From contig NZ_WLYK01000007.1 in NCBI RefSeq assembly GCF_009707545.1, positions 1 through 64,000 of the forward strand: a stretch of 64,000 bases of DNA, written 5' to 3'. Position numbers and translations under genes: made by a program. Under the pieces are notes generated by a model, which had not been told where the DNA came from, did no database searches, and saw only the letters and a list, made by a program, of their open reading frames with translations. The DNA is from Nakamurella alba (GTDB lineage: Bacteria; Actinomycetota; Actinomycetes; Mycobacteriales; Nakamurellaceae). Positions within the stretch are counted from its first letter, which is position 1. Every line of letters begins with the position of its first letter. Shown here in pieces: positions 1 through 64,000 of this stretch.

Positions 1-125
1 CGCACCGCACGCCACCGCCACCGCCACCGCCACCGCCACCGCCGCCGCACCGCGCCGCACCGCACGCCACCGCCACCGCCACCGCCACCGCACCGCACCG
101 CACCGCACCGCACCGCACCGCACCG
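1..125. repeat. GC-rich microsatellite (GCCACC and CACCG units)
   Basis: Two blocks of the hexamer GCCACC (five copies at 11-40, four at 66-89) are followed by seven head-to-tail copies of the pentamer CACCG at 91-125. No frame gives a plausible protein. The stretch continues off the left edge of the window, so its full length is unknown. Such tracts are prone to slippage in replication and in assembly. Confidence 0.85.
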
Positions 126-137
126 AGAACGACGAAA

Positions 138-168
138 GCCCCGTCACCGCAAGGAGCAGTGACGGGGC
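138..168 (-). terminator. Terminator of the CNNM/CBS gene pair
   Basis: A perfect 10-bp stem (GCCCCGTCAC at 138-147, GTGACGGGGC at 159-168) with an 11-base loop sits 18 bases beyond the stop of the minus-strand gene ending at 187. Read on the minus strand it is followed by TTTCGTCGTT, a short T-rich tail as expected for an intrinsic terminator in a high-GC genome. Confidence 0.7.
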
Positions 169-186
169 CTCGGCGGCAACAAGAAC

Positions 187-1233
187 TCAGCGGGCGGCGG
201 CGGCCTCGGGGAAGAGGGTGCGGAGGAGGTCGGACATGGTGACCACGCCGAGGAACCCGGCCGCCGGGTCGGAGCCTGCAGCACCGGTGACCACCGCGAG
301 GTGGTTGCGGGTGCGGCGCATCGTCTCCAGACCGGACGAGATCGGCGTGTCCGCGGGCAGTTCCAGCACCGGGCGCAGATGGTCGGCAGCGGGCCGATCG
401 GCGGGGTCGGTAAGGGTGTCGCGGACGTGCACCAACCCGCCGATGGTCGTCCCGTCGGTCCGGCGGGCAGCCCGCACCAGGATCCGCAGGTGCCCGGAGT
501 CCAGCGACAGCCGTTGCACCTCGCCCACTGTCGCGTCCGCCGCCACCGCGGTCGGCCGGCGGGCCGGGTCGAGCAGGTCGCCGACCGTCAGCTCGGTGAG
601 GTCCAGTGCGCCGGAGAGTCTCTCGGAGTATCCGGCGGACAGTGCACCGACGTTTGCCGAGTGCTCCACCAGCGCGCGCAGCCCACTGGCGTCCTGACCC
701 GTGGCGGCCTCCTCCACCGGCTCCACACCCACCTTGCGGACGCACCAGTTCGCCATCCGGTTGAGCGCGATCAGCGCGGGCCGGAAGACGAACATGAAGG
801 CGCGCATGGGGATCGCCAGCAGGATCGAGGACCGTTCCGGGTGCGCGATCGCCCACGACTTCGGGGCCATCTCGCCGACCACCAGGTGCAGGAAGGTGAC
901 CAGGATCAGCGCCAGCACGAACGCCAGCACGTCGGCCACCCAGAGCGCGATGCCCCAGGCCTCGAACACCGGCGTGAGGGCATGGTGCACCGCAGGTTTC
1001 GTCAGCGCACCCAGCGCCAGCGTGCACGCGGTGATGCCCAGCTGGGATCCGGCCAGCACCACGGTCAGCTCCGCGGAGCTGCGCAGCGCGGCACGCGCCG
1101 ACCGGCTGGTCACCGCCGCGTCCTCCAGCCGGTGCCGCTTCGCGGCGAGCAACGCGAACTCGACCGCGACGAAGAAGGCACTGAGCACGATGATCAGCGC
1201 GGTCACCGCGGTGACCACCCAGGGGTTGCTCAT
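187..1233 (-). CDS. CNNM-domain protein with CBS pair (HlyC/CorC-like), short paralogue
   Basis: Integral membrane protein of the CNNM (DUF21) family, whose members are linked to Mg2+/divalent cation transport; many are annotated only as hemolysin-like. The N-terminal ~150 residues hold hydrophobic segments and the family motif region FFVAVEFALL..RRHRLE-like; the C-terminal part (about residues 215-340) has two CBS repeats that bind adenine nucleotides in relatives. At 348 residues it lacks the CorC_HlyC tail present in its upstream neighbour. Its start overlaps the stop of that neighbour by 4 bases (ATGA), so the two are translationally coupled and probably act as a pair. The operon ends at the hairpin at 138-168. 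Transport activity is an inference from the family. Confidence 0.88.
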   Translation of the reverse strand: MSNPWVVTAVTALIIVLSAFFVAVEFALLAAKRHRLEDAAVTSRSARAALRSSAELTVVLAGSQLGITACTLALGALTKPAVHHALTPVFEAWGIALWVADVLAFVLALILVTFLHLVVGEMAPKSWAIAHPERSSILLAIPMRAFMFVFRPALIALNRMANWCVRKVGVEPVEEAATGQDASGLRALVEHSANVGALSAGYSERLSGALDLTELTVGDLLDPARRPTAVAADATVGEVQRLSLDSGHLRILVRAARRTDGTTIGGLVHVRDTLTDPADRPAADHLRPVLELPADTPISSGLETMRRTRNHLAVVTGAAGSDPAAGFLGVVTMSDLLRTLFPEAAAAR

Positions 1234-2633
1234 CGGGACACCTCCTGCGAAGGCTCTTCCACGTCGACCACCGGACCGGGCAGTTCCAGTGAGATACGGA
1301 CGGACGACGGCACGTGCCGGTCGATCTCCAGCACCTCGACCCGCAGCACCGGCGCCACCGGCTCGTCGTCGTGCGCGAAGTCGGCGGGATCCGGCGGCAG
1401 CTCGACCTCGACCACCTGGCCGAGCGCGGGGAAGGTGCCGTTCGCCTCGATGACCAGGCCGGCGACGGTCTCCTGGTCGGTCTCCGGCAGGTCGTGGCCG
1501 ATCAGCCGCTCCAGCTCGTCGAGCGGCAGGTCACCGGCGACCGTCCGCGATCCGTCGGCCTCCGGTGCGGCGGAATCGGTCTCGTCCGGACCGTCGTGCT
1601 CGTCACCGATCTCGCCGACCAGTTCCTCGGCGAGGTCTTCGGCGGCCAGCACGCCGGCGAAGCCGCCGTACTCGTCGATCACGCAGGCCAGCTGGTTGCG
1701 GGTGGAGACGAGCTGGGTCAGCGCGTCGGGCAGCCGCATGGTGTCCGGCAGCAGCAGCGGCGGGCGCGCGAGATCACCGGCGGTGCGGGCGGTCCCGCCG
1801 TCCAGGCGGTGCGCCAGCACGTCCTGCAGCATGACCACACCGAGCACCCGGTCCTCGTCGTCCAGCACCGGGTAGCGGGAGTGCCCCTCCTGCATGCGTT
1901 CCAGCACGGTGGACAGCGGCACGTCCGGCGCCAGGGTGCCGGTCCGGGACCGCGGGATCATCGCGTGCTCGACGGTGCGCTCGGGGAAGTCCAGCACCCG
2001 GTCGAGCAGCATCGACAGCTCCGGCGGCAGGTCGCCGCTCTCCCGCGAGTCGGCGACGATGTGCTCGAGGTCGCGCTGGGTGGCCGAGTGCTCGACGTCG
2101 TGCACCGGCTCGATCCGCAGCGCCTTGAGCAGCAGGTTCGACGCGTGGTCGAACACCGAGATCAACCAGCCGAAGACGGCCAGGTAGATCTTGGTCGAGC
2201 GGGACAGCGCGACCGCGATCGGCTCGGGTCTCGCGATCGACAGATTCTTCGGGAAGAGCTCGCCGAAGAGCATCTGGATGAAGGTGGACAGGCCCAGCGC
2301 CAGGATCGTGCCGATGGTGATGCCGATGGCCTCCGGCACCTGCACGCCGCCGAGCGCCGACCCGACGGCCTCGCCGATCAGCGGCTCGGCGACGTACCCC
2401 ACCAGCAGGCCGGTGACGGTGATGCCGAGCTGCGCCCCGGAGAGCATGAACGAGGTGCGGCGGGTGACGGCAAGGGCGCGGGCGGCGCCGGGATCACCGG
2501 CAGCGGCGGCGGCCTTGAGGCGCGACCGGTCGACCGACATGTACGCGAATTCCTGCGCCACGAAGTAGGCGGTGGCGGCGGTGATCGCGAGCACGATCAG
2601 CAGGCCGACCAGCAGTGACAGCGGCCAGATCAT
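1230..2633 (-). CDS. CNNM-CBS-CorC_HlyC membrane protein, full-length paralogue
   Basis: 467 residues with the complete HlyC/CorC architecture: an N-terminal CNNM membrane domain (about 1-190, beginning with a hydrophobic stretch at residues 5-27), a CBS pair (about 210-335, with a conserved MIPRSR-type entry) and a C-terminal CorC_HlyC transporter-associated domain (about 360-440). Paired genes of this type are common in actinobacteria. It is the first gene of a two-gene operon with the shorter CNNM protein. The ATG at 2633 precedes a hydrophobic N-terminus without any cleavable signal. The predicted role is divalent cation homeostasis at the cytoplasmic membrane; the actual ion cannot be told from the sequence. 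Confidence 0.9.
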   Translation of the reverse strand: MIWPLSLLVGLLIVLAITAATAYFVAQEFAYMSVDRSRLKAAAAAGDPGAARALAVTRRTSFMLSGAQLGITVTGLLVGYVAEPLIGEAVGSALGGVQVPEAIGITIGTILALGLSTFIQMLFGELFPKNLSIARPEPIAVALSRSTKIYLAVFGWLISVFDHASNLLLKALRIEPVHDVEHSATQRDLEHIVADSRESGDLPPELSMLLDRVLDFPERTVEHAMIPRSRTGTLAPDVPLSTVLERMQEGHSRYPVLDDEDRVLGVVMLQDVLAHRLDGGTARTAGDLARPPLLLPDTMRLPDALTQLVSTRNQLACVIDEYGGFAGVLAAEDLAEELVGEIGDEHDGPDETDSAAPEADGSRTVAGDLPLDELERLIGHDLPETDQETVAGLVIEANGTFPALGQVVEVELPPDPADFAHDDEPVAPVLRVEVLEIDRHVPSSVRISLELPGPVVDVEEPSQEVSR

Positions 2634-2849
2634 CGGGGGAACTCACCCCCGCGACCGGCCGCCCGGGGCGGCTGGGTACTCCCGGGTCCTTCGTCGGCGG
2701 AACCCTCGCCGGTGCTGCTGGCGTCCTCCAGGGACGGTCCGGTACTGCTGCCCTCGCCCATGTCGCCTTTCGCAATGGTCCGGGCCGGCTGTCGGCCCTT
2801 CATCCGCGCAACGGCGGAGCGTCCCCGTGGGTTCCCGCACCGAAGAAGA

Positions 2850-3515
2850 TCACGCGAACAAGGTGCTCGGGGTGACGCCGGCGAACTGCTTCACCTCGCG
2901 GGACAGGTGTGCCTGGTCGCTGTAGCCGGCGGAGCGGGCGAGATCGGCCAGCGCCGGGGCGCCGTCGGCCGTCCCGAGGCGGACCGCCCGGCGGAAGCGC
3001 AGGATCCTGGCCAGCACCCGCGGGCCGTAGCCGAACACCCGGTCCGACTCGCGCAGCAACTGCCGGGGGCTCCACCCCAGGTCGTCGGCCAGGGCACCGA
3101 CCGACCCGCCACCGGCCATGACGCGGCGGGTGTGCACGATCCACGGGGTGGTCGGAGGCACCAGGGACTCCAACACCTCGTACGGATCGCCCGCCAGCAG
3201 CCGGTCGCGCAGCCGGCGCACCCGGGAGGCCGGCCAGAGGTCGGCGAGCGGCACCCGGGCGTCCCGCAGGGCCGAGGCCGGGACACCGAGGGCGCCGGGC
3301 GCGGTCCCCGGTGGCAGCCGCAGCGCCAGGTACTCCTCGTCGCTCGCCAATGGCGTGACCTGCGCGGACAGGTCGGGTCCGGCCACCTTCAGCACATCTC
3401 CGACCATCATCAGATCCATGCACCCGTCCGGCAGCACCCGGGCCTGCCCTGGCGCCCCAGCGGTGCGGCTCCAGCGCACGGCGCCGGGGATCCGGGACGG
3501 ACGTTCGAGGTACAC
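2850..3515 (-). CDS. AraC-family transcription regulator
   Basis: Carries a C-terminal AraC-type double helix-turn-helix (about the last 95 residues, with the typical AGYSDQAHLSREVKQFAG signature of the second helix pair). The N-terminal part resembles the DUF6597-like sensor with an LPDGCMDLMM stretch, seen in many small actinobacterial AraC regulators. A longer reading from ATG at 3560 is open, but I prefer GTG at 3515. A Shine-Dalgarno-like AAAGGGGA lies 11 bases upstream of it, and this start leaves a 61-base divergent promoter region to the glutamate-cysteine ligase-like gene at 3577. Regulation of that neighbour or of itself is plausible but not shown. Confidence 0.85.
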   Translation of the reverse strand: MYLERPSRIPGAVRWSRTAGAPGQARVLPDGCMDLMMVGDVLKVAGPDLSAQVTPLASDEEYLALRLPPGTAPGALGVPASALRDARVPLADLWPASRVRRLRDRLLAGDPYEVLESLVPPTTPWIVHTRRVMAGGGSVGALADDLGWSPRQLLRESDRVFGYGPRVLARILRFRRAVRLGTADGAPALADLARSAGYSDQAHLSREVKQFAGVTPSTLFA

Positions 3516-3576
3516 GTCACCAGTGTTCCCCTTTCCAGCAGGTGTGACCGTGCCGACCACCGGTCACTGACCGCAC

Positions 3577-4668
3577 ATGCCGATCAGGACCTTCGGGGTC
3601 GAGGAAGAGCTGCTGCTGGTGCACCCGGCCGACGGGAGCCCGGCCCCGTTGGGCGACCAGGTGGTGCAGGCGGCGTCGATGGACCCGGAGGCCTTCGGCA
3701 TCGAGCACGAGTTCAAACGGGAGCAGGCGGAGATCGGGTCGGATCCCCGGACCACCGCCGCGGAACTGCTCGACGACCTGCGCGCCCGACGGCGACGTGC
3801 AGCGGAGGTCGCCGAGGGTGTGGGCGCCAGGATCGCGGCGCTGGCCACCCATCCCTTCCCGGTCCGGCCGACCCCGACCGCGGACGAGCGGTACCTGCGG
3901 ATGACCGCGGAGTTCGGCTGGGTGGCGCGGCAGCAGCTGACCTGCGGGCAGCACGTGCACGTCGGCATCTCCTCGCGCGAGGAGGGCGTCGCCGCGCTGG
4001 ACCGGATCCGGCCGTGGCTGGCGACAGTGGTGGCGCTGTCGGCGAACTCGCCGTTCTGGCAGGGCCGGCCGTCGGGCTACCACAGCTACCGGACGCTGGC
4101 CTGGAGCCTGTGGCCGACGTCGGGCCCGACCGAACTCTTCGGCGACCCGGCCGGCTACGACCGGGCCATCGCCGAGCTCATCGCCTCCGGCGCGGCGATG
4201 GACGACGGGATGATCTACTTCGACGCCCGGCTGTCCGCGAAGTACCCGACGCTGGAGATCCGGGTCGCCGATGTGTGCACCGACGTCCGCGACTCGGTGC
4301 TGATCGCGGTGCTCTGCCGGGCCCTGGTCTCCACCGCGATCAACGACTGGCAGGACGGACGACCGGCCCCGGACGTGCGCACCGACCTGCTGCAGGGCGC
4401 CGCATGGCGGGCGGCGAGGTTCGGCCTGTCCGGGCAGCTGGTGGACGTCGCGGCCCGGACCACCGTGCCGGCCGCGGAACTGCTCGGCACCCTGCTGCAG
4501 CACCTGACCCCGGAACTGGACCGCACCGGTGACCTGGAGTACGCCCGGGCGGGGCTGGCCCGGCTGCTCGCCGACGGCACCGGCGCGTCCCGCCAGCTCG
4601 CCGTGCACGACGCGACGGGCGAGCTGTCCGCCGTGGTCGCCGACGCCGCCGACCGCACCGTCGGCTGA
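3577..4668 (+). CDS. Carboxylate-amine ligase, YbdK-type glutamate-cysteine ligase family (GCS2)
   Basis: The N-terminus MPIRTFGVEEELLLVHP is the hallmark GVEEE metal/ATP entry motif of the GCS2 family. The length of 363 residues fits the YbdK branch rather than full-length GshA or EgtA. Further conserved pieces include TCGQHVHVGI around residue 126 and YFDARLSAKYPTLEIRVADV around residue 210. Family members make gamma-glutamyl amide bonds from glutamate and an amine such as cysteine using ATP; whether this one makes gamma-glutamylcysteine is not known. No glutathione or ergothioneine partner gene is next to it. The divergent AraC gene is a candidate regulator. No strong ribosome binding site precedes the ATG, so translation may be leaderless. 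Confidence 0.9.
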   Translation: MPIRTFGVEEELLLVHPADGSPAPLGDQVVQAASMDPEAFGIEHEFKREQAEIGSDPRTTAAELLDDLRARRRRAAEVAEGVGARIAALATHPFPVRPTPTADERYLRMTAEFGWVARQQLTCGQHVHVGISSREEGVAALDRIRPWLATVVALSANSPFWQGRPSGYHSYRTLAWSLWPTSGPTELFGDPAGYDRAIAELIASGAAMDDGMIYFDARLSAKYPTLEIRVADVCTDVRDSVLIAVLCRALVSTAINDWQDGRPAPDVRTDLLQGAAWRAARFGLSGQLVDVAARTTVPAAELLGTLLQHLTPELDRTGDLEYARAGLARLLADGTGASRQLAVHDATGELSAVVADAADRTVG

Positions 4669-4685
4669 CGACGCGCCGGAGAGCG

Positions 4686-5027
4686 TCAGGCGCGCAGCAC
4701 CTTCTCCATCTTCTTGCCCTTGTAGAGCTCGTCGACCAGCTTGTCGAGATACCGGATCTGCTGCATCAGCGGGTCCTCGATCTCCTCGACCCGCATCCCG
4801 CAGATGACACCCTTGATCTGACCGACGTTCTCGTTCATCGTCGCGGCGGCGAAGAAGTCCTGGAAGGTGGTCCCGGAGTCGAGGTGACGCCGCAGCGTCG
4901 CGTCGTCGAAACCGGTGAGCCACTCGATGATCTCGTCCAACTCCGCGCTGGTGTGACCCTTGCGCTCCAGCTTGGTCACGTAGAGCGGATAGACGTCCTT
5001 GACCGCGGTCGTGAAGATCCTGTGCAC
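4686..5027 (-). CDS. DUF2200 family protein
   Basis: 113 residues matching the DUF2200 pattern: MHRIFTTAVKDVYPLYVTKLERKGHT at the start (shown here in part), then an EIIEWLTGF motif near residue 35 and a hydrophilic helical C-terminus ending in KGKKMEKVLRA. This is a small soluble protein family of unknown function found in many bacteria. It lies convergent to the ligase gene, 17 bases after it, and upstream of a VOC gene on the same strand. No catalytic residues can be assigned. Confidence 0.85.
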   Translation of the reverse strand: MHRIFTTAVKDVYPLYVTKLERKGHTSAELDEIIEWLTGFDDATLRRHLDSGTTFQDFFAAATMNENVGQIKGVICGMRVEEIEDPLMQQIRYLDKLVDELYKGKKMEKVLRA

Positions 5028-5047
5028 GCCCGCCAGCCTAGGTCCCG

Positions 5048-5434
5048 TCAGAGGGCGGCGTACAGGTCGACGCCGAACCCGTCCGGGTCGGTCAGGCTCG
5101 CGTAGCGCTGGCCCCAGGGCGCGTCGAACGGTTCCAGGGCGCCGGCGTACCCGGCCGCGGTCATCGACGCGTACGCCTCGTTCACCGCCGCCGGGTCGGC
5201 GGCCCGGAATGCCAGCCCGGCACGGCCCGGACCGGCCGGTGGCACATCGCCGTGCAACGACCGCGCGACGTCCTCGGTGTCGAACATCAGCCGCATCCCG
5301 CTGGGCAGCACCGCCTCGGCGTGCGGGGCGGAGTCCGACTCGGCCGGGATCTCCAGGCCGAGGGCGCGGTAGAAGGCGAGAGTGGTCGCCATGTCGGTGA
5401 CGACCAGGCCGAAGGCATCGGGGATGAGTTCCAT
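5048..5434 (-). CDS. VOC-family (glyoxalase/bleomycin-resistance fold) protein
   Basis: 128 residues with the two beta-alpha-beta-beta-beta modules of the vicinal oxygen chelate fold. These are seen as FGLVVTDMATTLAFYRALGL at the N-terminus and RYASLTDPDGFGVDLYA at the C-terminus. Single VOC domains form dimers and act as dioxygenases, glyoxalases, isomerases or drug binders; the specific activity cannot be told. The gene is followed 20 bases later by the DUF2200 gene on the same strand, so the two may be co-transcribed. Confidence 0.86.
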   Translation of the reverse strand: MELIPDAFGLVVTDMATTLAFYRALGLEIPAESDSAPHAEAVLPSGMRLMFDTEDVARSLHGDVPPAGPGRAGLAFRAADPAAVNEAYASMTAAGYAGALEPFDAPWGQRYASLTDPDGFGVDLYAAL

Positions 5435-5555
5435 GGGCCCAACCTAGGAGCCGGGACGCGGCCTGTCTTGAACGGATCGGACAGGCAGGTCATCGACAGG
5501 CGGGGCACAGGAACACGCCGAGCAACCCGGTGGCCGGGCAGGGCGTCCAGTTGCC

Positions 5556-6101
5556 GTGCCAGACATCGTGCGCCTGCTCGGCGGGTCCCTGGGCGCCGCC
5601 GCGGCGCTGCTCTCCGTCCTCGCGATCGGGATCGGGTTGGTGGTCGCCTGCTCCGGGCCACGGTCCGGCTCCGACCGGGTCCGGATCCTCGCCCGCACCG
5701 GGATCGTGGTCGGGGCGCTGGTCTGCGCAGTGCTGTTGTTCAGTCCGGTCGGCCGGACCGAGGCGCCCCGGGCGCTGGACCTCGACCTCTGGCAGACCAT
5801 CGAGGGCGCCACGCAGCACCGCGTGCTGGCCTACCAGTTCGTCGGGAACCTGCTGCTGCTCACCTGGCTGGCCGTTCTGCTGCCGCTGGCCTCCCGCCGG
5901 ATCGGCGCCGTCGGCTCCGTCCTCGTCTGTGCCGTGGTCAGTGTCACCGTCGAGGCGGTCCAGTACCTGATCGGTGTCGGCCGGGTCAGCTCGGTCGGTG
6001 ACGTGTTCTGCAACGTGCTCGGCGCCGCAGTCGCCGCCGGCCTGTTCGCGCTGGTCCGGACGATGGTCCGCCCGGCGGCGGGGGTGCGGGCGGTAGCCTG
6101 A
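5556..6101 (+). CDS. VanZ-like membrane protein
   Basis: 181 residues with about five hydrophobic segments and the VanZ-family signature in the second half: NLLLLTWLAVLLPL, then SVTVEAVQYLIGVGRVSSVGDVF, ending in a last membrane helix. VanZ proteins confer low-level teicoplanin resistance in enterococci, but most family members are of unknown role in the envelope. It is followed by a VOC-family gene only 4 bases after its stop, which suggests a two-gene transcript. Confidence 0.85.
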   Translation: MPDIVRLLGGSLGAAAALLSVLAIGIGLVVACSGPRSGSDRVRILARTGIVVGALVCAVLLFSPVGRTEAPRALDLDLWQTIEGATQHRVLAYQFVGNLLLLTWLAVLLPLASRRIGAVGSVLVCAVVSVTVEAVQYLIGVGRVSSVGDVFCNVLGAAVAAGLFALVRTMVRPAAGVRAVA

Positions 6102-6105
6102 CCCG

Positions 6106-6750
6106 GTGACCGTCCGGGCGGTACCGATCCTCGCGGCCCCCGATCTCGACGTGCTCGAGACCTTCTACCTGGCGCTGGGTTTCCGGCGCACCTACCGGCA
6201 GCAGCGACCCAACCCCTATCTGGCGATGGTCCGCGAGGGCCTCGATCTGCACTTCGCCGGCGTCCCCGCCCTCGACCCGGAGACCTCGCTGGGCAGCGTG
6301 CTGCTGTTGACCGAGGACACCCATGCACTGTTCGAGGCGTTCGCCGCCGGTCTGCGCGCGGAGTACGGCCGGCTGCCGATCACCGGGACACCACGCATCA
6401 CCCGCCCCCGGGTCAAGCAAGGCATCGGCGGCGGGTTCACCGTGGTGGATCCCGGCGGCAACTGGCTGCGGGTCACCGCCACCCGGCCGGAGCCCGAAAG
6501 CCCGCCCGGTCTGTTCGACCGTGTGCTGCAGAACGCGGCACGACAGGGCGATGCCCGGGGCGACGTCCCCGCGGCGATCGGTGTGCTGGAGGCAGGTCTG
6601 CGCCGGCACCCGGACGCCGCGCCGGCGGACCTGCTCCCGGTGCTGGAGTACCTCGCCGAACTGCTGGTCCGCAGCGGTGACCAGGCGCGGGCGACCACGG
6701 TGCACGACCGGATCCGGTCCCTCGCCGGCGCGCGTGACGCGGGCGGGTGA
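6106..6750 (+). CDS. VOC-domain protein with helical C-terminal extension
   Basis: 214 residues starting at GTG 6106, 4 bases after the VanZ-like gene. Residues 1-125 are a bleomycin-resistance-type VOC domain (VPILAAPDLDVLETFYLALGF at the start and a FTVVDPGGNWLRVT module). Residues 130-210 are an alanine/leucine/arginine-rich helical region with the look of a short tetratricopeptide pair (AAIGVLEAGLRRHPD; ADLLPVLEYLAELLVRSGD). The fusion suggests a protein-protein contact added to a VOC binder. No resistance phenotype can be deduced. Confidence 0.85.
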   Translation: MTVRAVPILAAPDLDVLETFYLALGFRRTYRQQRPNPYLAMVREGLDLHFAGVPALDPETSLGSVLLLTEDTHALFEAFAAGLRAEYGRLPITGTPRITRPRVKQGIGGGFTVVDPGGNWLRVTATRPEPESPPGLFDRVLQNAARQGDARGDVPAAIGVLEAGLRRHPDAAPADLLPVLEYLAELLVRSGDQARATTVHDRIRSLAGARDAGG

Positions 6751-6753
6751 CGG

Positions 6754-6775
6754 CTGTCAGGCCTTTCGGCCACAG
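6754..6775 (+). terminator. Weak terminator-like hairpin
   Basis: GGCC-TTTC-GGCC at 6760-6771, flanked by pairing CTGT and ACAG, lies directly after the VOC-domain gene. The stem is short and has no T-run, so this is only a candidate terminator. Confidence 0.3.
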
Positions 6776-6795
6776 ACACTTCGTGCAGCGAAGTA

Positions 6796-6843
6796 AACGA
6801 CGTTACGTATCCGACTGAACACGTCGCGTATCAGAACGTCGTT
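6796..6843. promoter_or_regulatory. Inverted repeat AACGACGTT-N30-AACGTCGTT
   Basis: Two perfect 9-base arms (6796-6804 and 6835-6843) are separated by 30 bases, i.e. centre-to-centre spacing of 39 bases, close to four helical turns. The spacer also holds two CGTAT motifs. It lies in the AT-richer leader upstream of the SipW-type gene. It could bind a dimeric or looped regulator; no binding protein can be named. Confidence 0.45.
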
Positions 6844-7112
6844 CGACGACGGAAATGCACGATTTTCGCCCGTACAGGGGGCGTGATCCGCGAACGCTCA
6901 CCGCGCGCTCCGGAGCCCTCCCTCGATCGCGTCACTGTTCCGCGTGACGCCGACCGATACGCCACGAACAGGTGGCCGATCTGCACACGCCCGGTGACCG
7001 GAACCGGGTGAGGCGTCAGAGATACGGAGCGTTGCGAAACACCGTTGCGTGATGACCACGGCCGCGCCGCGTCATCACCGATGTCGCACCCTCCGGCCCC
7101 GAAAGGCACTCC

Positions 7113-7754
7113 ATGTCCCAGCACTCCCTCCCCCGTTCCGCAGACCGCTCCGCCGGCCGCCGTTTCGCGCCGATGATGGTCGTCGCCGGCATCGTCGGCG
7201 CGCTGCTGCTGTCGCTCTCGATGACCGGCACGCTGTCGGCGTTCACCGCGGCCATCACCAACACCACCAACACCGCCGGCTCCGGCACGCTGATCCTGCG
7301 GGAGGTCGGCGGCGCGAACTCGTGTGTCAGCTCCGACTCCACCGCCAGCTGCGCCACCATCAACAAGTACGGCGGCAGCACGACACTCGTCCCGAGCGAC
7401 GGCGTCACCGGCGTCTCCACCACCACCGTGAACTTCACCAACACCGGTACCGCGACCGCGGCGTCCTTCACGCTGAAGGCCAACGCCTGCACGCAGTCCG
7501 GCACCGGCACCGCCACCACCTTCTGCAGCAAGCTCAACGTCAAGATCGCCACCGGCGCCACCACCCTGTTCAACGGCACCGCGACCGCGCTGGCCACCCA
7601 GACCGCCGCCACTCCGATCGCCGTCACCGTGCCCACCGCGAACGCCGGCAGCACCGTCGCGGTCACCTTCACCGTGTGGCTGGACAGCACCGCCGACAAC
7701 ACCTTCCAGGGCCTGCAGGCCTCGCAGCCGCTGGTCTGGACCCTCGCCTCCTGA
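7113..7754 (+). CDS. SipW-dependent-type secreted protein (TasA/camelysin-like signal)
   Basis: 213 residues. After a basic N-terminus (RR at 16-17) comes a hydrophobic helix at 21-41 ending in GTLSAFTAAITNTTNTAG. This is the form of signal described for proteins processed by SipW-type peptidases: a GT.SAFT motif at the cleavage region and mature sequence starting near residue 43. The mature part is rich in Ser, Thr and Ala, has four cysteines in two pairs (CVSSDSTASC, ACTQ...FC), and looks like a beta-rich surface or fibre protein. The next gene, 67 bases downstream, encodes the matching signal peptidase, so enzyme and substrate are linked. Assembly into fibres is only an analogy to TasA. 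Confidence 0.82.
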   Translation: MSQHSLPRSADRSAGRRFAPMMVVAGIVGALLLSLSMTGTLSAFTAAITNTTNTAGSGTLILREVGGANSCVSSDSTASCATINKYGGSTTLVPSDGVTGVSTTTVNFTNTGTATAASFTLKANACTQSGTGTATTFCSKLNVKIATGATTLFNGTATALATQTAATPIAVTVPTANAGSTVAVTFTVWLDSTADNTFQGLQASQPLVWTLAS

Positions 7755-7821
7755 TCCCGCAGCAACCGCACCAGCCACAGCACCCACGGCACCCACGGCA
7801 AACGAGAAGGAGGAACCACGG

Positions 7822-9534
7822 ATGATCCCGACCACCACGCAGCGGCGGTCGTTCCCGGTTCCCCGGATGCGGATGCCCTACCTGCTGCTGGGCGTCGGGG
7901 TGCTGGTCCTCGCCCTGGCCGGCCTCGGCTGGCGGCTGGCCGGCGGGAACTGGCTGATCGTCTCCACCCCGTCGATGGGCGAGGCCGCGCCCGTCGGCAG
8001 CCTGCTGATCACCCGGCCTGTCGATGCCGCGGAGATCTCCGTCGGCGACATCGTCACCTACCACTCGCCGATCAAGGCCGGCACCACCTACACCCACCGG
8101 GTCGTCTCGATCGACGCCTCCGGTGGCCTGCACACCAAGGGCGACGTCAATCCGGCCGAGGATCCGTGGACCCTGCACACCGCTGATCTGGTCGGCCTGG
8201 TGGTCGGGAACGTCTGGGGCGTCGGCTGGTTCGTCCGCGCGCTACCGGTGCTGCTGGTCGGCGGCATCGTGCTGCGGTTCGCCACCGCCCGCTGGGCCGG
8301 GCCGCGCACCCGGTCGCCGATCCGGGTGATGGGCAGCTCGCTGCTGTTCGCGGTCGCCGCCTACCTGTACGAGCCGTTCGTCCGGGTGGTGGGCATCGAG
8401 AACTACCAGGACGCCGACGGCATGCACCTCTCGGTCGTCTCGACAGGCCTCATCCCTGTGCGGGTCTCGGCCGACACCGGCGGCCATGTCGACCTGATCG
8501 ACGGCCGGGTCGGCACCGTCGTCACCGACCCCGCCGAGGGGATCGACACCGTGCACCTGACCGCCACCGTGCACCTGAGCTGGGGTTGGTGGGCGCTGCT
8601 GGTGCTGCTCTGGCTCACCCCGCTGTGGTGGGCACTGCTCGTCGGTGACGGCACCGACCGGCCGCGATTCACCCCGGGGCGGCATCGGGCCGCGAGCGGG
8701 AGACGGGGGGCCCGACGGGCCGGGGTCGGTGCGGTGGCGGTCATCGCAGTCGTTGCCGTGGCGACACCGGCGACCGCAGCCGCGTTCTCGGCGGCGGTGA
8801 CGAACACCGCGAACACCGCAGCGGCGAACCCGTGGTTCACCTGCCGGGCCGCGTATATCGGCACCGGCGCGTACTTCGCCTACCCGCTCGGCGATTTCAC
8901 CATGGGCGGGTCGGCGGCCGATGTCTCCGGCAACAACCGCACCGGTACGTACGGCGGCGCCGGCAGCGCGTCGACCACCAAGGGATGCGCCCGGGACACC
9001 ACCGGCTCGGTGAACTTCACCTCCATCACCATGCCCGGCTACGTCGCCACCCCGAACACCGCCGTGGTCAACCCGACCGTCTTCTCGCAGGAGATCTGGT
9101 TCCGGACAGGCACTCCCGGCGGCCGGCTGATCGGGTTCGGCAACGTACGGACCGGTACCACCTCCGGTCAGTACGATCGTCACCTGTTCATGAACAACTC
9201 CGGGCAGCTGGTCTTCGGCATCTACAACGGTGGTGTCAGGGTGGTCGTCAGCCCCGCGACCTACGCCGACAACACCTGGCACCAGGCCGTCACCACGCTC
9301 TCGTCGGCGGGGATGCGGCTGTACGTCGACGGCTCCCTGGTCGCGTCCGACGCGACCGCGACCACGCACGAGAACTTCACCGGTTACTGGCGTGTCGGCT
9401 GGGACAACCTCAGTGGCTGGGGCACCAACACGCCGACGAACTTCGCCTTCCTCGGCAGCCTGGCCTACGCCGCGGTGTACACCACGGCGCTGACCGCCAC
9501 CCAGGTGCGGCAGCACTACGCCGCCGGCCGCTGA
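7822..9534 (+). CDS. SipW/ER-type signal peptidase I fused to internal signal segment and LamG domain
   Basis: 570 residues in three parts. (1) Residues 1-165: signal peptidase I of the Ser-His type. A TM helix (20-37) precedes catalytic Ser51 in STPSMG; His92 in YTHRVV replaces the bacterial Lys; an Asp lies in KGDVN at 106-110. (2) About 145-275: further membrane helices around a short extracytoplasmic region. (3) A hydrophobic stretch at about 303-320 ends in AAAFSAAVTNTANTA (319-333), nearly the same as the processing region of the upstream substrate. A LamG/concanavalin-like jellyroll then fills about 345-566, with a WHQAVTTLSSAGMRLYVDG module. The ribosome binding site GAAGGAGG lies about 9 bases before the ATG. 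I infer a protein that may cut itself to release the LamG domain. Alternatively the helix stays uncut and displays LamG on the cell surface. Confidence 0.85.
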   Translation: MIPTTTQRRSFPVPRMRMPYLLLGVGVLVLALAGLGWRLAGGNWLIVSTPSMGEAAPVGSLLITRPVDAAEISVGDIVTYHSPIKAGTTYTHRVVSIDASGGLHTKGDVNPAEDPWTLHTADLVGLVVGNVWGVGWFVRALPVLLVGGIVLRFATARWAGPRTRSPIRVMGSSLLFAVAAYLYEPFVRVVGIENYQDADGMHLSVVSTGLIPVRVSADTGGHVDLIDGRVGTVVTDPAEGIDTVHLTATVHLSWGWWALLVLLWLTPLWWALLVGDGTDRPRFTPGRHRAASGRRGARRAGVGAVAVIAVVAVATPATAAAFSAAVTNTANTAAANPWFTCRAAYIGTGAYFAYPLGDFTMGGSAADVSGNNRTGTYGGAGSASTTKGCARDTTGSVNFTSITMPGYVATPNTAVVNPTVFSQEIWFRTGTPGGRLIGFGNVRTGTTSGQYDRHLFMNNSGQLVFGIYNGGVRVVVSPATYADNTWHQAVTTLSSAGMRLYVDGSLVASDATATTHENFTGYWRVGWDNLSGWGTNTPTNFAFLGSLAYAAVYTTALTATQVRQHYAAGR

Positions 9535-9550
9535 GGCCCGGTCGGAGCAC

Positions 9551-11323
9551 TCAGCTCTTCCAGGCGCTCCACAGCGAGGCGTAGACACCGTCGAGGTCGA
9601 GAAGCTCTGCATGCGTGCCGGACTCGATGACCCGGCCGTGCTCCATCACCAGCACCCGGTCGGCGGTCTCGGCCTGGGTCAGCCGGTGCGCGATGGTCAG
9701 CGTGGTGCGGCCGTCCGTCACCAGACCGGCCGCCCGCTCCAGCTGCCGGGCACCGGCGGACCCCGCCTCGGCGGTCGCCTCGTCCAGCACCACGACGCCC
9801 GGCGCCGCGAGATCCACCCGGGCCAGCGCCAGGTGCTGGGCCTGGGCGGGGGTGAGAAGGCTGCCACCGTCGCCGATGTGGTGATCCAGGCCGGACCGGT
9901 CCCCGGCGCCCAGGCCGCGCACCCAGCCGGCCGCACCGAGCCGGTCCAGCACGGCCCACAGCCGCTCGTCGTCGGCGGTGGGAGCGGCCAGCGTCAGGTT
10001 GTCCCGGACGGTGCCGGCGAAGACGTGGGTCTCCTGGGTCACCAGGGCCACCGGCAGCGATTCTCCGCGGTGCGCCAGCACCTCGGCCAGCGGCCGGTCG
10101 CCGACGGTGATCCCACCGGCGGTCGGCACGATCCGGCCGGCCACGATCTGGCCCAGCGTCGACTTGCCGGCGCCGGTGGTCCCGACCACGGCGACGCGTT
10201 GCCCGGGACCGACGTCAAGCGTGACATCCTCCAGCACCCAACGATCCTCGACGTAGGCGTGACCGATGCCGTCCAGCCGGACCGCAGGCGCCCCCGGGGT
10301 GACCACACCGTCCGGCACCGGCGCCGGCGGCAGCGTGGCGACCCCGGCCAGCCGCGTCAACGAGGCGCCGGCCGACTGCACCTCGTCGAAGACCATCAGC
10401 ACGACACCGATCGGGTTGAACAGCCGGTGGAACAGCAGCGCCGCCGCGGTCACCGCGCCGACCGTGGCCGGCGCACCGAGATCGCCACGGACGGCGAAGA
10501 ACCCGGTCCCCAGGATCAGCAGCAGTCCGATCAGCTCCGAACGGTTGCTGCGCTGGCCGAAGCGGTTCAGCAGGTCCCACACCCGCAGCGTCAGACTGGC
10601 GGCCCGCCAGGAGGTGTCGGCGACCCGGGCGGCATGCCGCGAGCCCAGGCCGTAGGCACGGAGCGTGCCGGACCCGTGGATCGCGGTGACCAGTGCCTCC
10701 GCGCGCTCGCCGTTCGCCACCCGCTCCGCCCGGTAGAACGGGCCGGAGCGCGGCAGGTACCAGCGCAGACCGAACACGTAGAACGGCAGCGCGGCCAGCC
10801 CGGCGAGGCCGAGCCGCCAGTCCAGGGCGAACATGCCGGCGCCGGTGAAGACGATGGCCACGACCGACCGCATGAGCAGCGGGAAGACCTCGTTCAGGGA
10901 CTCGGACAGCACCCGGACGTCGTCGCCGACCCGGGACAGCAGGTCACCCGCCCCGGCCCGCTCCACCCGCTGGTGGTCGAGATGCAGTGCGCGGTCGAGC
11001 ACGTCCTCCCGGATCTGCGCGAGCGCCGGCTGACCGGCCCGCGCCAGGTAGGTGACCGACGCGGTGGTGGCGACGAACTCGACCGCGGCGGCGATGACCA
11101 CCGCGGCCGCGCTCCACCAGACGACGCCCGCGGCATCGGCGGCGGAGTCGGTCACCGCGTTGACGATCTCGCCGAACGCCAGCGGCGCGACCACACCGGC
11201 CAGGCCGGACAGGGCGAACATCAGCAGGGCGACCACCAGGGTGCCGCGGCGACCGGCCAGCGCGGCCCAGGCCATCCGGCCGGCCTCCCGCGAGGTCGCG
11301 ATCGGCAGCAGGTCGGCGCTCAT
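9551..11323 (-). CDS. ABC exporter half-transporter with intact Walker motifs but degenerate signature
   Basis: 590 residues: a six-helix exporter transmembrane domain (about 20-310) followed by an ATPase domain (about 340-585). Walker A is VVGTTGAGKST (near 382-390) and Walker B VVVLDEAT (near 511) with the catalytic Glu. The signature, normally LSGGQ, reads LLTPAQAQ (near 490). It overlaps the upstream half-transporter gene by 4 bases, and the partner shows the complementary pattern, so the two must form a heterodimer with one working ATP site. The iron-box-like site upstream of the pair and the pair layout recall siderophore exporters or importers such as IrtAB. The substrate cannot be read from the sequence. 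A convergent stop lies 16 bases away. Confidence 0.9.
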   Translation of the reverse strand: MSADLLPIATSREAGRMAWAALAGRRGTLVVALLMFALSGLAGVVAPLAFGEIVNAVTDSAADAAGVVWWSAAAVVIAAAVEFVATTASVTYLARAGQPALAQIREDVLDRALHLDHQRVERAGAGDLLSRVGDDVRVLSESLNEVFPLLMRSVVAIVFTGAGMFALDWRLGLAGLAALPFYVFGLRWYLPRSGPFYRAERVANGERAEALVTAIHGSGTLRAYGLGSRHAARVADTSWRAASLTLRVWDLLNRFGQRSNRSELIGLLLILGTGFFAVRGDLGAPATVGAVTAAALLFHRLFNPIGVVLMVFDEVQSAGASLTRLAGVATLPPAPVPDGVVTPGAPAVRLDGIGHAYVEDRWVLEDVTLDVGPGQRVAVVGTTGAGKSTLGQIVAGRIVPTAGGITVGDRPLAEVLAHRGESLPVALVTQETHVFAGTVRDNLTLAAPTADDERLWAVLDRLGAAGWVRGLGAGDRSGLDHHIGDGGSLLTPAQAQHLALARVDLAAPGVVVLDEATAEAGSAGARQLERAAGLVTDGRTTLTIAHRLTQAETADRVLVMEHGRVIESGTHAELLDLDGVYASLWSAWKS

Positions 11324-13068
11324 CGCAGCACCGCCCCGGCGTAGTCGGCGTCGTGCACCAGGTCCGCGTGCACCCCGACGGAGACCGCGCGTCCGTCACG
11401 CACCACCACGACCCGGTCGGCCCGGGCGAGCAGGGCCGGGCTGGTGGTCAGCACCACGGTGGTGCGACGGTCGGGTCCCGAGTGCCGGTGCCGCACGATG
11501 CCCTCGGCGATCCGCACCTCGGTGACCGCGTCCACCGCGGTCGTCGGGTCGTCGAGCACCAGCACCGGCCGGTCGGCCGCCAGCGCGCGGGCGAGCGCGA
11601 TCCGCTGCTGCTGCCCACCGGACAGGGTCACCCCGTTCGCCGCCACGTGCGCCTGCAGGCCCTCCGGCTGCAGCGCCACCACGTCGTCGGCGGCCGAGGC
11701 GACCAGCACCTGCTCCAGCCGCTCGGCAGTGAGATCACCTGCCGGATCGACGTTGTCGAGCAACGTGCCCTCGAACAGGTCCACCCGGTGCGGGCAGACC
11801 AGCAGCTGCGAGCGCAGTGTCGTGGAGGCCAGGTCACCGATCGGGATGCCGGCCAGCGATGCGGCGCCGTCCTGCGGCAGCTGTGCCCCCTGCAGCAGGC
11901 CGAGCACGGCGCCGGCCACGGCCGGGTCGTCGGCCACGACGGCGACGAACTCGCCGGGGGCCGCGTGCAGGTCCAGTCCGCGCAGCGGACCCGCGACGAC
12001 CTCGTCCAGCCGCAGCTCCGCCGGCCCGGCCCGGTCCGGCAGGCCCGCAGCACCGTGGGTCTCCAACGGCGGGCAGTTCAGGAAGGTCACCAACCGGTCG
12101 GCCGCGGCCCGGGAGCCGGCCAGCGCCGAGATGGTGCCCGCCGCCTGCTGCAACGGCTCGGCAAGGAACTGCGCCAGCCCGATGACCGCGATCAGCTCGC
12201 CGATGGACAGCCGGCCGTCCACCGCGGCCAACCCGGCCAGCAGGGTGACCACCGCGAGGAAGACGAGGGAAGCACTGCCGGTGACCCCGTAGAGCAGGCC
12301 CTGCGACCGCGCCGTCGACACCCCGGCGGCGGCGGCCTCCCGGCTCGCCGCCCGGTAACGCCGCACCGCGGTGCGCTCGGCGCCGATGCCCTTCAGCGGC
12401 CGCAGCCCGGCGACCAGATCGGTCGCCAGCCCGGAGACCCCGGCGATCTTCTCCTGCGCCTCGGCGGTCCGCCGGCTCAGGGCCGGCGCCAGCCAGCGGG
12501 TGGTGAGCAGGACCAGGGGGGTGCCGACCGCCACCACGAGACCGAGCACCAGGTCGATCCGCAGCAGCAGCACCACCGCGACGACGAGGCCGCAGATCGC
12601 GGCGAACGCCTGGGCGAGCTGCCGCACCACGTAGGTGGACAGCTCGGCGTCGCCGGTGGCGAGCGAGAGCACCTCGCCCGGCTTGCGATCGGTGCGCAGC
12701 CCGTCGGGAGACAGGACCAGGTCGGCGATCTCGGTGCGGATGCGGTGGGTCTCGGTCTGCAGTACGCGCCAGCTGAGCCGGGCGCCGAACCGGTAGGAGA
12801 AACTCAGCACCGCGAAGAGGACGGCCATGCCGAGCACCGCGACGCCCAGTCCGGGCAGGTCGCCGGTGGCCACCACGCGGTCGATGACGATGCCGATGGC
12901 GACCGGCACCAGGGCCTCGCAGACCTGCCAGACCGAGATCAGCGCGCAGGCACCGGCCAGTCGCGCCCGGTGCCGGCGCAGCGTCCGCCGCAACAGGTCG
13001 TTCCCGGTGCGCAGCGGGAACACCGCTCCCGGCCCCGGCAGCGGGTGGTCACGCATCAGCACATCCAT
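11320..13068 (-). CDS. ABC exporter half-transporter lacking Walker A, with consensus signature
   Basis: 582 residues with a six-helix exporter domain (about 30-320) and an ATPase domain (about 340-580). Where Walker A should be, the sequence is VVADDPAVAGAVLG (near 379), with no Gly-Lys-Ser/Thr. Walker B ends in LDD instead of LDE (near 504). In contrast the signature TLSGGQQQR (near 481) is perfect. This half can therefore not form its own ATP site but supplies the signature that completes the site of the downstream half. It is first in the operon; the iron-box-like palindrome starts 35 bases before its ATG. Function as an exporter, perhaps of a siderophore or peptide, is inferred from fold and context. 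Confidence 0.9.
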   Translation of the reverse strand: MDVLMRDHPLPGPGAVFPLRTGNDLLRRTLRRHRARLAGACALISVWQVCEALVPVAIGIVIDRVVATGDLPGLGVAVLGMAVLFAVLSFSYRFGARLSWRVLQTETHRIRTEIADLVLSPDGLRTDRKPGEVLSLATGDAELSTYVVRQLAQAFAAICGLVVAVVLLLRIDLVLGLVVAVGTPLVLLTTRWLAPALSRRTAEAQEKIAGVSGLATDLVAGLRPLKGIGAERTAVRRYRAASREAAAAGVSTARSQGLLYGVTGSASLVFLAVVTLLAGLAAVDGRLSIGELIAVIGLAQFLAEPLQQAAGTISALAGSRAAADRLVTFLNCPPLETHGAAGLPDRAGPAELRLDEVVAGPLRGLDLHAAPGEFVAVVADDPAVAGAVLGLLQGAQLPQDGAASLAGIPIGDLASTTLRSQLLVCPHRVDLFEGTLLDNVDPAGDLTAERLEQVLVASAADDVVALQPEGLQAHVAANGVTLSGGQQQRIALARALAADRPVLVLDDPTTAVDAVTEVRIAEGIVRHRHSGPDRRTTVVLTTSPALLARADRVVVVRDGRAVSVGVHADLVHDADYAGAVLR

Positions 13069-13102
13069 CGTTCTCGGGGACAGCCGGTCGCGCCGGCGCG
13101 GG

Positions 13103-13121
13103 TAAGGGTAGCCTACGAACG
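13103..13121 (-). promoter_or_regulatory. DtxR/IdeR iron-box-like operator
   Basis: On the minus strand this reads CGTTCGTAGGCTACCCTTA. The core TAGGCTACCCTTA matches 11 of 13 bases of the right part of the IdeR/DtxR consensus (TAGGCTAACCTAA), while the left half is weak (11 of 19 overall). It lies 35-53 bases before the start of the ABC exporter operon, where an iron-responsive repressor would block the promoter. This is a match by eye, not a scored hit. Confidence 0.45.
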
Positions 13122-13145
13122 ATGGGCTCCGGACTGCGCGGCCTG

Positions 13146-13907
13146 TCAGGTGCGCAGGTACGAGGCACCATTGAGGTCGAGCACCGCCCCGGACGCCCAG
13201 GCCGCGTCCGGCGAGGCCAGGTAGTGCACCGCGGCAGCGATCTCCTCCGGCGTTCCCACCCGGCCGAACGGGCTCTGCCCGCGCAGACCGTCACCGGCCG
13301 GGCCGGTCAGTTTCGCCTGCTGCCGTTCGGTCGAGACGAATCCCGGCGCCACTGATGTCACCGAGATGCCGTGCGGGGCAAGGCTGATCGCGATGGACTG
13401 GCCGAAGGCGTGCAGTGCGGCCTTGCTCGCGCCGTAGGCCGGGAAGTCCGGCTCGCCACGGAAGGCCCCGCGGGAGCCGACGTTGACGATCCGGCCGGGC
13501 ACCCCCCGCTCGATCATCCGCCGGGCCACGCAGAAGGTGAGATCGGCGGCGCCGAACAGGTTCACCTCGACCATCTCGCGCCAGCTCCGCCGCCAGTCGC
13601 CGTAGGACGCGGTGTCGATGGGGTGCGCGGTGCCCACCGACGGCGCCGCCGCTGCGTTGTTCACCAGCACGTCGATGCCGCCGACCGCCGCATCGGCCTC
13701 GGCCGCGAGGTCGGCGATCCGGTCCGGATCCGTGAGATCGCCTTGCACCATGACGTGCCCGTCGCCGGCCAGTGCGGCGAGAGTCGTTGCGGCGCCGCCG
13801 TGATCGCCGCCGTAGTGCACGGCCACCCGGTCGCCAGCGGCGGCGAACGCGACGGCGATCGCCCGGCCGATGCCCTTGGACGCCCCGGTGACCAGCACAC
13901 CTCTCAT
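13146..13907 (-). CDS. Short-chain dehydrogenase/reductase (classical SDR)
   Basis: 253 residues from the ATG at 13907, where the Rossmann start RGVLVTGASKGIGRA begins at once; an in-frame ATG 24 bases upstream is possible. The NAD(P) motif TGASKGIG, the NNAAAAP segment and the active-site pair Y-x3-K (PAYGASKAAL) are present, and the C-terminus SGAVLDLNGASYL is the usual SDR end. The substrate is not identifiable. It lies 55 bases downstream of the large protease gene on the same strand, and 77 bases before the ABC exporter start, so it may be read through from the protease gene. Confidence 0.88.
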   Translation of the reverse strand: MRGVLVTGASKGIGRAIAVAFAAAGDRVAVHYGGDHGGAATTLAALAGDGHVMVQGDLTDPDRIADLAAEADAAVGGIDVLVNNAAAAPSVGTAHPIDTASYGDWRRSWREMVEVNLFGAADLTFCVARRMIERGVPGRIVNVGSRGAFRGEPDFPAYGASKAALHAFGQSIAISLAPHGISVTSVAPGFVSTERQQAKLTGPAGDGLRGQSPFGRVGTPEEIAAAVHYLASPDAAWASGAVLDLNGASYLRT

Positions 13908-13962
13908 GCGCTCACCGTAGGTGCCCTCCACCGGGTCGGCTTTCAGTGTTCTTCAGCGGCCG

Positions 13963-16900
13963 TCAGTGCTCGCCGCGTCGCCGCACCCGGACCGCCACCA
14001 GCACGGCACCGCCGAGCAGGAGCAGCAGCACGCCCCACACCGCGGGTGTCTCCACCGGCGCACCGGTGGCCGACAGCTCGCGCGAGCTGCTGGTGGTGGC
14101 GGTCGTCGTGGGGGTGGTGACCGTGTCGGAGGTCGTGCTCGTGCTCGGGGTGGTGGTCGGCGGGACCGGAACCTGGGTGGTCGGCGGCGGTGGCGTGGTG
14201 GTCACCGGGGCCGGCACCACCGAGTACCGGTACGAGAACAGCGCGAGGACGTCGCCGGTGGTGTTGGAGCCGACGGTGCCGCTGGTCGGTCCGCCGGCCT
14301 GCGGCGGGGTGATCAGGGCCAACCACCCGGACACCACCTGAGCCCCGGTCGCCGGGATCTGCAGCCGGACCTCGATCGTGCCGGTGGCGCCGGGCGCCAC
14401 CTCGACGATCTGCACGGTGTCCGGGACCTCACCGGTCGCCGAGACGAAGGCGTGCCCGGCCGCGTCCGTCACCGTCGGGTCGAAGCGGGCGGTGCGGACC
14501 TGCGCGGTGACGGTGGCCGAGCCCGCCGGGCTGGTCCCGACCACCGGCCCGACCGGGCCGAGGTAGGTGGACCAGGCGCCGGGCACCAGGTCCTGCGCCC
14601 CGACGGTCACCCGCGGCGAGGTGCCGGCGGCGGTGAGCAGATCCGGGACGCCGGACGGTCCGGACGCCTCCAGCACGATCGGCGTGCTCGCCTGCGCCTG
14701 CACCGTCAGTGCGGTGCTGAACTGCGGGATCACGAACATCGGCTGGTCGAAGAACTCGGTGACCGGCAGGGTCTGCGCCGCCTTGCCGGAGGCCACCGGC
14801 AGATCGACGGTGACCTCGCCGGCCAGCCGTGGATCGACGGTGAACTCCAACGGGGTGTCCCCCGGGTTGGTCACGGAGAGCCGCACGGTCCGGGTGCTGC
14901 CGGCGACGATGTCCTCACCGGCCGGGAGTCCGGACGCGGTCCGCGCCGTGGCGTCGGTGGACAGCACCATCCGGTACCCGATGTCGGCGTCGGCCTTCAG
15001 GGTCAGCGCATCGAGCACCATCAGCACGACGGTCCAGCGCCCGGCGACCGGTGGAGCAACCGTCTGCTGCAGGGACCGCGGGGCGGTCTTCGAACTCGGG
15101 TCGTTGCCGGTCACCGAGGCGACGGTGCCGTCCGGCCGCACCAGCATGCCGAGGACGTCGCCGACGAACCCGTCGTCGAAGGTGGTCGCGGCGGTGAGGG
15201 AGATGGTGCCGTTCGGCACGTCGACCTCCCGGGTGATGACCTGGTTCGGGCTGCGCCCGTTGCCGGTGAAGGCGAGCCCGGTCAGTTCGACCGGGCCGGC
15301 GCTCAGGTCGGCCGGGGTGCGCAGCACGACCGGCACGGTCAGCTGGTCGTCCACCCGGAGCATCGCGGCGACGTCACCCGGGGCGGACGGCATCGGCACC
15401 GTGGCCCGGACGGTGGTGGTGGCGCCGGGCGCGAGCACGGTCGTGTCCGCCGCCGCTGCCGCCAGGGTCCGGCGGACGCCGAGGTCGACGGCCAGTTCGC
15501 CGGTCCACGGGTTGTCGGCGCCGGCCTGCAGCACGAAGGTCCAGGTGCCGGCCTCCGGTGCGGGCAGCCAGATGCGCAACCCGCGCTGGCTCCAGCCCCA
15601 GGCCACCGGCGTGCCGTCCGGATCGAGCGCGACGATCTCCGCGGTCGACTCGACGTCCGGGTCGCCGGGCGCGACGGCCACCCGGACCGATGCCCAGGCC
15701 GTGCCCGCCGGGATCTCCACCTCCTGGGTGGCCGCGACCAACGTGCCGCCCCAGTAGCCGTCGGCGTAGGTCTCGGCCGCGGGGTCGAAGGCGATCGGGA
15801 AGTGGCCGCCGTCGGTGCTGTCCTCGACGGTGATCCGGGCATCGGACAGATCGACCGGCGTCGGGCCGGCGTTGGTGACGGTCGTCTCCAGCTCGGTGCT
15901 GCCGGTGGCCGCTGCCTGCAGCTGGGCGTCTCCGGCGATCAGCGAGTCCTCGACCGGGCCGGCAGGAAGGTCCGGCGAGGTCGGTGCCGGGTCCGGGAGA
16001 TTGCGGGCGGCGATCACCGCGGCCCGGGCGTCGACCAGGCCGGCGCCCTGCTGGTCGGCGGGCAGTCCGAGGTCGGAGGCGGTGCCGGTGAGGATCAGCC
16101 GCACCTGCTCCGGGGTGGGCGAGGCCCCGCCGTGTCCTTCCCGGTACGCCTCGATGACCAGGGAGGCGATGCCGGCCACGAACGGCGCCGACTCGCTGGT
16201 CCCGGCGAAGGCGAGCAGGTTCGACGGGGTGTCGCGGTTGCCGACCTCGTCGCACTTCTCGTACTGCGGGGCGGTGGAGCACGCACTCCAGCCGGCGTCG
16301 CCCGGCGCCACCAGGTCGATGGTGCCGCCGCCGACCGTGGTGCCGGACGAGGAGAAGTCGGCGATCGTCGCGTCCGGCCAGCCGCCGGAGCCGAACCGGG
16401 TCATCCCATAGCCGCCCACCTGGCTGGCGAGCCGGCCGGTGATCGAGGCGCCCACCGAGATGATCCGCGGATCGGCGGCCGGGCTGCCGATGGTCGAGGT
16501 GGTGCCGGAGTCGCCGGACGAGACCACCACGGTGACGCCCGCGTCGAGGGCGGCGTCGTTGGCGGCCTGCACGGCGAGCAGTGCGGAACGGTCCGGGACC
16601 ACCGGTCCGCCGAAGGACTCGCTCAGCACGTCGGCACCGTTGGCCACGGCCCAGTCGATGCCCTGGACCAGGCCACCGGTGGTGAGGTTGCCCTGGTCCT
16701 GGCTGTCCGCGACCAGCACGTCGGCCTCGGGGGCAACTCCCTCGATGCGGATCCAGCAGTGCCCGTCGGGCAGGGTGACGGCCAGCGGGTTGATCACGTC
16801 GGCGACGTCGTAGGTGACCCGGCCCTGGGCGACGATCGACGACACGTCGCCGAACGCCTCCGCCGCCTCGCCGGAACCGTTCAGGCCGTCGGCCCCGAAG

Positions 16901-17562
16901 CTCACGTAGTCGGTGATCGCCGACGTGCCGTCGGCCCGCTGGAAGTCCGGGTTCTCCGGGTCGATGTTGGTGGTGACGATGCCGACCGTGACACCGTCGC
17001 CGTCGTAGCCCAGCGCGTGCGCGGTGGGCTCGCCGGCATCGTCGGAGCGGACCCGCATGGTGCTCAGCGCCTCCGGCTCGAGCTGCGGCTCGGTCTCGGT
17101 CCCGGTGCAGGCGTCGGCCGGCGCGGCCGTCGGCGGCAGGCTCGGCGGGGTGGCGGCCGGTGCCTGCGGCCGCGGGGTGACCCGCTTCGCCGGGCTGACC
17201 CCGGCGCTGATCACCTGGTCCGGGGCGACCCCGGCCACGCGCGGATCGGCGGCCAGCTGCCGCTGCTGCGCCGCGGTCATCGTGGCCACCATGACGTTGG
17301 CGGTCCGCAGGTGCCGGACGTCGGTCGGCGCCGCTCCCTGCAGTCCGGCCAGCACCGCCTGCTGCTGCGCGAGCAGGTCAGCGGAGCGGTCCGTCACCGG
17401 GGTCCCGGCCAGCTGGTCCCGCAACGTCACCACCACGGTCGACGACGGGCCGGTCGCGGCCGCGAGCACGGGGGTGGCGGTGGCGGTCGCCGCGAGGACC
17501 ATCGCCAGCAGGGTGGTGGCGGTGCGGCCGGCGGTGCGCCGCGCTCGTCCGGGTGTGCGCAT
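13963..17562 (-). CDS. Large secreted subtilase-fold peptidase with sedolisin-like catalytic residues and wall-sorting tail
   Basis: 1199 residues. A signal peptide at 1-36 is followed by an inhibitor I9-like propeptide (about 41-120) and a subtilase-fold domain (about 165-520). The S8 Asp position reads VTTN (Thr197) and HGTH is absent. Instead there are E235-AFG-D239 where the subtilisin His helix would be, SSGD351SG, and GTS456ESAP. This Glu-x3-Asp, Asp, Ser set is the S53 (sedolisin) pattern. About 530-1100 are beta-sandwich repeats of the CARDB/pre-peptidase kind. A Thr/Pro linker leads to LSATG at 1163, a hydrophobic helix and RRR, a sortase-like sorting signal. It probably acts outside the cell, bound to the wall. 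Automated annotation would likely call it S8. Confidence 0.85.
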   Translation of the reverse strand: MRTPGRARRTAGRTATTLLAMVLAATATATPVLAAATGPSSTVVVTLRDQLAGTPVTDRSADLLAQQQAVLAGLQGAAPTDVRHLRTANVMVATMTAAQQRQLAADPRVAGVAPDQVISAGVSPAKRVTPRPQAPAATPPSLPPTAAPADACTGTETEPQLEPEALSTMRVRSDDAGEPTAHALGYDGDGVTVGIVTTNIDPENPDFQRADGTSAITDYVSFGADGLNGSGEAAEAFGDVSSIVAQGRVTYDVADVINPLAVTLPDGHCWIRIEGVAPEADVLVADSQDQGNLTTGGLVQGIDWAVANGADVLSESFGGPVVPDRSALLAVQAANDAALDAGVTVVVSSGDSGTTSTIGSPAADPRIISVGASITGRLASQVGGYGMTRFGSGGWPDATIADFSSSGTTVGGGTIDLVAPGDAGWSACSTAPQYEKCDEVGNRDTPSNLLAFAGTSESAPFVAGIASLVIEAYREGHGGASPTPEQVRLILTGTASDLGLPADQQGAGLVDARAAVIAARNLPDPAPTSPDLPAGPVEDSLIAGDAQLQAAATGSTELETTVTNAGPTPVDLSDARITVEDSTDGGHFPIAFDPAAETYADGYWGGTLVAATQEVEIPAGTAWASVRVAVAPGDPDVESTAEIVALDPDGTPVAWGWSQRGLRIWLPAPEAGTWTFVLQAGADNPWTGELAVDLGVRRTLAAAAADTTVLAPGATTTVRATVPMPSAPGDVAAMLRVDDQLTVPVVLRTPADLSAGPVELTGLAFTGNGRSPNQVITREVDVPNGTISLTAATTFDDGFVGDVLGMLVRPDGTVASVTGNDPSSKTAPRSLQQTVAPPVAGRWTVVLMVLDALTLKADADIGYRMVLSTDATARTASGLPAGEDIVAGSTRTVRLSVTNPGDTPLEFTVDPRLAGEVTVDLPVASGKAAQTLPVTEFFDQPMFVIPQFSTALTVQAQASTPIVLEASGPSGVPDLLTAAGTSPRVTVGAQDLVPGAWSTYLGPVGPVVGTSPAGSATVTAQVRTARFDPTVTDAAGHAFVSATGEVPDTVQIVEVAPGATGTIEVRLQIPATGAQVVSGWLALITPPQAGGPTSGTVGSNTTGDVLALFSYRYSVVPAPVTTTPPPPTTQVPVPPTTTPSTSTTSDTVTTPTTTATTSSSRELSATGAPVETPAVWGVLLLLLGGAVLVAVRVRRRGEH

Positions 17563-17732
17563 CAGACCTCATCAGGGGAGCGGTGCGATCACCCGGACGA
17601 CTGCTCCGCCCGGGCTCGATTGCAGAGAGTATCCAGTGAAACCCGCACCGTAGCCAACAGGAAGCTGACGTGGCGTCGCTCGACCGATGCCCGGATGATC
17701 GGCACCACCGTCACAGAACCACGGAGGCCCGT

Positions 17733-18542
17733 ATGACCACAGGAACCGTGCTGGTCACCGGCGGCACGGGCGGGCTGGGGCGGGAGGTGGTGCGGCTGGC
17801 GCGGGAGGCCGGGACGTCGGTGCGGATCGCGAGCCGACGCCCCGCACCCGTCGGAACCTCACCGGACGAGTTCGCGACGGTGGACTGGACCTCCGGCGCC
17901 GGGCTGCTCGCCGCGCTGACCGGAGTCACCACAGTCATCCACTGTGCGAGCGGGTCACCGTCCGGTGAGCGGGAGACGATGGCCGCGCTGCTCGAGGTCG
18001 CGGGCGGCCGGCCCGATCCGCCGCACCTGGTGTACATCTCGATCGTCGGGGTGGACCGCATCCCGCTCGGCTACTACCGCGCGAAACTGCAGGCCGAGCA
18101 GGACCTGCAGCGATCCGGGCTGCCGTTCTCGATCCTGCGGGCCACGCAGTTCCACAGCCTGGTCGACACCCTGCTCCGGGTGCTGGAGAAGGTGCCGCTC
18201 GTCCTGCCGGTGCCGGCCGGGATCCGCTTCCAGCCGATCGACACCACCGTCGTCGCCGCGGCCCTGCTCGACCTCGCCGGCGGCGACCCCACCCGTCGGA
18301 TCGGGGAGATCGGCGGGCCGCAGGTGGAGGACCTCGCCGACCTGGCCACCACCCACCTGCAGGCCCTCGGGAAGCACCGGCGGATCGTCCGGCCCCGCCT
18401 GCCGGGCAGCGCGGTCCGGGCGCTGCTCCAGGGCGGCAATCTGACGCCGGAGCACCGCACCGACGGTCCGGACTTCGCGACCTACCTCGCGCGCCGCCGG
18501 CTCCGGTCCTCGCGGGAACGTTCCGACACCGGCGACGGGTAA
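17733..18542 (+). CDS. NAD(P)-binding SDR, NmrA/atypical family
   Basis: 269 residues starting at ATG 17733, preceded by GGAGG seven bases upstream; an in-frame ATG 63 bases earlier lacks such a site. TVLVTGGTGGLGREVV at residues 4-19 is the nucleotide-binding loop. HLVYISIVGVDRIPLGYYRAK holds the Y-x3-K-like pair of atypical SDRs, and the C-terminal half is hydrophobic with the NmrA-like pattern PFSILRATQFHSLVD. Relatives act as NADPH-sensing proteins or reductases on quinones and flavonoids. It is divergent from the large protease gene (170 bases between starts) and 82 bases ahead of the DUF1003 gene. Confidence 0.86.
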   Translation: MTTGTVLVTGGTGGLGREVVRLAREAGTSVRIASRRPAPVGTSPDEFATVDWTSGAGLLAALTGVTTVIHCASGSPSGERETMAALLEVAGGRPDPPHLVYISIVGVDRIPLGYYRAKLQAEQDLQRSGLPFSILRATQFHSLVDTLLRVLEKVPLVLPVPAGIRFQPIDTTVVAAALLDLAGGDPTRRIGEIGGPQVEDLADLATTHLQALGKHRRIVRPRLPGSAVRALLQGGNLTPEHRTDGPDFATYLARRRLRSSRERSDTGDG

Positions 18543-18624
18543 CGTCGCACCGGCGGTCCGGACGGCCCCGGCCTGGTGTGCGGCCCGCCGACCGCCCGCC
18601 GCTCTCGCCACGAGAGGAGCCATC

Positions 18625-19227
18625 GTGCCCGCCACCCGCTCCCTGAGCACCCCCAAGGCGAACCGGTTCTCCCGGCCGCACATCCTCGACGCGGACTCCT
18701 TCGGCACGCTGAGCGAACAGTTCGCCCGGTACATGGGCACCTCGAAGTTCCTGCTGCAGATGTCGCTGTTCATCGCCGGCTGGCTGGCGTGGAACTCGCT
18801 GGCGCCCACCGACTGGCGGTTCGACCCCTACACCTTCACCTTCCTGACCCTGCTGCTCAGCCTGCAGGCGAGTTACGCCGCCCCGCTGATCCTGCTGGCG
18901 CAGAACCGGCAGGACGACCGGGACCGCACCGAGGCGCGGATCGACCGGGAACGCGCCGCGATGGGAGTGGAGATCAACTCCTTCCTGGCCCGCGAGCTCT
19001 CCGAGATGCAGCGCAAGCTCAACGACCTGTCCATGGACATCAACATGTCCAACCGGAACGCGTTGTCCCGCAAGAAGTTCTCCGCCCGGGACAAGGAGCT
19101 CAACGATCGGCTGGACCGGATCGAGCAGGCGGTGCTGGCACTGACCGCGAAGGTGGACCCGCCGCCGGCGAAGCCGCAGGCCAAGGCGAAGAAGGCGCCC
19201 GCTCCGGAACCGGCACCCGCCGACTGA
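18625..19227 (+). CDS. DUF1003 membrane protein
   Basis: 200 residues from GTG 18625, preceded by GAGAGGAGCC. Residues 20-90 contain two membrane helices (SKFLLQMSLFIAGWLAWNSL; TFLTLLLSLQASYAAPLILL). Then come a charged helical region (QNRQDDRDRTEARIDRERAAM) and a Lys/Ala/Pro-rich tail. The pattern is typical of DUF1003, a cyclic-di-GMP-unrelated membrane family of unknown role common in actinobacteria. The predicted coiled coil at about 95-165 faces the cytoplasm. The MBL-fold gene follows 69 bases downstream on the same strand. Confidence 0.87.
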   Translation: MPATRSLSTPKANRFSRPHILDADSFGTLSEQFARYMGTSKFLLQMSLFIAGWLAWNSLAPTDWRFDPYTFTFLTLLLSLQASYAAPLILLAQNRQDDRDRTEARIDRERAAMGVEINSFLARELSEMQRKLNDLSMDINMSNRNALSRKKFSARDKELNDRLDRIEQAVLALTAKVDPPPAKPQAKAKKAPAPEPAPAD

Positions 19228-19296
19228 CCCGCCCGCCGACCGACCCGGCCACGCCGACAGACCCGCCCCACCCAGAACCCGACCGAGGACCACCAC

Positions 19297-20403
19297 ATGC
19301 CCCGTGTCCTGCCCCTGCTGCTCACCGCGGCCGGTGTGGCCGCCGCCGCGCAGCTCACCCGCGCAGCCTGGGGACTGCCCGCCGCACTCGGCGCCTCCCG
19401 CCGGCGCATCGCGCCGGTCGCCCGGACCAGCCGCGCCTTCGACGGCACGGCGTTCCGCAACCGGATGCCCAGCGAGGTGGTCGGCCTGTCGTCTCTGCCG
19501 GCGATGCTGCGGCAGGCGCGCGCCCACCGTGGCCAGGGCAAGCCCGCCCGGCCGATCCCGGTCGGCAGCGGCGTGGTGCCGGTCGAGGCGGGCGACCTGG
19601 CGGTCACCTGGTTCGGCCACGCCAGCGCGCTGATCGAGATCGACGGCGCCCGGATCCTGGCCGATCCGGTGTGGGGCGACCGGGTCTCGCCGTCGGCGGT
19701 GGTCGGGCCGCATCGCATGCATCCCGTGCCGCCGGGCGTCGCGGCGCTGCCGACGGTTGATGCCGTGTTGCTCTCCCACGACCACTACGACCATCTCGAC
19801 CTACCGACCGTCCGCACCCTACTGCACACGCAGCAGGCGCCGTTCGTGGTGCCGGCCGGCATCGGCGCGCACCTGCGCGGCTGGGGCGTACCCGAGGACC
19901 GGATCGTCGAGCTGGACTGGGACGGCGAGGTGGAGATCGCCGGCATCACCCTGACATGTGTGGAGGCGCGCCATTTCTCGGGCCGCGGACTGAGCCGGAA
20001 CACCACACTCTGGTCGTCCTGGGCGCTGCGTGGCCCACGGCACACCGTGTTCTTCGGCGGCGACACCGGCTACCACCCCGGGTTTGCCGAGATCGGCGCC
20101 CGGTTCGGCGGTTTCGACGTGACGCTGATGCCGGTCGGCGCCTACGGCCCGCAGTGGCCGGACATCCACCTGGACCCCGAGGAGGCCTGGCGCGCGCACG
20201 GCGACCTCGGCGGCCGTACTTTCGTCCCGATCCACTGGGGCACCTTCGATCTCGCGTTCCACACCTGGTCGGAACCGATCGAAAGGCTGCTCACCGCCGC
20301 CGGCGAGGACCGCCGCTCGACGATCGTCGTCCCGCGCCCGGGGGAACGCTTCGACGTGCTCGCGCCTGCCGACCCGGGGCCGTGGTGGCGCGAGATCGCC
20401 TGA
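19297..20403 (+). CDS. MBL-fold metallo-hydrolase, UlaG/NAPE-PLD-like
   Basis: 368 residues. The N-terminal 30 residues are hydrophobic with Ala/Leu and look like a membrane anchor or signal. TWFGHASALIEIDG and LADPVWGDRVSP are typical of the NAPE-PLD-like branch. The metal-binding motif is HDHYDHLD near residue 164. Further ligands lie in ARHFSGR (near 225), FFGGDTGYHPGF (near 254) and IHWGTFD (near 309). NAPE-PLD relatives cleave phosphodiester bonds of N-acyl phospholipids; the bacterial substrate is unknown. It sits convergent to the adenylate kinase gene with only 28 bases between the stops. Confidence 0.87.
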   Translation: MPRVLPLLLTAAGVAAAAQLTRAAWGLPAALGASRRRIAPVARTSRAFDGTAFRNRMPSEVVGLSSLPAMLRQARAHRGQGKPARPIPVGSGVVPVEAGDLAVTWFGHASALIEIDGARILADPVWGDRVSPSAVVGPHRMHPVPPGVAALPTVDAVLLSHDHYDHLDLPTVRTLLHTQQAPFVVPAGIGAHLRGWGVPEDRIVELDWDGEVEIAGITLTCVEARHFSGRGLSRNTTLWSSWALRGPRHTVFFGGDTGYHPGFAEIGARFGGFDVTLMPVGAYGPQWPDIHLDPEEAWRAHGDLGGRTFVPIHWGTFDLAFHTWSEPIERLLTAAGEDRRSTIVVPRPGERFDVLAPADPGPWWREIA

Positions 20404-20431
20404 GCCACACGGAGTTCCACCGCCAGGGGGG

Positions 20432-20989
20432 CTACAGCACCCCGGTGCGCTCGCTGACCCGGGCCAGGATGTCCTGGTGCACCAGCTGCACCGGCTGGTC
20501 TGCGTCCACCGTCTCGACCACCGAGCCGTAGAACGACAGCAGCGGCTGGGTGCGCTCGCGGTAGATCGCCAGCCGGCGCTCGATCGCCTCGGTGGTGTCG
20601 TCCGACCGGCCACGTACCAACGCCCGCTCGACCAGCACCTCGTACGGCGCGGTCAGCACGATCGCGGCGTCGACCGGGGCTCCGCCGATCAGCATCGCGT
20701 CCAGCCAGTCGGCCTGCTCCGGCGTGCGCGGGAAGCCGTCCAGGATGAACCCGTTCCGGGCGTCGTCCTCCCGCAGCCGGTCGGCGAGCATGGCCTGGGT
20801 GATCCCGTCGGACACCAGCTCGCCGGCGGTCAGCGCTGCCTGCGCCTGCTTGCCGAGATGGGTTCCGGCGGCGATGTTCTCGCGGAACAGGTCACCGGTG
20901 GAGATGTGCGGGACACCGAAATGCGGGGCCAGCAGCTGCGCCTGGGTGCCCTTGCCGACACCCTGCGGACCGAAGATCAACAGCCTCAT
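20432..20989 (-). CDS. adk: Adenylate kinase, short form
   Basis: 185 residues; makes 2 ADP from ATP and AMP in the cytosol. The P-loop is GPQGVGKGTQ (residues 7-16, usually GPPGAGKGTQ). The AMP site reads STGDLFREN, the DGFPRT motif is near residue 88, and RGRSDDTTEAIERRL is the abbreviated LID region. The length fits the short actinobacterial type without the zinc-binding LID insertion. In most actinobacteria adk lies between secY and map; here neither gene is near, so this may be a second copy or a relocated one. It stands alone, with the gene upstream starting 344 bases away. Confidence 0.93.
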   Translation of the reverse strand: MRLLIFGPQGVGKGTQAQLLAPHFGVPHISTGDLFRENIAAGTHLGKQAQAALTAGELVSDGITQAMLADRLREDDARNGFILDGFPRTPEQADWLDAMLIGGAPVDAAIVLTAPYEVLVERALVRGRSDDTTEAIERRLAIYRERTQPLLSFYGSVVETVDADQPVQLVHQDILARVSERTGVL

Positions 20990-21333
20990 CGTCGAGCGCC
21001 TTCCGTTCGGGCACGACCGGAGTCACCTGCCCGCACCGGGAACGCTCCGCCGACCGCTGTCGGCCCGTCCCTCGTCGGACTCCGGTCCTGCTCGGCCGTT
21101 CCGGTCCCCCGTGACGGCCGGTCAAGTGGGTTGGCAGCGACGATAACCAGGCGATGATCGATCTTGTGCTGTCGCCTGTTTCACTGAATCGTAAAAGGTG
21201 GTGCAGGACACCAGACTTCGCCGCCCCGGCCTGTTCGATCCGGTGCGGTCATGATCATCGGTGTGCGGAATCCGGTGTCGGGACTCCCGTCACCGTGAGC
21301 GCCGTCACGTCGACCGGATCACCCTCGTCCCGG
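20990..21333. other. Intergenic region between adk and the redoxin gene
   Basis: 344 bases with no credible gene. The centre (about 21130-21220) is much richer in A/T than its surroundings and may hold the adk promoter. The right side contains the hairpin at 21273-21295, a candidate terminator for the redoxin gene. Nothing else stands out. Confidence 0.6.
21273..21295 (-). terminator. Candidate terminator of the S51/redoxin pair
   Basis: CGGTG-T-CGGG-ACT-CCCG-T-CACCG forms a nine-base-pair hairpin with one T-T mismatch, 38 bases beyond the stop of the minus-strand redoxin gene. No run of T follows. Confidence 0.45.
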
Positions 21334-21573
21334 TCAGACACCGAGTCGGGCGGCCACCTGGTCCACCGGTGGGTTGGTCAGCGAGCTGCCGTCGGCGAAG
21401 ACCACGGTCGGCACGGTGCGGTTGCCGTTGTTGAGGCTCTTCACCAACTCGGCCGCGGCGTCGTCGTGGTCCACGTCGATCTCCGTGTAGTCGATGCCGG
21501 CCTCCTGCAGGTCCGCCAACAGCATCTGGGAGAACGGGCACCAGCTCGCCGAGTACACGGTCAGATCGCTCAT
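21334..21573 (-). CDS. Glutaredoxin/mycoredoxin-like protein with CPFS site
   Basis: 79 residues with a glutaredoxin fold: the start LTVYSASWCPFSQMLLADL places the active site at WCPFS (residues 11-15), then the cis-proline TVPTVVF near residue 54. Mycoredoxin-1 has a CxxC pair; here the second Cys is Ser, the monothiol form, which can still reduce mixed disulfides with mycothiol in principle. It lies 18 bases downstream of the S51 peptidase gene on the same strand and is probably co-transcribed with it. Function in mycothiol-dependent reduction is inferred from the family. Confidence 0.85.
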   Translation of the reverse strand: MSDLTVYSASWCPFSQMLLADLQEAGIDYTEIDVDHDDAAAELVKSLNNGNRTVPTVVFADGSSLTNPPVDQVAARLGV

Positions 21574-21591
21574 GCCCGGTGCAACACCTGC

Positions 21592-22338
21592 TCAGCCGCG
21601 GTCGATTCCCGGCATGATCTGCCCGGCCATGAATGCCGCGACCGACACCAGCCCCGACACCTCGCCCGACTCGTCCGAACGGACCAGGGTGACCCGGCCG
21701 GCGCCGACCACCGTGCCGTCGGGCCGCAGCGCGGTGTTCTCGTCGATCGCCACACCGCTGCCCACCAGACCGGCGGCCGCCGCCGCGACCAGCCGGCCGA
21801 GCGTGCCCCACTGCGCGGCATGCACGTCGACCGCCGGGCCGAGCAGCCCGAGCCCGTCGACGACCGACAGCTCGTCCAGGTCCTCCCCGGCGTCCTCCGG
21901 GCAGACCGGCCGGCCGTCGAGCACCCAGCCGCCGACGACGGCCCGACCCGCGGCGATCGCCGCGCCCGCGGAGAAGCCGGCGTACGGATGTGTGCCCAGG
22001 AAGACCCGGAGCCGATCGGCCACCGGGGCCAGCGCCGCGGCATAGGCCGGGGTCAACCCACCGCAGACCAGCAGCGCGTCGGCAGCCTCCACCGTGCGCA
22101 GCGCCTCCTCCGGCACCACGTCGGTGAACAGCACCGGCACCGGCGTGCAGTCAGCGGTCGCGGTCAGCACATCCGCCCAGCGCCGGAACTGCTCCGACCC
22201 GTCGCCCTCGTCGAACACCGCGCAGGCGATCCGCGGCACCGCGCCGCCCGCCGCGTCCCGGGCATCGGCAACGAACGGCCCCCACACCGCGTCCCGCCAC
22301 TGCGGGTCCCACCCGCCGCCGATCAGATGACCACTCAT
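21592..22338 (-). CDS. Peptidase E-like (S51) / class I glutamine amidotransferase-like protein
   Basis: 248 residues. Motifs of the S51 family are LLVCGGLTPAYAAAL near residue 90 and GFSAGAA near 122, where Ser is the nucleophile in the family's elbow; an Asp/His-rich region follows. S51 enzymes cleave Asp-X dipeptides or cyanophycin, but the sequence around the nucleophile alone cannot decide. It heads a two-gene unit with the redoxin gene. It is divergent from the APH-like gene at 22421, with 82 bases for both promoters. Confidence 0.83.
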   Translation of the reverse strand: MSGHLIGGGWDPQWRDAVWGPFVADARDAAGGAVPRIACAVFDEGDGSEQFRRWADVLTATADCTPVPVLFTDVVPEEALRTVEAADALLVCGGLTPAYAAALAPVADRLRVFLGTHPYAGFSAGAAIAAGRAVVGGWVLDGRPVCPEDAGEDLDELSVVDGLGLLGPAVDVHAAQWGTLGRLVAAAAAGLVGSGVAIDENTALRPDGTVVGAGRVTLVRSDESGEVSGLVSVAAFMAGQIMPGIDRG

Positions 22339-22420
22339 GTCCCTCGTCCTCTCGTCCTGCCGGTAGTACCGCGCTCAGGAGCGCCCGGGCGCCACCGAAG
22401 TACGTGGCAGGCTGGATCCG

Positions 22421-23200
22421 GTGATCGCCGGACCGCCCGACGCCGACCGGGAGCTGCCCGCCGCCGTCGTCGAGATCGCCCGGATCCACGACGCCACCCC
22501 GGTGTGGCGCAACGAAGCCGGCGGGATCACCCTGCGCGGGCACGGCGTCCACATCAAGTGGAGCCCCATCGGTGGCCCTGATCTGCGCCGTGAGCAGGAG
22601 CGACTGATCTGGGCCGCACCGTTCACCACGGTCCCGGAGCCACTGGAGCACCGGTCCGACGGGACCGGTGAGTGGCTGGTCACCCGCACCGTCGCGGGGC
22701 GGTCCGCGGTCGATCCGGACTGGACCCTCCGGGCGTCGACGGCGGTGCCGGCCATCGGGCGCGGGCTGCGCGAGCTGCACGAGGCCCTGCCGGTCGACGA
22801 CTGCCCGTTCCGCTGGGACCTGGACCTGCGACTGGGCGAGATCGACGCCGGACTCGGGCACCGCGACCCGGACGACTGGGGGCAGGAGCACCGGCATCTG
22901 GACTTCCCCGCCGCCCGGCGGCTGCTGGCGGACCCGCCGCCGGTGGACGGACCGGTCGTCTGCCACGGCGACGCCTGCGCGCCGAACACCCTGCTCGACG
23001 AGGACGGCACCCCGGTCGCCCACGTCGACCTCGGCCGGCTCGGCACCGGTGACCGGTGGGCGGACCTGGCGATCGCCTCGCTGAGCTGCACCTGGAACTA
23101 CGGGCCGGGCTTCGAGGAGCTGCTGGTCGAGTCCTACGGAGTCGACTGGGACCCGCGGCGGATCGCGTACTACCGGTTGCTCTGGGATCTCGGACCCTGA
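22421..23200 (+). CDS. Aminoglycoside 3'-phosphotransferase-like kinase
   Basis: 259 residues from GTG 22421, the length of APH(3') enzymes (about 264). The ATP-anchoring Lys is likely K46 in VHIKW. The catalytic loop reads CHGDACAPN (residues 181-189) with D184 as base and N189 as metal ligand, and the DFG-equivalent is VDLGRLGTGDRWADLA starting near residue 202. The run HGDACxPN...DLGRLG..DR is diagnostic of the APH(3') branch rather than of general phosphotransferases. Members phosphorylate kanamycin and neomycin. Actual resistance is not shown, since intrinsic actinobacterial relatives may act on other substrates. No mobile element is adjacent. Confidence 0.85.
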   Translation: MIAGPPDADRELPAAVVEIARIHDATPVWRNEAGGITLRGHGVHIKWSPIGGPDLRREQERLIWAAPFTTVPEPLEHRSDGTGEWLVTRTVAGRSAVDPDWTLRASTAVPAIGRGLRELHEALPVDDCPFRWDLDLRLGEIDAGLGHRDPDDWGQEHRHLDFPAARRLLADPPPVDGPVVCHGDACAPNTLLDEDGTPVAHVDLGRLGTGDRWADLAIASLSCTWNYGPGFEELLVESYGVDWDPRRIAYYRLLWDLGP

Positions 23201-23206
23201 CCCGGG

Positions 23207-23230
23207 CGTTCCGGACAGACCTCCCGAACG
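23207..23230 (+). terminator. Candidate terminator after the APH-like gene
   Basis: CGTTCCGG and CCCGAACG pair at 7 of 8 positions around an 8-base loop, starting 7 bases after the stop codon. The stem is modest and there is no T-run. The rest of the 23201-23518 gap is AT-richer than its neighbours and presumably carries the promoter of the electron-transfer operon. It shows no further gene. Confidence 0.35.
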
Positions 23231-23518
23231 GCCGCGACGCGGCTCATCGACCGTTCGCGAATCGTCAGCCGTAGAGGCCTCTGACCTGCGGCGACGCCGA
23301 TCGGTCGAAGAAAGTGACCCGGGTCTCCCAACCATTCCCGGGCCCGCGTCGTTCGATAACGAAGAGGGTTCGATCTTGAGCCTTCAACGATTCATGGGAT
23401 GCACTCAGGTTCTCCCTGTGTGATTCCGCAGCGGTTCCGGTGAGCTGTTCCTCGAACGGCCGCCACCGGAGCCGGGTTCGACGAGATGTCCGAGACGACG
23501 AACGATGGGACGCGACAC

Positions 23519-24112
23519 ATGACCGCGATGCGCATGAGACACATCCGAGCAGCACTGGCCGGAGCGGCCGTGATCGGGGCGTTGTCGGCCTGCACCGCCC
23601 AGCAGGCCGCCACCACCACGACCACCGCCGGCACCACCGCCGCCGCCGAGACCTCGGCGGCCGCCACGTCCGCAGGCAGCAGCGAGGACCTCTCCTCGGG
23701 ATCGATCACCGTCAGCAGTGCCGAGTCCGCGGGGTCGTCGGAGGACACCGCGTCCTCGGCGGACAGCACCGCGGCCCCGGCCGACAGCTCGACCGCGGCC
23801 GCCGACGACGGCACCTACGCCGACGGCAGCTACACGGCGACCGGCACGTACCAGTCGCCGGCCGGGCAGGAGAGCGTCGAGGTCGAGGTCACCCTGACCG
23901 ACGACGTGGTCACCGAGGTCACCGTGACCCCGCAGGCCTCGAACCCGAACTCGGTGCAGTACCAGACGATGTTCGCCGAGAACGTGTCGTCCGAGGTCGT
24001 CGGCAAGAGCATCGACGAGCTCGCGGTCTCCAAGGTCGCCGGCTCGTCGCTGACCAGCGGCGGTTTCAACGCGGCCATCGAGCAGATCAAGACCGAAGCC
24101 ACCCAGGCCTGA
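23519..24112 (+). CDS. Lipoprotein with FMN-binding (ApbE-flavinylated) domain
   Basis: 197 residues from ATG 23519; an ATG 33 bases earlier is also in frame. A signal peptide ends in the lipobox LSAC, so the protein should be membrane-anchored outside the cytoplasm. A long Ser/Thr/Ala-rich flexible linker (about 25-100) follows, then a small FMN-binding domain of about 90 residues (DGSYTATGTYQSPAG to the end). Near the C-terminus, AGSSLTSGGF (T179) lines up with the SGATxTS motif in which ApbE links FMN to the last Thr. The next gene is ApbE, 2 bases away. Predicted role: a tethered one-electron or two-electron carrier fed by the membrane oxidoreductase encoded downstream. Confidence 0.85.
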   Translation: MTAMRMRHIRAALAGAAVIGALSACTAQQAATTTTTAGTTAAAETSAAATSAGSSEDLSSGSITVSSAESAGSSEDTASSADSTAAPADSSTAAADDGTYADGSYTATGTYQSPAGQESVEVEVTLTDDVVTEVTVTPQASNPNSVQYQTMFAENVSSEVVGKSIDELAVSKVAGSSLTSGGFNAAIEQIKTEATQA

Positions 24113-24114
24113 CC

Positions 24115-25020
24115 GTGCCCACCCTCGCCTTCGAGGCCATCGGCACCCACTGGCAGATCGACACCGATCTGCCAGTGGGCGCCGGCCTCGAGGCGCGGGT
24201 GCACGACCTGATCGAGGACTTCGATCGCACCTGGTCCCGCTTCCGGTCCGACTCCATCGTCACCCGGCTCGCCGCCGGGCCGACCGACTGGGCACCGGAC
24301 GCGGACGGTGCCCGGATGCTCGACTTCTACGACCTGCTCTACCGGGCGACCGGCGGCGCGGTCAGCCCGTTGGTGGGCCGGACGCTGGAGCACCTCGGGT
24401 ACGACGCGTCGTACAGCCTGCGGCCGCGGCCGGGCACCGTGCCGGTCCCGGCCTGGGCCGAGCGGATCGACTGGGACGGCAGCACTCTCGCCGTCGCGGA
24501 CGACACCCTGCTCGACGTCGGCGCCGCCGGGAAGGGCCTGCTGGTCGACCTGGTCGGCCAGGCCCTCGCCGACGGCGGCGTCGACAGCTTCCTGGTCGAC
24601 GCCGGCGGGGACATGCTGCACCGCGGGCCCACCCCGGTCCGGGTGGCGCTGGAACACCCCGCCGACCCGACCCGGGCCATCGGGGTGGTCGAGCTGCGCG
24701 ACGCGGCGATCTGCGCGTCGGCGAGCAACCGCCGGGTGTGGGGCGGGCACGACCCGGCCGGCCCCGTGCACCACGTGCTGGACACCGGCACCGCCGCACC
24801 CACCGGCGAGGTGGTCGCCACCTGGGCGATCGCCCAGTCCGCGATGGTGGCCGACGGTCTGGCCACGGCACTCTTCTTCGCCACCGGCCCCGCACTGCAG
24901 GCAGGACTTCGAGAAGCAGCAGCAGGCACCACACCGGCGCCCCATTTCCACTACGTCCGGATGACCGCCCGCGGGGTCGTGACCCACGACGCGGGCCTTC
25001 CCGGGGAGGTATTCCGATGA
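24115..25020 (+). CDS. apbE: FAD:protein FMN transferase
   Basis: 301 residues from GTG 24115, starting 2 bases after the lipoprotein stop; its own stop overlaps the next start (ATGA at 25017-25020). The family features are LAFEAIGTHWQI at the N-terminus, the conserved LLDVGAAGKGLLVDLVGQAL (about residues 138-157), FLVDAGGDML, and HHVLDTGTA near residue 220. ApbE moves FMN from FAD onto a Thr/Ser of a target protein. The targets are very likely the adjacent lipoprotein, and perhaps the membrane protein encoded next. Most ApbE enzymes act outside the cytoplasm; no clear signal peptide is visible here. Confidence 0.92.
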   Translation: MPTLAFEAIGTHWQIDTDLPVGAGLEARVHDLIEDFDRTWSRFRSDSIVTRLAAGPTDWAPDADGARMLDFYDLLYRATGGAVSPLVGRTLEHLGYDASYSLRPRPGTVPVPAWAERIDWDGSTLAVADDTLLDVGAAGKGLLVDLVGQALADGGVDSFLVDAGGDMLHRGPTPVRVALEHPADPTRAIGVVELRDAAICASASNRRVWGGHDPAGPVHHVLDTGTAAPTGEVVATWAIAQSAMVADGLATALFFATGPALQAGLREAAAGTTPAPHFHYVRMTARGVVTHDAGLPGEVFR

Positions 25021-26651
25021 CCACCACACCCGCCACCGGCACGCCCACGGGCACTCCTGGCACAGGCACCACGGCCACAGGCACATCAGCGGCCCCCGGC
25101 ACTGCGTTGAAGGCACCCAACAAGGTGATTGCCGGCGGCACCACGCTGCTGGGCAGACTGGACCGCATGCTCGGCAGGGTCACCATGTACCGGCTGGTGC
25201 TGATCGTGCTGGCGGTGCTCGCCGTCTACTCGATCGTGCTGGCCGCGTTCGACGTGCTGTTCTTCAGTCCCGGCGCGATGCTGGTGAGCCTGGCCATCGC
25301 GGCGGTGACCGTCTACGGCAGCAGCTGGATCGCGGCGAAGGTGGTCGGCGCGCACACCCACCTCGAGTCCTCGCTGATCACCGCGCTGCTGCTGTTCTTC
25401 CTGCTGTGGCCGGACCTGTCCGGCGGGTACCTGCTGGCGGTCGCACTGGCCGGCGTCTTCGCCGGGCTCAGCAAGTTCGTCCTCGCCTGGCGCGGCCGGC
25501 ACATCGCCAACCCCGCGGCGATCGGCGTCGTGCTGGTGACCGTCATCGGCCAGGGCGCGAGCGTCTGGTGGGTGGCGAGCGAGGCACTGTTCTGGCCGAC
25601 CCTGGTCGGCGCCCTGCTGGTGCTGTTCCGCACCCGCCGCCTCGGCTTCGCGCTGATCTTCGTGATCCCCGCGCTGCTGATGACGATCAAGGCGCAGACC
25701 GACTTCGGCGCCACCCTGGGCGCCGGCATCGAGACCGCGCTCTACTCGGCGCCGATCCTGTTCCTGGCCGGCTTCATGCTCAGCGAGCCGCTGACCCAGG
25801 CACCGCTCCGCTGGCAGCGGGCGGTGGTGGCCCTGGTCGTCGCGTTCCTTTACGTGCAGCCCCTGTACTTCCCCGACCTGTTCATCAGCTTCACCCCGGA
25901 GCTGGCCCTGGTCGTCGGCAACGTCATCGCGTTCTGCTTCGGCCAGCGCAAGGGCCTGGACCTGACATTGCGCGAGCGCAAGGAGATCGCCCCGGGCCTG
26001 CACGAGCTGACCTTCTCCAGCCGCCGCAAGCTGCGCAGCAGGGCCGGCCAGTACCTCGAGCTGCAGCTGCCGCACCGCGCCGACAGCCGCGGCACGCGAC
26101 GGGTGTTCAGCCTGGTCAGCTCGCCGAACTCGGACGACGTCGCGATCGCCACCCGGGTGCCGGCGGAGAAGTCGTCGACGTACAAGCAGGCGCTGGCCGG
26201 ACTGGAGCCGGGCCAGCAGGTGCGGGCCACCGGTGTCGCCGGCGACTTCCTGCTGCCGCGGCGGCTGGACCGCAAGGTCGCCCTGGTCGCCGGCGGGATC
26301 GGTGTCACCCCGTTCGTCGCGCAGGTCCGGCACCTGCGGGAGACCGGTGAGCACCGCGACGTGGTGATGATCTACGCGACCGCGTCCACCAGCGACCTGG
26401 CCTACCTGGACGAGTTGGGCGGGGTGCCCGGCGTCGTCGTCAGCCCCGACCGGCCGCCGGCGCTGCCCGCCGGCTGGAGCTGGCACCAGGCGCCGTTCGT
26501 CGGCAAGGATGCGCTGGAGCAGTCCGTGCCCGACCTCGCCGAGCGGTCGGTCTACGTGTCCGGTCCCCCGGCGATGGTCGCGGCCGTACGGCGGTCGGCG
26601 AAGCAGGCCGGCGCCCGCCGGGTGCACACGGACGCCTTCACCGGCTACTGA
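25017..26651 (+). CDS. NqrB/RnfD-like membrane domain fused to ferredoxin-NADP reductase domain
   Basis: 544 residues from ATG 25017, overlapping apbE by 4 bases. About residues 15-45 are a Gly/Thr-rich start, then about ten hydrophobic segments up to residue 305 form an RnfD/NqrB-like membrane part. The C-terminal 235 residues are a ferredoxin reductase module: GQYLELQLPH and RRVFSLVSSP bind FAD, VALVAGGIGVTPFVAQVRHL binds NAD(P), and SGPPAMVAAVR closes the fold. There is no 2Fe-2S domain. The likely flow is NAD(P)H to FAD to a membrane flavin to the flavinylated lipoprotein outside. The final electron acceptor is unknown. Confidence 0.88.
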   Translation: MTTTPATGTPTGTPGTGTTATGTSAAPGTALKAPNKVIAGGTTLLGRLDRMLGRVTMYRLVLIVLAVLAVYSIVLAAFDVLFFSPGAMLVSLAIAAVTVYGSSWIAAKVVGAHTHLESSLITALLLFFLLWPDLSGGYLLAVALAGVFAGLSKFVLAWRGRHIANPAAIGVVLVTVIGQGASVWWVASEALFWPTLVGALLVLFRTRRLGFALIFVIPALLMTIKAQTDFGATLGAGIETALYSAPILFLAGFMLSEPLTQAPLRWQRAVVALVVAFLYVQPLYFPDLFISFTPELALVVGNVIAFCFGQRKGLDLTLRERKEIAPGLHELTFSSRRKLRSRAGQYLELQLPHRADSRGTRRVFSLVSSPNSDDVAIATRVPAEKSSTYKQALAGLEPGQQVRATGVAGDFLLPRRLDRKVALVAGGIGVTPFVAQVRHLRETGEHRDVVMIYATASTSDLAYLDELGGVPGVVVSPDRPPALPAGWSWHQAPFVGKDALEQSVPDLAERSVYVSGPPAMVAAVRRSAKQAGARRVHTDAFTGY

Positions 26652-26767
26652 TCGCCTCCCCCGGCTCCACCGTCGGCGGCGCCCTCCGGTGCCGCCGACG
26701 GTGTGACCACGCCCCGTGTGGGACCGGTGACTCCCGGGTACCGGGTGGAACTGTCGGCGGCGGGCAC

Positions 26768-28351
26768 GTGCAGGCGTCACCGGGGTGGTCGGTGCCGTAC
26801 CGTTCCCGCCGATCAGGAACGGTGTCGGGACGGCGGGTGGGTCGAGTGGCTCGGACGGATCCGGGGCGTCGCCGCGCCCGGGCCCGGTCGTTCCCGGTCC
26901 TCCTTCTCCTGCTCCCGGCCCTGGTCGTCGGCGCCTGCAGCCCGGCGTCCCCGGCGCCCGCCTCCCCGACGGATCCCGCGCCGGCGAGGAGCAGCAGCGC
27001 GCCGGTCACCTCCCCGACCTCCCGTCCGGCACCGGCCGTCGACAGCTCCACGTCCGCCACCCCGAGTGTGCCGAGTACTCCGAGCGGTACGACGCCTTCT
27101 CCCACGCCGGACGAGGCGCAGTTGATCGCCGCCGGGGACGAGGTGGTCCGGTCGGTGGCCGATGCCCTCGCCGCCGACCTGCTGTCCGGCCGGCGCGACG
27201 ACTTCGTCGCCCGGTTCGGCGCGGAGCTGCGTGCCCGGGCCGGCCATTGGTTCGACAACCAGCGCGCCCTCGGCGTGGAGGCGGCGACCTTCTCCACGCT
27301 GCCCGGCGGACTCACCGGCGACGGGCAGGGCAAGGAGCTGCAGCGCACGGTGGTCCTCGGCATCCGCAGCCCGTACGACGACCGCGGATCGCTGCCGGGG
27401 CTGTCCTACCGGCTGACGGTCGGCAGCACCGACGGCGTCCGGCGGATCACCGGGTTCGCCCCCACCTACGTCGACGACCCGATGAACTGCGACTGCGTGC
27501 TGGAGGTGACCCGTGGCGACGAGGTCGCGGTGGTCAGCCGGCGCGACGACAGCACGCTGCAGGGCTGGCCGGACGAGGTCGCGCAGAAGGCCGGCCGGGC
27601 CCGGGACTGGATCGGCGAGCGGCTGGACGGGACCGGCCTGCGGGCCCCCCGCGGCACCGTCGTCTTCCTGGCATCCGCGCCCTATCGCTGGTTCTCCTCC
27701 GCCGCCGCCGGGACCCAGGTCTCCAACGGCACCTTCTCGCTGGCCGAGGCCGCCGGTCGCTACCCGGGGACGAGGGCGTCACCGGACTCGAGGATCGTGC
27801 TCATGCTCGCCGACTCGGCCGGCGAGGTGCTGCACCCGTGGGGCGCCGGCGCCATCTACGCCCAGGACGTGCTGGTGCACGAGATGACCCACCAGCTGAT
27901 GACCCGAAACTCGGCGCTGACCTACAAGGTCGGCGAGGAACCGCTGGCACTCTGGACCATCGAGGGCATCGCGGTGGCGATGGAGGTGCTGCACCGCCGC
28001 AACGGCACCGACCGCAACGACGTCTACCCGCTGCCGGACGACCTGGACAACGTGGACCCGACCTGGATCCGCGAGCACGTGGCGGCGGCGCTGCCCGACC
28101 GGACCCTGCTCTACCAGCAGGACGTCCGGGAACGGAACAACTGGTACGCGTTGTCCGGCACGGTGTTCCTCTACCTCGCCGACACCGAGGGCACCCGCAC
28201 CATGCTGGACGTGGCGCGCTCCGTGTACTCCGGCAACGGCCGCACTCCCTTCGCCTACTTCCCCGACCCGGACCGGGAGGGCGCCACCCTGGCACCGGCC
28301 GCCGCGGAGAAGGACTGGCGGGAGTGGTTGCAGCAGCGGTACGTGCACTGA
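26768..28351 (+). CDS. Lipoprotein with HExxH zinc-peptidase motif
   Basis: 527 residues as read from ATG 26768; the start is uncertain because only the hydrophobic stretch (about 42-56) ending in the lipobox VGAC is strongly constrained. A Pro/Ser/Thr-rich linker runs to about residue 115. The large domain has VLVHEMTHQLMT near residue 372, the HExxH metalloprotease motif, followed by ALWTIEGIAVAME, where the Glu could be the third zinc ligand as in gluzincins. The family appears to be an actinobacterial secreted lipoprotein group of unknown substrate. It is separated by 116 bases from the electron-transfer operon and followed by an ADH gene 45 bases later. Confidence 0.78.
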   Translation: MQASPGWSVPYRSRRSGTVSGRRVGRVARTDPGRRRARARSFPVLLLLLPALVVGACSPASPAPASPTDPAPARSSSAPVTSPTSRPAPAVDSSTSATPSVPSTPSGTTPSPTPDEAQLIAAGDEVVRSVADALAADLLSGRRDDFVARFGAELRARAGHWFDNQRALGVEAATFSTLPGGLTGDGQGKELQRTVVLGIRSPYDDRGSLPGLSYRLTVGSTDGVRRITGFAPTYVDDPMNCDCVLEVTRGDEVAVVSRRDDSTLQGWPDEVAQKAGRARDWIGERLDGTGLRAPRGTVVFLASAPYRWFSSAAAGTQVSNGTFSLAEAAGRYPGTRASPDSRIVLMLADSAGEVLHPWGAGAIYAQDVLVHEMTHQLMTRNSALTYKVGEEPLALWTIEGIAVAMEVLHRRNGTDRNDVYPLPDDLDNVDPTWIREHVAAALPDRTLLYQQDVRERNNWYALSGTVFLYLADTEGTRTMLDVARSVYSGNGRTPFAYFPDPDREGATLAPAAAEKDWREWLQQRYVH

Positions 28352-28396
28352 CCGGTGCCCTGCTGCGATCCGGCCGGGGCCGTTAGGCTCGGGATC

Positions 28397-29410
28397 ATGC
28401 GCGCACTGGTGCTCACCGGGCCGGGGAAGGCGGACGTCCGCGACGTCCCCGCGCCGGTGGCCGGCCCCGGACAGGTCGTCGTCGACGTGCACCGGGTGGG
28501 GGTGTGCGGCACCGACGTGGCCTTCCTGCGCGGCACCATGCCGTACCTGGCGACCGGCCAGGCGGTCTACCCCCTCCGGCCGGGACACGAGTGGTGCGGC
28601 GCGGTCTCGTCGGTCGGACCGGGTGTCGACGAGTCCTGGACCGGTCGCCGGGTGTCCGGCGACACGATGCTCGGGTGCCGGCGGTGCGACCGGTGTGCCC
28701 GCGGACTGCAGCACGTCTGCGCCGACCGGTTCGAGGTCGGTGTGCTGGGCGGGTGGCACGGCGCGCTGGCCGAGCAGGTGCTGGTGCCGGTGACCAGCCT
28801 GCAACCGTTGCCGGACAGCGTGTCCGACGGCGCCGGCGCCATGGTGGAGCCCGGCGGCAACTCCGCCCGCGCGGTGCTGCGCGCCGGGGTCGCCGCCGGC
28901 GAGCGCGTCGCGGTGATCGGGCCCGGCACCCTCGGCCTGCTGGCCGCCGACTTCGCCCGGGCCGCCGGCGCCGAGGTGCACGTGCTGGGCCGCTCCGCCG
29001 GCGGGCTCGACCTGGCCCGCGGCCTCGGGGTGGCCGGGGTGCACCGGGTCGACGACGTCCCCGCACTGGAGTTCCAGGTGGTGATCGACATGTCCAGCGG
29101 GGTCGGGATGCCGCGCCGGGCATTCGATCTCGTGGAGCCCGGCGGCCGGGTCGTGCTGGCCGGGATCGCCGGCGAGCCGACCGCGATCGACGTCCGCGAG
29201 CTGGTGTTCAAGGACGTGACGATGATCGGCGACCTGTCCGGTTCCCCCGCGGCGGAGTTCACCGTCGGCGCCTTCGCCGACGGCACCGTCGACCCGGAGC
29301 CGCTGGTCGCCGCGACCGTCCCGCTGGAGCGGGCGGCCGACGTGCTCGAGGGGTGGCGGCCCGAAGACGCCGGCCCCGGGCCCAAGATGCACATCGACCC
29401 GCGCCGGTGA
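28397..29410 (+). CDS. Zinc-dependent medium-chain alcohol dehydrogenase
   Basis: 337 residues from the ATG at 28397; an ATG 42 bases upstream would add a non-homologous tail. The catalytic zinc ligands lie in GVCGTD (about residue 35) and PGHEWCG (about 60). The structural zinc motif is C-x2-C-x2-C-x7-C (CRRCDRCARGLQHVC, about 90-105). The NAD(P) loop is VIGPGTLGLLAADFARAAGA (about 168-187). Such enzymes oxidise sugars or secondary alcohols; the substrate is not certain. The PucR-type regulator begins 10 bases after its stop, so the pair may be one transcript with the regulator controlling it. Confidence 0.88.
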   Translation: MRALVLTGPGKADVRDVPAPVAGPGQVVVDVHRVGVCGTDVAFLRGTMPYLATGQAVYPLRPGHEWCGAVSSVGPGVDESWTGRRVSGDTMLGCRRCDRCARGLQHVCADRFEVGVLGGWHGALAEQVLVPVTSLQPLPDSVSDGAGAMVEPGGNSARAVLRAGVAAGERVAVIGPGTLGLLAADFARAAGAEVHVLGRSAGGLDLARGLGVAGVHRVDDVPALEFQVVIDMSSGVGMPRRAFDLVEPGGRVVLAGIAGEPTAIDVRELVFKDVTMIGDLSGSPAAEFTVGAFADGTVDPEPLVAATVPLERAADVLEGWRPEDAGPGPKMHIDPRR

Positions 29411-29420
29411 GGCCGGCCCG

Positions 29421-30584
29421 GTGATCGACGTCGACGCGGTCGCCCGCGCCGCCGCCCGGGACGCCGAGGACCTGGACCCGGCCCTGCTCGGCGATCTGCT
29501 GCCGGTGCTGTCGGTCGCTGTGGCGTCCGGGACCCGGATCAGGAAAAGGGATCTCGGCACCTTCTCGGAGATCGGCAAGCATGCCGCGGGCCGCGGTGTG
29601 GTGCTCCGCTCGCTGATCGACCTCTACCTGTCGGCGGCCTGGCGGCTGTGGCGGCGGCTGCCGGAGGTGTCCGCCGACGACCCGAAGGTGGTGGCGCGCG
29701 CGGGAGAGGTGATGCTGCGCGGGGTCTCGGAGGTGACCGCCGCGGTCATCGAGGGATTCCAGTTGGCCCGACGGGATCTCGTCCGGGCCCAGGTGGCGGC
29801 GCGTCGCGAGCTGGTGGACGACCTGCTGCTCGGCGGCAGCCATGCGGTCCCGGCACTGCTCGACCGGGCGTCCCAGTTCGGTCTCGATCTCGCGGGACCG
29901 CAGACGGTGGCGGTGGTCTCGGCGGAGCAGCCGTTCACCGACGCCTCCCCGCTGACCGCACTGATCGAGCGGTCACTGCTCGGCGCGAAGGCGGACGCCG
30001 ATGCCCTGGTCGCGACCAAGGACGACCGACTGGTGGTGATCTTCGCGGCGCCGGACCGGGAGGCCATCGACTTCGTCGTCGACCGGCTGACCGACGTGCT
30101 GCCGAGAACCGGTGGAGCGGTCAGATTGTCGCGAACCGCTGCGGTCGGCGACTGGCGGATGGGCGTCGGCCGCCCCCGGCCCGGTCCCCCCGGCGTCCGA
30201 CTCGCCTACGAAGAAGCCCTGGAAGCGCTGGATCTCGGTGACCGACTCGGTGGGCAGGGCCCGGTGTTCGACGCCGCACAGCTGCTGGTGCACCGGGTAC
30301 TGGTCCGCGACGAGCCGGCCATGCGCGACCTGGTGACCGCCGTTCTCGACCCGCTGCGCACCGCGCGCGGCGGCCCGGAACCGTTGCTGCAGACCATGGA
30401 GGCGTACTTCGCGGAGGGCGGCAACGCCACCGCCGCCGCCCGCCGTCTGCACCTGTCGGTGCGCGCTTTCACCTACCGGCTGGAGCGGATCGCCGCCCTG
30501 CTCGGCCACGACCCGGCCGATCCCGCCGAACGATTCACGCTGCAGACCGCCGTCCTCGGCGCCCGCCTGCTCGGCTGGCCCTGA
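29421..30584 (+). CDS. PucR/CdaR-type helix-turn-helix regulator
   Basis: 387 residues from GTG 29421. The last 60 residues hold the PucR C-terminal HTH: YFAEGGNATAAARRLHLSVRAFTYRLERI (shown in shortened form; the helix-turn-helix is at about 320-345). The preceding part resembles the GGDEF-like sensor region of the CdaR/PucR family, and the N-terminal 150 residues form a helical domain. These proteins usually activate catabolic genes in response to a small ligand. The nearest target is the zinc alcohol dehydrogenase upstream on the same strand. Confidence 0.86.
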   Translation: MIDVDAVARAAARDAEDLDPALLGDLLPVLSVAVASGTRIRKRDLGTFSEIGKHAAGRGVVLRSLIDLYLSAAWRLWRRLPEVSADDPKVVARAGEVMLRGVSEVTAAVIEGFQLARRDLVRAQVAARRELVDDLLLGGSHAVPALLDRASQFGLDLAGPQTVAVVSAEQPFTDASPLTALIERSLLGAKADADALVATKDDRLVVIFAAPDREAIDFVVDRLTDVLPRTGGAVRLSRTAAVGDWRMGVGRPRPGPPGVRLAYEEALEALDLGDRLGGQGPVFDAAQLLVHRVLVRDEPAMRDLVTAVLDPLRTARGGPEPLLQTMEAYFAEGGNATAAARRLHLSVRAFTYRLERIAALLGHDPADPAERFTLQTAVLGARLLGWP

Positions 30585-30599
30585 CCCCCACCCGCCCCC

Positions 30600-30702
30600 G
30601 CGCGAGGATCTTCATCGCTTGCGCGTAGGAAAATGGCGACAACCGTCCCACCTGTACCAAAAGGGGCACGATCACACGCGCAGGCGATGATGATCCTCGC
30701 GC
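30600..30702. repeat. 103-bp element with 27-bp inverted termini
   Basis: The arm at 30600-30626 and the arm at 30676-30702 pair at 25 of 27 bases (GCGCGAGGATC-TTCATCGC-TTGCGCGT against its complement), with a 49-base spacer. Pairing continues into the C-rich and G-rich flanks (CCCACCC and GGGTGGG). It sits exactly between the convergent stops of the PucR and YceI genes. It may be a MITE-like element or a very long bidirectional terminator hairpin. Confidence 0.75.
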
Positions 30703-30718
30703 CGGGTGGGGGGTGGGC

Positions 30719-31285
30719 TCAGTCCTTGACCACCACGACCACGAGGTCGAGGGCCATGGTGCGGCCGAGGATCTTCTCGACGCCGGGGTGGGAGAGCAGG
30801 CGGACGGCGTCCTTGCTGGAGAGCTGGCCGACGGCATGCAGTTCGAGGGCGCCGTCGGCGGCCAGGGTCGGGTCGGCCATGTCGAGCGTGACGTCGAGGA
30901 CGGCGCCGTCGGTGGTCAGCAGGCCGTCGAGCAGCCAGCGGCCGTCCTGACCGGCCGGCCGCAGGGCGCGGGAGACGAAGCTGATGGTCGGGTTGGCCTC
31001 GCTGTCGATGATCCCGGCGCCGTGCAGCAGGGCATCCATGGACGAGCTGCCGCTGGTCAGCGAGCGGGTGTCGACGGCGACCTCGACGGTGCTGGCCAGG
31101 TGGTCCTCGGCCAGCTCGACCTGGCCGGTGACCCGGCCGAACCGGCCGGTGGCGGTGGCGAAGATGCCGACCTTGACCGACACCTTGAGCGCGGACCGGG
31201 AGCACTCGATCGTCCAGCGGCCGGCGGTCAGCCCCTGGACGGAGCAGGCGGTGACCGTGCGGTCGACGGTGGCGGTACGCGCCAT
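30719..31285 (-). CDS. YceI-family protein
   Basis: 188 residues from ATG 31285, preceded by a clear AGGAGG; longer readings upstream lack such a site. The lipocalin-like YceI fold is seen in LTAGRWTIECSRSALKVSVKVG, GRFGRVTGQVEL and VAVDTRSLTSGSSSMDALLHG. YceI proteins bind polyisoprenoids or amphiphilic compounds and are induced by stress or high pH in E. coli. No signal peptide is present, so this member would be cytoplasmic, unlike periplasmic YceI. The gene stands alone. Confidence 0.9.
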   Translation of the reverse strand: MARTATVDRTVTACSVQGLTAGRWTIECSRSALKVSVKVGIFATATGRFGRVTGQVELAEDHLASTVEVAVDTRSLTSGSSSMDALLHGAGIIDSEANPTISFVSRALRPAGQDGRWLLDGLLTTDGAVLDVTLDMADPTLAADGALELHAVGQLSSKDAVRLLSHPGVEKILGRTMALDLVVVVVKD

Positions 31286-31658
31286 GGTGGTGCCTCCTGC
31301 AGCTCGATCGGTGGTGCGCCGGTGCTCCCGGCTGGTGGTGATCGGACTCGTGACACCCGGGTTCGGTTCCGTCCCGGCTCGTACTTTCCGACGCGGATCA
31401 GGAGCGCCGGTCGCCGTCGCTGATACCGGCGCGTGCGTCGACGGCCCCACGGGCTCCGGTCATCTTGCCGGACTCCGGCAGTCCGACCCGACGATGTCAG
31501 CCGGATGTTGCGCTGGTTCCGCAAGCTGTCGGCAGGCATCCTGGGTCAGGTGAGCGGCCGGTGCCCCGGTCCCGGGCCGCGGATCCACCAGATCCACCAG
31601 ATCCAACAGATCCCCCAGTCATCCGAGAGTTCCCCAGCATCCGAGAAGGAGCAGCCAC
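31286..31658. other. Divergent leader with 9-bp tandem repeats upstream of terC
   Basis: 373 bases between the divergent YceI and TerC-like genes. Four head-to-tail copies of ATCCACCAG (with small changes: ATCCACCAG, ATCCACCAG, ATCCAACAG, ATCCCCCAG) fill 31583-31618, about 40 bases before the TerC start. A GGAGCAGCC ribosome binding site follows near 31647. I looked for a yybP-ykoY manganese riboswitch, common before terC genes, but saw no convincing fold. Confidence 0.6.
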
Positions 31659-32762
31659 ATGACCGTCCCGCTGTGGGGCTGGCTCGCGTTCGGCGCGGTC
31701 GTCGTCATCATGTTGACGATCGACCTGCTCGCCCACCGCGGCGCACATGTCATCAAGTTCAAGGAAGCCGCGATCTGGTCCGCCGTCTGGGTGGGCCTCT
31801 CGCTGATCTTCGCCGGCGTCATCTTCGCCACCATGGGCTCCGAGGCGGGTGTCGAGTTCACCACCGCCTGGTTGCTGGAGAAATCGCTCTCCGTCGACAA
31901 CCTGTTTGTCTTCGCCCTGATCTTCGGGTACTTCGCGGTGCCCCGTGAGTACCAGCACCGGGTCCTGTTCTACGGCGTCATCGGCGCGCTGATCTTCCGC
32001 GGCATCTTCCTCGCCGCCGGCGTCGCGATCGTCAACCAGTTCACGGTGATCCTGTTCGTCTTCGCGGCGGTCCTCATCTACAGCGCCTTCAAGCTGCTGC
32101 GCGAGCAGGACGACGAGGACGCCGACATGAGCAAGAACATCGGCGTGCGCCTGCTGCGCAAGTTCTACCCGGTGTCGGACGAGTACCACGGCACGAAGTT
32201 CTTCATCAAGGAGGCCGGCAAGCGGGTCGCCACCCCGCTGCTCGCGGTGGTCGCCGCCATCGAGGCCGCCGACCTGATCTTCGCCGTCGACAGCGTCCCC
32301 GCGGTGCTGGCGGTCAGCGACAACACCTTCATCATCTACAGCTCGAACGCCTTCGCGATCCTGGGCCTGCGGGCGCTGTACTTCCTGCTCGCCGGGCTGT
32401 TGAAGAAGTTCCACTACCTGGGCAAGGGTCTGGCATTCATCCTCGCCTTCATCGGCGTGAAGCTGATCCTGCAGGCCTCGCACAAGATGATCTCCACCTC
32501 GATCCCGGAGATCCCGTCCTGGGTCTCCTTGATCGTGATCGTGGTGGCCCTGGCGGTCTCCATCGTCTGGTCGATCCTCAAGCCCCTCCCCGAGGAGGAG
32601 GACGAGGACACCGGGACCGAACAACTCGCCGGACCCGACGGGCCGGACGGCGGTGGTGGTGCGATCACCTCGGCCGGCGACGGACCCGGCGCCGATCTGC
32701 CGGGCAGCGGGGTCAACCCCGGCGGGCCGGGTCTGACCAAGACGCCGCCCTCGCGCGAGTAG
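31659..32762 (+). CDS. TerC-family integral membrane protein
   Basis: 367 residues with about nine hydrophobic segments. The family signatures are MLTIDLLAHRGAHVIKF at the N-terminus, LLEKSLSVDNLFVFALIF near residue 73 and EAADLIFAVDSVPAVLAV near 205; the buried Asp residues are thought to coordinate cations. TerC proteins are linked to tellurite resistance and, in Bacillus and E. coli relatives, to manganese efflux that metallates exported proteins. No other ter gene is nearby. The acidic, Gly/Pro-rich tail (about 308-367) is extra. The gene is followed by a strong terminator. Confidence 0.92.
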   Translation: MTVPLWGWLAFGAVVVIMLTIDLLAHRGAHVIKFKEAAIWSAVWVGLSLIFAGVIFATMGSEAGVEFTTAWLLEKSLSVDNLFVFALIFGYFAVPREYQHRVLFYGVIGALIFRGIFLAAGVAIVNQFTVILFVFAAVLIYSAFKLLREQDDEDADMSKNIGVRLLRKFYPVSDEYHGTKFFIKEAGKRVATPLLAVVAAIEAADLIFAVDSVPAVLAVSDNTFIIYSSNAFAILGLRALYFLLAGLLKKFHYLGKGLAFILAFIGVKLILQASHKMISTSIPEIPSWVSLIVIVVALAVSIVWSILKPLPEEEDEDTGTEQLAGPDGPDGGGGAITSAGDGPGADLPGSGVNPGGPGLTKTPPSRE

Positions 32763-32772
32763 TCCACACGAT

Positions 32773-32811
32773 CCGAACGGGCCGTTCCCTCACCGGGAGC
32801 GGCCCGTTCGG
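32773..32811 (+). terminator. Strong terminator of the TerC-family gene
   Basis: A 17-bp stem (32773-32789 with 32795-32811) containing only one G-U pair, with a 5-base TCACC loop, begins 10 bases after the TAG stop. It is one of the longest near-perfect hairpins in the window. Confidence 0.8.
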
Positions 32812-32928
32812 CGTTCCGGGGGCAGGAGCAGAATTCGGTGCAGAACGGCTGTCGATCCGGAACCGGCGCTGCGTCATGGGTGCGGACGGGCCGCACGGCC
32901 CGGCACATCGCGATGGAGGAGACCCGCC

Positions 32929-33288
32929 ATGGAGTACATGATCCTGATCTACCGCGAGGAGACGGACGCGCCGGAGCCGGGCACGCCCGAGCACGGGCAG
33001 ATGATGGCCGGCTGGCTGGCCTTCAACCAGCAGCTGATCGACAGCGGCCACTGGGTGACCGGCGGCGGCCTGCAGCTCAGCACCAGCGCGACGACCGTGC
33101 GCCGGTCCGGCGGCGCGGTGGACACCCTGCTGGACGGCCCCTACGCCGAGACCAAGGAACAGCTCGGCGGCTTCTACCTGGTGAGGGCGGACGATCTGGA
33201 CGCTGCGCTCGAGCTGGCGAAGGCAGTACCGCTGCCGGACGCTCTCGTGGAGGTCCGGCCGCTGACCTACCGGCCGGACGCCGGCTGA
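32929..33288 (+). CDS. YciI/DGPF-domain protein
   Basis: 119 residues, a ferredoxin-like fold of the YCII family. The start is MEYMILIYREETDAPE. The DGPF-type motif reads DGPYAETKEQLGGFYLV near residue 68, with the conserved Asp and the Glu/Lys region. The ribosome binding site is GGAGGAGA. In actinobacteria DGPF genes of this kind sit next to ECF42 sigma factors, and that is the case here, 5 bases downstream. Their enzymatic role is unknown; the His-Asp pair of YciI enzymes is not fully conserved. Confidence 0.9.
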   Translation: MEYMILIYREETDAPEPGTPEHGQMMAGWLAFNQQLIDSGHWVTGGGLQLSTSATTVRRSGGAVDTLLDGPYAETKEQLGGFYLVRADDLDAALELAKAVPLPDALVEVRPLTYRPDAG

Positions 33289-33293
33289 ACCGG

Positions 33294-34592
33294 ATGCCGG
33301 CCGACCAGGGGCCGGCGGCGCCGGGAACCACCCACCAGGCCCTCACTGCCGCGGTCCGGGAGGACGGCGGGCGGTTGATCGCCCTGCTCACGGCGCGGTT
33401 CGGCGACCTGCACCTGGCCGACGAGGCCTTCCAGGACGCAGTGATCACGGCCGCCGAGCGCTGGCCCGCCGACGGCGTCCCGGGCCGGCCGGTGGCCTGG
33501 CTGCACACGGTGGCCGCGCACCGGGCGATCGACCTGCTCCGCCGGGCGGCCGCCGCCCGGCGCAGGTGGGCGGCGGCCGCGCCCGACCTGTACGACTCCG
33601 ACACCGACGACTTCGCGGCCGGGGAGGTGGTTCCGGTGCAGATCGAGGACCACCGGGAGACCGGGGACGAGCGACTGCGGCTGATGCTGCTCTGTGCGCA
33701 CCCGGCGCTGGCCGCCGACGTGCAGGTGGCGCTGACGCTGCGCCTGGTCGGCGGCCTGAGCACGGAGGAGATCGCCGCGGCGTTCCTGGTGCCGACCGCC
33801 ACCATGGCGCAGCGCATCGTCCGGGCAAAGAAGAAGATCCGGGACGCCCGCATCCCGCTGGTGGTGCCGGCCGATCCGACCGAGCGGATCGGTGCGCTGC
33901 TCGACGTGCTGTACCTGATCTGCAACGAGGGCTACCTGTCCCGTGGGGACGGTGCGGTGACCAGGGTGTCGCTGACCGACGAGGCGATCCGGCTGACCGC
34001 GCTGCTGCGGGACCAACTCGACCCCGACACCGCCACCGCCGCAGGAGCACTGGCCGAGGTGGAGGGGCTGCTGGCCCTGCAACTGTTCCTGCAGGCGCGG
34101 TCGGCGACCCGGGTGTCCGGCGACGAGCTGGTGCTGCTGGACGACCAGGACCGCACCCGCTGGGACCTGCCGATGATCGACCGGGCACGGCGGGTGCTGG
34201 CCGCGGCCCTGCACCGGCGCAGTCCCGGACCGTTCCAGCTGCAGGCGCTGATCGCCGAGCAGCACGCGATCGCACGCACCGCGGCGGACACCGACTGGCC
34301 GGCGATCGCGACGTTCTACCGGCACCTCGCCCGGGTCCGTCCGGGACCGGTGGTCACGTTGAACCATGCGGTGGCCGTGGCGATGGCGGACGGCCCGCGG
34401 GCCGGGCTGGCGCTGCTCGACGGGATCCGCGAGCTGGACGACTACCACCTGTTCCACGCCGTCCACGGCGAACTCCTGCTCCGCGACGGCCGTACCGACG
34501 ACGCACGTGCTGCCCTGCGGACGGCACTGGACCTGGCCCGCAACCCTGCCGAGGTGCGGCACCTGCGCCGGCGGATCAGCGACTGCGGCTGA
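33294..34592 (+). CDS. ECF42-type RNA polymerase sigma factor with long C-terminal domain
   Basis: 432 residues from ATG 33294, 5 bases after the DGPF gene. Region sigma-2 is at about residues 25-95 (FGDLHLADEAFQDAVITA; PVAWLHTVAAHRAIDLLRR) and sigma-4 at about 130-185 (LRLVGGLSTEEIAAAFLVPTATMAQRI, shortened). The remaining 240 residues (DUF6596-like, then TPR-like helices ending in LDLARNPAEVRHLRRRI) are the hallmark of ECF42 and are needed for activity in the Streptomyces members studied. No anti-sigma gene is present, as is usual for this group. It probably directs its own DGPF partner. The last 17 bases overlap the convergent gene at 34576. Confidence 0.9.
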   Translation: MPADQGPAAPGTTHQALTAAVREDGGRLIALLTARFGDLHLADEAFQDAVITAAERWPADGVPGRPVAWLHTVAAHRAIDLLRRAAAARRRWAAAAPDLYDSDTDDFAAGEVVPVQIEDHRETGDERLRLMLLCAHPALAADVQVALTLRLVGGLSTEEIAAAFLVPTATMAQRIVRAKKKIRDARIPLVVPADPTERIGALLDVLYLICNEGYLSRGDGAVTRVSLTDEAIRLTALLRDQLDPDTATAAGALAEVEGLLALQLFLQARSATRVSGDELVLLDDQDRTRWDLPMIDRARRVLAAALHRRSPGPFQLQALIAEQHAIARTAADTDWPAIATFYRHLARVRPGPVVTLNHAVAVAMADGPRAGLALLDGIRELDDYHLFHAVHGELLLRDGRTDDARAALRTALDLARNPAEVRHLRRRISDCG

Positions 34593-34923
34593 CCGCCCGG
34601 TCGGCCAGCGCCGACAGCACCTCACGGTGGGCCGGTCCGGTGCGGATCGTCAGCTCCACCCGGCCGTCCGCGGCGTGCAGGTCGAAGGTGAAGAAGGAGC
34701 AGCAGGAGGTCTCCCGCACCGCGAGCCCCGCCACCCGGGCCGCCACTCCGGCGTCCGGGCGCAGCTCCAGGCGCACCTCGTCCGGCCCGGCGTGCACGGC
34801 CAGCACATCAGTGGCGAACACCTCGTCGAACTCCGCCGCGCGCAGCGGCTGCTCGGTGGTCGGCAGGGTGCACGCGGACGGCACCCAGCCGGGGCCCGTC
34901 CCGGGCGACTCGGCAACGGTCAT
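34576..34923 (-). CDS. Small conserved protein with ETSCCSFFTF motif
   Basis: 115 residues from the ATG at 34923. The centre has VRETSCCSFFTFDLHAADGRVEL (given here in part), a Cys-Cys-x-Phe-Phe pattern seen in many short actinobacterial hypothetical proteins. It also has LRAAEFDEVFATDV near residue 28 and an Arg-rich end. No function is known to me; adjacent cysteines could bind a metal. It ends inside the 3' end of the sigma factor gene (17-base convergent overlap). A longer open frame to 35712 in this direction is the antisense shadow of the next gene and was not accepted. Confidence 0.68.
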   Translation of the reverse strand: MTVAESPGTGPGWVPSACTLPTTEQPLRAAEFDEVFATDVLAVHAGPDEVRLELRPDAGVAARVAGLAVRETSCCSFFTFDLHAADGRVELTIRTGPAHREVLSALADRAVSRSR

Positions 34924-34978
34924 GTGCGACGGTAACCCTGCGGTGGCCGGACGGCAGGGTCCGGCATGATCGGACCCG

Positions 34979-36178
34979 ATGCCCAGGTCGCCCGTGTTCA
35001 CCACCACCGCCCGACGCGCCCGGCTGCTGACCCGGCACCACCTCGCCGCCGAGCACCCGGCCGGTTCCGTCCTCGCCGCCGCCGACGGCGTGCTGGGGCT
35101 GCACGCGACCGACCCGGCGTCCATCTCGCTGTCGGTGCTGGCCCGCGATCCCCACCTGACGATCGAGGGCGTCGGCACGGCGCTGCACGACGACCGGTCC
35201 GTGGTCCGGATGATGGCGATGCGCCGCACGCTGTTCGTGGTGCCGATGGCCTCGGTGCCGGTGGTGCACGCCGGTGCGTCGCTGGGGGTGGCCGCCCGCA
35301 CATGGCGGCGCCTGGAGTCGCTGCTGCGCGGGCCCACGGATCCGGAGCTCGGCGACATCGACCTCACCGCCTGGATCCGGTCGGTGGCCGACGGCGCGGC
35401 GGCCGCGGTGGAGCAGCTGGGCGTGGCCACCGCGGCCGAGATCGTCGCCCTGGAGCCACGTCTGCGCACCGCGATGCTGCCGACCGGCAACCAGCCGTGG
35501 GACGCCCGGCAGGCTATCACCAGCATGGTGCTGGTCGGGCTGGGCTGCGAGGGCCGGATCGTCCGCGGCCGGCCGCAGGGCGACTGGGCCTCGCGCCGGC
35601 ACCGCTGGGAACCGGGCCGCGCGTTCTGGCCGGACGGGCTGCCCGAGCTCGACCCGGCGGACGCCCGGCGGGACCTGGCCGGGTTGTACCTGCGACGGTT
35701 CGGCCCGGCCACCGAGGCCGACGTGAAGTGGTGGACCGGCTGGAACCTGGGCGAGACCCGCGCCGCCCTGGCCGCTCTCGGCGCCGTCGAGGTCGAACTG
35801 GAGGGCAGTGCGCCGGGCTTCGTGCTGCCCGGCGACCTGGATCCGGAGCCGACACCCGCACCGGTGGCGAACCTGCTGCCGGCCCTGGACCCGACTGCGA
35901 TGGGGTGGAAGGACCGGGACTTCTACTTCGACATCGACCGCACGCCGCTCTTCGACCGCAACGGCAACATCGGGCCGACGATCTGGTGGAACGGCGGCGT
36001 GGTCGGCGGGTGGACAGTCCGCAAGGACGGCGAGGTGGCGCACCGGCTGCTGACCCGGATCGGCCGGGCCGGCACCGCGGCCGTCGCCGCGCAGGTGGCG
36101 GACCTGCAGGTTCGGCTGGGTGGCCGCGGTGTCGTACCGTCCTTCCGGACACCGCTGGAGAAGGAGCTCGCCGGATGA
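34979..36178 (+). CDS. AlkZ-like winged-helix DNA glycosylase family protein (HTH_42)
   Basis: 399 residues of the HTH_42 family, whose best-known members AlkZ and YcaQ unhook interstrand crosslinks or excise alkylated bases. Recognisable are LLTRHHLAAEHPAGSVLAAADGVLGLHATDP (start, in part), RMMAMRRTLFVVP (near residue 78), the WWTGWNLGETRAAL block (near 247) and DIDRTPLFDRNGNIGPTIWWNGGVVGGW (near 320, in part). AlkZ uses a Gln-x-Gln motif; here the matching position reads LHAT, so glycosylase activity is doubtful and a fold-only relationship is possible. Its stop overlaps the sugar kinase start by 4 bases. Confidence 0.82.
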   Translation: MPRSPVFTTTARRARLLTRHHLAAEHPAGSVLAAADGVLGLHATDPASISLSVLARDPHLTIEGVGTALHDDRSVVRMMAMRRTLFVVPMASVPVVHAGASLGVAARTWRRLESLLRGPTDPELGDIDLTAWIRSVADGAAAAVEQLGVATAAEIVALEPRLRTAMLPTGNQPWDARQAITSMVLVGLGCEGRIVRGRPQGDWASRRHRWEPGRAFWPDGLPELDPADARRDLAGLYLRRFGPATEADVKWWTGWNLGETRAALAALGAVEVELEGSAPGFVLPGDLDPEPTPAPVANLLPALDPTAMGWKDRDFYFDIDRTPLFDRNGNIGPTIWWNGGVVGGWTVRKDGEVAHRLLTRIGRAGTAAVAAQVADLQVRLGGRGVVPSFRTPLEKELAG

Positions 36179-37473
36179 CCCGACGTTTCCGGCTGGGCGT
36201 CGACATCGGCACCAGCTCGGTGAAGGTCGCCCTGCACGACCAGGAGTCGCAGCAGCGCACCGCATTCCGCTCCTCGCACTACCCCTCCGCCCATCCCGCA
36301 CCGGACCGGGTCGAGCAGGACCAGGACGACTGGTGGCGGGCGGTGGGTGAGGCGCTCACCGCGCTGCTGCACCACCATCCCGCGGTCACCGCCGGCAACT
36401 CGGTCATCGGGCTGACCGGCCAGATGCACACCACCACGCTGCTGAGCGCCGACGACCGGCCGCTGCGTCCGGCGATCCTGTGGTCCGACCGCCGGGCCGC
36501 CGAGCTGTGTGCGGCGTACAACGCGGCGCACCCGGAGCACGTCGACGTCACCGGCAATCCGCTGCTGGCCGCCTTCACCGCGGCCCACCTGCGCTGGCTC
36601 CGGGCGCACGAACCGGAGGTGCTGAGCCGGACCCGGAAGGTGCTGGTGCCCAAGGATCTCGTCCGGCTGCGGCTGGGCGCCGGGTACGCCACCGAGCCGG
36701 CGGACGCCTCCGCGACCGCCCTGCTGGACACCCGGTCCGGGCAGTGGGACTCCGATCTGGCCGCCGGCTGCGGGATCGACCTCGACCGGCTGCCGCCGGT
36801 GCTGCCCTCGGCCGCGGTGACCGGCGAGATCGCGGCGCTCCCGGACGGCGACCCGGTGCTGCGCCGGCTGCTCGGCTCCCCGGTGGTCGGCGGGGCGGGG
36901 GACCAGGCCGCCCTCGGCATCGCCCTGGACGTGACAGCACCTGGTGCGCTGGGACTCTCGCTCGGCACCTCCGGAGTCGCGATCTCGGCGAGCGACCACG
37001 CCGTGCCCGGCGCCTTCCGGCATGCGCTCCCCGACACCTGGCTGCGCCTGGACTCCATCCACGCCGCCGGTCTGGCGCTGACCTGGTGGTCCGGGATCGC
37101 CGGACGCAGCGTGGACGACCTGCTGGCGGAGGTGGCCGGCGCGGGCACGGGCGGTCCGGTGTTCGTGCCGCACCTGCAGGGCGGCCGGGACGGCGACCAC
37201 GCCGCGGGCGGATCCTTCACCGGGCTGCGCGCCGATCACACGCGGGCCGACCTGACCCGTGCCGTCCTGGCCGGGGTGGCCGGCGAGATGACCGGCCTGG
37301 CCGCCGCTGTCACCGACGGCGTGCTGCCGGCGCGGGTAGCGGCCGGCGGCCGCGGCGCCTCCTCACCGCTGTGGCGATCGCTGCTCGGCGCCGCACTGGG
37401 CCGCGAGATCCTGCCGGCCGACGGGGATTCCGCCGACGGTGCTGCCCTGCTCGCCGGTCATGCGGACCTCTGA
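36175..37473 (+). CDS. FGGY-family sugar kinase, xylulokinase-like
   Basis: 432 residues from ATG 36175, overlapping the preceding stop (ATGA). The N-terminal phosphate loop is GVDIGTSSVKVAL (residues 7-19), GLTGQMHTT is the substrate region near 80, the catalytic Asp is in GGAGDQAALG (near 242), and the second adenosine loop is AAGGRGASSPLWRSLLG (near 390). The short form and the GQMH motif match xylulokinases, which phosphorylate D-xylulose with ATP. A polyol dehydrogenase gene follows 50 bases later, so a route polyol to xylulose to xylulose 5-phosphate is likely. No transporter for a sugar alcohol lies beside it. Confidence 0.88.
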   Translation: MTRRFRLGVDIGTSSVKVALHDQESQQRTAFRSSHYPSAHPAPDRVEQDQDDWWRAVGEALTALLHHHPAVTAGNSVIGLTGQMHTTTLLSADDRPLRPAILWSDRRAAELCAAYNAAHPEHVDVTGNPLLAAFTAAHLRWLRAHEPEVLSRTRKVLVPKDLVRLRLGAGYATEPADASATALLDTRSGQWDSDLAAGCGIDLDRLPPVLPSAAVTGEIAALPDGDPVLRRLLGSPVVGGAGDQAALGIALDVTAPGALGLSLGTSGVAISASDHAVPGAFRHALPDTWLRLDSIHAAGLALTWWSGIAGRSVDDLLAEVAGAGTGGPVFVPHLQGGRDGDHAAGGSFTGLRADHTRADLTRAVLAGVAGEMTGLAAAVTDGVLPARVAAGGRGASSPLWRSLLGAALGREILPADGDSADGAALLAGHADL

Positions 37474-37523
37474 CGCGCAGTCACACCACCACCCCGCCAC
37501 ACCAGCAACGAAGGAGCACCCCC

Positions 37524-38534
37524 GTGAAGGCCGTCCTGTTCACCGCGCCGGAGACCATCGAGATCGGCGAGCTGCCGGACCCGACCCCAGGCCCCGGCGA
37601 GGTGATCGTCGCGCCGGCCGCCGCGGGCATCTGCGGTACCGACATCCACATCCTGGAAGGTGATCTCGCCCGGTCCTGGCCGACGGTGCCCGGCCACGAG
37701 TTCGCCGGCACCGTGGTCGCCGTCGGCGCGGGCGACAAGGACGACCTGTTCGGGATCACGGTCGGCGACCGGGTCGCGGTCGACCCGTCGCTGTACTGCG
37801 GGCAGTGCTACCAGTGCCGCCGCGCCCGCGGGAACCAGTGCGAGCGCTGGGGTTCGCTCGGGGTGACCGCACCGGGTGGCGCCGCCGAACTGGTCGCCGC
37901 CCCGGCAGCGAACTGCGTCCGACTGCCGGAGCACGTCGACACCCGGGACGCCCCGCTGATCGAGCCGCTGGCGTGCGCCATCCGGGGGTACGACGTGCTG
38001 CGGATGGCACTGGCGGACCACGTGCTGATCTACGGCGCCGGCACGATGGGCCTGATGATGCTGCAGCTGGCCAAGAAGGCCGGCGCGGCCACCGTGACCG
38101 TGCTCGACCGGAACACCGGGAGACTCGCCGGCGCAGCGGATCTCGGCTGCACGGCGACGGCGACCTCGGCCGACGAGGTGGCCGGGGACCACCCGCGCGG
38201 GTGGGACGTGGTGATCGACTGCTCCGGCGCGGTCCCGGCGATCGAGGACGGCCTGACCCGGGTCGGTCGCGGCGGCACCTACCTGCAGTTCGGCGTCTCC
38301 GCGACGGACGCAGTGGCACGGTTCAACCCGTATACCGTGTACCACCAGGAGATCACCATCGCCGGGTCGATGGCGGTGCTGCACAGCTTCGAGCGGGCGG
38401 CGGACCTGTTCGCCACCGGGGTGATCGACCCGGCCGACTTCATCACCCACCGGATCCCGATGGCCGACTACGCCGCGGCGGTCGACCTGTTCCGGGCCGG
38501 CACCGGCCGCAAGGTGCAGGTGGTCACCGGCTGA
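37524..38534 (+). CDS. Zinc-dependent sorbitol/polyol dehydrogenase-like ADH
   Basis: 336 residues from GTG 37524, preceded by AAGGAGC. Catalytic zinc ligands are in GICGTDIHI (near 35) and PGHEFAGT (near 57). The structural zinc site is CGQCYQCRRARGNQC (near 92-106). The coenzyme loop is IYGAGTMGLMMLQLAKKAGA (near 170-190). The pattern resembles sorbitol/arabitol/threonine dehydrogenases. Together with the xylulokinase-like gene upstream it suggests oxidation of a pentitol to xylulose. Its stop codon lies within a 24-base direct repeat that also ends the convergent MFS gene. Confidence 0.9.
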   Translation: MKAVLFTAPETIEIGELPDPTPGPGEVIVAPAAAGICGTDIHILEGDLARSWPTVPGHEFAGTVVAVGAGDKDDLFGITVGDRVAVDPSLYCGQCYQCRRARGNQCERWGSLGVTAPGGAAELVAAPAANCVRLPEHVDTRDAPLIEPLACAIRGYDVLRMALADHVLIYGAGTMGLMMLQLAKKAGAATVTVLDRNTGRLAGAADLGCTATATSADEVAGDHPRGWDVVIDCSGAVPAIEDGLTRVGRGGTYLQFGVSATDAVARFNPYTVYHQEITIAGSMAVLHSFERAADLFATGVIDPADFITHRIPMADYAAAVDLFRAGTGRKVQVVTG

Positions 38535-38585
38535 GCGCGCGCCGCCGGCCGGCCCAGCACCGTCACCGGCTGAGCGCGCGCCGCC
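38523..38585. repeat. 24-bp direct repeat carrying the stops of two convergent genes
   Basis: GTCACCGGCTGAGCGCGCGC plus CGCC occurs at 38523-38546 and again, base for base, at 38562-38585 (period 39). The first copy encodes the end of the polyol dehydrogenase (Val-Thr-Gly-stop). The second, read on the other strand, encodes the end of the MFS transporter (Arg-Arg-Ala-Leu-Ser-Arg-stop). Confidence 0.9.
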
Positions 38586-39762
38586 GCATCCGGACGGCGA
38601 GCAGGCCGAGCAGCACGGCCAGCACGCCGAACCCGGCACCGACCGCGCACACCGCACCCCAGCCGCCGTGCGTCCAGGCGAGTCCGGCGACCGCCGAGCC
38701 GACCACGCCGCCGAGGAAGTAGGTCGCCATGTAGGCCGCGGTCAGCCGGCTGCGGGCCGCCGGGTCGAGCGCGTAGATCTCGCTCTGGTTGGTGATGTGC
38801 AGGCCCATCGCCGCCAGATCGAGCACCAGGATGCCGACGATCAGCGCCCAGAGGTGCGTGCCGCCGAGCAGCAGCGGGGCCCAGGCCAGGACCAGGACGG
38901 TGGTGGTGACCAGGGTCAGCACCACCGGGCCGAACCGGTCGGTGATCCGGCCCGCCACCATCGCCGCCGCCGCGCCACCGGCCCCGATCAGCCCGAAGGA
39001 GCCGATCACCGCGGTGCTGTAGCCGTAGGGCTCCGCGCTCAGCAGGAACCCGAGCGGCGTCCACAGCACGCTGAACCCGCCGAAGAGCGCGAAACCCAGC
39101 GCCGCCCGGACCCGCAGCACCGGCAGGTCGCGGACCAGCGCCCCGATCGATGCGAGCAGCGCCCGGTAGCTGCCGGTGACCAGCGGCTTCGACCGCGGGA
39201 CCACCCGCAGCGCCGCCGCTCCGGTGACCAGCACCAGTCCGGCGCCGACGAAGTAGACCGCGCGCCAACCGCCCCACTCGCCGATCCAGCCGGCCACCGT
39301 GCGGGCCAGCAGGATGCCGAGCAGCAGACCGCTCATCACCGTGCCGACCACCCGGCCCCGGGTCTGCTCGGGCGCCATGTTGGCTGCGGTCGCCACCGTC
39401 AGCTGGGCCACGCAGGCGGTCAGCCCGACCAGCACCACGGCGATGTCCAGCAGCACCAGCGACGGTGCCAGCGCCACCCCGACCTGGGCCAACGCCAGCA
39501 GTCCGAGCAGCACGCCGAGCGCCTTGCGCCGGTCCACCCGGTCGCCGAGCGGCACCAGCAGCAGCAGCCCGACCACATATCCGATCTGGGTCAGCGCGAT
39601 GGTGATCGAGACCGCCTGCTCGCTGACCCCGAGATCGGCCCGGATCTCCTCCACCAGCGGCTGCCCGAAGTACAGGGTTCCGGCCGCCACCGCGGTGACC
39701 ACCGCGAACAGCAGCACCACCGGACCCCGCAGCGCGGTGGTCCGGGTCGGTGTTGTCGTCAT
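38563..39762 (-). CDS. MFS transporter
   Basis: 399 residues, 12 predicted helices, starting at ATG 39762 with a GGATGAG site. The MFS loop motif GDRVDRRKALG lies between helices 2 and 3 (near 73). The repeated motif GRITDRFGP lies between helices 8 and 9. The sequence fits the general sugar/drug/dicarboxylate MFS type and gives no clear substrate. It diverges from the CitE-like gene with a 59-base intergenic region that contains the island palindrome at 39807-39821. It is therefore probably co-regulated with the catabolic genes and may move a pathway compound in or out. Confidence 0.88.
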   Translation of the reverse strand: MTTTPTRTTALRGPVVLLFAVVTAVAAGTLYFGQPLVEEIRADLGVSEQAVSITIALTQIGYVVGLLLLVPLGDRVDRRKALGVLLGLLALAQVGVALAPSLVLLDIAVVLVGLTACVAQLTVATAANMAPEQTRGRVVGTVMSGLLLGILLARTVAGWIGEWGGWRAVYFVGAGLVLVTGAAALRVVPRSKPLVTGSYRALLASIGALVRDLPVLRVRAALGFALFGGFSVLWTPLGFLLSAEPYGYSTAVIGSFGLIGAGGAAAAMVAGRITDRFGPVVLTLVTTTVLVLAWAPLLLGGTHLWALIVGILVLDLAAMGLHITNQSEIYALDPAARSRLTAAYMATYFLGGVVGSAVAGLAWTHGGWGAVCAVGAGFGVLAVLLGLLAVRMRRRALSR

Positions 39763-39806
39763 CTCATCCGACCCTTTCCGGCGATGTTCCGTCGCGTTCC
39801 TGAGGA

Positions 39807-39821
39807 TGGAACACTGTTCCA
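39807..39821. promoter_or_regulatory. IclR-type operator, perfect palindrome
   Basis: TGGAACACTGTTCCA is a perfect palindrome around a central C. It has the TGGAA-N5-TTCCA form of E. coli IclR sites. It ends directly at the ATG of the CitE-like gene and lies 45 bases before the divergent MFS start. Binding there would cover the start site of the CitE transcript. Confidence 0.75.
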
Positions 39822-40691
39822 ATGTCTGCCGCCGCCGCGTCCGAGCCGCTGAGCTACCTCTACGTCCCCGGTGATGCACCCGCCCGCTTCGCCGGCGCAC
39901 TGACCAAGGGCGCGGACGCGCTGGTGCTGGATCTCGAGGACGGGGTGGCGCCGGCGGCGAAGGAGGCCGCGGTCGCCGCAGTGGCCGCGTTCCTGCAGCA
40001 GCCCGGCGGCATCGGCGAGCCGCAGATCTGGGTGCGGATCGACCCGTCGCGGATCGGCACGGACCTGCCGCTGCTGGTCCACCCGCGGCTGGCCGGGCTG
40101 TTCGTGCCGAAACCGGAGGACCCGCGTGACCTGCTGGAACTCGACGTCCGGCTGTCCGGCCTGGAGTCCGCGGCCGGACTGGCCGAGGGCACCGTCGGCC
40201 TGGTCCCGCTGATCGAGTCGGCCGCCGGGCTGCTCGCGGTGGCGGCGATCGCCCGCTGCCCGCGGGTCCGCCGGCTCGGCATGGGCGAGGCGGACCTGCG
40301 CGCGCAGCTGCGCCTGCTGCCCGGCCCGGACGAGATCGAGCTGCTGCCCGCACGGTCCGCCGTGGTGGTCGCCGCCGCGGCGGCGGGCCTGCCCGCGCCG
40401 ATCGGATCGACCAGCACCGACTTCCGCGACCTGGACCGACTCGCCGTGACCACCGCCCGGTTGCGCGCGCTCGGCTTCGGCGCCCGGACCGCGATCCACC
40501 CGGCCCAGCTGCCGGTCCTGCGGGCCACCTTCACCCCGGACGAGGCCGCGATCGCCGCTGCGCGAGCGTTGGTCGACGAGTTCCGTCGCGCCGATGCGGA
40601 CGGTCGCGGTGCGGTGGTCGGCGCCGACGGCACGATGATCGACCTGGCCGTGGTGCGCGCGGCGCAGACCCTGCTCGGGCCGGGCCGCTGA
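39822..40691 (+). CDS. HpcH/HpaI aldolase/citrate lyase (CitE-like) family lyase
   Basis: 289 residues. The CitE-like barrel is shown by LYVPGDAPARFAGALTKGAD at the N-terminus, LVLDLEDGV with the conserved Glu-Asp at about residue 35, WVRIDP near 68, LVPLIESAAG near 127 with the metal-binding Glu, and GMGEADLRAQL near 155. Family members split 3-hydroxyacyl-CoA thioesters such as citramalyl-CoA, malyl-CoA or citryl-CoA into acyl-CoA and a keto acid. A CaiB CoA-transferase next door could supply the CoA ester. The start abuts the operator at 39807-39821, so the message may be almost leaderless. Confidence 0.88.
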   Translation: MSAAAASEPLSYLYVPGDAPARFAGALTKGADALVLDLEDGVAPAAKEAAVAAVAAFLQQPGGIGEPQIWVRIDPSRIGTDLPLLVHPRLAGLFVPKPEDPRDLLELDVRLSGLESAAGLAEGTVGLVPLIESAAGLLAVAAIARCPRVRRLGMGEADLRAQLRLLPGPDEIELLPARSAVVVAAAAAGLPAPIGSTSTDFRDLDRLAVTTARLRALGFGARTAIHPAQLPVLRATFTPDEAAIAAARALVDEFRRADADGRGAVVGADGTMIDLAVVRAAQTLLGPGR

Positions 40692-40711
40692 GCCGGTCGC
40701 GGGCACCGCGG

Positions 40712-41965
40712 TCAGCGGACGATCCCGGCGGCCCGCAGGTCCTCCACCGCTTCCCCGCTGATCCCGACCTCGGCGAGCACCGACGTGGTGTCCTCGCCGA
40801 TCGGCCGGCCGGTGTGCCGGACCCGGCCCGGCGTCTCCGACATCCGCCACAGCACGTTCTGCATCCGCAGTGGCCCGAGCTCGGGATCCTCGACGGTGGT
40901 GATCATCTCGCGGGCCGCCACCTGGGGGTCGTCCAGCAGATCGGACGGAAGGTAGATCGGTGCCGCGGCCGCACCGGCGGCGGCGAACGCGGCGATCACC
41001 TCGTCCCGGTCCCGGGCGGCGATCCACGGCACGACGTAGGCGTCGAGCTCATCGGCGTGCTCGGCCCGCTGCCGGCCGGTGGCGAACCACGGTTCCTCGG
41101 TCAACGCGCCGCCGCCGACCAGGTGCATGACCCGGGCCGCGATGGTGTCCGCACTGGTGGAGATGGCCACCCAGCTGTCGTCCCGGGTGCGGTAGACGTC
41201 GCGCGGGGAGTTGTTGACCGACCGGTTGCCGGTGCGCGGCTGGTCGGTGCCCAGCTGGTCGGCGATCAGCACACCGGGCCCGACGGCGGTCATCATCGGC
41301 TCCAGCAGCGAGAGGTCGATCACCTGACCGGTGCCGCCGCGGGCGTCCCGGTGGTAGAGCGCGGTCAGCACCGCCGAGGATCCGGCCATGGCCGCGATCG
41401 AGTCCGCCAGGCCGAAGGACGGCAGGGTGGGCGGGCCGTCGGGCTGCCCGGTCAGTGCGGCGAAACCGCTCATCGACTCGACCAGGGTGCCGAAGGCCGG
41501 CCGCGCGGAGTACGGCCCGGTCTGCCCGAAACCGGTGATGCGCAGCAGGATCAGGCCCGGGTTCTGCTCGGTGAGCCGGTCGTACCCCAGCCCCCAGCGC
41601 TCCAGCGTGCCGGGCCGGAAGTTCTCCACGACGACGTCCGCGGTGGCGGCCAGCGCCCGGAAGACCTCGGCACCCTCGGGCTTGCCGAGATCGAGGGCCA
41701 CTGTGCGCTTGTTGCGGGCGACCATCTTCCACCAGAGCTGCACGCCATCCTTGGCCGGACCGTGCCCGCGCATCCCGTCGCCGCGCTGCGGGTGCTCGAT
41801 CTTGATCACATCGGCGCCGAAGTCACCCAGGATCTGGCAGGCCAGCGGCCCGGCCAGGATGGTGGAGATGTCCAGCACCCGCAGGCCGGCCAGCGGTCCG
41901 TCGGACGGCACGGTCACCGCCGGCTCCGGGAGGGCGGGATCCTGCTGGGTGACGGACGACGACAT
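40712..41965 (-). CDS. CaiB/BaiF (class III) CoA-transferase
   Basis: 417 residues from ATG 41965, preceded by GAGGAG; the frame is open further upstream but without homology. Class III features are LRVLDISTILAGPLACQILGD at the start (in part), ADVIKIEHPQRGD, RNKRTVALDL (near 85), VVVENFRPGTLERWGLGY (near 112), and the active-site Asp in GTGQVIDLSLLE (near 220). The enzyme moves CoA from one acid to another, for instance from succinyl-CoA. It converges with the CitE-like gene (20 bases between stops) and shares its upstream region, with two island palindromes, with the cyclase gene. Confidence 0.9.
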   Translation of the reverse strand: MSSSVTQQDPALPEPAVTVPSDGPLAGLRVLDISTILAGPLACQILGDFGADVIKIEHPQRGDGMRGHGPAKDGVQLWWKMVARNKRTVALDLGKPEGAEVFRALAATADVVVENFRPGTLERWGLGYDRLTEQNPGLILLRITGFGQTGPYSARPAFGTLVESMSGFAALTGQPDGPPTLPSFGLADSIAAMAGSSAVLTALYHRDARGGTGQVIDLSLLEPMMTAVGPGVLIADQLGTDQPRTGNRSVNNSPRDVYRTRDDSWVAISTSADTIAARVMHLVGGGALTEEPWFATGRQRAEHADELDAYVVPWIAARDRDEVIAAFAAAGAAAAPIYLPSDLLDDPQVAAREMITTVEDPELGPLRMQNVLWRMSETPGRVRHTGRPIGEDTTSVLAEVGISGEAVEDLRAAGIVR

Positions 41966-42019
41966 GCGGGGCGCTCTCCTCGGGGATTCCTGGCGGCTGA
42001 TCGACCACCCGCGCAGGAT

Positions 42020-42034
42020 TGGAACGACGTTCCA
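42020..42034. promoter_or_regulatory. IclR-type operator, CaiB side
   Basis: TGGAACGACGTTCCA matches the island palindrome at all arm positions (TGGAAC and GTTCCA). It lies 54 bases before the CaiB ATG on the minus strand. The distance to the next site, centre to centre, is 75 bases, about seven helical turns, which would allow looping between the two. Confidence 0.72.
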
Positions 42035-42094
42035 CACAGTGGATCACAGACTGTTGTCCTGAGGGAAGCAAACCGCTAGCGTTGTCACAGAGAA

Positions 42095-42121
42095 CGGGAC
42101 ACTGTTCCAACAAGTGGAACA
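42095..42121. promoter_or_regulatory. Compound IclR-type operator, cyclase side
   Basis: CGGGACACTGTTCCA (42095-42109) is the same 15-mer with two arm changes. It overlaps a second inverted pair, TGTTCCA-ACAAG-TGGAACA (42103-42121). Together these give three half-sites in 27 bases, 77 bases before the GTG of the cyclase gene. Confidence 0.62.
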
Positions 42122-42198
42122 CGGGGGTGGAGCGGCGATCCCGTCGCCGCTGGCACCGCCCGCCCGACCCGGTCTCCCGCCCCCGAAGGAGTTCGTGC

Positions 42199-43041
42199 GT
42201 GACGGACGTGCTGACAGATCTCGACCCGAGCCCGCTCGAGAAGGTGCTCGGCCCGCTGGGATCGGCGACGGTGCACGACCTGGCACGTCCCTACCGGACC
42301 GGCATGCCGCAGTCGCCCAACCACCCGAAGTACACCCACGCGTTGACCCGCCGGCACGGCGACATGTGCCGCGCCGACGGCGCTTCCGCCGCGGCGGACA
42401 TCATCAGCATGGGCACGCACGTCGGCACCCACATGGACGCCGTGGCGCACGTCTCGCAGGACGGCAAGCTGTTCGGCGGTGCCGACGCGGCGACCGCCCA
42501 GACCGGTGGACTCTTCACCGATCTCGGCATCCACGCGGTGCGCCCGCTGCTCACCCGCGGTCTGCTGCTGGACGTCCCGGCCGCCCTCGGACTGGACCAG
42601 CTGCCCGGTGGGCACGAGATCACCGTCGAGCAGCTGGATGCCACCTTCGAGCGACAGGGCGTGCGCCCCCGCCCGGGCGACGCGGTGCTGATCCGCAGCG
42701 GCTGGGGGAAGCTCTGGGACCAAGGGGACGCCTACGTCGGTCACGCCACCGGCGTACCCGGCATCTCCACGGCGGGAGCGGAGTACCTGGCGTCGTTCTC
42801 GCCGTCGGCCCTGGGCGCCGATTCGATCGCCTTCGAGATGCTGGCACCGGGCGCCGGCCACGGACTGCTGCCGGCGCACCGGGTGCTGCTGGTCGAGCAC
42901 GGCATCAACCTGATCGAGACCATGGACCTGGAGGGCATCGCCGCCGCCGGGGACCACGAGTTCCTGTTCGTCGCGATCCCGCTGCACCTGGTCGGCGCCA
43001 CCGGTTCCCCGGTCCGGCCGCTGGCCGTGGTGCTCCGATGA
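42199..43041 (+). CDS. Cyclase-family metal-dependent hydrolase (kynurenine formamidase/isatin hydrolase-like)
   Basis: 280 residues from GTG 42199, with GAAGGAG seven bases upstream. The family metal site is seen in ISMGTHVGTHMDAVAHV (near residue 75): H-x-GTH-x-D-x3-H. VLIRSGWG near 160, PGISTAGAEYLA near 190 and the C-terminal IPLHLVGATGSPVRPLAVV are also typical. Known members hydrolyse N-formylkynurenine, isatin or other cyclic amides with Zn2+ or Mn2+. Its stop overlaps the MmgE/PrpD start by 4 bases, so both act in the same route. The operator at 42095-42121 lies in front. Confidence 0.88.
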   Translation: MTDVLTDLDPSPLEKVLGPLGSATVHDLARPYRTGMPQSPNHPKYTHALTRRHGDMCRADGASAAADIISMGTHVGTHMDAVAHVSQDGKLFGGADAATAQTGGLFTDLGIHAVRPLLTRGLLLDVPAALGLDQLPGGHEITVEQLDATFERQGVRPRPGDAVLIRSGWGKLWDQGDAYVGHATGVPGISTAGAEYLASFSPSALGADSIAFEMLAPGAGHGLLPAHRVLLVEHGINLIETMDLEGIAAAGDHEFLFVAIPLHLVGATGSPVRPLAVVLR

Positions 43042-44525
43042 CGGTGAGCCTGCCGGGCCCGACAGCCGGTGCCGCACAAGAACTCCCGGACGCCGGCCTG
43101 GTCGACGCGCTGGCCGGTTTCGCCACCGACGCCCTGCGGCGCGGCATCCCCGACGAGGTCGCGACCTCGGTGCAGGGCCGGCTGCTGGACGTGCTCGGCC
43201 TGTGCGTCGCCGCCCTGCCGCTGCCGACCTCGGCCGCGGCGCTGGACTTCGTGCGGGACCAGGGCGGCCCGGCGCGGGCGCTGGCGATCGGTGCCGGCCG
43301 CACCTCCGCGTCCTGGGCCGCGTTCGGTAACGGTGTGCTGGCACACAGTCTCGACTACGACGACACCCACCTGCCGTCGGTGCTGCACCCGTCGGCCTCG
43401 GTCGTCCCGGCCGCTCTCGCCGCCGCTCAGGCCGCCGACGCGGATGGTGACACCCTGCTGACGGCCATCGCGGTCGGCATCGAGGTGTGCATCCGGATCG
43501 GCATGGCCGGCTACGACCAGAACGCCGGCGCCAACCTCTGGTTCGACCACGGCCAGCACGCCACGTCGATCTGCGGTGCCCTTGGCAGTGCCGCGGCGGC
43601 CGCCGTGGCCGGTGCTCCGGCCGGGATGCCGGATGCCGAGGTCCGCGACATCGTCGCGCACGCCCTGGCCGTCGCCGCGTCCACCGCCAGCGGGATCATC
43701 GAGGCGAACCGCACCGGCGGCACCGTCAAGCGCCTGCACTGCGGCTGGGCCGCCCACTCCGGTGTGGTGGCCGCCGATCTCGCCCGGCGCGGGCTGACCG
43801 GGCCACCGACCGCGCTGGAGGGCCGGTTCGGGCTTTTCGAGGCGTTCCTCCGGGATGCCGCCGATCCGGCCGCGGTGATCGCCGGCCTCGGCACGGACTG
43901 GGCGGTGCCCGGGGTGTTCTTCAAGCCCTACCCCGCCAACCACTTCACCCACACCGTGGTCGACGCCGGCCGCGAGCTGGCCGCGCAGGGACTGCGCCCG
44001 GGGGACGTGGCGGCGGTGGAGATCGGTGTGCCGTCGGCCATCGTCCGCACCATCGGCGAGCCGCTGGAGGTCAAGCAGCGGCCCGAGACCGCCTACCAGG
44101 CACAGTTCTCCGGTCCGTACGCCTTCGCGGTGGGGTTGTTCGGCGGCAGCGGGCTCGGTGCCGGGCTGTCCGACTACACCGACGCCCTCGCCCAGGACCC
44201 GGCCCGCCGGGCGCTGATGGCCACCGTCACCGTGCGCGGCGACGCCACCTGTGACGCGATCTACCCGCACCAGTTCCCGGCGATCGCCCGGGTGCGCACG
44301 GTCGACGGTCGCGAGCTGACGGTCCAGGTCCTGGAGAACCGTGGTGGCCCCGGCAACCCGCTGACCGACGCCGAGCTGCGCACCAAGTTCACCGACAACT
44401 GCACCGCCGGCGGGCTGGGAGCCGGTGCGGCGACTGCCATCTCGGATGCTGTCTTCCAACTCCCCGGCGCCGGCCTCGACGCCCTGGACGCCGCCCTCAC
44501 CGCCGTCCCCGACACCGCTTCCTGA
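43038..44525 (+). CDS. MmgE/PrpD-family protein
   Basis: 495 residues. The family pattern is complete: SVQGRLLDVLGLCVAA near the start, AFGNGVLAHSLDYDDTH (near 96-112), HPSASVVPAALAAAQ, GTVKRLHCGWAAHSGVVAA (near 230) and PYPANHFTHTVVDAG (near 298). MmgE/PrpD proteins include 2-methylcitrate dehydratase and cis-aconitate decarboxylase, which act on tricarboxylic acids, but many paralogues have other roles. It is translationally coupled to the cyclase gene. A nested hairpin lies 60 bases downstream. With CaiB and CitE next door it may handle a branched di- or tricarboxylic acid. Confidence 0.88.
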   Translation: MTVSLPGPTAGAAQELPDAGLVDALAGFATDALRRGIPDEVATSVQGRLLDVLGLCVAALPLPTSAAALDFVRDQGGPARALAIGAGRTSASWAAFGNGVLAHSLDYDDTHLPSVLHPSASVVPAALAAAQAADADGDTLLTAIAVGIEVCIRIGMAGYDQNAGANLWFDHGQHATSICGALGSAAAAAVAGAPAGMPDAEVRDIVAHALAVAASTASGIIEANRTGGTVKRLHCGWAAHSGVVAADLARRGLTGPPTALEGRFGLFEAFLRDAADPAAVIAGLGTDWAVPGVFFKPYPANHFTHTVVDAGRELAAQGLRPGDVAAVEIGVPSAIVRTIGEPLEVKQRPETAYQAQFSGPYAFAVGLFGGSGLGAGLSDYTDALAQDPARRALMATVTVRGDATCDAIYPHQFPAIARVRTVDGRELTVQVLENRGGPGNPLTDAELRTKFTDNCTAGGLGAGAATAISDAVFQLPGAGLDALDAALTAVPDTAS

Positions 44526-44584
44526 CCGCTCCCGGGGGCCGGCCGGCTGCTTCTCCGGGCGGCCCGGACAGCGGCGGAGCTAGG

Positions 44585-44633
44585 GTTCGTTGGCCATTTC
44601 ACCGTGCTGCACACGGTTTTCGGGCCAACGAAC
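44585..44633. other. Nested double hairpin in the island spacer
   Basis: The outer arms GTTCGTTGGCC (44585-44595) and GGCCAACGAAC (44623-44633) pair perfectly over 11 bases. Inside, after a symmetric 5/5 internal loop, ACCGTG and CACGGT (44601-44606, 44612-44617) pair around a CTGCA loop. It starts 60 bases after the MmgE/PrpD stop. It has no T-run, so it is either an RNA structure or a binding site rather than a classical terminator. Short open frames across it have no gene-like codon use. Confidence 0.6.
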
Positions 44634-44959
44634 GGGGAGTCTCACCAGAGGATGGCCTCTCGCCGCGCGCAGTGGTCGGGGTTCAGGGAGAACTACGCCT
44701 GGAAGACGCGCCGGAGGCGGGTTGCGGAGGTCGGGCTCCGGAGCACGAGTCCGGAAGTCGGCCGGCCAGGGGCATCGGTGAGTTCCCGGGCTCTCCAGAC
44801 CCGCTGCGGGCTCGAGAAGGCCCCGGAACCGAAACACCCTGTCGCTGCAGGGCCCAGGAAGGTCCCGAACGAGGCTTCGCCCCTTCCCGGTCCCCTGAAC
44901 TACGGCCACTGTCGCTGAACGGCCACTGACGTCAGGTGCCCGGCCCTACCAGCACCGCA

Positions 44960-45250
44960 GGTGACCCGAAAGGCCCGGGCGACCCCCCACTCCACCTGGT
45001 CAGGGCCTCCCCGAACCCGACCACCACCAGTGGCGACCCGGGCACCCGGCCACCCCACACTGCACCTGGTCAGGGCGTCCCTGACCCCGACCACCACGAG
45101 CGGCGACCCGAATACCCGGCCATCCCACACTCGATCTGTTCAGGGACTCCCTGGACCGGCCTACCCCAGAGGCGACCGGACCGACAGCGTTTCCCCGCTG
45201 CCAACCCCTGATCAGGGGCGTCCTGGGCCGGACCACCCGAAGGGCGACCC
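44960..45250. repeat. Tandem ~70-bp repeats with internal hairpins
   Basis: Units begin with GGCGACCCG or a close variant at 44960, 45032, 45102, 45171 and 45243 (periods 72, 70, 69, 72). Each carries a CTGGTCAGGG-like core and a CGACCACC-like end; the fourth is the most diverged. In units 2 and 3 the core folds into a hairpin (45068-45086 and 45138-45156) with changed but still pairing bases. No protein frame crosses the array credibly. Confidence 0.75.
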
Positions 45251-45271
45251 GGCGTTCCAGCTGGAACGCCG
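45250..45271 (-). terminator. 22-bp perfect palindrome after the IclR gene
   Basis: CGGCGTTCCAG followed by CTGGAACGCCG is a perfect palindrome with a possible AGCT loop, 19 bases beyond the stop of the minus-strand IclR gene. It is a likely terminator. It also contains GTTCC and GGAAC half-sites in reversed order, so a binding role cannot be excluded. Confidence 0.55.
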
Positions 45272-45290
45272 AACTAGCCGCGCCCGGGGA

Positions 45291-46151
45291 TCAGGAGGGC
45301 CGGCGGAACCCGAGCGTCATGGAGAGCCGCTCGGTGGAGGCGAGGAGCTCGCTGACCGCGCGGTCCTTCTCCTCGGCGAAGCGGGCGGCGGGGCCGCACA
45401 CGCTGATCACCGCGGCGGGCTTGCCGGTGCGGTCACGGACGGGCGCGGCGACGGAGGCGGCGCCGGACTGGCGCTCCCCGGTGGAGTCCGCCCAGCCGCG
45501 TTCGCGGATCAGTTCCAGGTCGGCGAGCAGCTTCGGCACGTCGGTCACCGTGGACGGCGTGATCGGCGTCAGCGCCCCGCCTCCGGCACCCAGGTAGTCC
45601 TGGATCTCCTCGTCGGACAGGAACGCCAGGAACGCCTTGGACGACGCGCCGGCGTGCAGCGGGTAGGGCACCCCGATGGACACCGACATGATCATCTCGC
45701 GGGCCGGGGTGACCTGGTCCACGTACACCCGGGTCCCGCCGGCCCGGATGGACAGCGTCGCCGTCTCCCCGGTCGCGGCGGACAGCGCCGGCAGTTCGGC
45801 GGCGGCCGTGCGGCGCACGTCGAGCCGGTCCAGTCCGGCCAGGCCGAGCACGACGGCCATCGGGCCCAGGGAGTACTTGCGGGTGTTCTCGTCGAGTTCC
45901 ACCAGGTCACGGGTGCGCAGCGAGGCCAGCACCCGGTGCACGGCGGCCTTGGACAGGCCCAGCCCGGCGGCGATGTCGGTGATACCCAGCGAGGGGCCGT
46001 TGCCGCGGGTGAAGTAGAGGAGCACGTCCGCCGCCCGCTCGACCGCGGCCACGGTCTGGCTGCCCCGCTGCTCCTCCGGCGCCCCGGCGCCGACCGGGGT
46101 CAGCGGTCCGGTGTCGGTGCCGTTGGGGGCGATGCCGTCGACGGCGCTCAT
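45291..46151 (-). CDS. IclR-family transcription regulator of the island
   Basis: 286 residues. After a 30-residue flexible start, the winged HTH is at about 35-95 (ITDIAAGLGLSKAAVHRVLASL at 57-78, in part). The IclR ligand-binding domain (GAF-like) covers about 110-280, with GVPYPLHAGASSKAFLAFL near 165 and CGPAARFAEE near 255. Such proteins bind palindromes as dimers or tetramers and respond to pathway acids or aromatics. It is the last gene of the minus-strand operon, 91 bases after the second amidohydrolase. The only regulator in the island, it is the obvious candidate for the TGGAA-N5-TTCCA sites at 39807, 42020, 42095 and 63814. Confidence 0.92.
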   Translation of the reverse strand: MSAVDGIAPNGTDTGPLTPVGAGAPEEQRGSQTVAAVERAADVLLYFTRGNGPSLGITDIAAGLGLSKAAVHRVLASLRTRDLVELDENTRKYSLGPMAVVLGLAGLDRLDVRRTAAAELPALSAATGETATLSIRAGGTRVYVDQVTPAREMIMSVSIGVPYPLHAGASSKAFLAFLSDEEIQDYLGAGGGALTPITPSTVTDVPKLLADLELIRERGWADSTGERQSGAASVAAPVRDRTGKPAAVISVCGPAARFAEEKDRAVSELLASTERLSMTLGFRRPS

Positions 46152-46242
46152 GCGGACGACCTCCCACCCCGGTGGACCGGCCGGTGTGCCACCGGACCGT
46201 GCGACTTCGGACCGTGCACCATCAGAAACGGACCCAGGGACG

Positions 46243-47694
46243 CTACCACCGCCACGTCGACCCCCGGCCCAGGAAACGATCGCTGCCGGTGGCCGTGAGC
46301 AGCCGCGACTGCACCTCGTTGGCCTTGGTGACGGCCTCGCGGTGGTCGATCGCGGTGCTGACGCCGTTCCGCATCACCGTGCGGCCGCGCACCAGCACCC
46401 GCTCGATCACGTCCGGCCCCGGACCGCCGGCCCACACCAGGTTGGCGAGCAGCATGCCGGACGGGGCGAGCGTGGTGGCGTTGCCCAGGTCGATGAGCAG
46501 CAGGTCCGCGTCCTTCCCGACCTCGACCGAACCGATCCGGTCGGCGAGGCCCAGTGCCTGCGCGCCGCCCAGGGTACCCAGCTCGATCGCCTTCTCGGCG
46601 ATCCCGAAGAGGATCTCGTCACCGAACCGCCCGGCGTCGCCGCCGACCAGCTTGCGGGCCGAGTCGCCGATCCGCTGCGCCATCAGGTAGCCGCGCAGCG
46701 CCAGCCACATGTTGTGGCCGTAGGCGACGACCGGGCCGTCCAGGCCGAGGCCGATGGTGACGCCCGCGGCCTGGTAGGCCCGCGAGTCGAAGGTGACCAT
46801 GCCCAGCACCAGCTCCATGTCCGGCACCAGCGAGACCGCGGCGCCGGCGTCGGCCATCAGCTGCGCCTCGCCCTCGCGGATGCCCTGGGCGTGGATGGCG
46901 ATGGTGTTCGGCCCGAGCATGTCCTCCTTGGCCAGCCATTCGATGGAACCGCCGTGCCAGCCGCGCTTCTCGGCCAGGTACTTCTTGTCCATCATCGACG
47001 GCACGTGGATGTCGAACTGCTCGCCGTGCGCCACGGTCCAGTCGTAGAGGCGGTGCAGGTCGTCCGGCGTCACGTAGGTGATGCCGATCGAGGTGGCGGT
47101 CACCGACAGGGTCGGCGAGTTCCACTCGGCCGCCAGCCGGTCGGTCTCGGCCAGCCCGACGTCGACGCTCTCCCGCATCCCCGGCGGCACCGCGTTCTCG
47201 TCGTTGACCGTCAGCCGGGCCGCCCGCGCCCGCAGGCCGGCATCGGTGAGAGCACCGAGAACACCGTCCATGGAACGGGTGTCGACGTGGGTGAAGTGGT
47301 CGTCGGCGGTGGTGGTGACGCCGGAGCGGAGCAGGTCGAGCACCGGGGTCATCGCGGACCAGTAGGAGTCCTGCTGCCCGGCGGCGCCGGTCATCGGGTA
47401 GTAGAAGCCGAACAGTCGCTCCTCGAACCGGGTGCCCTCGGCCATCGACCGGATGCAGCCCTGCACCAGGTGGGTGTGCGTGTTGACCAGGCCCGGCATG
47501 ATCAGATGCCCGGCGCTGCCGGCGGTCTCGGCCGCGACGAACGGGGACTCCCCGCTGCCCACCCCGACGATGATGCCGGCCCGGATCGCCACCCAGCCGT
47601 CGGTGAGCACCCGGCGTTCCGGGTCGACGGTGAGCACGGTGCCGCGCAGCAGCAGGTCGCAGGTGTTCTCGGTCTGTTCGAGGTCGTCGGGCAT
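46243..47694 (-). CDS. Amidohydrolase (TRZ/ATZ-cytosine deaminase-like)
   Basis: 483 residues from ATG 47694 with an AGGAA site. The TIM-barrel metal motif is NTHTHL (His73, His75). Further ligands are probably the His in QFDIHVPS (near 228), the His in IAIHAQGI (near 264) and the Asp in GLGLDGPV (near 315). A small beta domain wraps both ends (DLLLRGTVLTVDPERRVL; VEVGKDADLLLIDL). The TRZ/ATZ branch removes amino, chloro or methylthio groups from ring carbons of triazines, pyrimidines or adenine compounds. It lies between the importer genes and the IclR gene. The paralogue at 58088 belongs to the same operon. The substrate is unknown. Confidence 0.88.
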   Translation of the reverse strand: MPDDLEQTENTCDLLLRGTVLTVDPERRVLTDGWVAIRAGIIVGVGSGESPFVAAETAGSAGHLIMPGLVNTHTHLVQGCIRSMAEGTRFEERLFGFYYPMTGAAGQQDSYWSAMTPVLDLLRSGVTTTADDHFTHVDTRSMDGVLGALTDAGLRARAARLTVNDENAVPPGMRESVDVGLAETDRLAAEWNSPTLSVTATSIGITYVTPDDLHRLYDWTVAHGEQFDIHVPSMMDKKYLAEKRGWHGGSIEWLAKEDMLGPNTIAIHAQGIREGEAQLMADAGAAVSLVPDMELVLGMVTFDSRAYQAAGVTIGLGLDGPVVAYGHNMWLALRGYLMAQRIGDSARKLVGGDAGRFGDEILFGIAEKAIELGTLGGAQALGLADRIGSVEVGKDADLLLIDLGNATTLAPSGMLLANLVWAGGPGPDVIERVLVRGRTVMRNGVSTAIDHREAVTKANEVQSRLLTATGSDRFLGRGSTWRW

Positions 47695-47758
47695 CGCAGG
47701 CGGTTCCTATTTCTCGTGACGGAGGGAAAACTCTGTAGATCAGGAGCGGAGCAGCAGG

Positions 47759-49957
47759 TCAGGAGGAGACGGTGACCGACCCGGGGTGGTGGCAGGCGGC
47801 CATCACCCCGGACCCGACATCGGCCAGTACGGGCCGGGTGTCGAGACAGACCTGGGTCGCCGCCGGGCAGCGGGCGGAGAACGGGCAACCCGCGTGCGGG
47901 TTGACATCGCCGACGTCGCCGCGCAACGGGATCGGGGTGCGGGCGGCCTCGAGCTCCGGATCGGGCAGCGGCACGGCCGAGATCAGCGCAGCGGTGTACG
48001 GGTGCTGCGGGTGGGTGAGCAGCTGCTCCGCCTCGCCCACCTCGACCACCCGGCCCAGGTACATCACCGCGACCCGGTCGGCCAGGTGCCGGATGACGCC
48101 GACGTCGTGCGAGACCAGCACGGTGGTCATGCCGTACTCCTCGCGCAGGTCCTGCAGCAGGTTGACGATCTGCGCCTGCACCGAGACGTCCAGCCCCGAC
48201 ATGGGTTCGTCCATCACCACCACGGTCGGCCGGGTGACCAGCGCGCGCGAGATCCCGACCCGCTGTCGCTGGCCGCCGGAGAGCTCGTGCGGGTAACGAC
48301 CGGCCACGCCCGCGGGCAGACCGCAGGCGGCCATCACCTCGGCGATCGCGTCGGCGCGGGCCTTCTTGTCGAGATCGGTGAGGTTCTCCAGCGGCTCGGA
48401 GATGGTCTGCGCCACCGTCCGTCTCGGGTCCAGCGAGCCGAAGGTTTCCTGGAAGACGAACTGCACGTACGCGCGGTCCCCGGCCCGCCCGGCCGGCGCC
48501 GGCTCCCCCGGGTGCAGCGCGACCTCGCCGCCGGTGGGCCGGTCCAGCCCGGCCAGCAGCTTGGCGAAGGTGGACTTGCCGCAGCCGGATTCGCCGACGA
48601 TGCCCAGGGTCTCGCCGACCCGGATCCTCAGGTCGATCCCGTCGACGGCCTTGGTGACGCCGCGCCGGGTGGTGAAGTACCGCTGCACGCCGGCGGCGTC
48701 GACGGCGACCGGACGGTCGTCGGACGCGGCGTCCTTCTCGAGCGAGGGTGTGGCGGGGGCCTCGACCTCGGGCAGACCGGACTCCGGGGAGATCGGTGCG
48801 TCCACCACCGGCACCGCCTCGGCCTCCGGGAAGTGGCAGCGCACCTGGTCCCGCGCGACGGTGCCCTCCGCCGTGGCGACACCCAGCTGCAGCAGCGGCA
48901 TCTCGGTGTGGCACCGGTCCTGCACCCGGCCGCAGCGCGGGGCGAACCGGCAGCCCTGCGGGAACCGGCCGATCTCCGGCGGGCTGCCCGGGATGGAGGC
49001 GAGCCGGCCGGCCCGTTCGTCCAGCCGGGGGGTCGCCTCGAGCAGGGCCCGGGTGTACGGGTGCCGTGCCGCGCGCAGCACCGCCCGGGTGGCGCCGGAC
49101 TCGACGACCTGCCCGGCGTACATCACGACGGTGCGGTCGCTGATCCCGGCGACCACGCCCAGGTCATGGGTGATGATCAGCACGCCCATGTCCCGCGCCG
49201 CCGCGAGATCCTTGATCAGTTCCAGGATCTGCGCCTGCACGGTGGCGTCCAGGCCGGTGGTCGGCTCGTCGGCGATCAGCAGCTTGGGGCGGTTCGCCAG
49301 CGCCATCGCGATCATCACCCGCTGCTGGGTGCCGCCGGACAGCTCGTGCGGGTACTGGGTGAGTCGCAGCGCCGGGTTGACGATGCCGACCTCGGTGAGC
49401 AGCGAGACCATCAGCGGCTGCAGCTCGGCCCGCGGGACGCGGCGGTGCAGCCGGATCGTCTCCGCCAGCTGCGCACCGACGGTGTGGTACGGGTTCAGCG
49501 CGGTCATCGGGTCCTGGAAGACCATGCCGATGCCGTTGCCGCGCACGGCCCGCACCTGGCGCGGCGACATGGTCGCCAGATCCTTGCCGTCGAAGGTGAT
49601 CCGGCCGGACGCCAGCCGCACCGGCGCGCGCAGCAGGCGGAGCACCGACAGCGCGGTGAGCGACTTGCCGGACCCGGTCTCGCCGACCAGGGCGACCACC
49701 TCGCCGGGCGCCACCGTCAGCGAGACCCCGTCCACCGCACTGGTGCTGCGGCCGCGTCGGTCGATGACGGTGTGCAGGTCCTCGACGGCGAGCAGGGTGC
49801 CCGCTCCCTTGTCCGGCTCGAGGACTGCGGTGGTCGCGGAGGTGGTCGACGTGTTCATGGTGCTGGGGTCCTCACTCGTGCTCCGCCCGCGGCGGCGGGA
49901 TCGTGGCGCGGTCCCGGCTCCGGCGGTGGCCGGACCGGAGGTCGTGGCGGCGGTCAT
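47759..49957 (-). CDS. Fused double ATPase of an oligopeptide-type ABC importer (DppD-DppF fusion)
   Basis: 732 residues if started at ATG 49957, which overlaps the permease stop (ATGA). A shorter start at 49858 has a GAGGAC site and drops 33 low-complexity residues. Two complete ATPases follow: the first with GETGSGKS and LSGGTQQR plus an oligopeptide tail (PGSPPEIGRFPQGCRFAPRC, in part), the second with GESGCGKS and LSGGQRQR plus its own tail (NPHAGCPFSARCP). The Cys-rich tails mark the Dpp/Opp family, so the unit powers a peptide/nickel-type importer. It is co-transcribed with two permeases; the binding protein gene is upstream in the same operon. Confidence 0.9.
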   Translation of the reverse strand: MTAATTSGPATAGAGTAPRSRRRGRSTSEDPSTMNTSTTSATTAVLEPDKGAGTLLAVEDLHTVIDRRGRSTSAVDGVSLTVAPGEVVALVGETGSGKSLTALSVLRLLRAPVRLASGRITFDGKDLATMSPRQVRAVRGNGIGMVFQDPMTALNPYHTVGAQLAETIRLHRRVPRAELQPLMVSLLTEVGIVNPALRLTQYPHELSGGTQQRVMIAMALANRPKLLIADEPTTGLDATVQAQILELIKDLAAARDMGVLIITHDLGVVAGISDRTVVMYAGQVVESGATRAVLRAARHPYTRALLEATPRLDERAGRLASIPGSPPEIGRFPQGCRFAPRCGRVQDRCHTEMPLLQLGVATAEGTVARDQVRCHFPEAEAVPVVDAPISPESGLPEVEAPATPSLEKDAASDDRPVAVDAAGVQRYFTTRRGVTKAVDGIDLRIRVGETLGIVGESGCGKSTFAKLLAGLDRPTGGEVALHPGEPAPAGRAGDRAYVQFVFQETFGSLDPRRTVAQTISEPLENLTDLDKKARADAIAEVMAACGLPAGVAGRYPHELSGGQRQRVGISRALVTRPTVVVMDEPMSGLDVSVQAQIVNLLQDLREEYGMTTVLVSHDVGVIRHLADRVAVMYLGRVVEVGEAEQLLTHPQHPYTAALISAVPLPDPELEAARTPIPLRGDVGDVNPHAGCPFSARCPAATQVCLDTRPVLADVGSGVMAACHHPGSVTVSS

Positions 49958-50880
49958 CGGAGTCTCGGGTTGAGCACGGTGCGCAGGGTGCGGCCGAGCA
50001 GGTTGGCGCAGAGCACCGCGATCATCACGGCCAGCCCCGGCAGGATGCAGTTCCACGGGTTGGTGATGATGAAGGCCCGGCCGGAGGCGAACATCGTGCC
50101 CCAGTCCGCCGTCGGCGGCTGGATGCCCAGACCCAGGAAGGACAGCGCACTCTCCAGCAGCAGCACGCCGGCCACCTGGAAGGTCCACAGCACCAGCGCC
50201 GGGGAGCTGACGTTGGGCAACACGTGCCGGAAGACGATCTTCATCCCGGAACTGCCGGCCGCCCGGGCGGCGAGCACGTAGTCCGCGTGTTTGACCCGCA
50301 GCACCTCGGCCCGCACCACCCGGGCGAACTGCACCCAGCCGAACAGCGTCAGCACGAACAGCAGCGACGGGATCGAGTTGCCCTGCACGGTGATGACGAC
50401 GAGGGCGAGCACGACGTAGGGGAAGGCCATCTGCGAGTCGGCCAGCCACATGACGACCGAGCCGACCCACTTCGGGTACATGCCGGCCAGCAGGCCGACG
50501 ATGGTGCCGACGATCGCGCTGATGGTCGCGGCGGACAGCGACAGGGCCAGTGCGGTGCGGGCGCCGTAGACGAGCCGGGTGGCCATGTCCCGGCCGAGCT
50601 CGTCGGTGCCGAGAAGGTGCGTCGACGACCCGCCGGGCAGCCAGGACGGCGGCAGCAGCGGGTTGATCAGGTCCTGGTGGTTCGGGTCGTACGGGGTGAT
50701 CAGCGGCGCGAAGATCGCGGACAGCCCGATCACGGCGAGCACGACCAGCGGGATGACCCCGCTGGGGCGGGTGAAGAAGGCGCGGGCCGCGGTCTGCGAG
50801 CGGTGCGGGACGGCATCGGTGGCCGCGGCGGGCGGCGGCGCGGCCGGGGCGGGATCGGGGGTGGGGAGCACGGTGACCAT
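49954..50880 (-). CDS. ABC importer permease, DppC-type
   Basis: 308 residues, starting at ATG 50880 next to the stop of the DppB-type permease (TGATG). About 40 hydrophilic residues precede the first helix (PLVVLAVIGLSAIFAPLI). The DppC hallmark region is LLGTDELGRDMATRLVYGART, and the EAA coupling loop is EVLRVKHADYVLAARAAGSSG (in part, near 195). About six helices in all. Together with the other permease and the double ATPase it forms the transmembrane channel. Confidence 0.9.
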   Translation of the reverse strand: MVTVLPTPDPAPAAPPPAAATDAVPHRSQTAARAFFTRPSGVIPLVVLAVIGLSAIFAPLITPYDPNHQDLINPLLPPSWLPGGSSTHLLGTDELGRDMATRLVYGARTALALSLSAATISAIVGTIVGLLAGMYPKWVGSVVMWLADSQMAFPYVVLALVVITVQGNSIPSLLFVLTLFGWVQFARVVRAEVLRVKHADYVLAARAAGSSGMKIVFRHVLPNVSSPALVLWTFQVAGVLLLESALSFLGLGIQPPTADWGTMFASGRAFIITNPWNCILPGLAVMIAVLCANLLGRTLRTVLNPRLR

Positions 50881-51932
50881 CAGGCGTCCGCCTTCCGGGT
50901 GCGGGGGTCGAGCCGGCGGCAGATCAGGTCGACCACGAAGTTGATGAGCACGACGAGCACGGCGACGACGAAGGTGGCGGCGGCGACCATCGGGTAGTCG
51001 CGGTTGGAGACCGAGGACACCAGCACCGGACCGATGCCGGGCCAGGCGAAGATCGACTCGACCACCACGCCGCCGCTCAGCATCGCGGCCAGGTCCAGCC
51101 CGGTGACGTTGAGCAGGGCGGTACCGACCGGGCGCATGGCGTGCCGGGAGACGACCCGCCACGGGGCGACACCCTTGGACTCGGCGGTGCGGATGAAGTC
51201 CTCCCGCATGGACTCCTGCAGGCCGGCCCGGGTGAGCTCGAGGAGCTGCGCGATGGGGTGCATGGCCAGGCAGAAGACCGGGACGATCAGCGCGGCGAAC
51301 CCGGAGGAGAAGCCCTCGTCCGCCAGCGTCGGCACCAGTCCGGCCTCGACGCCGAGCAGGTAGACCAGCACCACGGCGACGGCGAAGACCGGGACGGACT
51401 GGCCGACGACGACCACCGTGTCGACGAACCGGGCGTAGATCCGGCTGCGGGTGAGCGCTGCGATCATGCCGAGCGGCAGCGCCACCAGGATCGCGAAGAG
51501 GTAGGACACGGCGATGAGACCGATGGTGGCGGGGAGCTTCTCCAGCACCAGCGAGAGCGAGTCGCCGGACATCCGGTAGGAGTTGCCGAAGTCGAGGACG
51601 ACGGCGCCGCGCAGGAAGTCGATGTACTGCCCCCACAGCGGCGCGTCCAGCCCGAGCCGGACCCGGACCGCCTCCACCTCGGCGGCGGTGGCGTCGGGAC
51701 CGGCCAGCGAGGAGGCCGGGTCACCGCTGACCCGCAGCAGGAAGAACAGCAGCGTCAGCACGCCGAAGATGACCAGGATCAGCCGGCCGACGGTGCGGGC
51801 GGCGAACACCCACCCGGATCCGCCGCGGAACCGGGCGCGGCGGACGGCCCGGCGCTGCGCGGCGGTGACGTTCTCCTCGGCGAGCGTGGCGAGCGGGTCG
51901 CCCGTGCTCCCGGGCGGCGCGGTCATGGTCAT
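50880..51932 (-). CDS. ABC importer permease, DppB-type
   Basis: 350 residues from ATG 51932, overlapping the hydrolase stop by 4 bases (ATGA). A 45-residue cytoplasmic lead is followed by VGRLILVIFGVLTLLFFLLRVSGDPA, the DppB-type first helix. The EAA-type loop lies near SMREDFIRTAESKGVAPWRVV, and GVVVESIFAWPGIG near 300 is typical of DppB/OppB. It forms the permease pair with the gene downstream. The long N-terminal tail is unusual but has no recognisable domain. Confidence 0.9.
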   Translation of the reverse strand: MTMTAPPGSTGDPLATLAEENVTAAQRRAVRRARFRGGSGWVFAARTVGRLILVIFGVLTLLFFLLRVSGDPASSLAGPDATAAEVEAVRVRLGLDAPLWGQYIDFLRGAVVLDFGNSYRMSGDSLSLVLEKLPATIGLIAVSYLFAILVALPLGMIAALTRSRIYARFVDTVVVVGQSVPVFAVAVVLVYLLGVEAGLVPTLADEGFSSGFAALIVPVFCLAMHPIAQLLELTRAGLQESMREDFIRTAESKGVAPWRVVSRHAMRPVGTALLNVTGLDLAAMLSGGVVVESIFAWPGIGPVLVSSVSNRDYPMVAAATFVVAVLVVLINFVVDLICRRLDPRTRKADA

Positions 51933-52729
51933 GCGGTACCTCCGGTGGCGGACTCGGCGGGTGTCCGGTCGAACAACTCGTGCGGCTGGTGCTGGTGCGT
52001 GGGTTCGGCGGTGTCGGGCGGCGGCAGCTCCGCGAGCTCGTGCAGGACGGCGACGACCTCGCCGGGGCGGGTGATCATCGCGTCGTGACCGCCGGGGACG
52101 GTGCGGACCGTCCATCCCGGCCCGGCGGCCCGGTCCGGGAGAGCGGAGTCCGACCCGTCGGCCCGCTGCGTCCGGATGAAGCAGTGCCGGATCGTCGAGG
52201 TGCGGTCGGTCCCGCTGTGCGGCAGACCTTCCCGGACGGCGCGGGCGGGCTGCGGGGTCAACCGGCGGCGCACCCAGGCCAGATCGTCCGGGTCCAGGCC
52301 GAGGGAGCTGCCGTCGGACGGCGGGATCACCGGGATGCCGTCCACCACGGTCTCCCGCGAGAGGAACACGTGCGCCGCGGGGTGCAGGTCCACCCCGGAC
52401 TCGCCGGCCCGGGCCACCGGCCCGTCGAAGAGCACGACGGTGCGCACCTTCCCGGGCAGCCGGTCGGCCACGCCGGTGACGACGAGTGCGCCGTAGCTGT
52501 GCCCGACCAGGGTGACGTCGGTCAGTTCCTCGGCCTCCAGATGTGCTGCGACGTCATCGATGTGGGTGGACAGACCGGTGGAGGCGGTGAGCAGGTGGGC
52601 GCGGTCGGCGAGCCCGGTGAGGGTCGGCGCATGCACCTCGTGGCCGGCGGAGCGCAGGCCGGGCAGCACCCGTCGCCAGCACCAGCCGCCGTGCTGGGCA
52701 CCGTGCACCAGGACGATCGGGCCGCTCAT
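51929..52729 (-). CDS. Alpha/beta hydrolase (esterase-like), importer-linked
   Basis: 266 residues. The fold is evident from IVLVHGAQHGGWCWRRVLPGL at the start (oxyanion region), the nucleophile elbow GHSYG near residue 76, an acid region around VLFDGPV, and the catalytic His in GGHDAM near 217. The pattern HGAxHGGWxW is shared with the salicylate-esterase (methyl ketone synthase/MES) group, which cleaves small esters. The tail from about 235 is His/Pro/Thr-rich. It overlaps both neighbours by 4 bases, so it is tightly co-translated with the ABC permease and with a second hydrolase. Confidence 0.87.
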   Translation of the reverse strand: MSGPIVLVHGAQHGGWCWRRVLPGLRSAGHEVHAPTLTGLADRAHLLTASTGLSTHIDDVAAHLEAEELTDVTLVGHSYGALVVTGVADRLPGKVRTVVLFDGPVARAGESGVDLHPAAHVFLSRETVVDGIPVIPPSDGSSLGLDPDDLAWVRRRLTPQPARAVREGLPHSGTDRTSTIRHCFIRTQRADGSDSALPDRAAGPGWTVRTVPGGHDAMITRPGEVVAVLHELAELPPPDTAEPTHQHQPHELFDRTPAESATGGTA

Positions 52730-53448
52730 GCGCCGGCCCCGACCGCCGGGCGCCGGTGATCGGCGGCGAGATCCAGGACCAGAGCGGCGACCTCGTCCGG
52801 GCGCTCCAGCATCAGCCAGTGTCCGGAGTCCGGGAGCACCCTCGCGCGGACGCCGGGCAGTTGGTCCGCGGTCACGGCGGCGGCCCGGTGCGCGCCGGAG
52901 AACACCGCGAGCACCGGGCAGCCCGCCGTCCGCAATCGCTGCGGGCCGGGCCAGGTCATCAGGTCGCGGAAGATGTCCGCGGCCGTACCGGGATCGGCCG
53001 CGGGCAGGGCGGTTCCGGCCGGGTGCAGGTCCATCCGCTTGTGCTGCAACGCCTGCCGGCGGGCGAAGTAGCCGTCGCCCTCCAGCGGGGCCGCGATCAC
53101 CTCGGGCGCGGGCGGCACCACGGCCCAGGTGGTGTCCAGCAGCACGAGGCCGGTCATCCGCTCCGGCACGCGCGCGGCGATCTCCAGCGCGACGGCACCG
53201 CCGAGGCTGTGCCCGACCACCAACAGCGGGCCCGGACCGGGCAGCCCGCGGAGCACCGCGTCAGCGAGATCGGCGATGGTGCAGGGGTTCTCCGACCGCA
53301 GCGCGGCCCGGGCACCGTGCCCGGGCAGGTCCGGCACCGTCACCGCGAGGTGCGGCACCAGCCGTGCGGCCAGCGGCCGCATGTCGGTGGCGTCGCAGAG
53401 CCAGCCGTGCAGCAGCACGACCGTCGGTGTGGCCGGGGCGGCGCTCAT
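52726..53448 (-). CDS. Alpha/beta hydrolase, second copy
   Basis: 240 residues with VVLLHGWLCDATDMRPLAARL, the nucleophile elbow VVGHSLGGAVA near residue 78, VLLDTTW near 103, the Asp/Glu region VLAVFSGAHR near 182, and the catalytic His in LPDSGHWLMLERP near 212. It is of the general hydrolase/lactonase type and unlike the neighbour in sequence, so not a recent duplication. It overlaps the other hydrolase by 4 bases and begins 1 base after the AhpD-like gene. It may cleave an ester, lactone or C-C bond made by earlier steps. Confidence 0.87.
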   Translation of the reverse strand: MSAAPATPTVVLLHGWLCDATDMRPLAARLVPHLAVTVPDLPGHGARAALRSENPCTIADLADAVLRGLPGPGPLLVVGHSLGGAVALEIAARVPERMTGLVLLDTTWAVVPPAPEVIAAPLEGDGYFARRQALQHKRMDLHPAGTALPAADPGTAADIFRDLMTWPGPQRLRTAGCPVLAVFSGAHRAAAVTADQLPGVRARVLPDSGHWLMLERPDEVAALVLDLAADHRRPAVGAGA

Positions 53449-53449
53449 G

Positions 53450-54001
53450 TCACCCGCCGCCCATCGGGACGACGCCGAGAGCGTTGGTGATCCGGCCGAC
53501 GCAGCAGTAGAACGCCGCGATCACCAGGAGTTCGGTGGCGTCCCGCTCGCCGATCAGCTCCATCAGGGTCAGCACGTCGTCCGGCCCGGCGGTGGCGGCC
53601 GCCACCTTGGCCGCCAGCAGCAGGGCCGCCCGCTCGGTGTCGTCGAACTCCGCCGAGGTCTGCGCGGTCGCCGTCAGGTCGATCGCGTCCAGTTGCTCCT
53701 GTCGCACGCCCGCCTTCAGAGCCAGTCGGCGGTGCGCGGTCTCGGCATAGGTGGCGCCGATCGACCCGGCCACCCGCACCACCACCAGCTCGTGCAGCCG
53801 CGGGTCGACCGAGAGATCGGTGCGCAGCCGGCGGACAAGGTCGATCCATCCGGACAGGACGGTGGGGGCGTGCCCGAGCGCGGCGAACAGGTCCGAGACG
53901 TGACCGAACAGGGCCACCGCCTTCGCCTCCGCCTCCGCGGTCTCCGGGTCCACGGACCAGTCCGTGACCCTGGGCACGACCCCCACGCGTCCTGCCGTCA
54001 T
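53450..54001 (-). CDS. AhpD/carboxymuconolactone decarboxylase-like protein lacking active-site Cys pair
   Basis: 183 residues, all-helical, of the CMD-like fold: LHELVVVRVAGSIGATYAETAHRRLA (in part, near 90) stands at the place where AhpD has C-x2-C-x3-H. Here both Cys are replaced (T-YAET-AH), leaving only the His. DDTERAALLLAAKVA near 120 and LVIAAFYCCVGRITNAL at the end complete the domain. Without the Cys pair it cannot be a peroxidase of the AhpD type. A decarboxylase-like or 4-carboxymuconolactone-type use of the His is possible. It is one base from each of its neighbours in the operon. Confidence 0.82.
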   Translation of the reverse strand: MTAGRVGVVPRVTDWSVDPETAEAEAKAVALFGHVSDLFAALGHAPTVLSGWIDLVRRLRTDLSVDPRLHELVVVRVAGSIGATYAETAHRRLALKAGVRQEQLDAIDLTATAQTSAEFDDTERAALLLAAKVAAATAGPDDVLTLMELIGERDATELLVIAAFYCCVGRITNALGVVPMGGG

Positions 54002-54002
54002 C

Positions 54003-55742
54003 TCAGGCCTCGACCATGTACAGCGCGCTGTAGTACTGGTCGGTCTGGGCGTCGCACTGGGTCAGGCCACGCAGGCCCTTGCCGGCGGCGTCGATCCAGA
54101 CGTCACCGCAGGCGAAGAGGAAGCAGGACTTCTCCTGCATGATCTCGGCCATCCGGTCGAGGGTCTCGGCCCGCTCCGCCTCGTCGAACTGCGAGAGCTG
54201 CTTGGTGTACAGCTCGTCGAACTCGTCGTCGGTCATGTGCAGGCCGCCACCGTCGGTGGTGAAGTAGGTGTAGGCGCGGGCGGCGTCCATGTAGGGCCGG
54301 GTGAAGAGCCCGAAGTGGTAGATGTCCGGCCGCTGCTGGCGGTTGTAGAAGTAGTCCAGCTGCAGGGTGGAGTCGGTGAGCGCGGTGTAGTCCACCTGCA
54401 CGCCGAGCTGGGTGATGGCGTTGGCGAAGTACTCGCCGACCAGCCGGCGCACCGAGCCCGGGCCGGCGAAGGCGGAGGCCATGGTGATCGTGAACCGCGG
54501 GCTGCCGTCGGCCGGGGCCGGGAAGCCGGCCTCGTCCAGCATGGACTTGGCCTTCTCCGGGTCGTAGGCGAACTCGGACAGCGCGTCGTTGAACCCGGTC
54601 AGGCCGGGACCGATCAGCTGGCCGTTGTCGTTGTAGGTCGAGTTCTTCAGGACCTGCTCGACGAGTTCCTTCTTGTTGATGGCGTGCTGGAACGCCTGCC
54701 GCACGGTGGCGTTGCCCATCGGGCCGGTCTTCACCGCACCGTTCATGTCGACCTCGTCCATGAACGCGCCGAGGTCGTTGCCCTTGGTGATGTTGATCAG
54801 CGTGGCGCCGCCCGCGGTCAGCGGGGCGATGCTGGTCAGCGGCATGATGTTGACGTACTGCACGTCGCCGGCCAGCAGGCTGTTCATCTGCGACCCGGTG
54901 TCGGTCACCGACAGGAAGGTGATCTTCGTGAGGGTCGGTGTGCGCCAGGTGGTGTCGGCCTTCTCGACCACCGCGCGCTCGGTGGAGTACTCGACGAACT
55001 TGTACGGGCCGGAGCCGACCGGGGCGGCGGCGAAGGCCGCGTCCCGCGCCTCGGCATCGGCGCCCAGGCCCTCGTAGTAGGCCTTGGGGATGATGCCGAT
55101 CTGCGCCGCGCGCTTGGGCATCAGCAGGTCCGGCGACGAGGTGACGATGCGCACCGTGGTGTCGTCCACCGCGGTCGCCGACTTGAAGGTGCTGATCTGC
55201 GACTTGATCGCGTAGTTCTCGCCGGAGGCACGGGTCCAGCTGAACACCACGTCCTCGGCGGTCAGCGGGCTGCCGTCGTGGAACTTGACACCGTCGCGGA
55301 GGGTGAACTCCCAGGTGGTGTCGTCGATCTGCTCCCACTCGGTGGCCAGGAACGGCCGGGGCGCGCCGGTGTCCGGCTTGACGTCGGTGAGCATCTCGTA
55401 CATGTCGAACCGACGGGGGTAGCCGCCGGTGACGTGCGGGTCGATCGACGCCGGCAGGTTGCTGAGCGCGAAGCTGGCCTCCTGGGTCGGCGCGAGCTGC
55501 ACGCCGGACGGGACACCGGTCATCGGGCTGGTGTCGACCGAGACCAGCTCGCTGGGGGCGACGGAGCTGCTGGTGCCGGCGGCAGCGGTGCCGGAACCCG
55601 ATGCCCCGCCGGAGGTCCCGGTTCCGGTGGCGGCAGGCGTGTCGGTCGTGCCGCCGCAGGCGGCGAGCAGCAGGGTGCCGGTGGCGGCGGCGCCGAGCTG
55701 GAAGAAGCGGCGACGGTTGACCGCGCGCGCGTTGATCGTCAT
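54003..55742 (-). CDS. Tat-exported lipoprotein substrate-binding protein of the ABC importer
   Basis: 579 residues, family SBP_bac_5 (peptide/nickel type). The signal has a twin-arginine motif, RRRFFQLGAA (residues 10-19), and a lipobox LAAC with Cys29, so a folded lipoprotein is exported by Tat and anchored outside. A Gly/Thr linker (about 31-60) follows. The mature lobe has FALSNLPASIDPHVTGGYPRRF, DDTTWEFTLRDGVKFHDGSPLTAEDVVFSW (in part), the classic SBP_5 signature near 130-155. It lies before the transporter genes; the 124-base leader upstream is the largest internal gap of this operon section. Confidence 0.92.
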   Translation of the reverse strand: MTINARAVNRRRFFQLGAAATGTLLLAACGGTTDTPAATGTGTSGGASGSGTAAAGTSSSVAPSELVSVDTSPMTGVPSGVQLAPTQEASFALSNLPASIDPHVTGGYPRRFDMYEMLTDVKPDTGAPRPFLATEWEQIDDTTWEFTLRDGVKFHDGSPLTAEDVVFSWTRASGENYAIKSQISTFKSATAVDDTTVRIVTSSPDLLMPKRAAQIGIIPKAYYEGLGADAEARDAAFAAAPVGSGPYKFVEYSTERAVVEKADTTWRTPTLTKITFLSVTDTGSQMNSLLAGDVQYVNIMPLTSIAPLTAGGATLINITKGNDLGAFMDEVDMNGAVKTGPMGNATVRQAFQHAINKKELVEQVLKNSTYNDNGQLIGPGLTGFNDALSEFAYDPEKAKSMLDEAGFPAPADGSPRFTITMASAFAGPGSVRRLVGEYFANAITQLGVQVDYTALTDSTLQLDYFYNRQQRPDIYHFGLFTRPYMDAARAYTYFTTDGGGLHMTDDEFDELYTKQLSQFDEAERAETLDRMAEIMQEKSCFLFACGDVWIDAAGKGLRGLTQCDAQTDQYYSALYMVEA

Positions 55743-55866
55743 CGGGTGGTGTCCTCCGGTGCGGGTGAGACGGGGATGGGGACAGGGCGGGTGCTCGGGG
55801 TACTGCAGAGGTGGTGCTGGTGGCGCGGCAGGGCGGCAGTACGGGGTAACGGCAGTACGGGTGCTG

Positions 55867-56565
55867 TCAGGCCGGGACCGGCTGCGCAGCGGGGTGCACG
55901 ACCGGCAGCAGGCCGGTCGAGCGGGACAGCGAGAGCAGTTGCAGGGCCAGCGCTGTCGGGTCGATGACGGCGACCCCGGCGGCCAGTCCCGGCGGGACGG
56001 CGACGGCGGAGCAGCCGTTGAAGACGGTGCCGATGCCCTCGGCGGCCCGGCGGACCGCGACGGCGGAGAGCCGACGCACCCACTCGGGTTCGTCCGAGAT
56101 CAGCTCGATACCACCGTCGATGACGTCGGTCTCGAGCAGCAGGTGCCCGAAGCCGTACTCACCGGCCTTGCGGTGCAGCTCGTCCGCGATCGGACGGTTC
56201 CGGGTGACCGCGGTGAACGGCTGCTGCAGCGCGGCCAGGTGCGACCCGACCAGCTGCAGGATGCCGAGCACCGGTACCTGCGACGCCGCCCCCGGGATCA
56301 CACCGGGGTCGAGCACGCAGTCCGGCAGCACGATGTCGGCGACGTCCGGGGTCACCGCCTCGGCCTGCGCACGCACGCAGGCGATCGAGGCCTCCACCGC
56401 GGCGGCGTCGTCCAGGGCCCGCGGGGCGTCCGGTCCGGTCAGCGGGTCGAGGTCGACCTGCAAGCCGGGGCCGGCCAGTTCCCGGTAACGGGCCTGGCGC
56501 GCACCGATCGCCTCGTCCGGCAGCCGGACGGGGGCGATCACCCGGAGCCGCAGCGGGCCGGTCAC
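55867..56565 (-). CDS. Asp/Glu/hydantoin racemase-family protein
   Basis: 232 residues with two cysteines in the expected places: VLPDC83VLDPG and VFNGC185SAVAV. A two-lobed fold with a Cys pair is the basis for racemisation in Asp/Glu/hydantoin racemases and for maleate isomerase. It overlaps the acyl-AMP ligase stop by 4 bases. In a route with amidohydrolases this could be a racemase for a hydantoin-like or amino acid intermediate, or a maleate cis-trans isomerase. The sequence does not decide between them. Confidence 0.85.
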   Translation of the reverse strand: MTGPLRLRVIAPVRLPDEAIGARQARYRELAGPGLQVDLDPLTGPDAPRALDDAAAVEASIACVRAQAEAVTPDVADIVLPDCVLDPGVIPGAASQVPVLGILQLVGSHLAALQQPFTAVTRNRPIADELHRKAGEYGFGHLLLETDVIDGGIELISDEPEWVRRLSAVAVRRAAEGIGTVFNGCSAVAVPPGLAAGVAVIDPTALALQLLSLSRSTGLLPVVHPAAQPVPA

Positions 56566-58103
56566 GCGCCGGCCCCCACGGTGGACTGCTCCGGGTCGGT
56601 CAGCGGGGACAGCCGGGACGACCCGGCCAGCAACAGCTCCCGCAGGTCACCGCGGTTGATCTTGCTGGACGAGTTGCGCGGCATGATGTCGATGACCGAC
56701 ACCGACGGCACCACCGGGGCCCGGCCGGCCACGGCGTCGCGCACCGCGGCGGCGTCGATCACCGCGCCGGCCGCCGGCTGCACGACCACGGCCAGGCCGT
56801 GTCCGTCGTCCAGCACGACGACCTCGTCGACGCCGGGCAGGTTGCCGACCAGCGTCTCCAGCTCGTACGGGAAGACGTACTTGCCGGCGACGACCAACGC
56901 GTCCTTCCAGCGGCCGAGCACCGACAGTGTGCCGTCCGGGTTCCAGTCGCCGACGTCGCCGGTGTAGAACCAGCCGTCGGCGGCGGTCCCGACGTTCGAC
57001 TGGCCCTCCTCGGTCGGCAGCACGTAGCCCGGGCTGACGGCGACGCCGCGCACCCGGATCTCACCGCGGGAGCCCGCATCGGCGACCGCACCGGAGAACG
57101 GCGCGACCTCGACGTTCGCCAGCGGCGCCGGGGTGCCGGCGACGAAGTCCGCACCGTAGGCCGGCATCGAGCTGGTCAGCGTGGCGATGGTGCTGGTCTC
57201 GGTCAGCCCGTAGCTGTTGACCACCTCACCACGGTCGCCGACCAGGGCGCCGAGGGCGTCCATGATCGGGCCCGGCGTCCGCTGGCCGGTCGAGACCGCC
57301 ACCCGCAGACCACGTTCCGGCAGCAGGTCGGCGACGCCGGAGGCGAGCAGCGACCGCCAGCCCGGGGCCTGCAGCGGCAGGATGGTGACCCCGTCGCGGG
57401 AGGCGAGCTCGATGGTCTCCGGGGAGACCTCGTCCAGCGCGACGATGCAGCCGCCCATCAGGATCATGCAGCGCAGCGCGCCGATGGCCACGTTGATGTT
57501 GGTCGGGCTGGCGCAGATCCACCGCTCGGAGTGCCGGGTGCGCATGCAGAGGTTCCGGTTCACCGCGTCCCAGAAGTCCGCGCCGACGCTGCGCACCATG
57601 CCCTTGGGCACACCGGTGGTGCCGGTCGAGTACTGGATCGCGGACACCTCGTCATCGGTGCGCTCCACCCAGTTGCGGGTGGCGTCCGGGGTGCCGGACA
57701 CCTGCGCCAGGACCGCCGGTCCGTCCACGGTGAACAGCGGGATGCCCGTCGCCGCAGCGGCTTCCGGCGCGCCGGTCAGCTCCGGGCCGCAGAACAGCTC
57801 GGTGATGCCGGCGGTGCGGATGGCGCCGACCAGGTGCTCGCCGAGGCCGATGCCGAGCAGCACCGGGCGCAGCCCGGCCGCCTGCGCGGCCAGGTACAGC
57901 TGGATGCCGATGGTGCCGCGGTAGACGCCGATGCCGATCGCCTCGCCGGGCACCCGGCCACGGGCGCGGAAACCGGCCACCAGCTCGTCCATCCGGACAC
58001 CCAGGTCGCCCCAGGTGAGCCGGCCCTCGGACGGGCTGTCGATGGCCGGGGCGTCGGCCAGCCGGTGGGCGTTGGCGGCGACCCGGGTCAGGAGGTCGGG
58101 CAC
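56562..58103 (-). CDS. Acyl-CoA synthetase/AMP-dependent ligase (class I adenylate-forming)
   Basis: 513 residues. The core motifs are IQYSTGTTGVPKGM (A3, near 175), NSYGLTETST (A5, near 303), GWFYTGDVGDWNPDG (A7, near 385), GRWKDALVVAGKYVFPYELE (A8, near 403) and the Lys of A10 in SSSKINRGDLRELL near 480. It adenylates a carboxylic acid and passes it to CoA or another thiol. The acid pocket has no recognised code. Start and stop overlap both neighbours, so it is tightly coupled to an amidohydrolase and the racemase. It probably activates the acid left after hydrolysis. Confidence 0.9.
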   Translation of the reverse strand: MPDLLTRVAANAHRLADAPAIDSPSEGRLTWGDLGVRMDELVAGFRARGRVPGEAIGIGVYRGTIGIQLYLAAQAAGLRPVLLGIGLGEHLVGAIRTAGITELFCGPELTGAPEAAAATGIPLFTVDGPAVLAQVSGTPDATRNWVERTDDEVSAIQYSTGTTGVPKGMVRSVGADFWDAVNRNLCMRTRHSERWICASPTNINVAIGALRCMILMGGCIVALDEVSPETIELASRDGVTILPLQAPGWRSLLASGVADLLPERGLRVAVSTGQRTPGPIMDALGALVGDRGEVVNSYGLTETSTIATLTSSMPAYGADFVAGTPAPLANVEVAPFSGAVADAGSRGEIRVRGVAVSPGYVLPTEEGQSNVGTAADGWFYTGDVGDWNPDGTLSVLGRWKDALVVAGKYVFPYELETLVGNLPGVDEVVVLDDGHGLAVVVQPAAGAVIDAAAVRDAVAGRAPVVPSVSVIDIMPRNSSSKINRGDLRELLLAGSSRLSPLTDPEQSTVGAGA

Positions 58104-59536
58104 GGCACGGCTCCGTTCCGTCGGGAAGTGCTGGGCAGCACCTCGGTGAGCAGGCCCTCGTCCACCGCGGTGGACCAGATCTCCTGCAGGGCGGTGTCCG
58201 CGGCCGCACGCAGGGCGGCGATGTCGGTACCCACGACGGCCCCGTCGCGGACCCGGATCTCGCCGTCCACGACGACCAGCCGGACGTCACGGCCGCTGGC
58301 GTACAGCGCGACCGTCTGGATCGGGTCGAACACCGGCCAGGTGGCGGCGTCGGCCAGCGAGATGCCGACCAGGTCGGCCAGGGCACCGGCCTCGATGACG
58401 CCGAGGTCGGGGCGGTGCAGTGCCCGGCCGCCGCCGGCGGTGGCGATCTCCAGCACCTCGGCCGAGGCCGGGGTGTGCAGCCGACCGGTGGCGATCTTGC
58501 CGAGAGTCGTGGCCAGGGTGAGTTCCTCGACCATGTCGCAGCTGAAGCCGTCGGTACCGAGGGACACCTTGATGCCGGCGTCCCGGAAGACCTGGAACGG
58601 TGAGGTGAGCGCCTCCTTCGCCTTGCGCGAGGCGCAGTGGGCGATGGTGATGCCCGAGCTCGCGGCGAGCTCGTAGTCCTCGACCGGCAGGTAGGTGGCG
58701 TGCGCGGCGATGAGCCGGTCGTCGGCCAGCCCGGCCCGCTCCAGCACCCGCAGCGGGGTGGTGCCGTACTTGCGCTGCGTCTCGGCCAGCTCGCCCGGTG
58801 CCTGGCACAGGTGGGTGGTGACCAGGCAGTCCAGCCGCTGCGCGGCCTCGGCGACGCCCTGCAGCACCGAGAACTCGTCGGTGTGCACGGCCGCTGGGCC
58901 GAGCAGCATGCGGATCCGGCCGTCGGCGGCGCCGTCCCAGGTCGCGAACATCTCCTCCAGCTCGGCGAGCTCGGAGTTCTGCTTGTCACCGCTGATGCTG
59001 TCCGGCCGCTCCGCGCTGCCGTCGCCGGCGGTGCGGTCCAGCTGGCCCAGCCGGTGCGTGACGTCCAGCGGGATGGTCGGCCCGGTCCAGGTCCGGATGC
59101 CGCTGCGGGCGGCGATGTCCAGGTAGCCGTGGATGTCGGTGGAGGCGTGGTTGACGATGGTGGTGGTGCCGCTGCGCAGCATGCCCAGCGTGTCCCACTC
59201 CATGACGGCCCGGAAGCTCTCCCGGAACCGCTCCTGGTACGCCCATCGCCACAGCCGGGACAGCGGGACGTAGAACGGCATGCCGTCCGGCAGCGGGTAG
59301 TCCTCGGAGATGCCGCGGCCGACCGGTCCGGCACCCACGTGGGTGTGGGTGTTCACCAGGCCGGGCATCAGCAGCTGGTCGGCCAGCTCCACCACCTCGG
59401 CGTCGATCCCGGACAGGTCGGCGCCGGCGTCGAGCACCGCGGTGATGCGGTTGTCCTCGACGAGCACGCTCGCGCCCTCCCGGATCCCGTCCGGGGTGAG
59501 CACCCACTTCGGCCGGAACAGCCGGCGGTCGCCCAT
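58088..59536 (-). CDS. Amidohydrolase, TRZ/ATZ-type, second paralogue
   Basis: 482 residues. Metal ligands are NTHTHV (His64, His66), VTTHLCQAPGE (near 237), the His in LIAAHATYL (near 275) and the Asp in SLGTDGFSCD (near 328). Here the standard GTDG signature is intact, in contrast to the paralogue at 46243 that reads GLGLDG. The TIM barrel is flanked by an N- and C-terminal beta domain (VEDNRITAVLDAGADL; RLVVVDGEIRVRDGAVV). The enzymes of this branch remove amino or chloro groups from N-heterocycles or deaminate adenine-type side chains. It is followed with overlap by the acyl-AMP ligase gene and preceded by the VOC gene. Confidence 0.88.
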   Translation of the reverse strand: MGDRRLFRPKWVLTPDGIREGASVLVEDNRITAVLDAGADLSGIDAEVVELADQLLMPGLVNTHTHVGAGPVGRGISEDYPLPDGMPFYVPLSRLWRWAYQERFRESFRAVMEWDTLGMLRSGTTTIVNHASTDIHGYLDIAARSGIRTWTGPTIPLDVTHRLGQLDRTAGDGSAERPDSISGDKQNSELAELEEMFATWDGAADGRIRMLLGPAAVHTDEFSVLQGVAEAAQRLDCLVTTHLCQAPGELAETQRKYGTTPLRVLERAGLADDRLIAAHATYLPVEDYELAASSGITIAHCASRKAKEALTSPFQVFRDAGIKVSLGTDGFSCDMVEELTLATTLGKIATGRLHTPASAEVLEIATAGGGRALHRPDLGVIEAGALADLVGISLADAATWPVFDPIQTVALYASGRDVRLVVVDGEIRVRDGAVVGTDIAALRAAADTALQEIWSTAVDEGLLTEVLPSTSRRNGAVPCPTS

Positions 59537-59537
59537 C

Positions 59538-59903
59538 TCAGCCCTCGCGCAGGACGAAGACGTTGCCGTCGAGGTCCTTGAACGTGGCCCACCAGCCGAA
59601 CCCGGCCTTGATCGGGGCGGTGACGATCTCGACGCCCTTGGCGGTCAGCTCCTCGACGGTGGCGAGCACGTCGTCGCAGATGAAGGTGATGCCGGAGAAG
59701 AACTCGACCTCGTCGAAGATCGGCCAGTTGAGCACCATCATCGCGCCGCCGTCGACACCGCGGGTCTCCAGCCAGCGCTTGGGCAGGAAGTCCGGCATCG
59801 GGGTGTCCGAGATGGCCTCGAGTCCGACCTGCTCGGTCCAGAACGCCTTCGCCTTGTCCTGGTCGCGGACCTTGATGTTGATGCCGCGGATGGCCTTGAT
59901 CAC
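59538..59903 (-). CDS. VOC-family (glyoxalase-like) enzyme
   Basis: 121 residues starting at GTG 59903, after an AGAGGA site. The VOC halves are IRGINIKVRDQDKAKAFWTEQVGLE and IVTAPIKAGFGWWATFKDLDGNVFVL (each shown in part). The C-terminal Glu/Asp pattern fits metal-binding VOC enzymes. It lies 1 base before the amidohydrolase start. It may open a ring, isomerise an intermediate or take part in dioxygen chemistry, but it lacks a partner of the extradiol dioxygenase size. Confidence 0.85.
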   Translation of the reverse strand: MIKAIRGINIKVRDQDKAKAFWTEQVGLEAISDTPMPDFLPKRWLETRGVDGGAMMVLNWPIFDEVEFFSGITFICDDVLATVEELTAKGVEIVTAPIKAGFGWWATFKDLDGNVFVLREG

Positions 59904-60000
59904 TGCTGTGCTGTCCTCTCGGGGGGTGGTACCGGAAGTGCTTGCTGTACGGGGTGTCTCGTGGAGTTGTTGTGCTCTTCGGTGCGTCGCCGGCGCCGGT

Positions 60001-61365
60001 TCAGCCCTGCGGGCAGTGCACGATGATGTCGGCGGCGACCGTGCAGCCGGGCACCTCGAGCGATCCCGGCGGGACCTCGAAGAAGCCGGCGGCCGGCAGG
60101 CCGTCGGTGAACGGCTCCGGCCAGACCTCGAAAAGCGTGGCCAGGTCACCGAAGTCGGTGAGGTACAGGTCGGCCTTGACGGTGTTCTCGATCGAGGTGC
60201 CCGCTGCGGCGCAGATCTTCGCGACGTCCTCGTGGATGGCCCGCACCTGGTCCACCAGCGCGCGCCGGGTGAACGGCAGTCCGTCCTGCGCGGCCACCGC
60301 CGCCGGCAGCGGACCGTCGGCCGACCGGCCGAGCTGGGTGGACAGGAACAGGAACTCGCCGGACCGGATGGCCTGCACCTGGTGGCCGATGGCCGGCAAC
60401 GCGTCCGGCGCGGTGATGACCTCGCGGTCGCCACCGGCGTCGCGGCGGGCGACGATCACGAAGATCTCGACGTTGCCGCCCTTGACCCCGCCGATGCCGC
60501 TGACCGGGACGATGGCCCGGGCCGGCGGGCTGTCCGGCCAGTTCTGCTGCCAGACCTCCTCCACGGCGGGAAGGTTCCGCATGCCCTCCGGGGTCAGGTA
60601 CAGCACCACCTTGACCACGTCGGCCCAGTCGGCGCCGGCCGACTCCATGGTGATACGGATCTGCCGGAGCGTCTCCGCGGTCTCCGCCGCGACCTGGTTG
60701 CCGTACCAGATGTGCTGCGGCACGCGAGCATTCGGGTGCAGGCCGGACTCGAAGTCGGTGGGGATGAAGCCGGCACTGAACAGCAGTGGGCCGGCCTCCA
60801 TGCCGACCGAGTAGCCGCCCAGCGGGTTGTGCACGTCGTGCGCGTAGGCCCGCTTGCTGATCCCGGAGTCGTCCAGCAGCGAGACCAGCTGGATCTCGAT
60901 CAGCGAGTCCTTGGCCACCAGCCGGTCCACCGGCAGCAGGCAGCTGGCCGGGCGGTCGTCGATCAGGAACTCGTTGCGGCCCTGGATGTACGCGTGCGCG
61001 ACGTCCCGCCAGGCCTCCCAGTGCTCGACGTATGCGTTCTGCGCGGAGTCGTCGCGGACGGCGTCACCGCGGAAGGTCGGCTGCCACTGGTTGATCGAGA
61101 CACCGGCCTCCAGCGAGGATCCCACCGCACCGAGGGCGGCGGACAGCCGGCGGTAGGTCTCCCGGACCTGCAGCTTGACCGGGTGCCCGGTGGTGCGCGG
61201 CAGGCCCGGGGACACCGAGGCGGCCGGTGCGACGCCGGTGGCGAAATCGACCGCGCTCATCGAGGCGGTGAAGGCGTACGGCCCGGCGGTGACCACCGAG
61301 CTGCTCGGGTACCACTCGGGGAAGTCCGCCCCGGGGACGTTGTGCGCGACGCGCTTGCTGGACAC
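60001..61365 (-). CDS. Triple RidA/YjgF-domain fusion protein
   Basis: 454 residues from GTG 61365, with AGGAG nine bases before; a longer ATG start at 61389 lacks such a site. Three RidA-fold repeats follow each other. Domain 1 (about 10-150) contains YTAGPYAFTASM-like start and EIQLVSLL end. Domain 2 (about 165-300) contains GPLLFSAGFIPTD, SPPARAIVPVSG with the key Arg, and NVEIFVIVA with the following Glu. Domain 3 (about 310-452) contains SGEFLFLSTQLG and ends AADIIVHC. RidA hydrolyses reactive enamines and imines from pyridoxal enzymes. Only the middle domain keeps the Arg. It fits a pathway with deaminases. Confidence 0.85.
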   Translation of the reverse strand: MSSKRVAHNVPGADFPEWYPSSSVVTAGPYAFTASMSAVDFATGVAPAASVSPGLPRTTGHPVKLQVRETYRRLSAALGAVGSSLEAGVSINQWQPTFRGDAVRDDSAQNAYVEHWEAWRDVAHAYIQGRNEFLIDDRPASCLLPVDRLVAKDSLIEIQLVSLLDDSGISKRAYAHDVHNPLGGYSVGMEAGPLLFSAGFIPTDFESGLHPNARVPQHIWYGNQVAAETAETLRQIRITMESAGADWADVVKVVLYLTPEGMRNLPAVEEVWQQNWPDSPPARAIVPVSGIGGVKGGNVEIFVIVARRDAGGDREVITAPDALPAIGHQVQAIRSGEFLFLSTQLGRSADGPLPAAVAAQDGLPFTRRALVDQVRAIHEDVAKICAAAGTSIENTVKADLYLTDFGDLATLFEVWPEPFTDGLPAAGFFEVPPGSLEVPGCTVAADIIVHCPQG

Positions 61366-61499
61366 CTGTGCTGGCTCCTGGGATCTCATGTGCGGATGTG
61401 GTGCTGGTACGGCATATGGCGGGGTGGTACAGGGTGGTGCGGGCACGGCGGCATCACCCCGGGAGCGGCGGGCACTCCCGAGGTCGGCTGCGCCAGGCG

Positions 61500-62294
61500 T
61501 TACAGCGCCTGGCCGCCGTCGACGAACAAGGTCTGGCCGATCATCATCTGGTTGCGCGGGCTGAGCAGGAAGGCGACCGGCAGCACCAGCTCCTCGGTCT
61601 GCATGATCCGGCCGCTGGGGATCCCGGCCACGACACCGGCGGAGAAGTCCGGGTTCTCGAACAGCGCCCGGTTGACGTCGGTGAGGGTGGCGGTCGGGGC
61701 GATCGCGTTGACCCGGATGCCCTTGGCCACCCACTCCTGGGTCAGCGTCTGCGCCAGCATGCTCACCGCGGCCTTCGAGGCGTTGTACGGGGCCCAGTCG
61801 TTGAAGCCGCGCTTGGCGAAGCTGGAGCTGGTCAGCACCATGGTGCCGCCGCCGGTCATCCGGCGGGCGGCCGTGCGCGCGGTGAGGAAGACACCGCTGA
61901 TGTTGACGTCCAGCACCGACCGGAAGTCCTCGGCCGGCATGTCCAGCGCCGGCTGGACCGCGGCGATACCGGCATTGGCGACGACACAGTCGATGCCACC
62001 GAAGGTCTCGACCGTCCGGTCCATGGCGGCGGCCAGCTGGTCCTCGTCGGTCACATCGGCACCGACGGCCAGGAACGTGCTGCCCTGTTCCTTGGCGGCC
62101 AGGCCGACGGCCTCCAGCTTGTCGGTGCGGCGGGCGACGCCGACCACGTTCATGCCCATCCGGCCCAGACCGAGGGCGACGGCCGCGCCGATGCCGCTGT
62201 TGGCGCCGGTGATGACCACGGTACGGCCGGCCAGGTCCAGGGCGCTGCCCAGGGCCGGGGACAGCTCGGCGGGAACGGTGGAGGTCACGACCAC
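61500..62294 (-). CDS. Short-chain dehydrogenase/reductase of the island
   Basis: 264 residues. The coenzyme loop is VVITGANSGIGAAVALGLG (about 26-44), NAGIAAV near 109, the catalytic Ser in MVLTSSSFAKRG near 152, the Y-x3-K pair in PYNASKAAVS near 167-171, and the end QTLFVDGGQAL, as in acetoacetyl-CoA reductase-type SDRs. Its 5' end overlaps the small coiled-coil gene by 10 bases. It is the only oxidoreductase in the operon. The natural substrate is unknown. Confidence 0.88.
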   Translation of the reverse strand: MVVTSTVPAELSPALGSALDLAGRTVVITGANSGIGAAVALGLGRMGMNVVGVARRTDKLEAVGLAAKEQGSTFLAVGADVTDEDQLAAAMDRTVETFGGIDCVVANAGIAAVQPALDMPAEDFRSVLDVNISGVFLTARTAARRMTGGGTMVLTSSSFAKRGFNDWAPYNASKAAVSMLAQTLTQEWVAKGIRVNAIAPTATLTDVNRALFENPDFSAGVVAGIPSGRIMQTEELVLPVAFLLSPRNQMMIGQTLFVDGGQAL

Positions 62295-62551
62295 TCCTGC
62301 CGGGCCAGCGGGGCGCCGAGGACGCGGCGGACCAGACGGGACCGGTCCTTGGCGAGCCGGGCGTGCGCCTTCTCGTCGGGCTCGAACCCGTCAATCTCGG
62401 CGACCTTCACGACATCCTTGGCCTCGAGCAGCTCCTCGAGCACGACCACCCGGTCGCGCAGGATCCACAGCTCCTCGGTGAGGGACTCGACCATGCGGGC
62501 GACGTCCTCCACCGTGGCCTGGTGCAGGTAACTCGGCGCGGTGCGCACCAT
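62285..62551 (-). CDS. Small coiled-coil protein of unknown function
   Basis: 88 residues: VEDVARMVESLTEELWILRDRVVVLEELLEAKDVV (in part) forms heptads over about residues 14-48, followed by a basic half ending in LGAPLARQEWS. It has no domain I recognise. It overlaps the SDR start by 10 bases and lies 61 bases after the methyltransferase gene. Small coiled-coil proteins in operons often hold enzymes together or make trimers or dimers; here this is only a guess. Confidence 0.75.
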   Translation of the reverse strand: MVRTAPSYLHQATVEDVARMVESLTEELWILRDRVVVLEELLEAKDVVKVAEIDGFEPDEKAHARLAKDRSRLVRRVLGAPLARQEWS

Positions 62552-62612
62552 ACCGGGACTTCCTTCTCTGTCTGTGTTGTCGCTATTTCTGGCAGAACTG
62601 CGAAGCGTCGGG

Positions 62613-63677
62613 TCAGGCGGGCTTGACGCCGCGGGTCACCCACGGGTAGTTGCCCGGGCCGACGCCGTACTCCTCGACCTCGACGAAGCCGGCGTCGCGG
62701 AAGATCTGGCCGCGGTCGATGAGGAGCGCGCCGCGCCAGAACGGCTCGCAGCGGTGGTCGGTCTCCCAGTCAAGGACGACGGATCGGAACAGCGACTCCT
62801 GCTGGGTGTACGGGGCGACGTCGCCGATGATCAGCTCGCCGCCCGGTTCCAGCACCCGGAAGGCCTCGCCGATGATCTGCTTGGCGACCGGGACCGGGAC
62901 CTCGTGCAGCAGGATGAAGGCGGCGACCATGTCGAAGGTGCCCTCGTCGTAGGGCAGCTCCTCGGCCGCGGCCTGGCGCAGGTCCCACTTCCAGCCGTTG
63001 CGCGCCGCGATCAGCTTGGCGTGCCGCAGCTCGCTCTCGCCCAGGTCGACGCCGTGGATCTGCGCGTCCGGCCAGGCGCGCTGCAGCGCGGAGGCCATGC
63101 GCCCGGTGCCGACGCCGAGCTCCAGGATGTTGCGATAGGAGTCCTTGCGGCCCTCCTTGGCGGTGACGTAGCGCTGGTCGGCGAAGCTCTCGCCCGGCTT
63201 GACCGCGCCGACACCGCCGGTGGCGAAGAGCAGGTCGTAGATGTAGTCGTGGATCATGAAGCCCATCCGCGGGTGGCCCTCCCAGCCGCCGGGCGCGAGG
63301 TGGAACTCCGTGTCGGTCCAGTACTTCGGTGCCGCGACGGACTCGTCCAGCACGAGAGTGCCGCCGGCGTCGGCCTGGTCGGCGTACTCGGCCTCGATCG
63401 CCGTGACCCCGTCCTCGTAGGCCTCCAGCGCGGCGACGTACTGGTGCTCACCGGAGACCCGCGTGTAGAAGCGGTCCCAGGCGAAGGCAGCGGAGGGCTC
63501 CAGCAGCTCGTAGCCCTTCTTCAGCTTCGCCTGCGTGTTCTCCGGCAGCTCGACGCTCTCCAGGGCGGTGGCCAGGTCGGCCGCGGCCGCCTTCTGCAGC
63601 TCACGCCCGGACCAGCCGGCCATCTCTGCCAGGAAGGCGAAGTGAGCGCGTCCGCGCTGGGTGAGACCTGTCTTCAT
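62613..63677 (-). CDS. SAM-dependent methyltransferase, class I, with long N-terminal region
   Basis: 354 residues from ATG 63677, with GGAGAAGGG before it. The N-terminal 185 residues are helical (MAGWSGRELQKAAAADLATAL near the start) and unlike common methyltransferases. The class I core follows: motif I is LELGVGTGRMASAL (about 187), then VDLGESELRHAKLI, FDMVAAFILLHEV and FRVLEPGGELIIGDV. The acceptor is unknown. It is the first gene of the long minus-strand operon; the island palindrome at 63814-63828 lies 137 bases upstream. Confidence 0.86.
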   Translation of the reverse strand: MKTGLTQRGRAHFAFLAEMAGWSGRELQKAAAADLATALESVELPENTQAKLKKGYELLEPSAAFAWDRFYTRVSGEHQYVAALEAYEDGVTAIEAEYADQADAGGTLVLDESVAAPKYWTDTEFHLAPGGWEGHPRMGFMIHDYIYDLLFATGGVGAVKPGESFADQRYVTAKEGRKDSYRNILELGVGTGRMASALQRAWPDAQIHGVDLGESELRHAKLIAARNGWKWDLRQAAAEELPYDEGTFDMVAAFILLHEVPVPVAKQIIGEAFRVLEPGGELIIGDVAPYTQQESLFRSVVLDWETDHRCEPFWRGALLIDRGQIFRDAGFVEVEEYGVGPGNYPWVTRGVKPA

Positions 63678-63813
63678 GGATCGACCCTTCTCCACGACCG
63701 TGGCCCGGTGTGCCCGGGTTGGTGCTCGGTGCTTGCTGGTGGTGCTGGTCCCGCCGCCCGGCCTCGGTGCCGGTCGACAGACTTTCCGATTCGTCCGGAT
63801 TCGTTCCCGCCTG

Positions 63814-63828
63814 TGGAACGCTGTTCCA
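63814..63828. promoter_or_regulatory. IclR-type operator in front of the long operon
   Basis: TGGAACGCTGTTCCA is the same island palindrome with one arm mismatch (perfect over TGGAAC and GTTCCA apart from the central bases). It lies 137 bases before the methyltransferase ATG on the minus strand, within the AT-rich stretch 63770-63840, the likely promoter of the operon running from 63677 to 45291. Confidence 0.7.
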
Positions 63829-63859
63829 AATTTGAGACTGGACCTTCGCGACCGTCAGG

Positions 63860-64000
63860 TCAACGGCTGCGGGCGAGCGGTAACCCAGACGTAACGTCCG
63901 GGGTGACGCCGGTCGCGCCGCCTGCCGGATCGGCGACGACAGCGGCGGCCTGCGCAGCGGTCTCGGCGGCAACGAAGCTCAGCCCGAGCGCGGTCAGCAG
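63860..64000 (-). CDS. Partial gene at right edge (C-terminal fragment), unidentified
   Basis: Reading inward from the right edge on the minus strand, an open frame of 46 codons without interruption ends in TGA at 63860-63862. Its codons strongly favour G/C in third place (LLTALGLSFVAAETAAQ is its start as seen). It is the end of a gene that continues outside the window. The Ala/Leu-rich composition could be a helical C-terminus. No family can be named. Confidence 0.42.
   Translation of the reverse strand: MLTALGLSFVAAETAAQAAAVVADPAGGATGVTPDVTSGLPLARSR

What the first reader, a model, noticed from the sequence alone, without database searches (positions are those of the whole stretch)
39807..63828. 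One palindrome motif defines an IclR regulon over 24 kb
Seen: TGGAAC-N3-GTTCCA or close variants at 39807-39821, 42020-42034, 42095-42109 (two arm changes, overlapping a TGTTCCA/TGGAACA pair) and 63814-63828. Each sits in a promoter gap: CitE-like/MFS, CaiB/cyclase, and the head of the long minus-strand operon. Known: E. coli IclR binds TGGAA-N5-TTCCA-type sites. Inferred: the only regulator inside the block, the IclR protein at 45291-46151, binds all of them. This would join the three transcription units into a single regulon, even though no enzyme assignment alone would have shown it.
Basis: partly seen in the sequence, partly recalled or inferred. Interest (0 to 1): 0.72.

Follow-up and report, generated by a model that had tools for sequence, protein, structure and literature searches.

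The report
IclR three-box operators unite catabolic island
Four matching DNA switches in front of separate gene groups are very probably the landing sites of one IclR-type regulator, so a scattered set of breakdown genes is run as one unit; this kind of switch is already known, while this particular gene set was not found in the papers searched.

Summary
The exact 15-mer TGGAAC-N3-GTTCCA occurs three times in the 6.05-Mb genome, all inside this block (reversed control 0). Of 35 spacing pairs tried, only this one is enriched around 80 relatives of the IclR (52-67% identical). A matrix from relatives alone scores the window sites 30.3-32.5 bits, against 12.6 for the next independent place on the 93-kb contig. 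A strict three-box pattern is absent from all 16 congeners searched, which lack a close ortholog. Three congeners keep CaiB, cyclase, PrpD, hydantoinase and CitE as one gene run; in four Nocardiopsis loci the operator sits 29 bp before the methyltransferase. Three-box IclR operators are described (PMC8222616): new member of a known kind. Binding, repression, inducer and substrate are inferred. A weak possible fifth site lies just outside the window.

The parts
39796..39821 (+). Operator A, three boxes, in the gap MFS(-)/CitE(+); its last base is the one before the CitE ATG
   Evidence: 0 mismatches to the three-box pattern; 32.5 bits with the relatives-only matrix
42020..42045 (-). Operator B, three boxes, on the CaiB side of the gap CaiB(-)/cyclase(+)
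   Evidence: 1 mismatch; 30.3 bits
42095..42120 (-). Operator C, three boxes, on the cyclase side of the same gap
   Evidence: 1 mismatch; 30.3 bits
63803..63828 (+). Operator D, three boxes, before the methyltransferase operon (which reads on the minus strand)
   Evidence: 0 mismatches; 30.6 bits
45291..46151 (-). IclR-family regulator, proposed to bind operators A-D; last gene of the minus-strand run
   Evidence: PF01614 135.7 bits and PF09339 48.0 bits, both over cut-off
38563..39762 (-). MFS transporter
   Evidence: PF07690, 127.1 bits
39822..40691 (+). CitE/HpcH-type lyase
   Evidence: PF03328, 112 bits
40712..41965 (-). CaiB-type (family III) CoA-transferase
   Evidence: PF02515, 404.8 bits
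42199..43041 (+). Cyclase-family metal-dependent hydrolase
   Evidence: PF04199, 93.9 bits
43044..44525 (+). MmgE/PrpD-family enzyme
   Evidence: PF03972 173.4 bits and PF19305 109.7 bits
46243..63677 (-). Minus-strand run before iclR, 3' to 5': amidohydrolase 46243-47694; ABC ATPases 47759-49858; permeases 49954-50880 and 50880-51932; alpha/beta hydrolases 51929-52729 and 52726-53448; CMD protein 53450-54001; solute-binding protein 54003-55742; Asp/Glu racemase-like 55867-56565; AMP-dependent ligase 56562-58103; amidohydrolase 58088-59536; glyoxalase-like 59538-59903; Rid-domain protein 60001-61365; SDR 61500-62294; small ORF 62285-62551 (no Pfam match); methyltransferase 62613-63677
   Evidence: Pfam; gene ends. 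That it is one transcript is inferred

Best explanation
The four sites are three-box operators of the IclR protein encoded at 45291-46151. The middle box is shared between a pair with N3 spacing and a pair with N5 spacing, so the boxes alternate in direction and the outer two form a direct repeat with a 20-bp period (about two DNA turns). The protein, as dimer or tetramer, most likely sits over the promoter or transcription start and represses five transcription units: MFS, CitE, CaiB, cyclase-PrpD and the methyltransferase/ABC/amidohydrolase operon. A pathway intermediate would release it. As iclR is the last gene of that operon it probably controls itself through operator D. SHOWN by sequence: the sites, their spacing, genome-wide uniqueness, conservation together with this IclR subfamily, and position in promoter gaps. 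INFERRED: binding, repression rather than activation, inducer, read-through to iclR.
For: Three exact 15-mers in the genome, all here. Three-box pattern: the four window sites are the genome's four best. Around 80 relatives of the IclR only spacing 5/3 of 35 tried is enriched. A matrix built from 82 sites in 49 of those 80 loci, window not used, ranks the four sites first on the 93-kb contig. At 13 bits, leave-one-out, 268 hits against 1 in reversed sequence, in 74 of 80 loci. Unseeded dyad count: GTTCC-N7-GGAAC ranks first, 34 of 80 loci, control 0. Strict pattern: 29 hits in 14 genomes holding the ortholog, 20 of 29 within 25 kb of it, a zone of at most 0.93% of the sequence; 0 hits in 16 congeners. 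81 of 82 sites lie outside called genes. 31 of 72 sites with a called start downstream are centred 15-35 bp before it. The recognition helix SKAAVHR was not seen in the ten other own-genome IclR candidates whose helix could be aligned. Operator 29 bp before the methyltransferase in 4 of 4 Nocardiopsis loci.
Against: No binding or expression data. 31 of 80 loci have no site at <=3 mismatches and 6 of 80 none at 13 bits. 9 of the 29 strict hits are more than 25 kb from an ortholog, and 3 of 14 genomes have no strict hit. Only two of the four window sites match the strict pattern exactly. Promoter position by itself supports CaiB (25 of 41) and the methyltransferase (4 of 4), but CitE (8 of 32) and cyclase (13 of 44) are near the background of 255 of 1182 called genes. 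The window's iclR has no operator in its own 91-bp upstream gap (no hit of 7 bits or more), whereas 43 of 80 relatives have one. The congeners' IclR relatives (41-43%) serve the same core genes without a good three-box site. The consensus promoter scan found none.
Confidence: 0.87

Rival explanations
1. The same operators and the same IclR, but acting as an activator or with a dual role rather than as a repressor.
For: PcaU needs its third box for binding (PMC8222616 section 13; that PcaU activates is recalled). BhcR, the nearest NCBIfam model (165.8 bits, below its 350 cut-off), is proposed to have a dual role (PMC11323563, passages seen).
Against: In relatives 31 of 72 sites are centred 15-35 bp before a called start, and operator A touches the CitE start codon, which suits blocking more than activation.
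Confidence: 0.2
2. Another regulator encoded elsewhere in the genome binds the sites, and the IclR next door is a bystander.
For: The genome has 45 matches to PF09339, and only 14 of the 44 others were fetched.
Against: Operator and this IclR subfamily travel together: present around its relatives, absent from 16 congeners. Ten aligned helices of other candidates differ. When the helix changes Ser67 to Thr67 the box changes from mostly GTTCC to mostly GTTTC.
Confidence: 0.06
3. Chance palindromes or RNA hairpins (terminators, leaders) unrelated to a regulator.
For: In the window alone the excess is modest: 4 against a mean of 1.03.
Against: Genome-wide uniqueness, fixed three-box spacing and conservation. 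No Rfam match in 38000-64000 at gathering thresholds.
Confidence: 0.01

Closest known systems
Three-box IclR-family operators (Suvorova and Gelfand 2021, PMC8222616; PcaU is the experimental precedent they cite)
   Same: Three boxes of alternating direction, one pair of the GTTYC...GRAAC type (group 1) and one of the TGRAAC...GTTYCA type (group 2); predicted there for 32 orthologous groups
BhcR of Paracoccus denitrificans (beta-hydroxyaspartate cycle)
   Same: Best NCBIfam match of the IclR protein, 165.8 bits
   Different: Below the 350-bit cut-off; none of the genes examined in the block was recognised as a bhc gene
PcaR/PcaU/PobR subfamily
   Same: IclR fold; PcaU has a three-box site (PMC8222616)
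   Different: 120.5 bits against a cut-off of 284.75; half-sites differ (PobR TTGTCCGATSATCGGACAR in Table 1)
E. coli IclR (acetate/glyoxylate bypass)
   Same: TGGAA/TTCCA half-sites (TGGAAATNATTTCCA) and IclR fold
   Different: Two-box site in that table; 91.9 bits against a 380-bit cut-off

Membership tests
IclR family of transcription factors | HTH_IclR and IclR_C domains over Pfam cut-off | tested here: met
   PF09339 48.0 (cut-off 22) and PF01614 135.7 (cut-off 24)
Three-box IclR operator class | Boxes of alternating direction, one group-1 pair and one group-2 pair | tested here: met
   Four window sites; spacing 5/3 alone enriched among 35 pairs in 80 relative loci; definition from PMC8222616
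Three-box IclR operator class | The IclR protein binds the DNA and needs the third box | not testable with these tools
   Needs gel shift, footprint or box mutants
BhcR | NF045644 score of at least 350 bits | tested here: not met
   165.8 bits
PcaR/PcaU/PobR | TIGR02431 score of at least 284.75 bits | tested here: not met
   120.5 bits
E. coli-type IclR repressor | NF008601 score of at least 380 bits | tested here: not met
   91.9 bits

The most novel reading that the evidence does not exclude
One operator code joins two modules that occur apart elsewhere: the CaiB-cyclase-PrpD-hydantoinase-CitE core (one gene run in three congeners) and a methyltransferase/dipeptide-type ABC module (Nocardiopsis). 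Here the core is split around the second module over about 28 kb, and a degenerate four-box site at C7 65379-65414 brings the hydantoinase and a flavoprotein into the same regulon. The whole would be an undescribed actinobacterial route, perhaps for a cyclic amide or N-heterocycle, ending in CoA activation and C-C cleavage of a dicarboxylate.
Probability: 0.5. Interest if true: 0.55.

Novelty: new member of a known kind. Interest (0 to 1): 0.42.

Why it matters
It turns a list of separately annotated enzymes into one regulated set, which no single enzyme assignment would show, and gives an operator with exact spacing for an IclR subfamily seen in 80 loci, nearly all actinobacterial by record title (best 80 of 212 kept). 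That makes an uncharacterised pathway testable: the shared regulator says which genes to assay together, and its inducer would point to the substrate.

Tried and rejected
The bare 15-mer at <=2 mismatches was rejected as a discriminator: 82 genome places against 40 for the control. A first look at 15 ortholog neighbourhoods gave 19 palindrome hits at <=2 mismatches against 3 control (my notebook says 20, the recount is 19). The first genome-contig scan with the single protein found no relative; the scan with alignment A2 found them. A2 holds the window protein and 14 of the 15 outside matches; L021 was left out because its frame holds a stop. Alignment A1 had five rows on the wrong strand and was discarded. 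The seed sites of the matrix were picked by likeness to the window consensus, which is partly circular; one search was run without that seed. The 268-to-1 count counts overlapping registers and both strands. Some of the 80 loci are not independent (several per genus; L102 and L117 overlap on one contig, so one site counts twice). L025-L039 come largely from the same records as some of L040-L119 and are left out of the 80-locus counts. The gene caller is home-made; it called no start downstream of 10 of 82 sites. The promoter scan gave nothing; the minus-strand terminator-like matches lie inside called genes or beyond iclR, so they do not argue against one long transcript, but this is weak. Rfam gave nothing at gathering thresholds. 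Three own-genome places with 2 mismatches to the three-box pattern (C1:515108, C1:1028685, C8:219487) were fetched and not pursued beyond an ORF list for one. Paper searches. Five exact site cores gave one unrelated human-genetics paper; the gene combination gave none or one unrelated paper; the four papers were seen as a listing only. Papers opened: PMC8222616 (abstract and outline, passages, sections 13, 14, 15, 22) and PMC11323563 (passages). Structure prediction was not run because it would not decide DNA specificity.
Full report
OBSERVATION. The exact palindrome TGGAAC-N3-GTTCCA is at 39807, 42020 and 63814, with a 2-mismatch version at 42095. In the window alone the excess is moderate (4 against a shuffle mean of 1.03). 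In the whole 6,051,944-base genome the exact pattern occurs at these three places only, with none for the reversed control, against about 0.09 expected from composition. With 2 mismatches allowed it is unremarkable (82 places, control 40).

THE FULL OPERATOR. Read outwards, every site has a third box: GTTCC(A)-N5-(T)GGAAC-N3-GTTCC(A). Searched genome-wide with 16 fixed bases and up to 3 mismatches, the four window sites are the four best places (0, 0, 1, 1 mismatches), followed by three places with 2; in all 26 forward and 37 reverse matches, control 6 and 6.

LINK TO THE IclR PROTEIN. No close ortholog exists in the 16 congeners searched; three have a relative at 42-43% over the matched part. 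In the class, 14 of 394 genomes (own genome included) have a match at E <= 1e-55; the 15 matches outside the own genome are 51-64% identical. A second scan gave 80 named loci at 52-67% (the best 80 of 212), among them Nonomuraea, Microtetraspora, Actinomadura, Catellatospora, Actinoplanes and Nocardiopsis. Of 35 spacing pairs tried over these 1.46 Mb only 5/3 stands out: 8, 31 and 47 hits at 1, 2 and 3 mismatches, against at most 0, 3 and 11 for any other. After removing overlaps, 49 of 80 loci have 82 sites at <=3 mismatches; 81 of the 82 lie outside called genes, where the outside fraction is 0.24. A matrix from these sites, window not included, gives the window sites 32.5, 30.6, 30.3 and 30.3 bits. 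The further hits above 12.6 bits on the 93-kb contig overlap them, and the next independent place scores 12.6. Leave-one-out at 13 bits: 268 hits against 1 in reversed sequence, in 74 of 80 loci. To avoid the circular seed, all palindromic 5-mer dyads with spacers 0-20 in intergenic DNA were counted: GTTCC-N7-GGAAC ranks first (34 of 80 loci, control 0), GGAAC-N3-GTTCC is in 19 (control 0), and the direct repeat GTTCC-N15-GTTCC in 29 (control 0).

CO-OCCURRENCE. The strict pattern GTTYC-N7-GRAAC-N3-GTTYC has 29 hits in the 14 genomes with an ortholog; 11 of the 14 have one or more, control 0. 20 of 29 are within 25 kb of an ortholog, a zone of at most 0.93% of the sequence; 9 are not. Without the own genome it is 18 of 27. 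In 17 genomes of the genus the pattern occurs only in the window's genome, twice; operators B and C miss the strict pattern by one letter. Of the 44 other PF09339 matches in the own genome the 14 strongest were fetched: nine align well with the window IclR at 26-36% identity, a tenth weakly, and none of these ten has the SKAAVHR helix; three gave no aligned helix and one no row. In the 13 loci whose helix has Thr in place of Ser67, the fourth letter of the boxes is T 54 times and C 8 times (A 3, G 7); in the Ser67 loci C 370, T 138, A 58, G 7. Ser67 appears to line up with TtgV Pro46, a position with identified correlations in PMC8222616 (section 22); that mapping is mine, by eye. The rows are related by descent, so the count is descriptive.

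WHICH GENES BELONG. In the window the operators face MFS, CitE, CaiB, cyclase-PrpD and the methyltransferase operon (Pfam). In the 80 loci, relatives of PrpD are in 49, cyclase in 44, CaiB in 43, hydantoinase in 40, CitE in 34, flavoprotein in 6 and methyltransferase in 4. An operator of 13 bits or more lies between -60 and 300 bp upstream of the projected start for CaiB in 25 of 41, cyclase 13 of 44, CitE 8 of 32, hydantoinase 6 of 40, PrpD 0 of 48 (it follows cyclase in the window), flavoprotein 2 of 2, IclR 43 of 80 and methyltransferase 4 of 4, the last always at 29 bp; for all called genes it is 255 of 1182. So CitE, cyclase and hydantoinase are not above background by promoter position alone. 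Gene order is the stronger argument for them. Three of 16 congeners (G008, G012, G014) have a PrpD relative at 59-62%, and in all three CaiB, cyclase, PrpD, hydantoinase and CitE form one run (40-70% identical). An IclR relative (41-43%) stands directly before the run in two and about 14 kb away in the third. In the window's genome the set is split: CitE, CaiB and cyclase-PrpD on the left, the hydantoinase at C7 65484-66968 on the right, outside the window, with the methyltransferase/ABC run between. The congeners' stretches have no good three-box site (best 12.7, 9.0 and 11.3 bits in three stretches, none of 6 or more in the fourth), so this operator goes with the closer IclR subfamily.

POSSIBLE FIFTH SITE. 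At C7 65379-65414, between the flavoprotein and the divergent hydantoinase, stand four degenerate boxes at spacings 5/3/5 (12.6 and 11.3 bits in the two registers). That is no better than the best places in the congeners, so membership is open.

MECHANISM. Most likely repression by covering the promoter or start region: in relatives 31 of 72 sites with a called start downstream are centred 15-35 bp before it, and operator A ends at the base before the CitE ATG. For operator D a TTGACC/CAGTCT-like pair precedes the site on the minus strand by eye, but the consensus scan found no promoter, so this is weak. Three boxes allow two alternative dimer arrangements on one site, as proposed in PMC8222616 (section 13). 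iclR has no operator of its own in the 91-bp gap before it and would be reached by read-through from operator D, some 17.5 kb away; this is inferred. The inducer is unknown.

SUBSTRATE (speculative). A hydantoinase/allantoinase-like enzyme (216.5 of 357.85 bits needed), other amidohydrolases, a Rid-domain protein and a racemase-like protein suggest a nitrogen-containing ring or cyclic amide. The PrpD-family enzyme is nearest among solved structures to IRG1 (cis-aconitate decarboxylase) and IDS-epimerase. CitE is nearest to the itaconate-pathway lyase RipC, far below its cut-off (120 of 375 bits). The flavoprotein matches the tricarballylate dehydrogenase TcuA at 126 of 369 bits, behind flavocytochrome c. 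An itaconate- or aconitate-like intermediate is possible and untested.

VERDICT. The operator architecture is a described class, so this is a new member of a known kind, with a gene set for which searches found no paper.

Noticed in passing
Contig C7 65379-65414, just right of the window (L004 5379-5414): Four degenerate boxes at spacings 5/3/5 between a flavoprotein gene (-) and a hydantoinase-like gene (+); 12.6 and 11.3 bits. Possible fifth operator.
   Followed up: partly
45252-45271: A 20-bp perfect inverted repeat GGCGTTCCAGCTGGAACGCC just 3' of iclR; it holds GTTCCA and TGGAAC but at a spacing that does not fit the operator (seen).
   Followed up: no
44970-45200: By eye, an imperfect repeat of a unit of roughly 80 bases in the non-coding stretch between PrpD and iclR; no tandem-repeat program was run.
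   Followed up: no
L137, L139, L140 (congeners G008, G012, G014): The core genes form one run with an IclR relative of 41-43%; before the run in L139 and L140 stands a GTTYCG-N5-CGAAAC two-box palindrome without a good third box, perhaps an ancestral or alternative operator.
   Followed up: partly
L058, L067, L068 (Actinomadura): Five or six operators per locus around genes mostly without a match to the window's, including in these or related loci a branched-chain-type ABC transporter and a glyoxalase-type protein: a larger regulon of the same subfamily.
   Followed up: no
L040-L119, recognition helix of the IclR relatives: Ser67 to Thr67 goes with a change of the box from GTTCC to GTTTC, a candidate specificity switch; the number of independent changes was not worked out.
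   Followed up: partly
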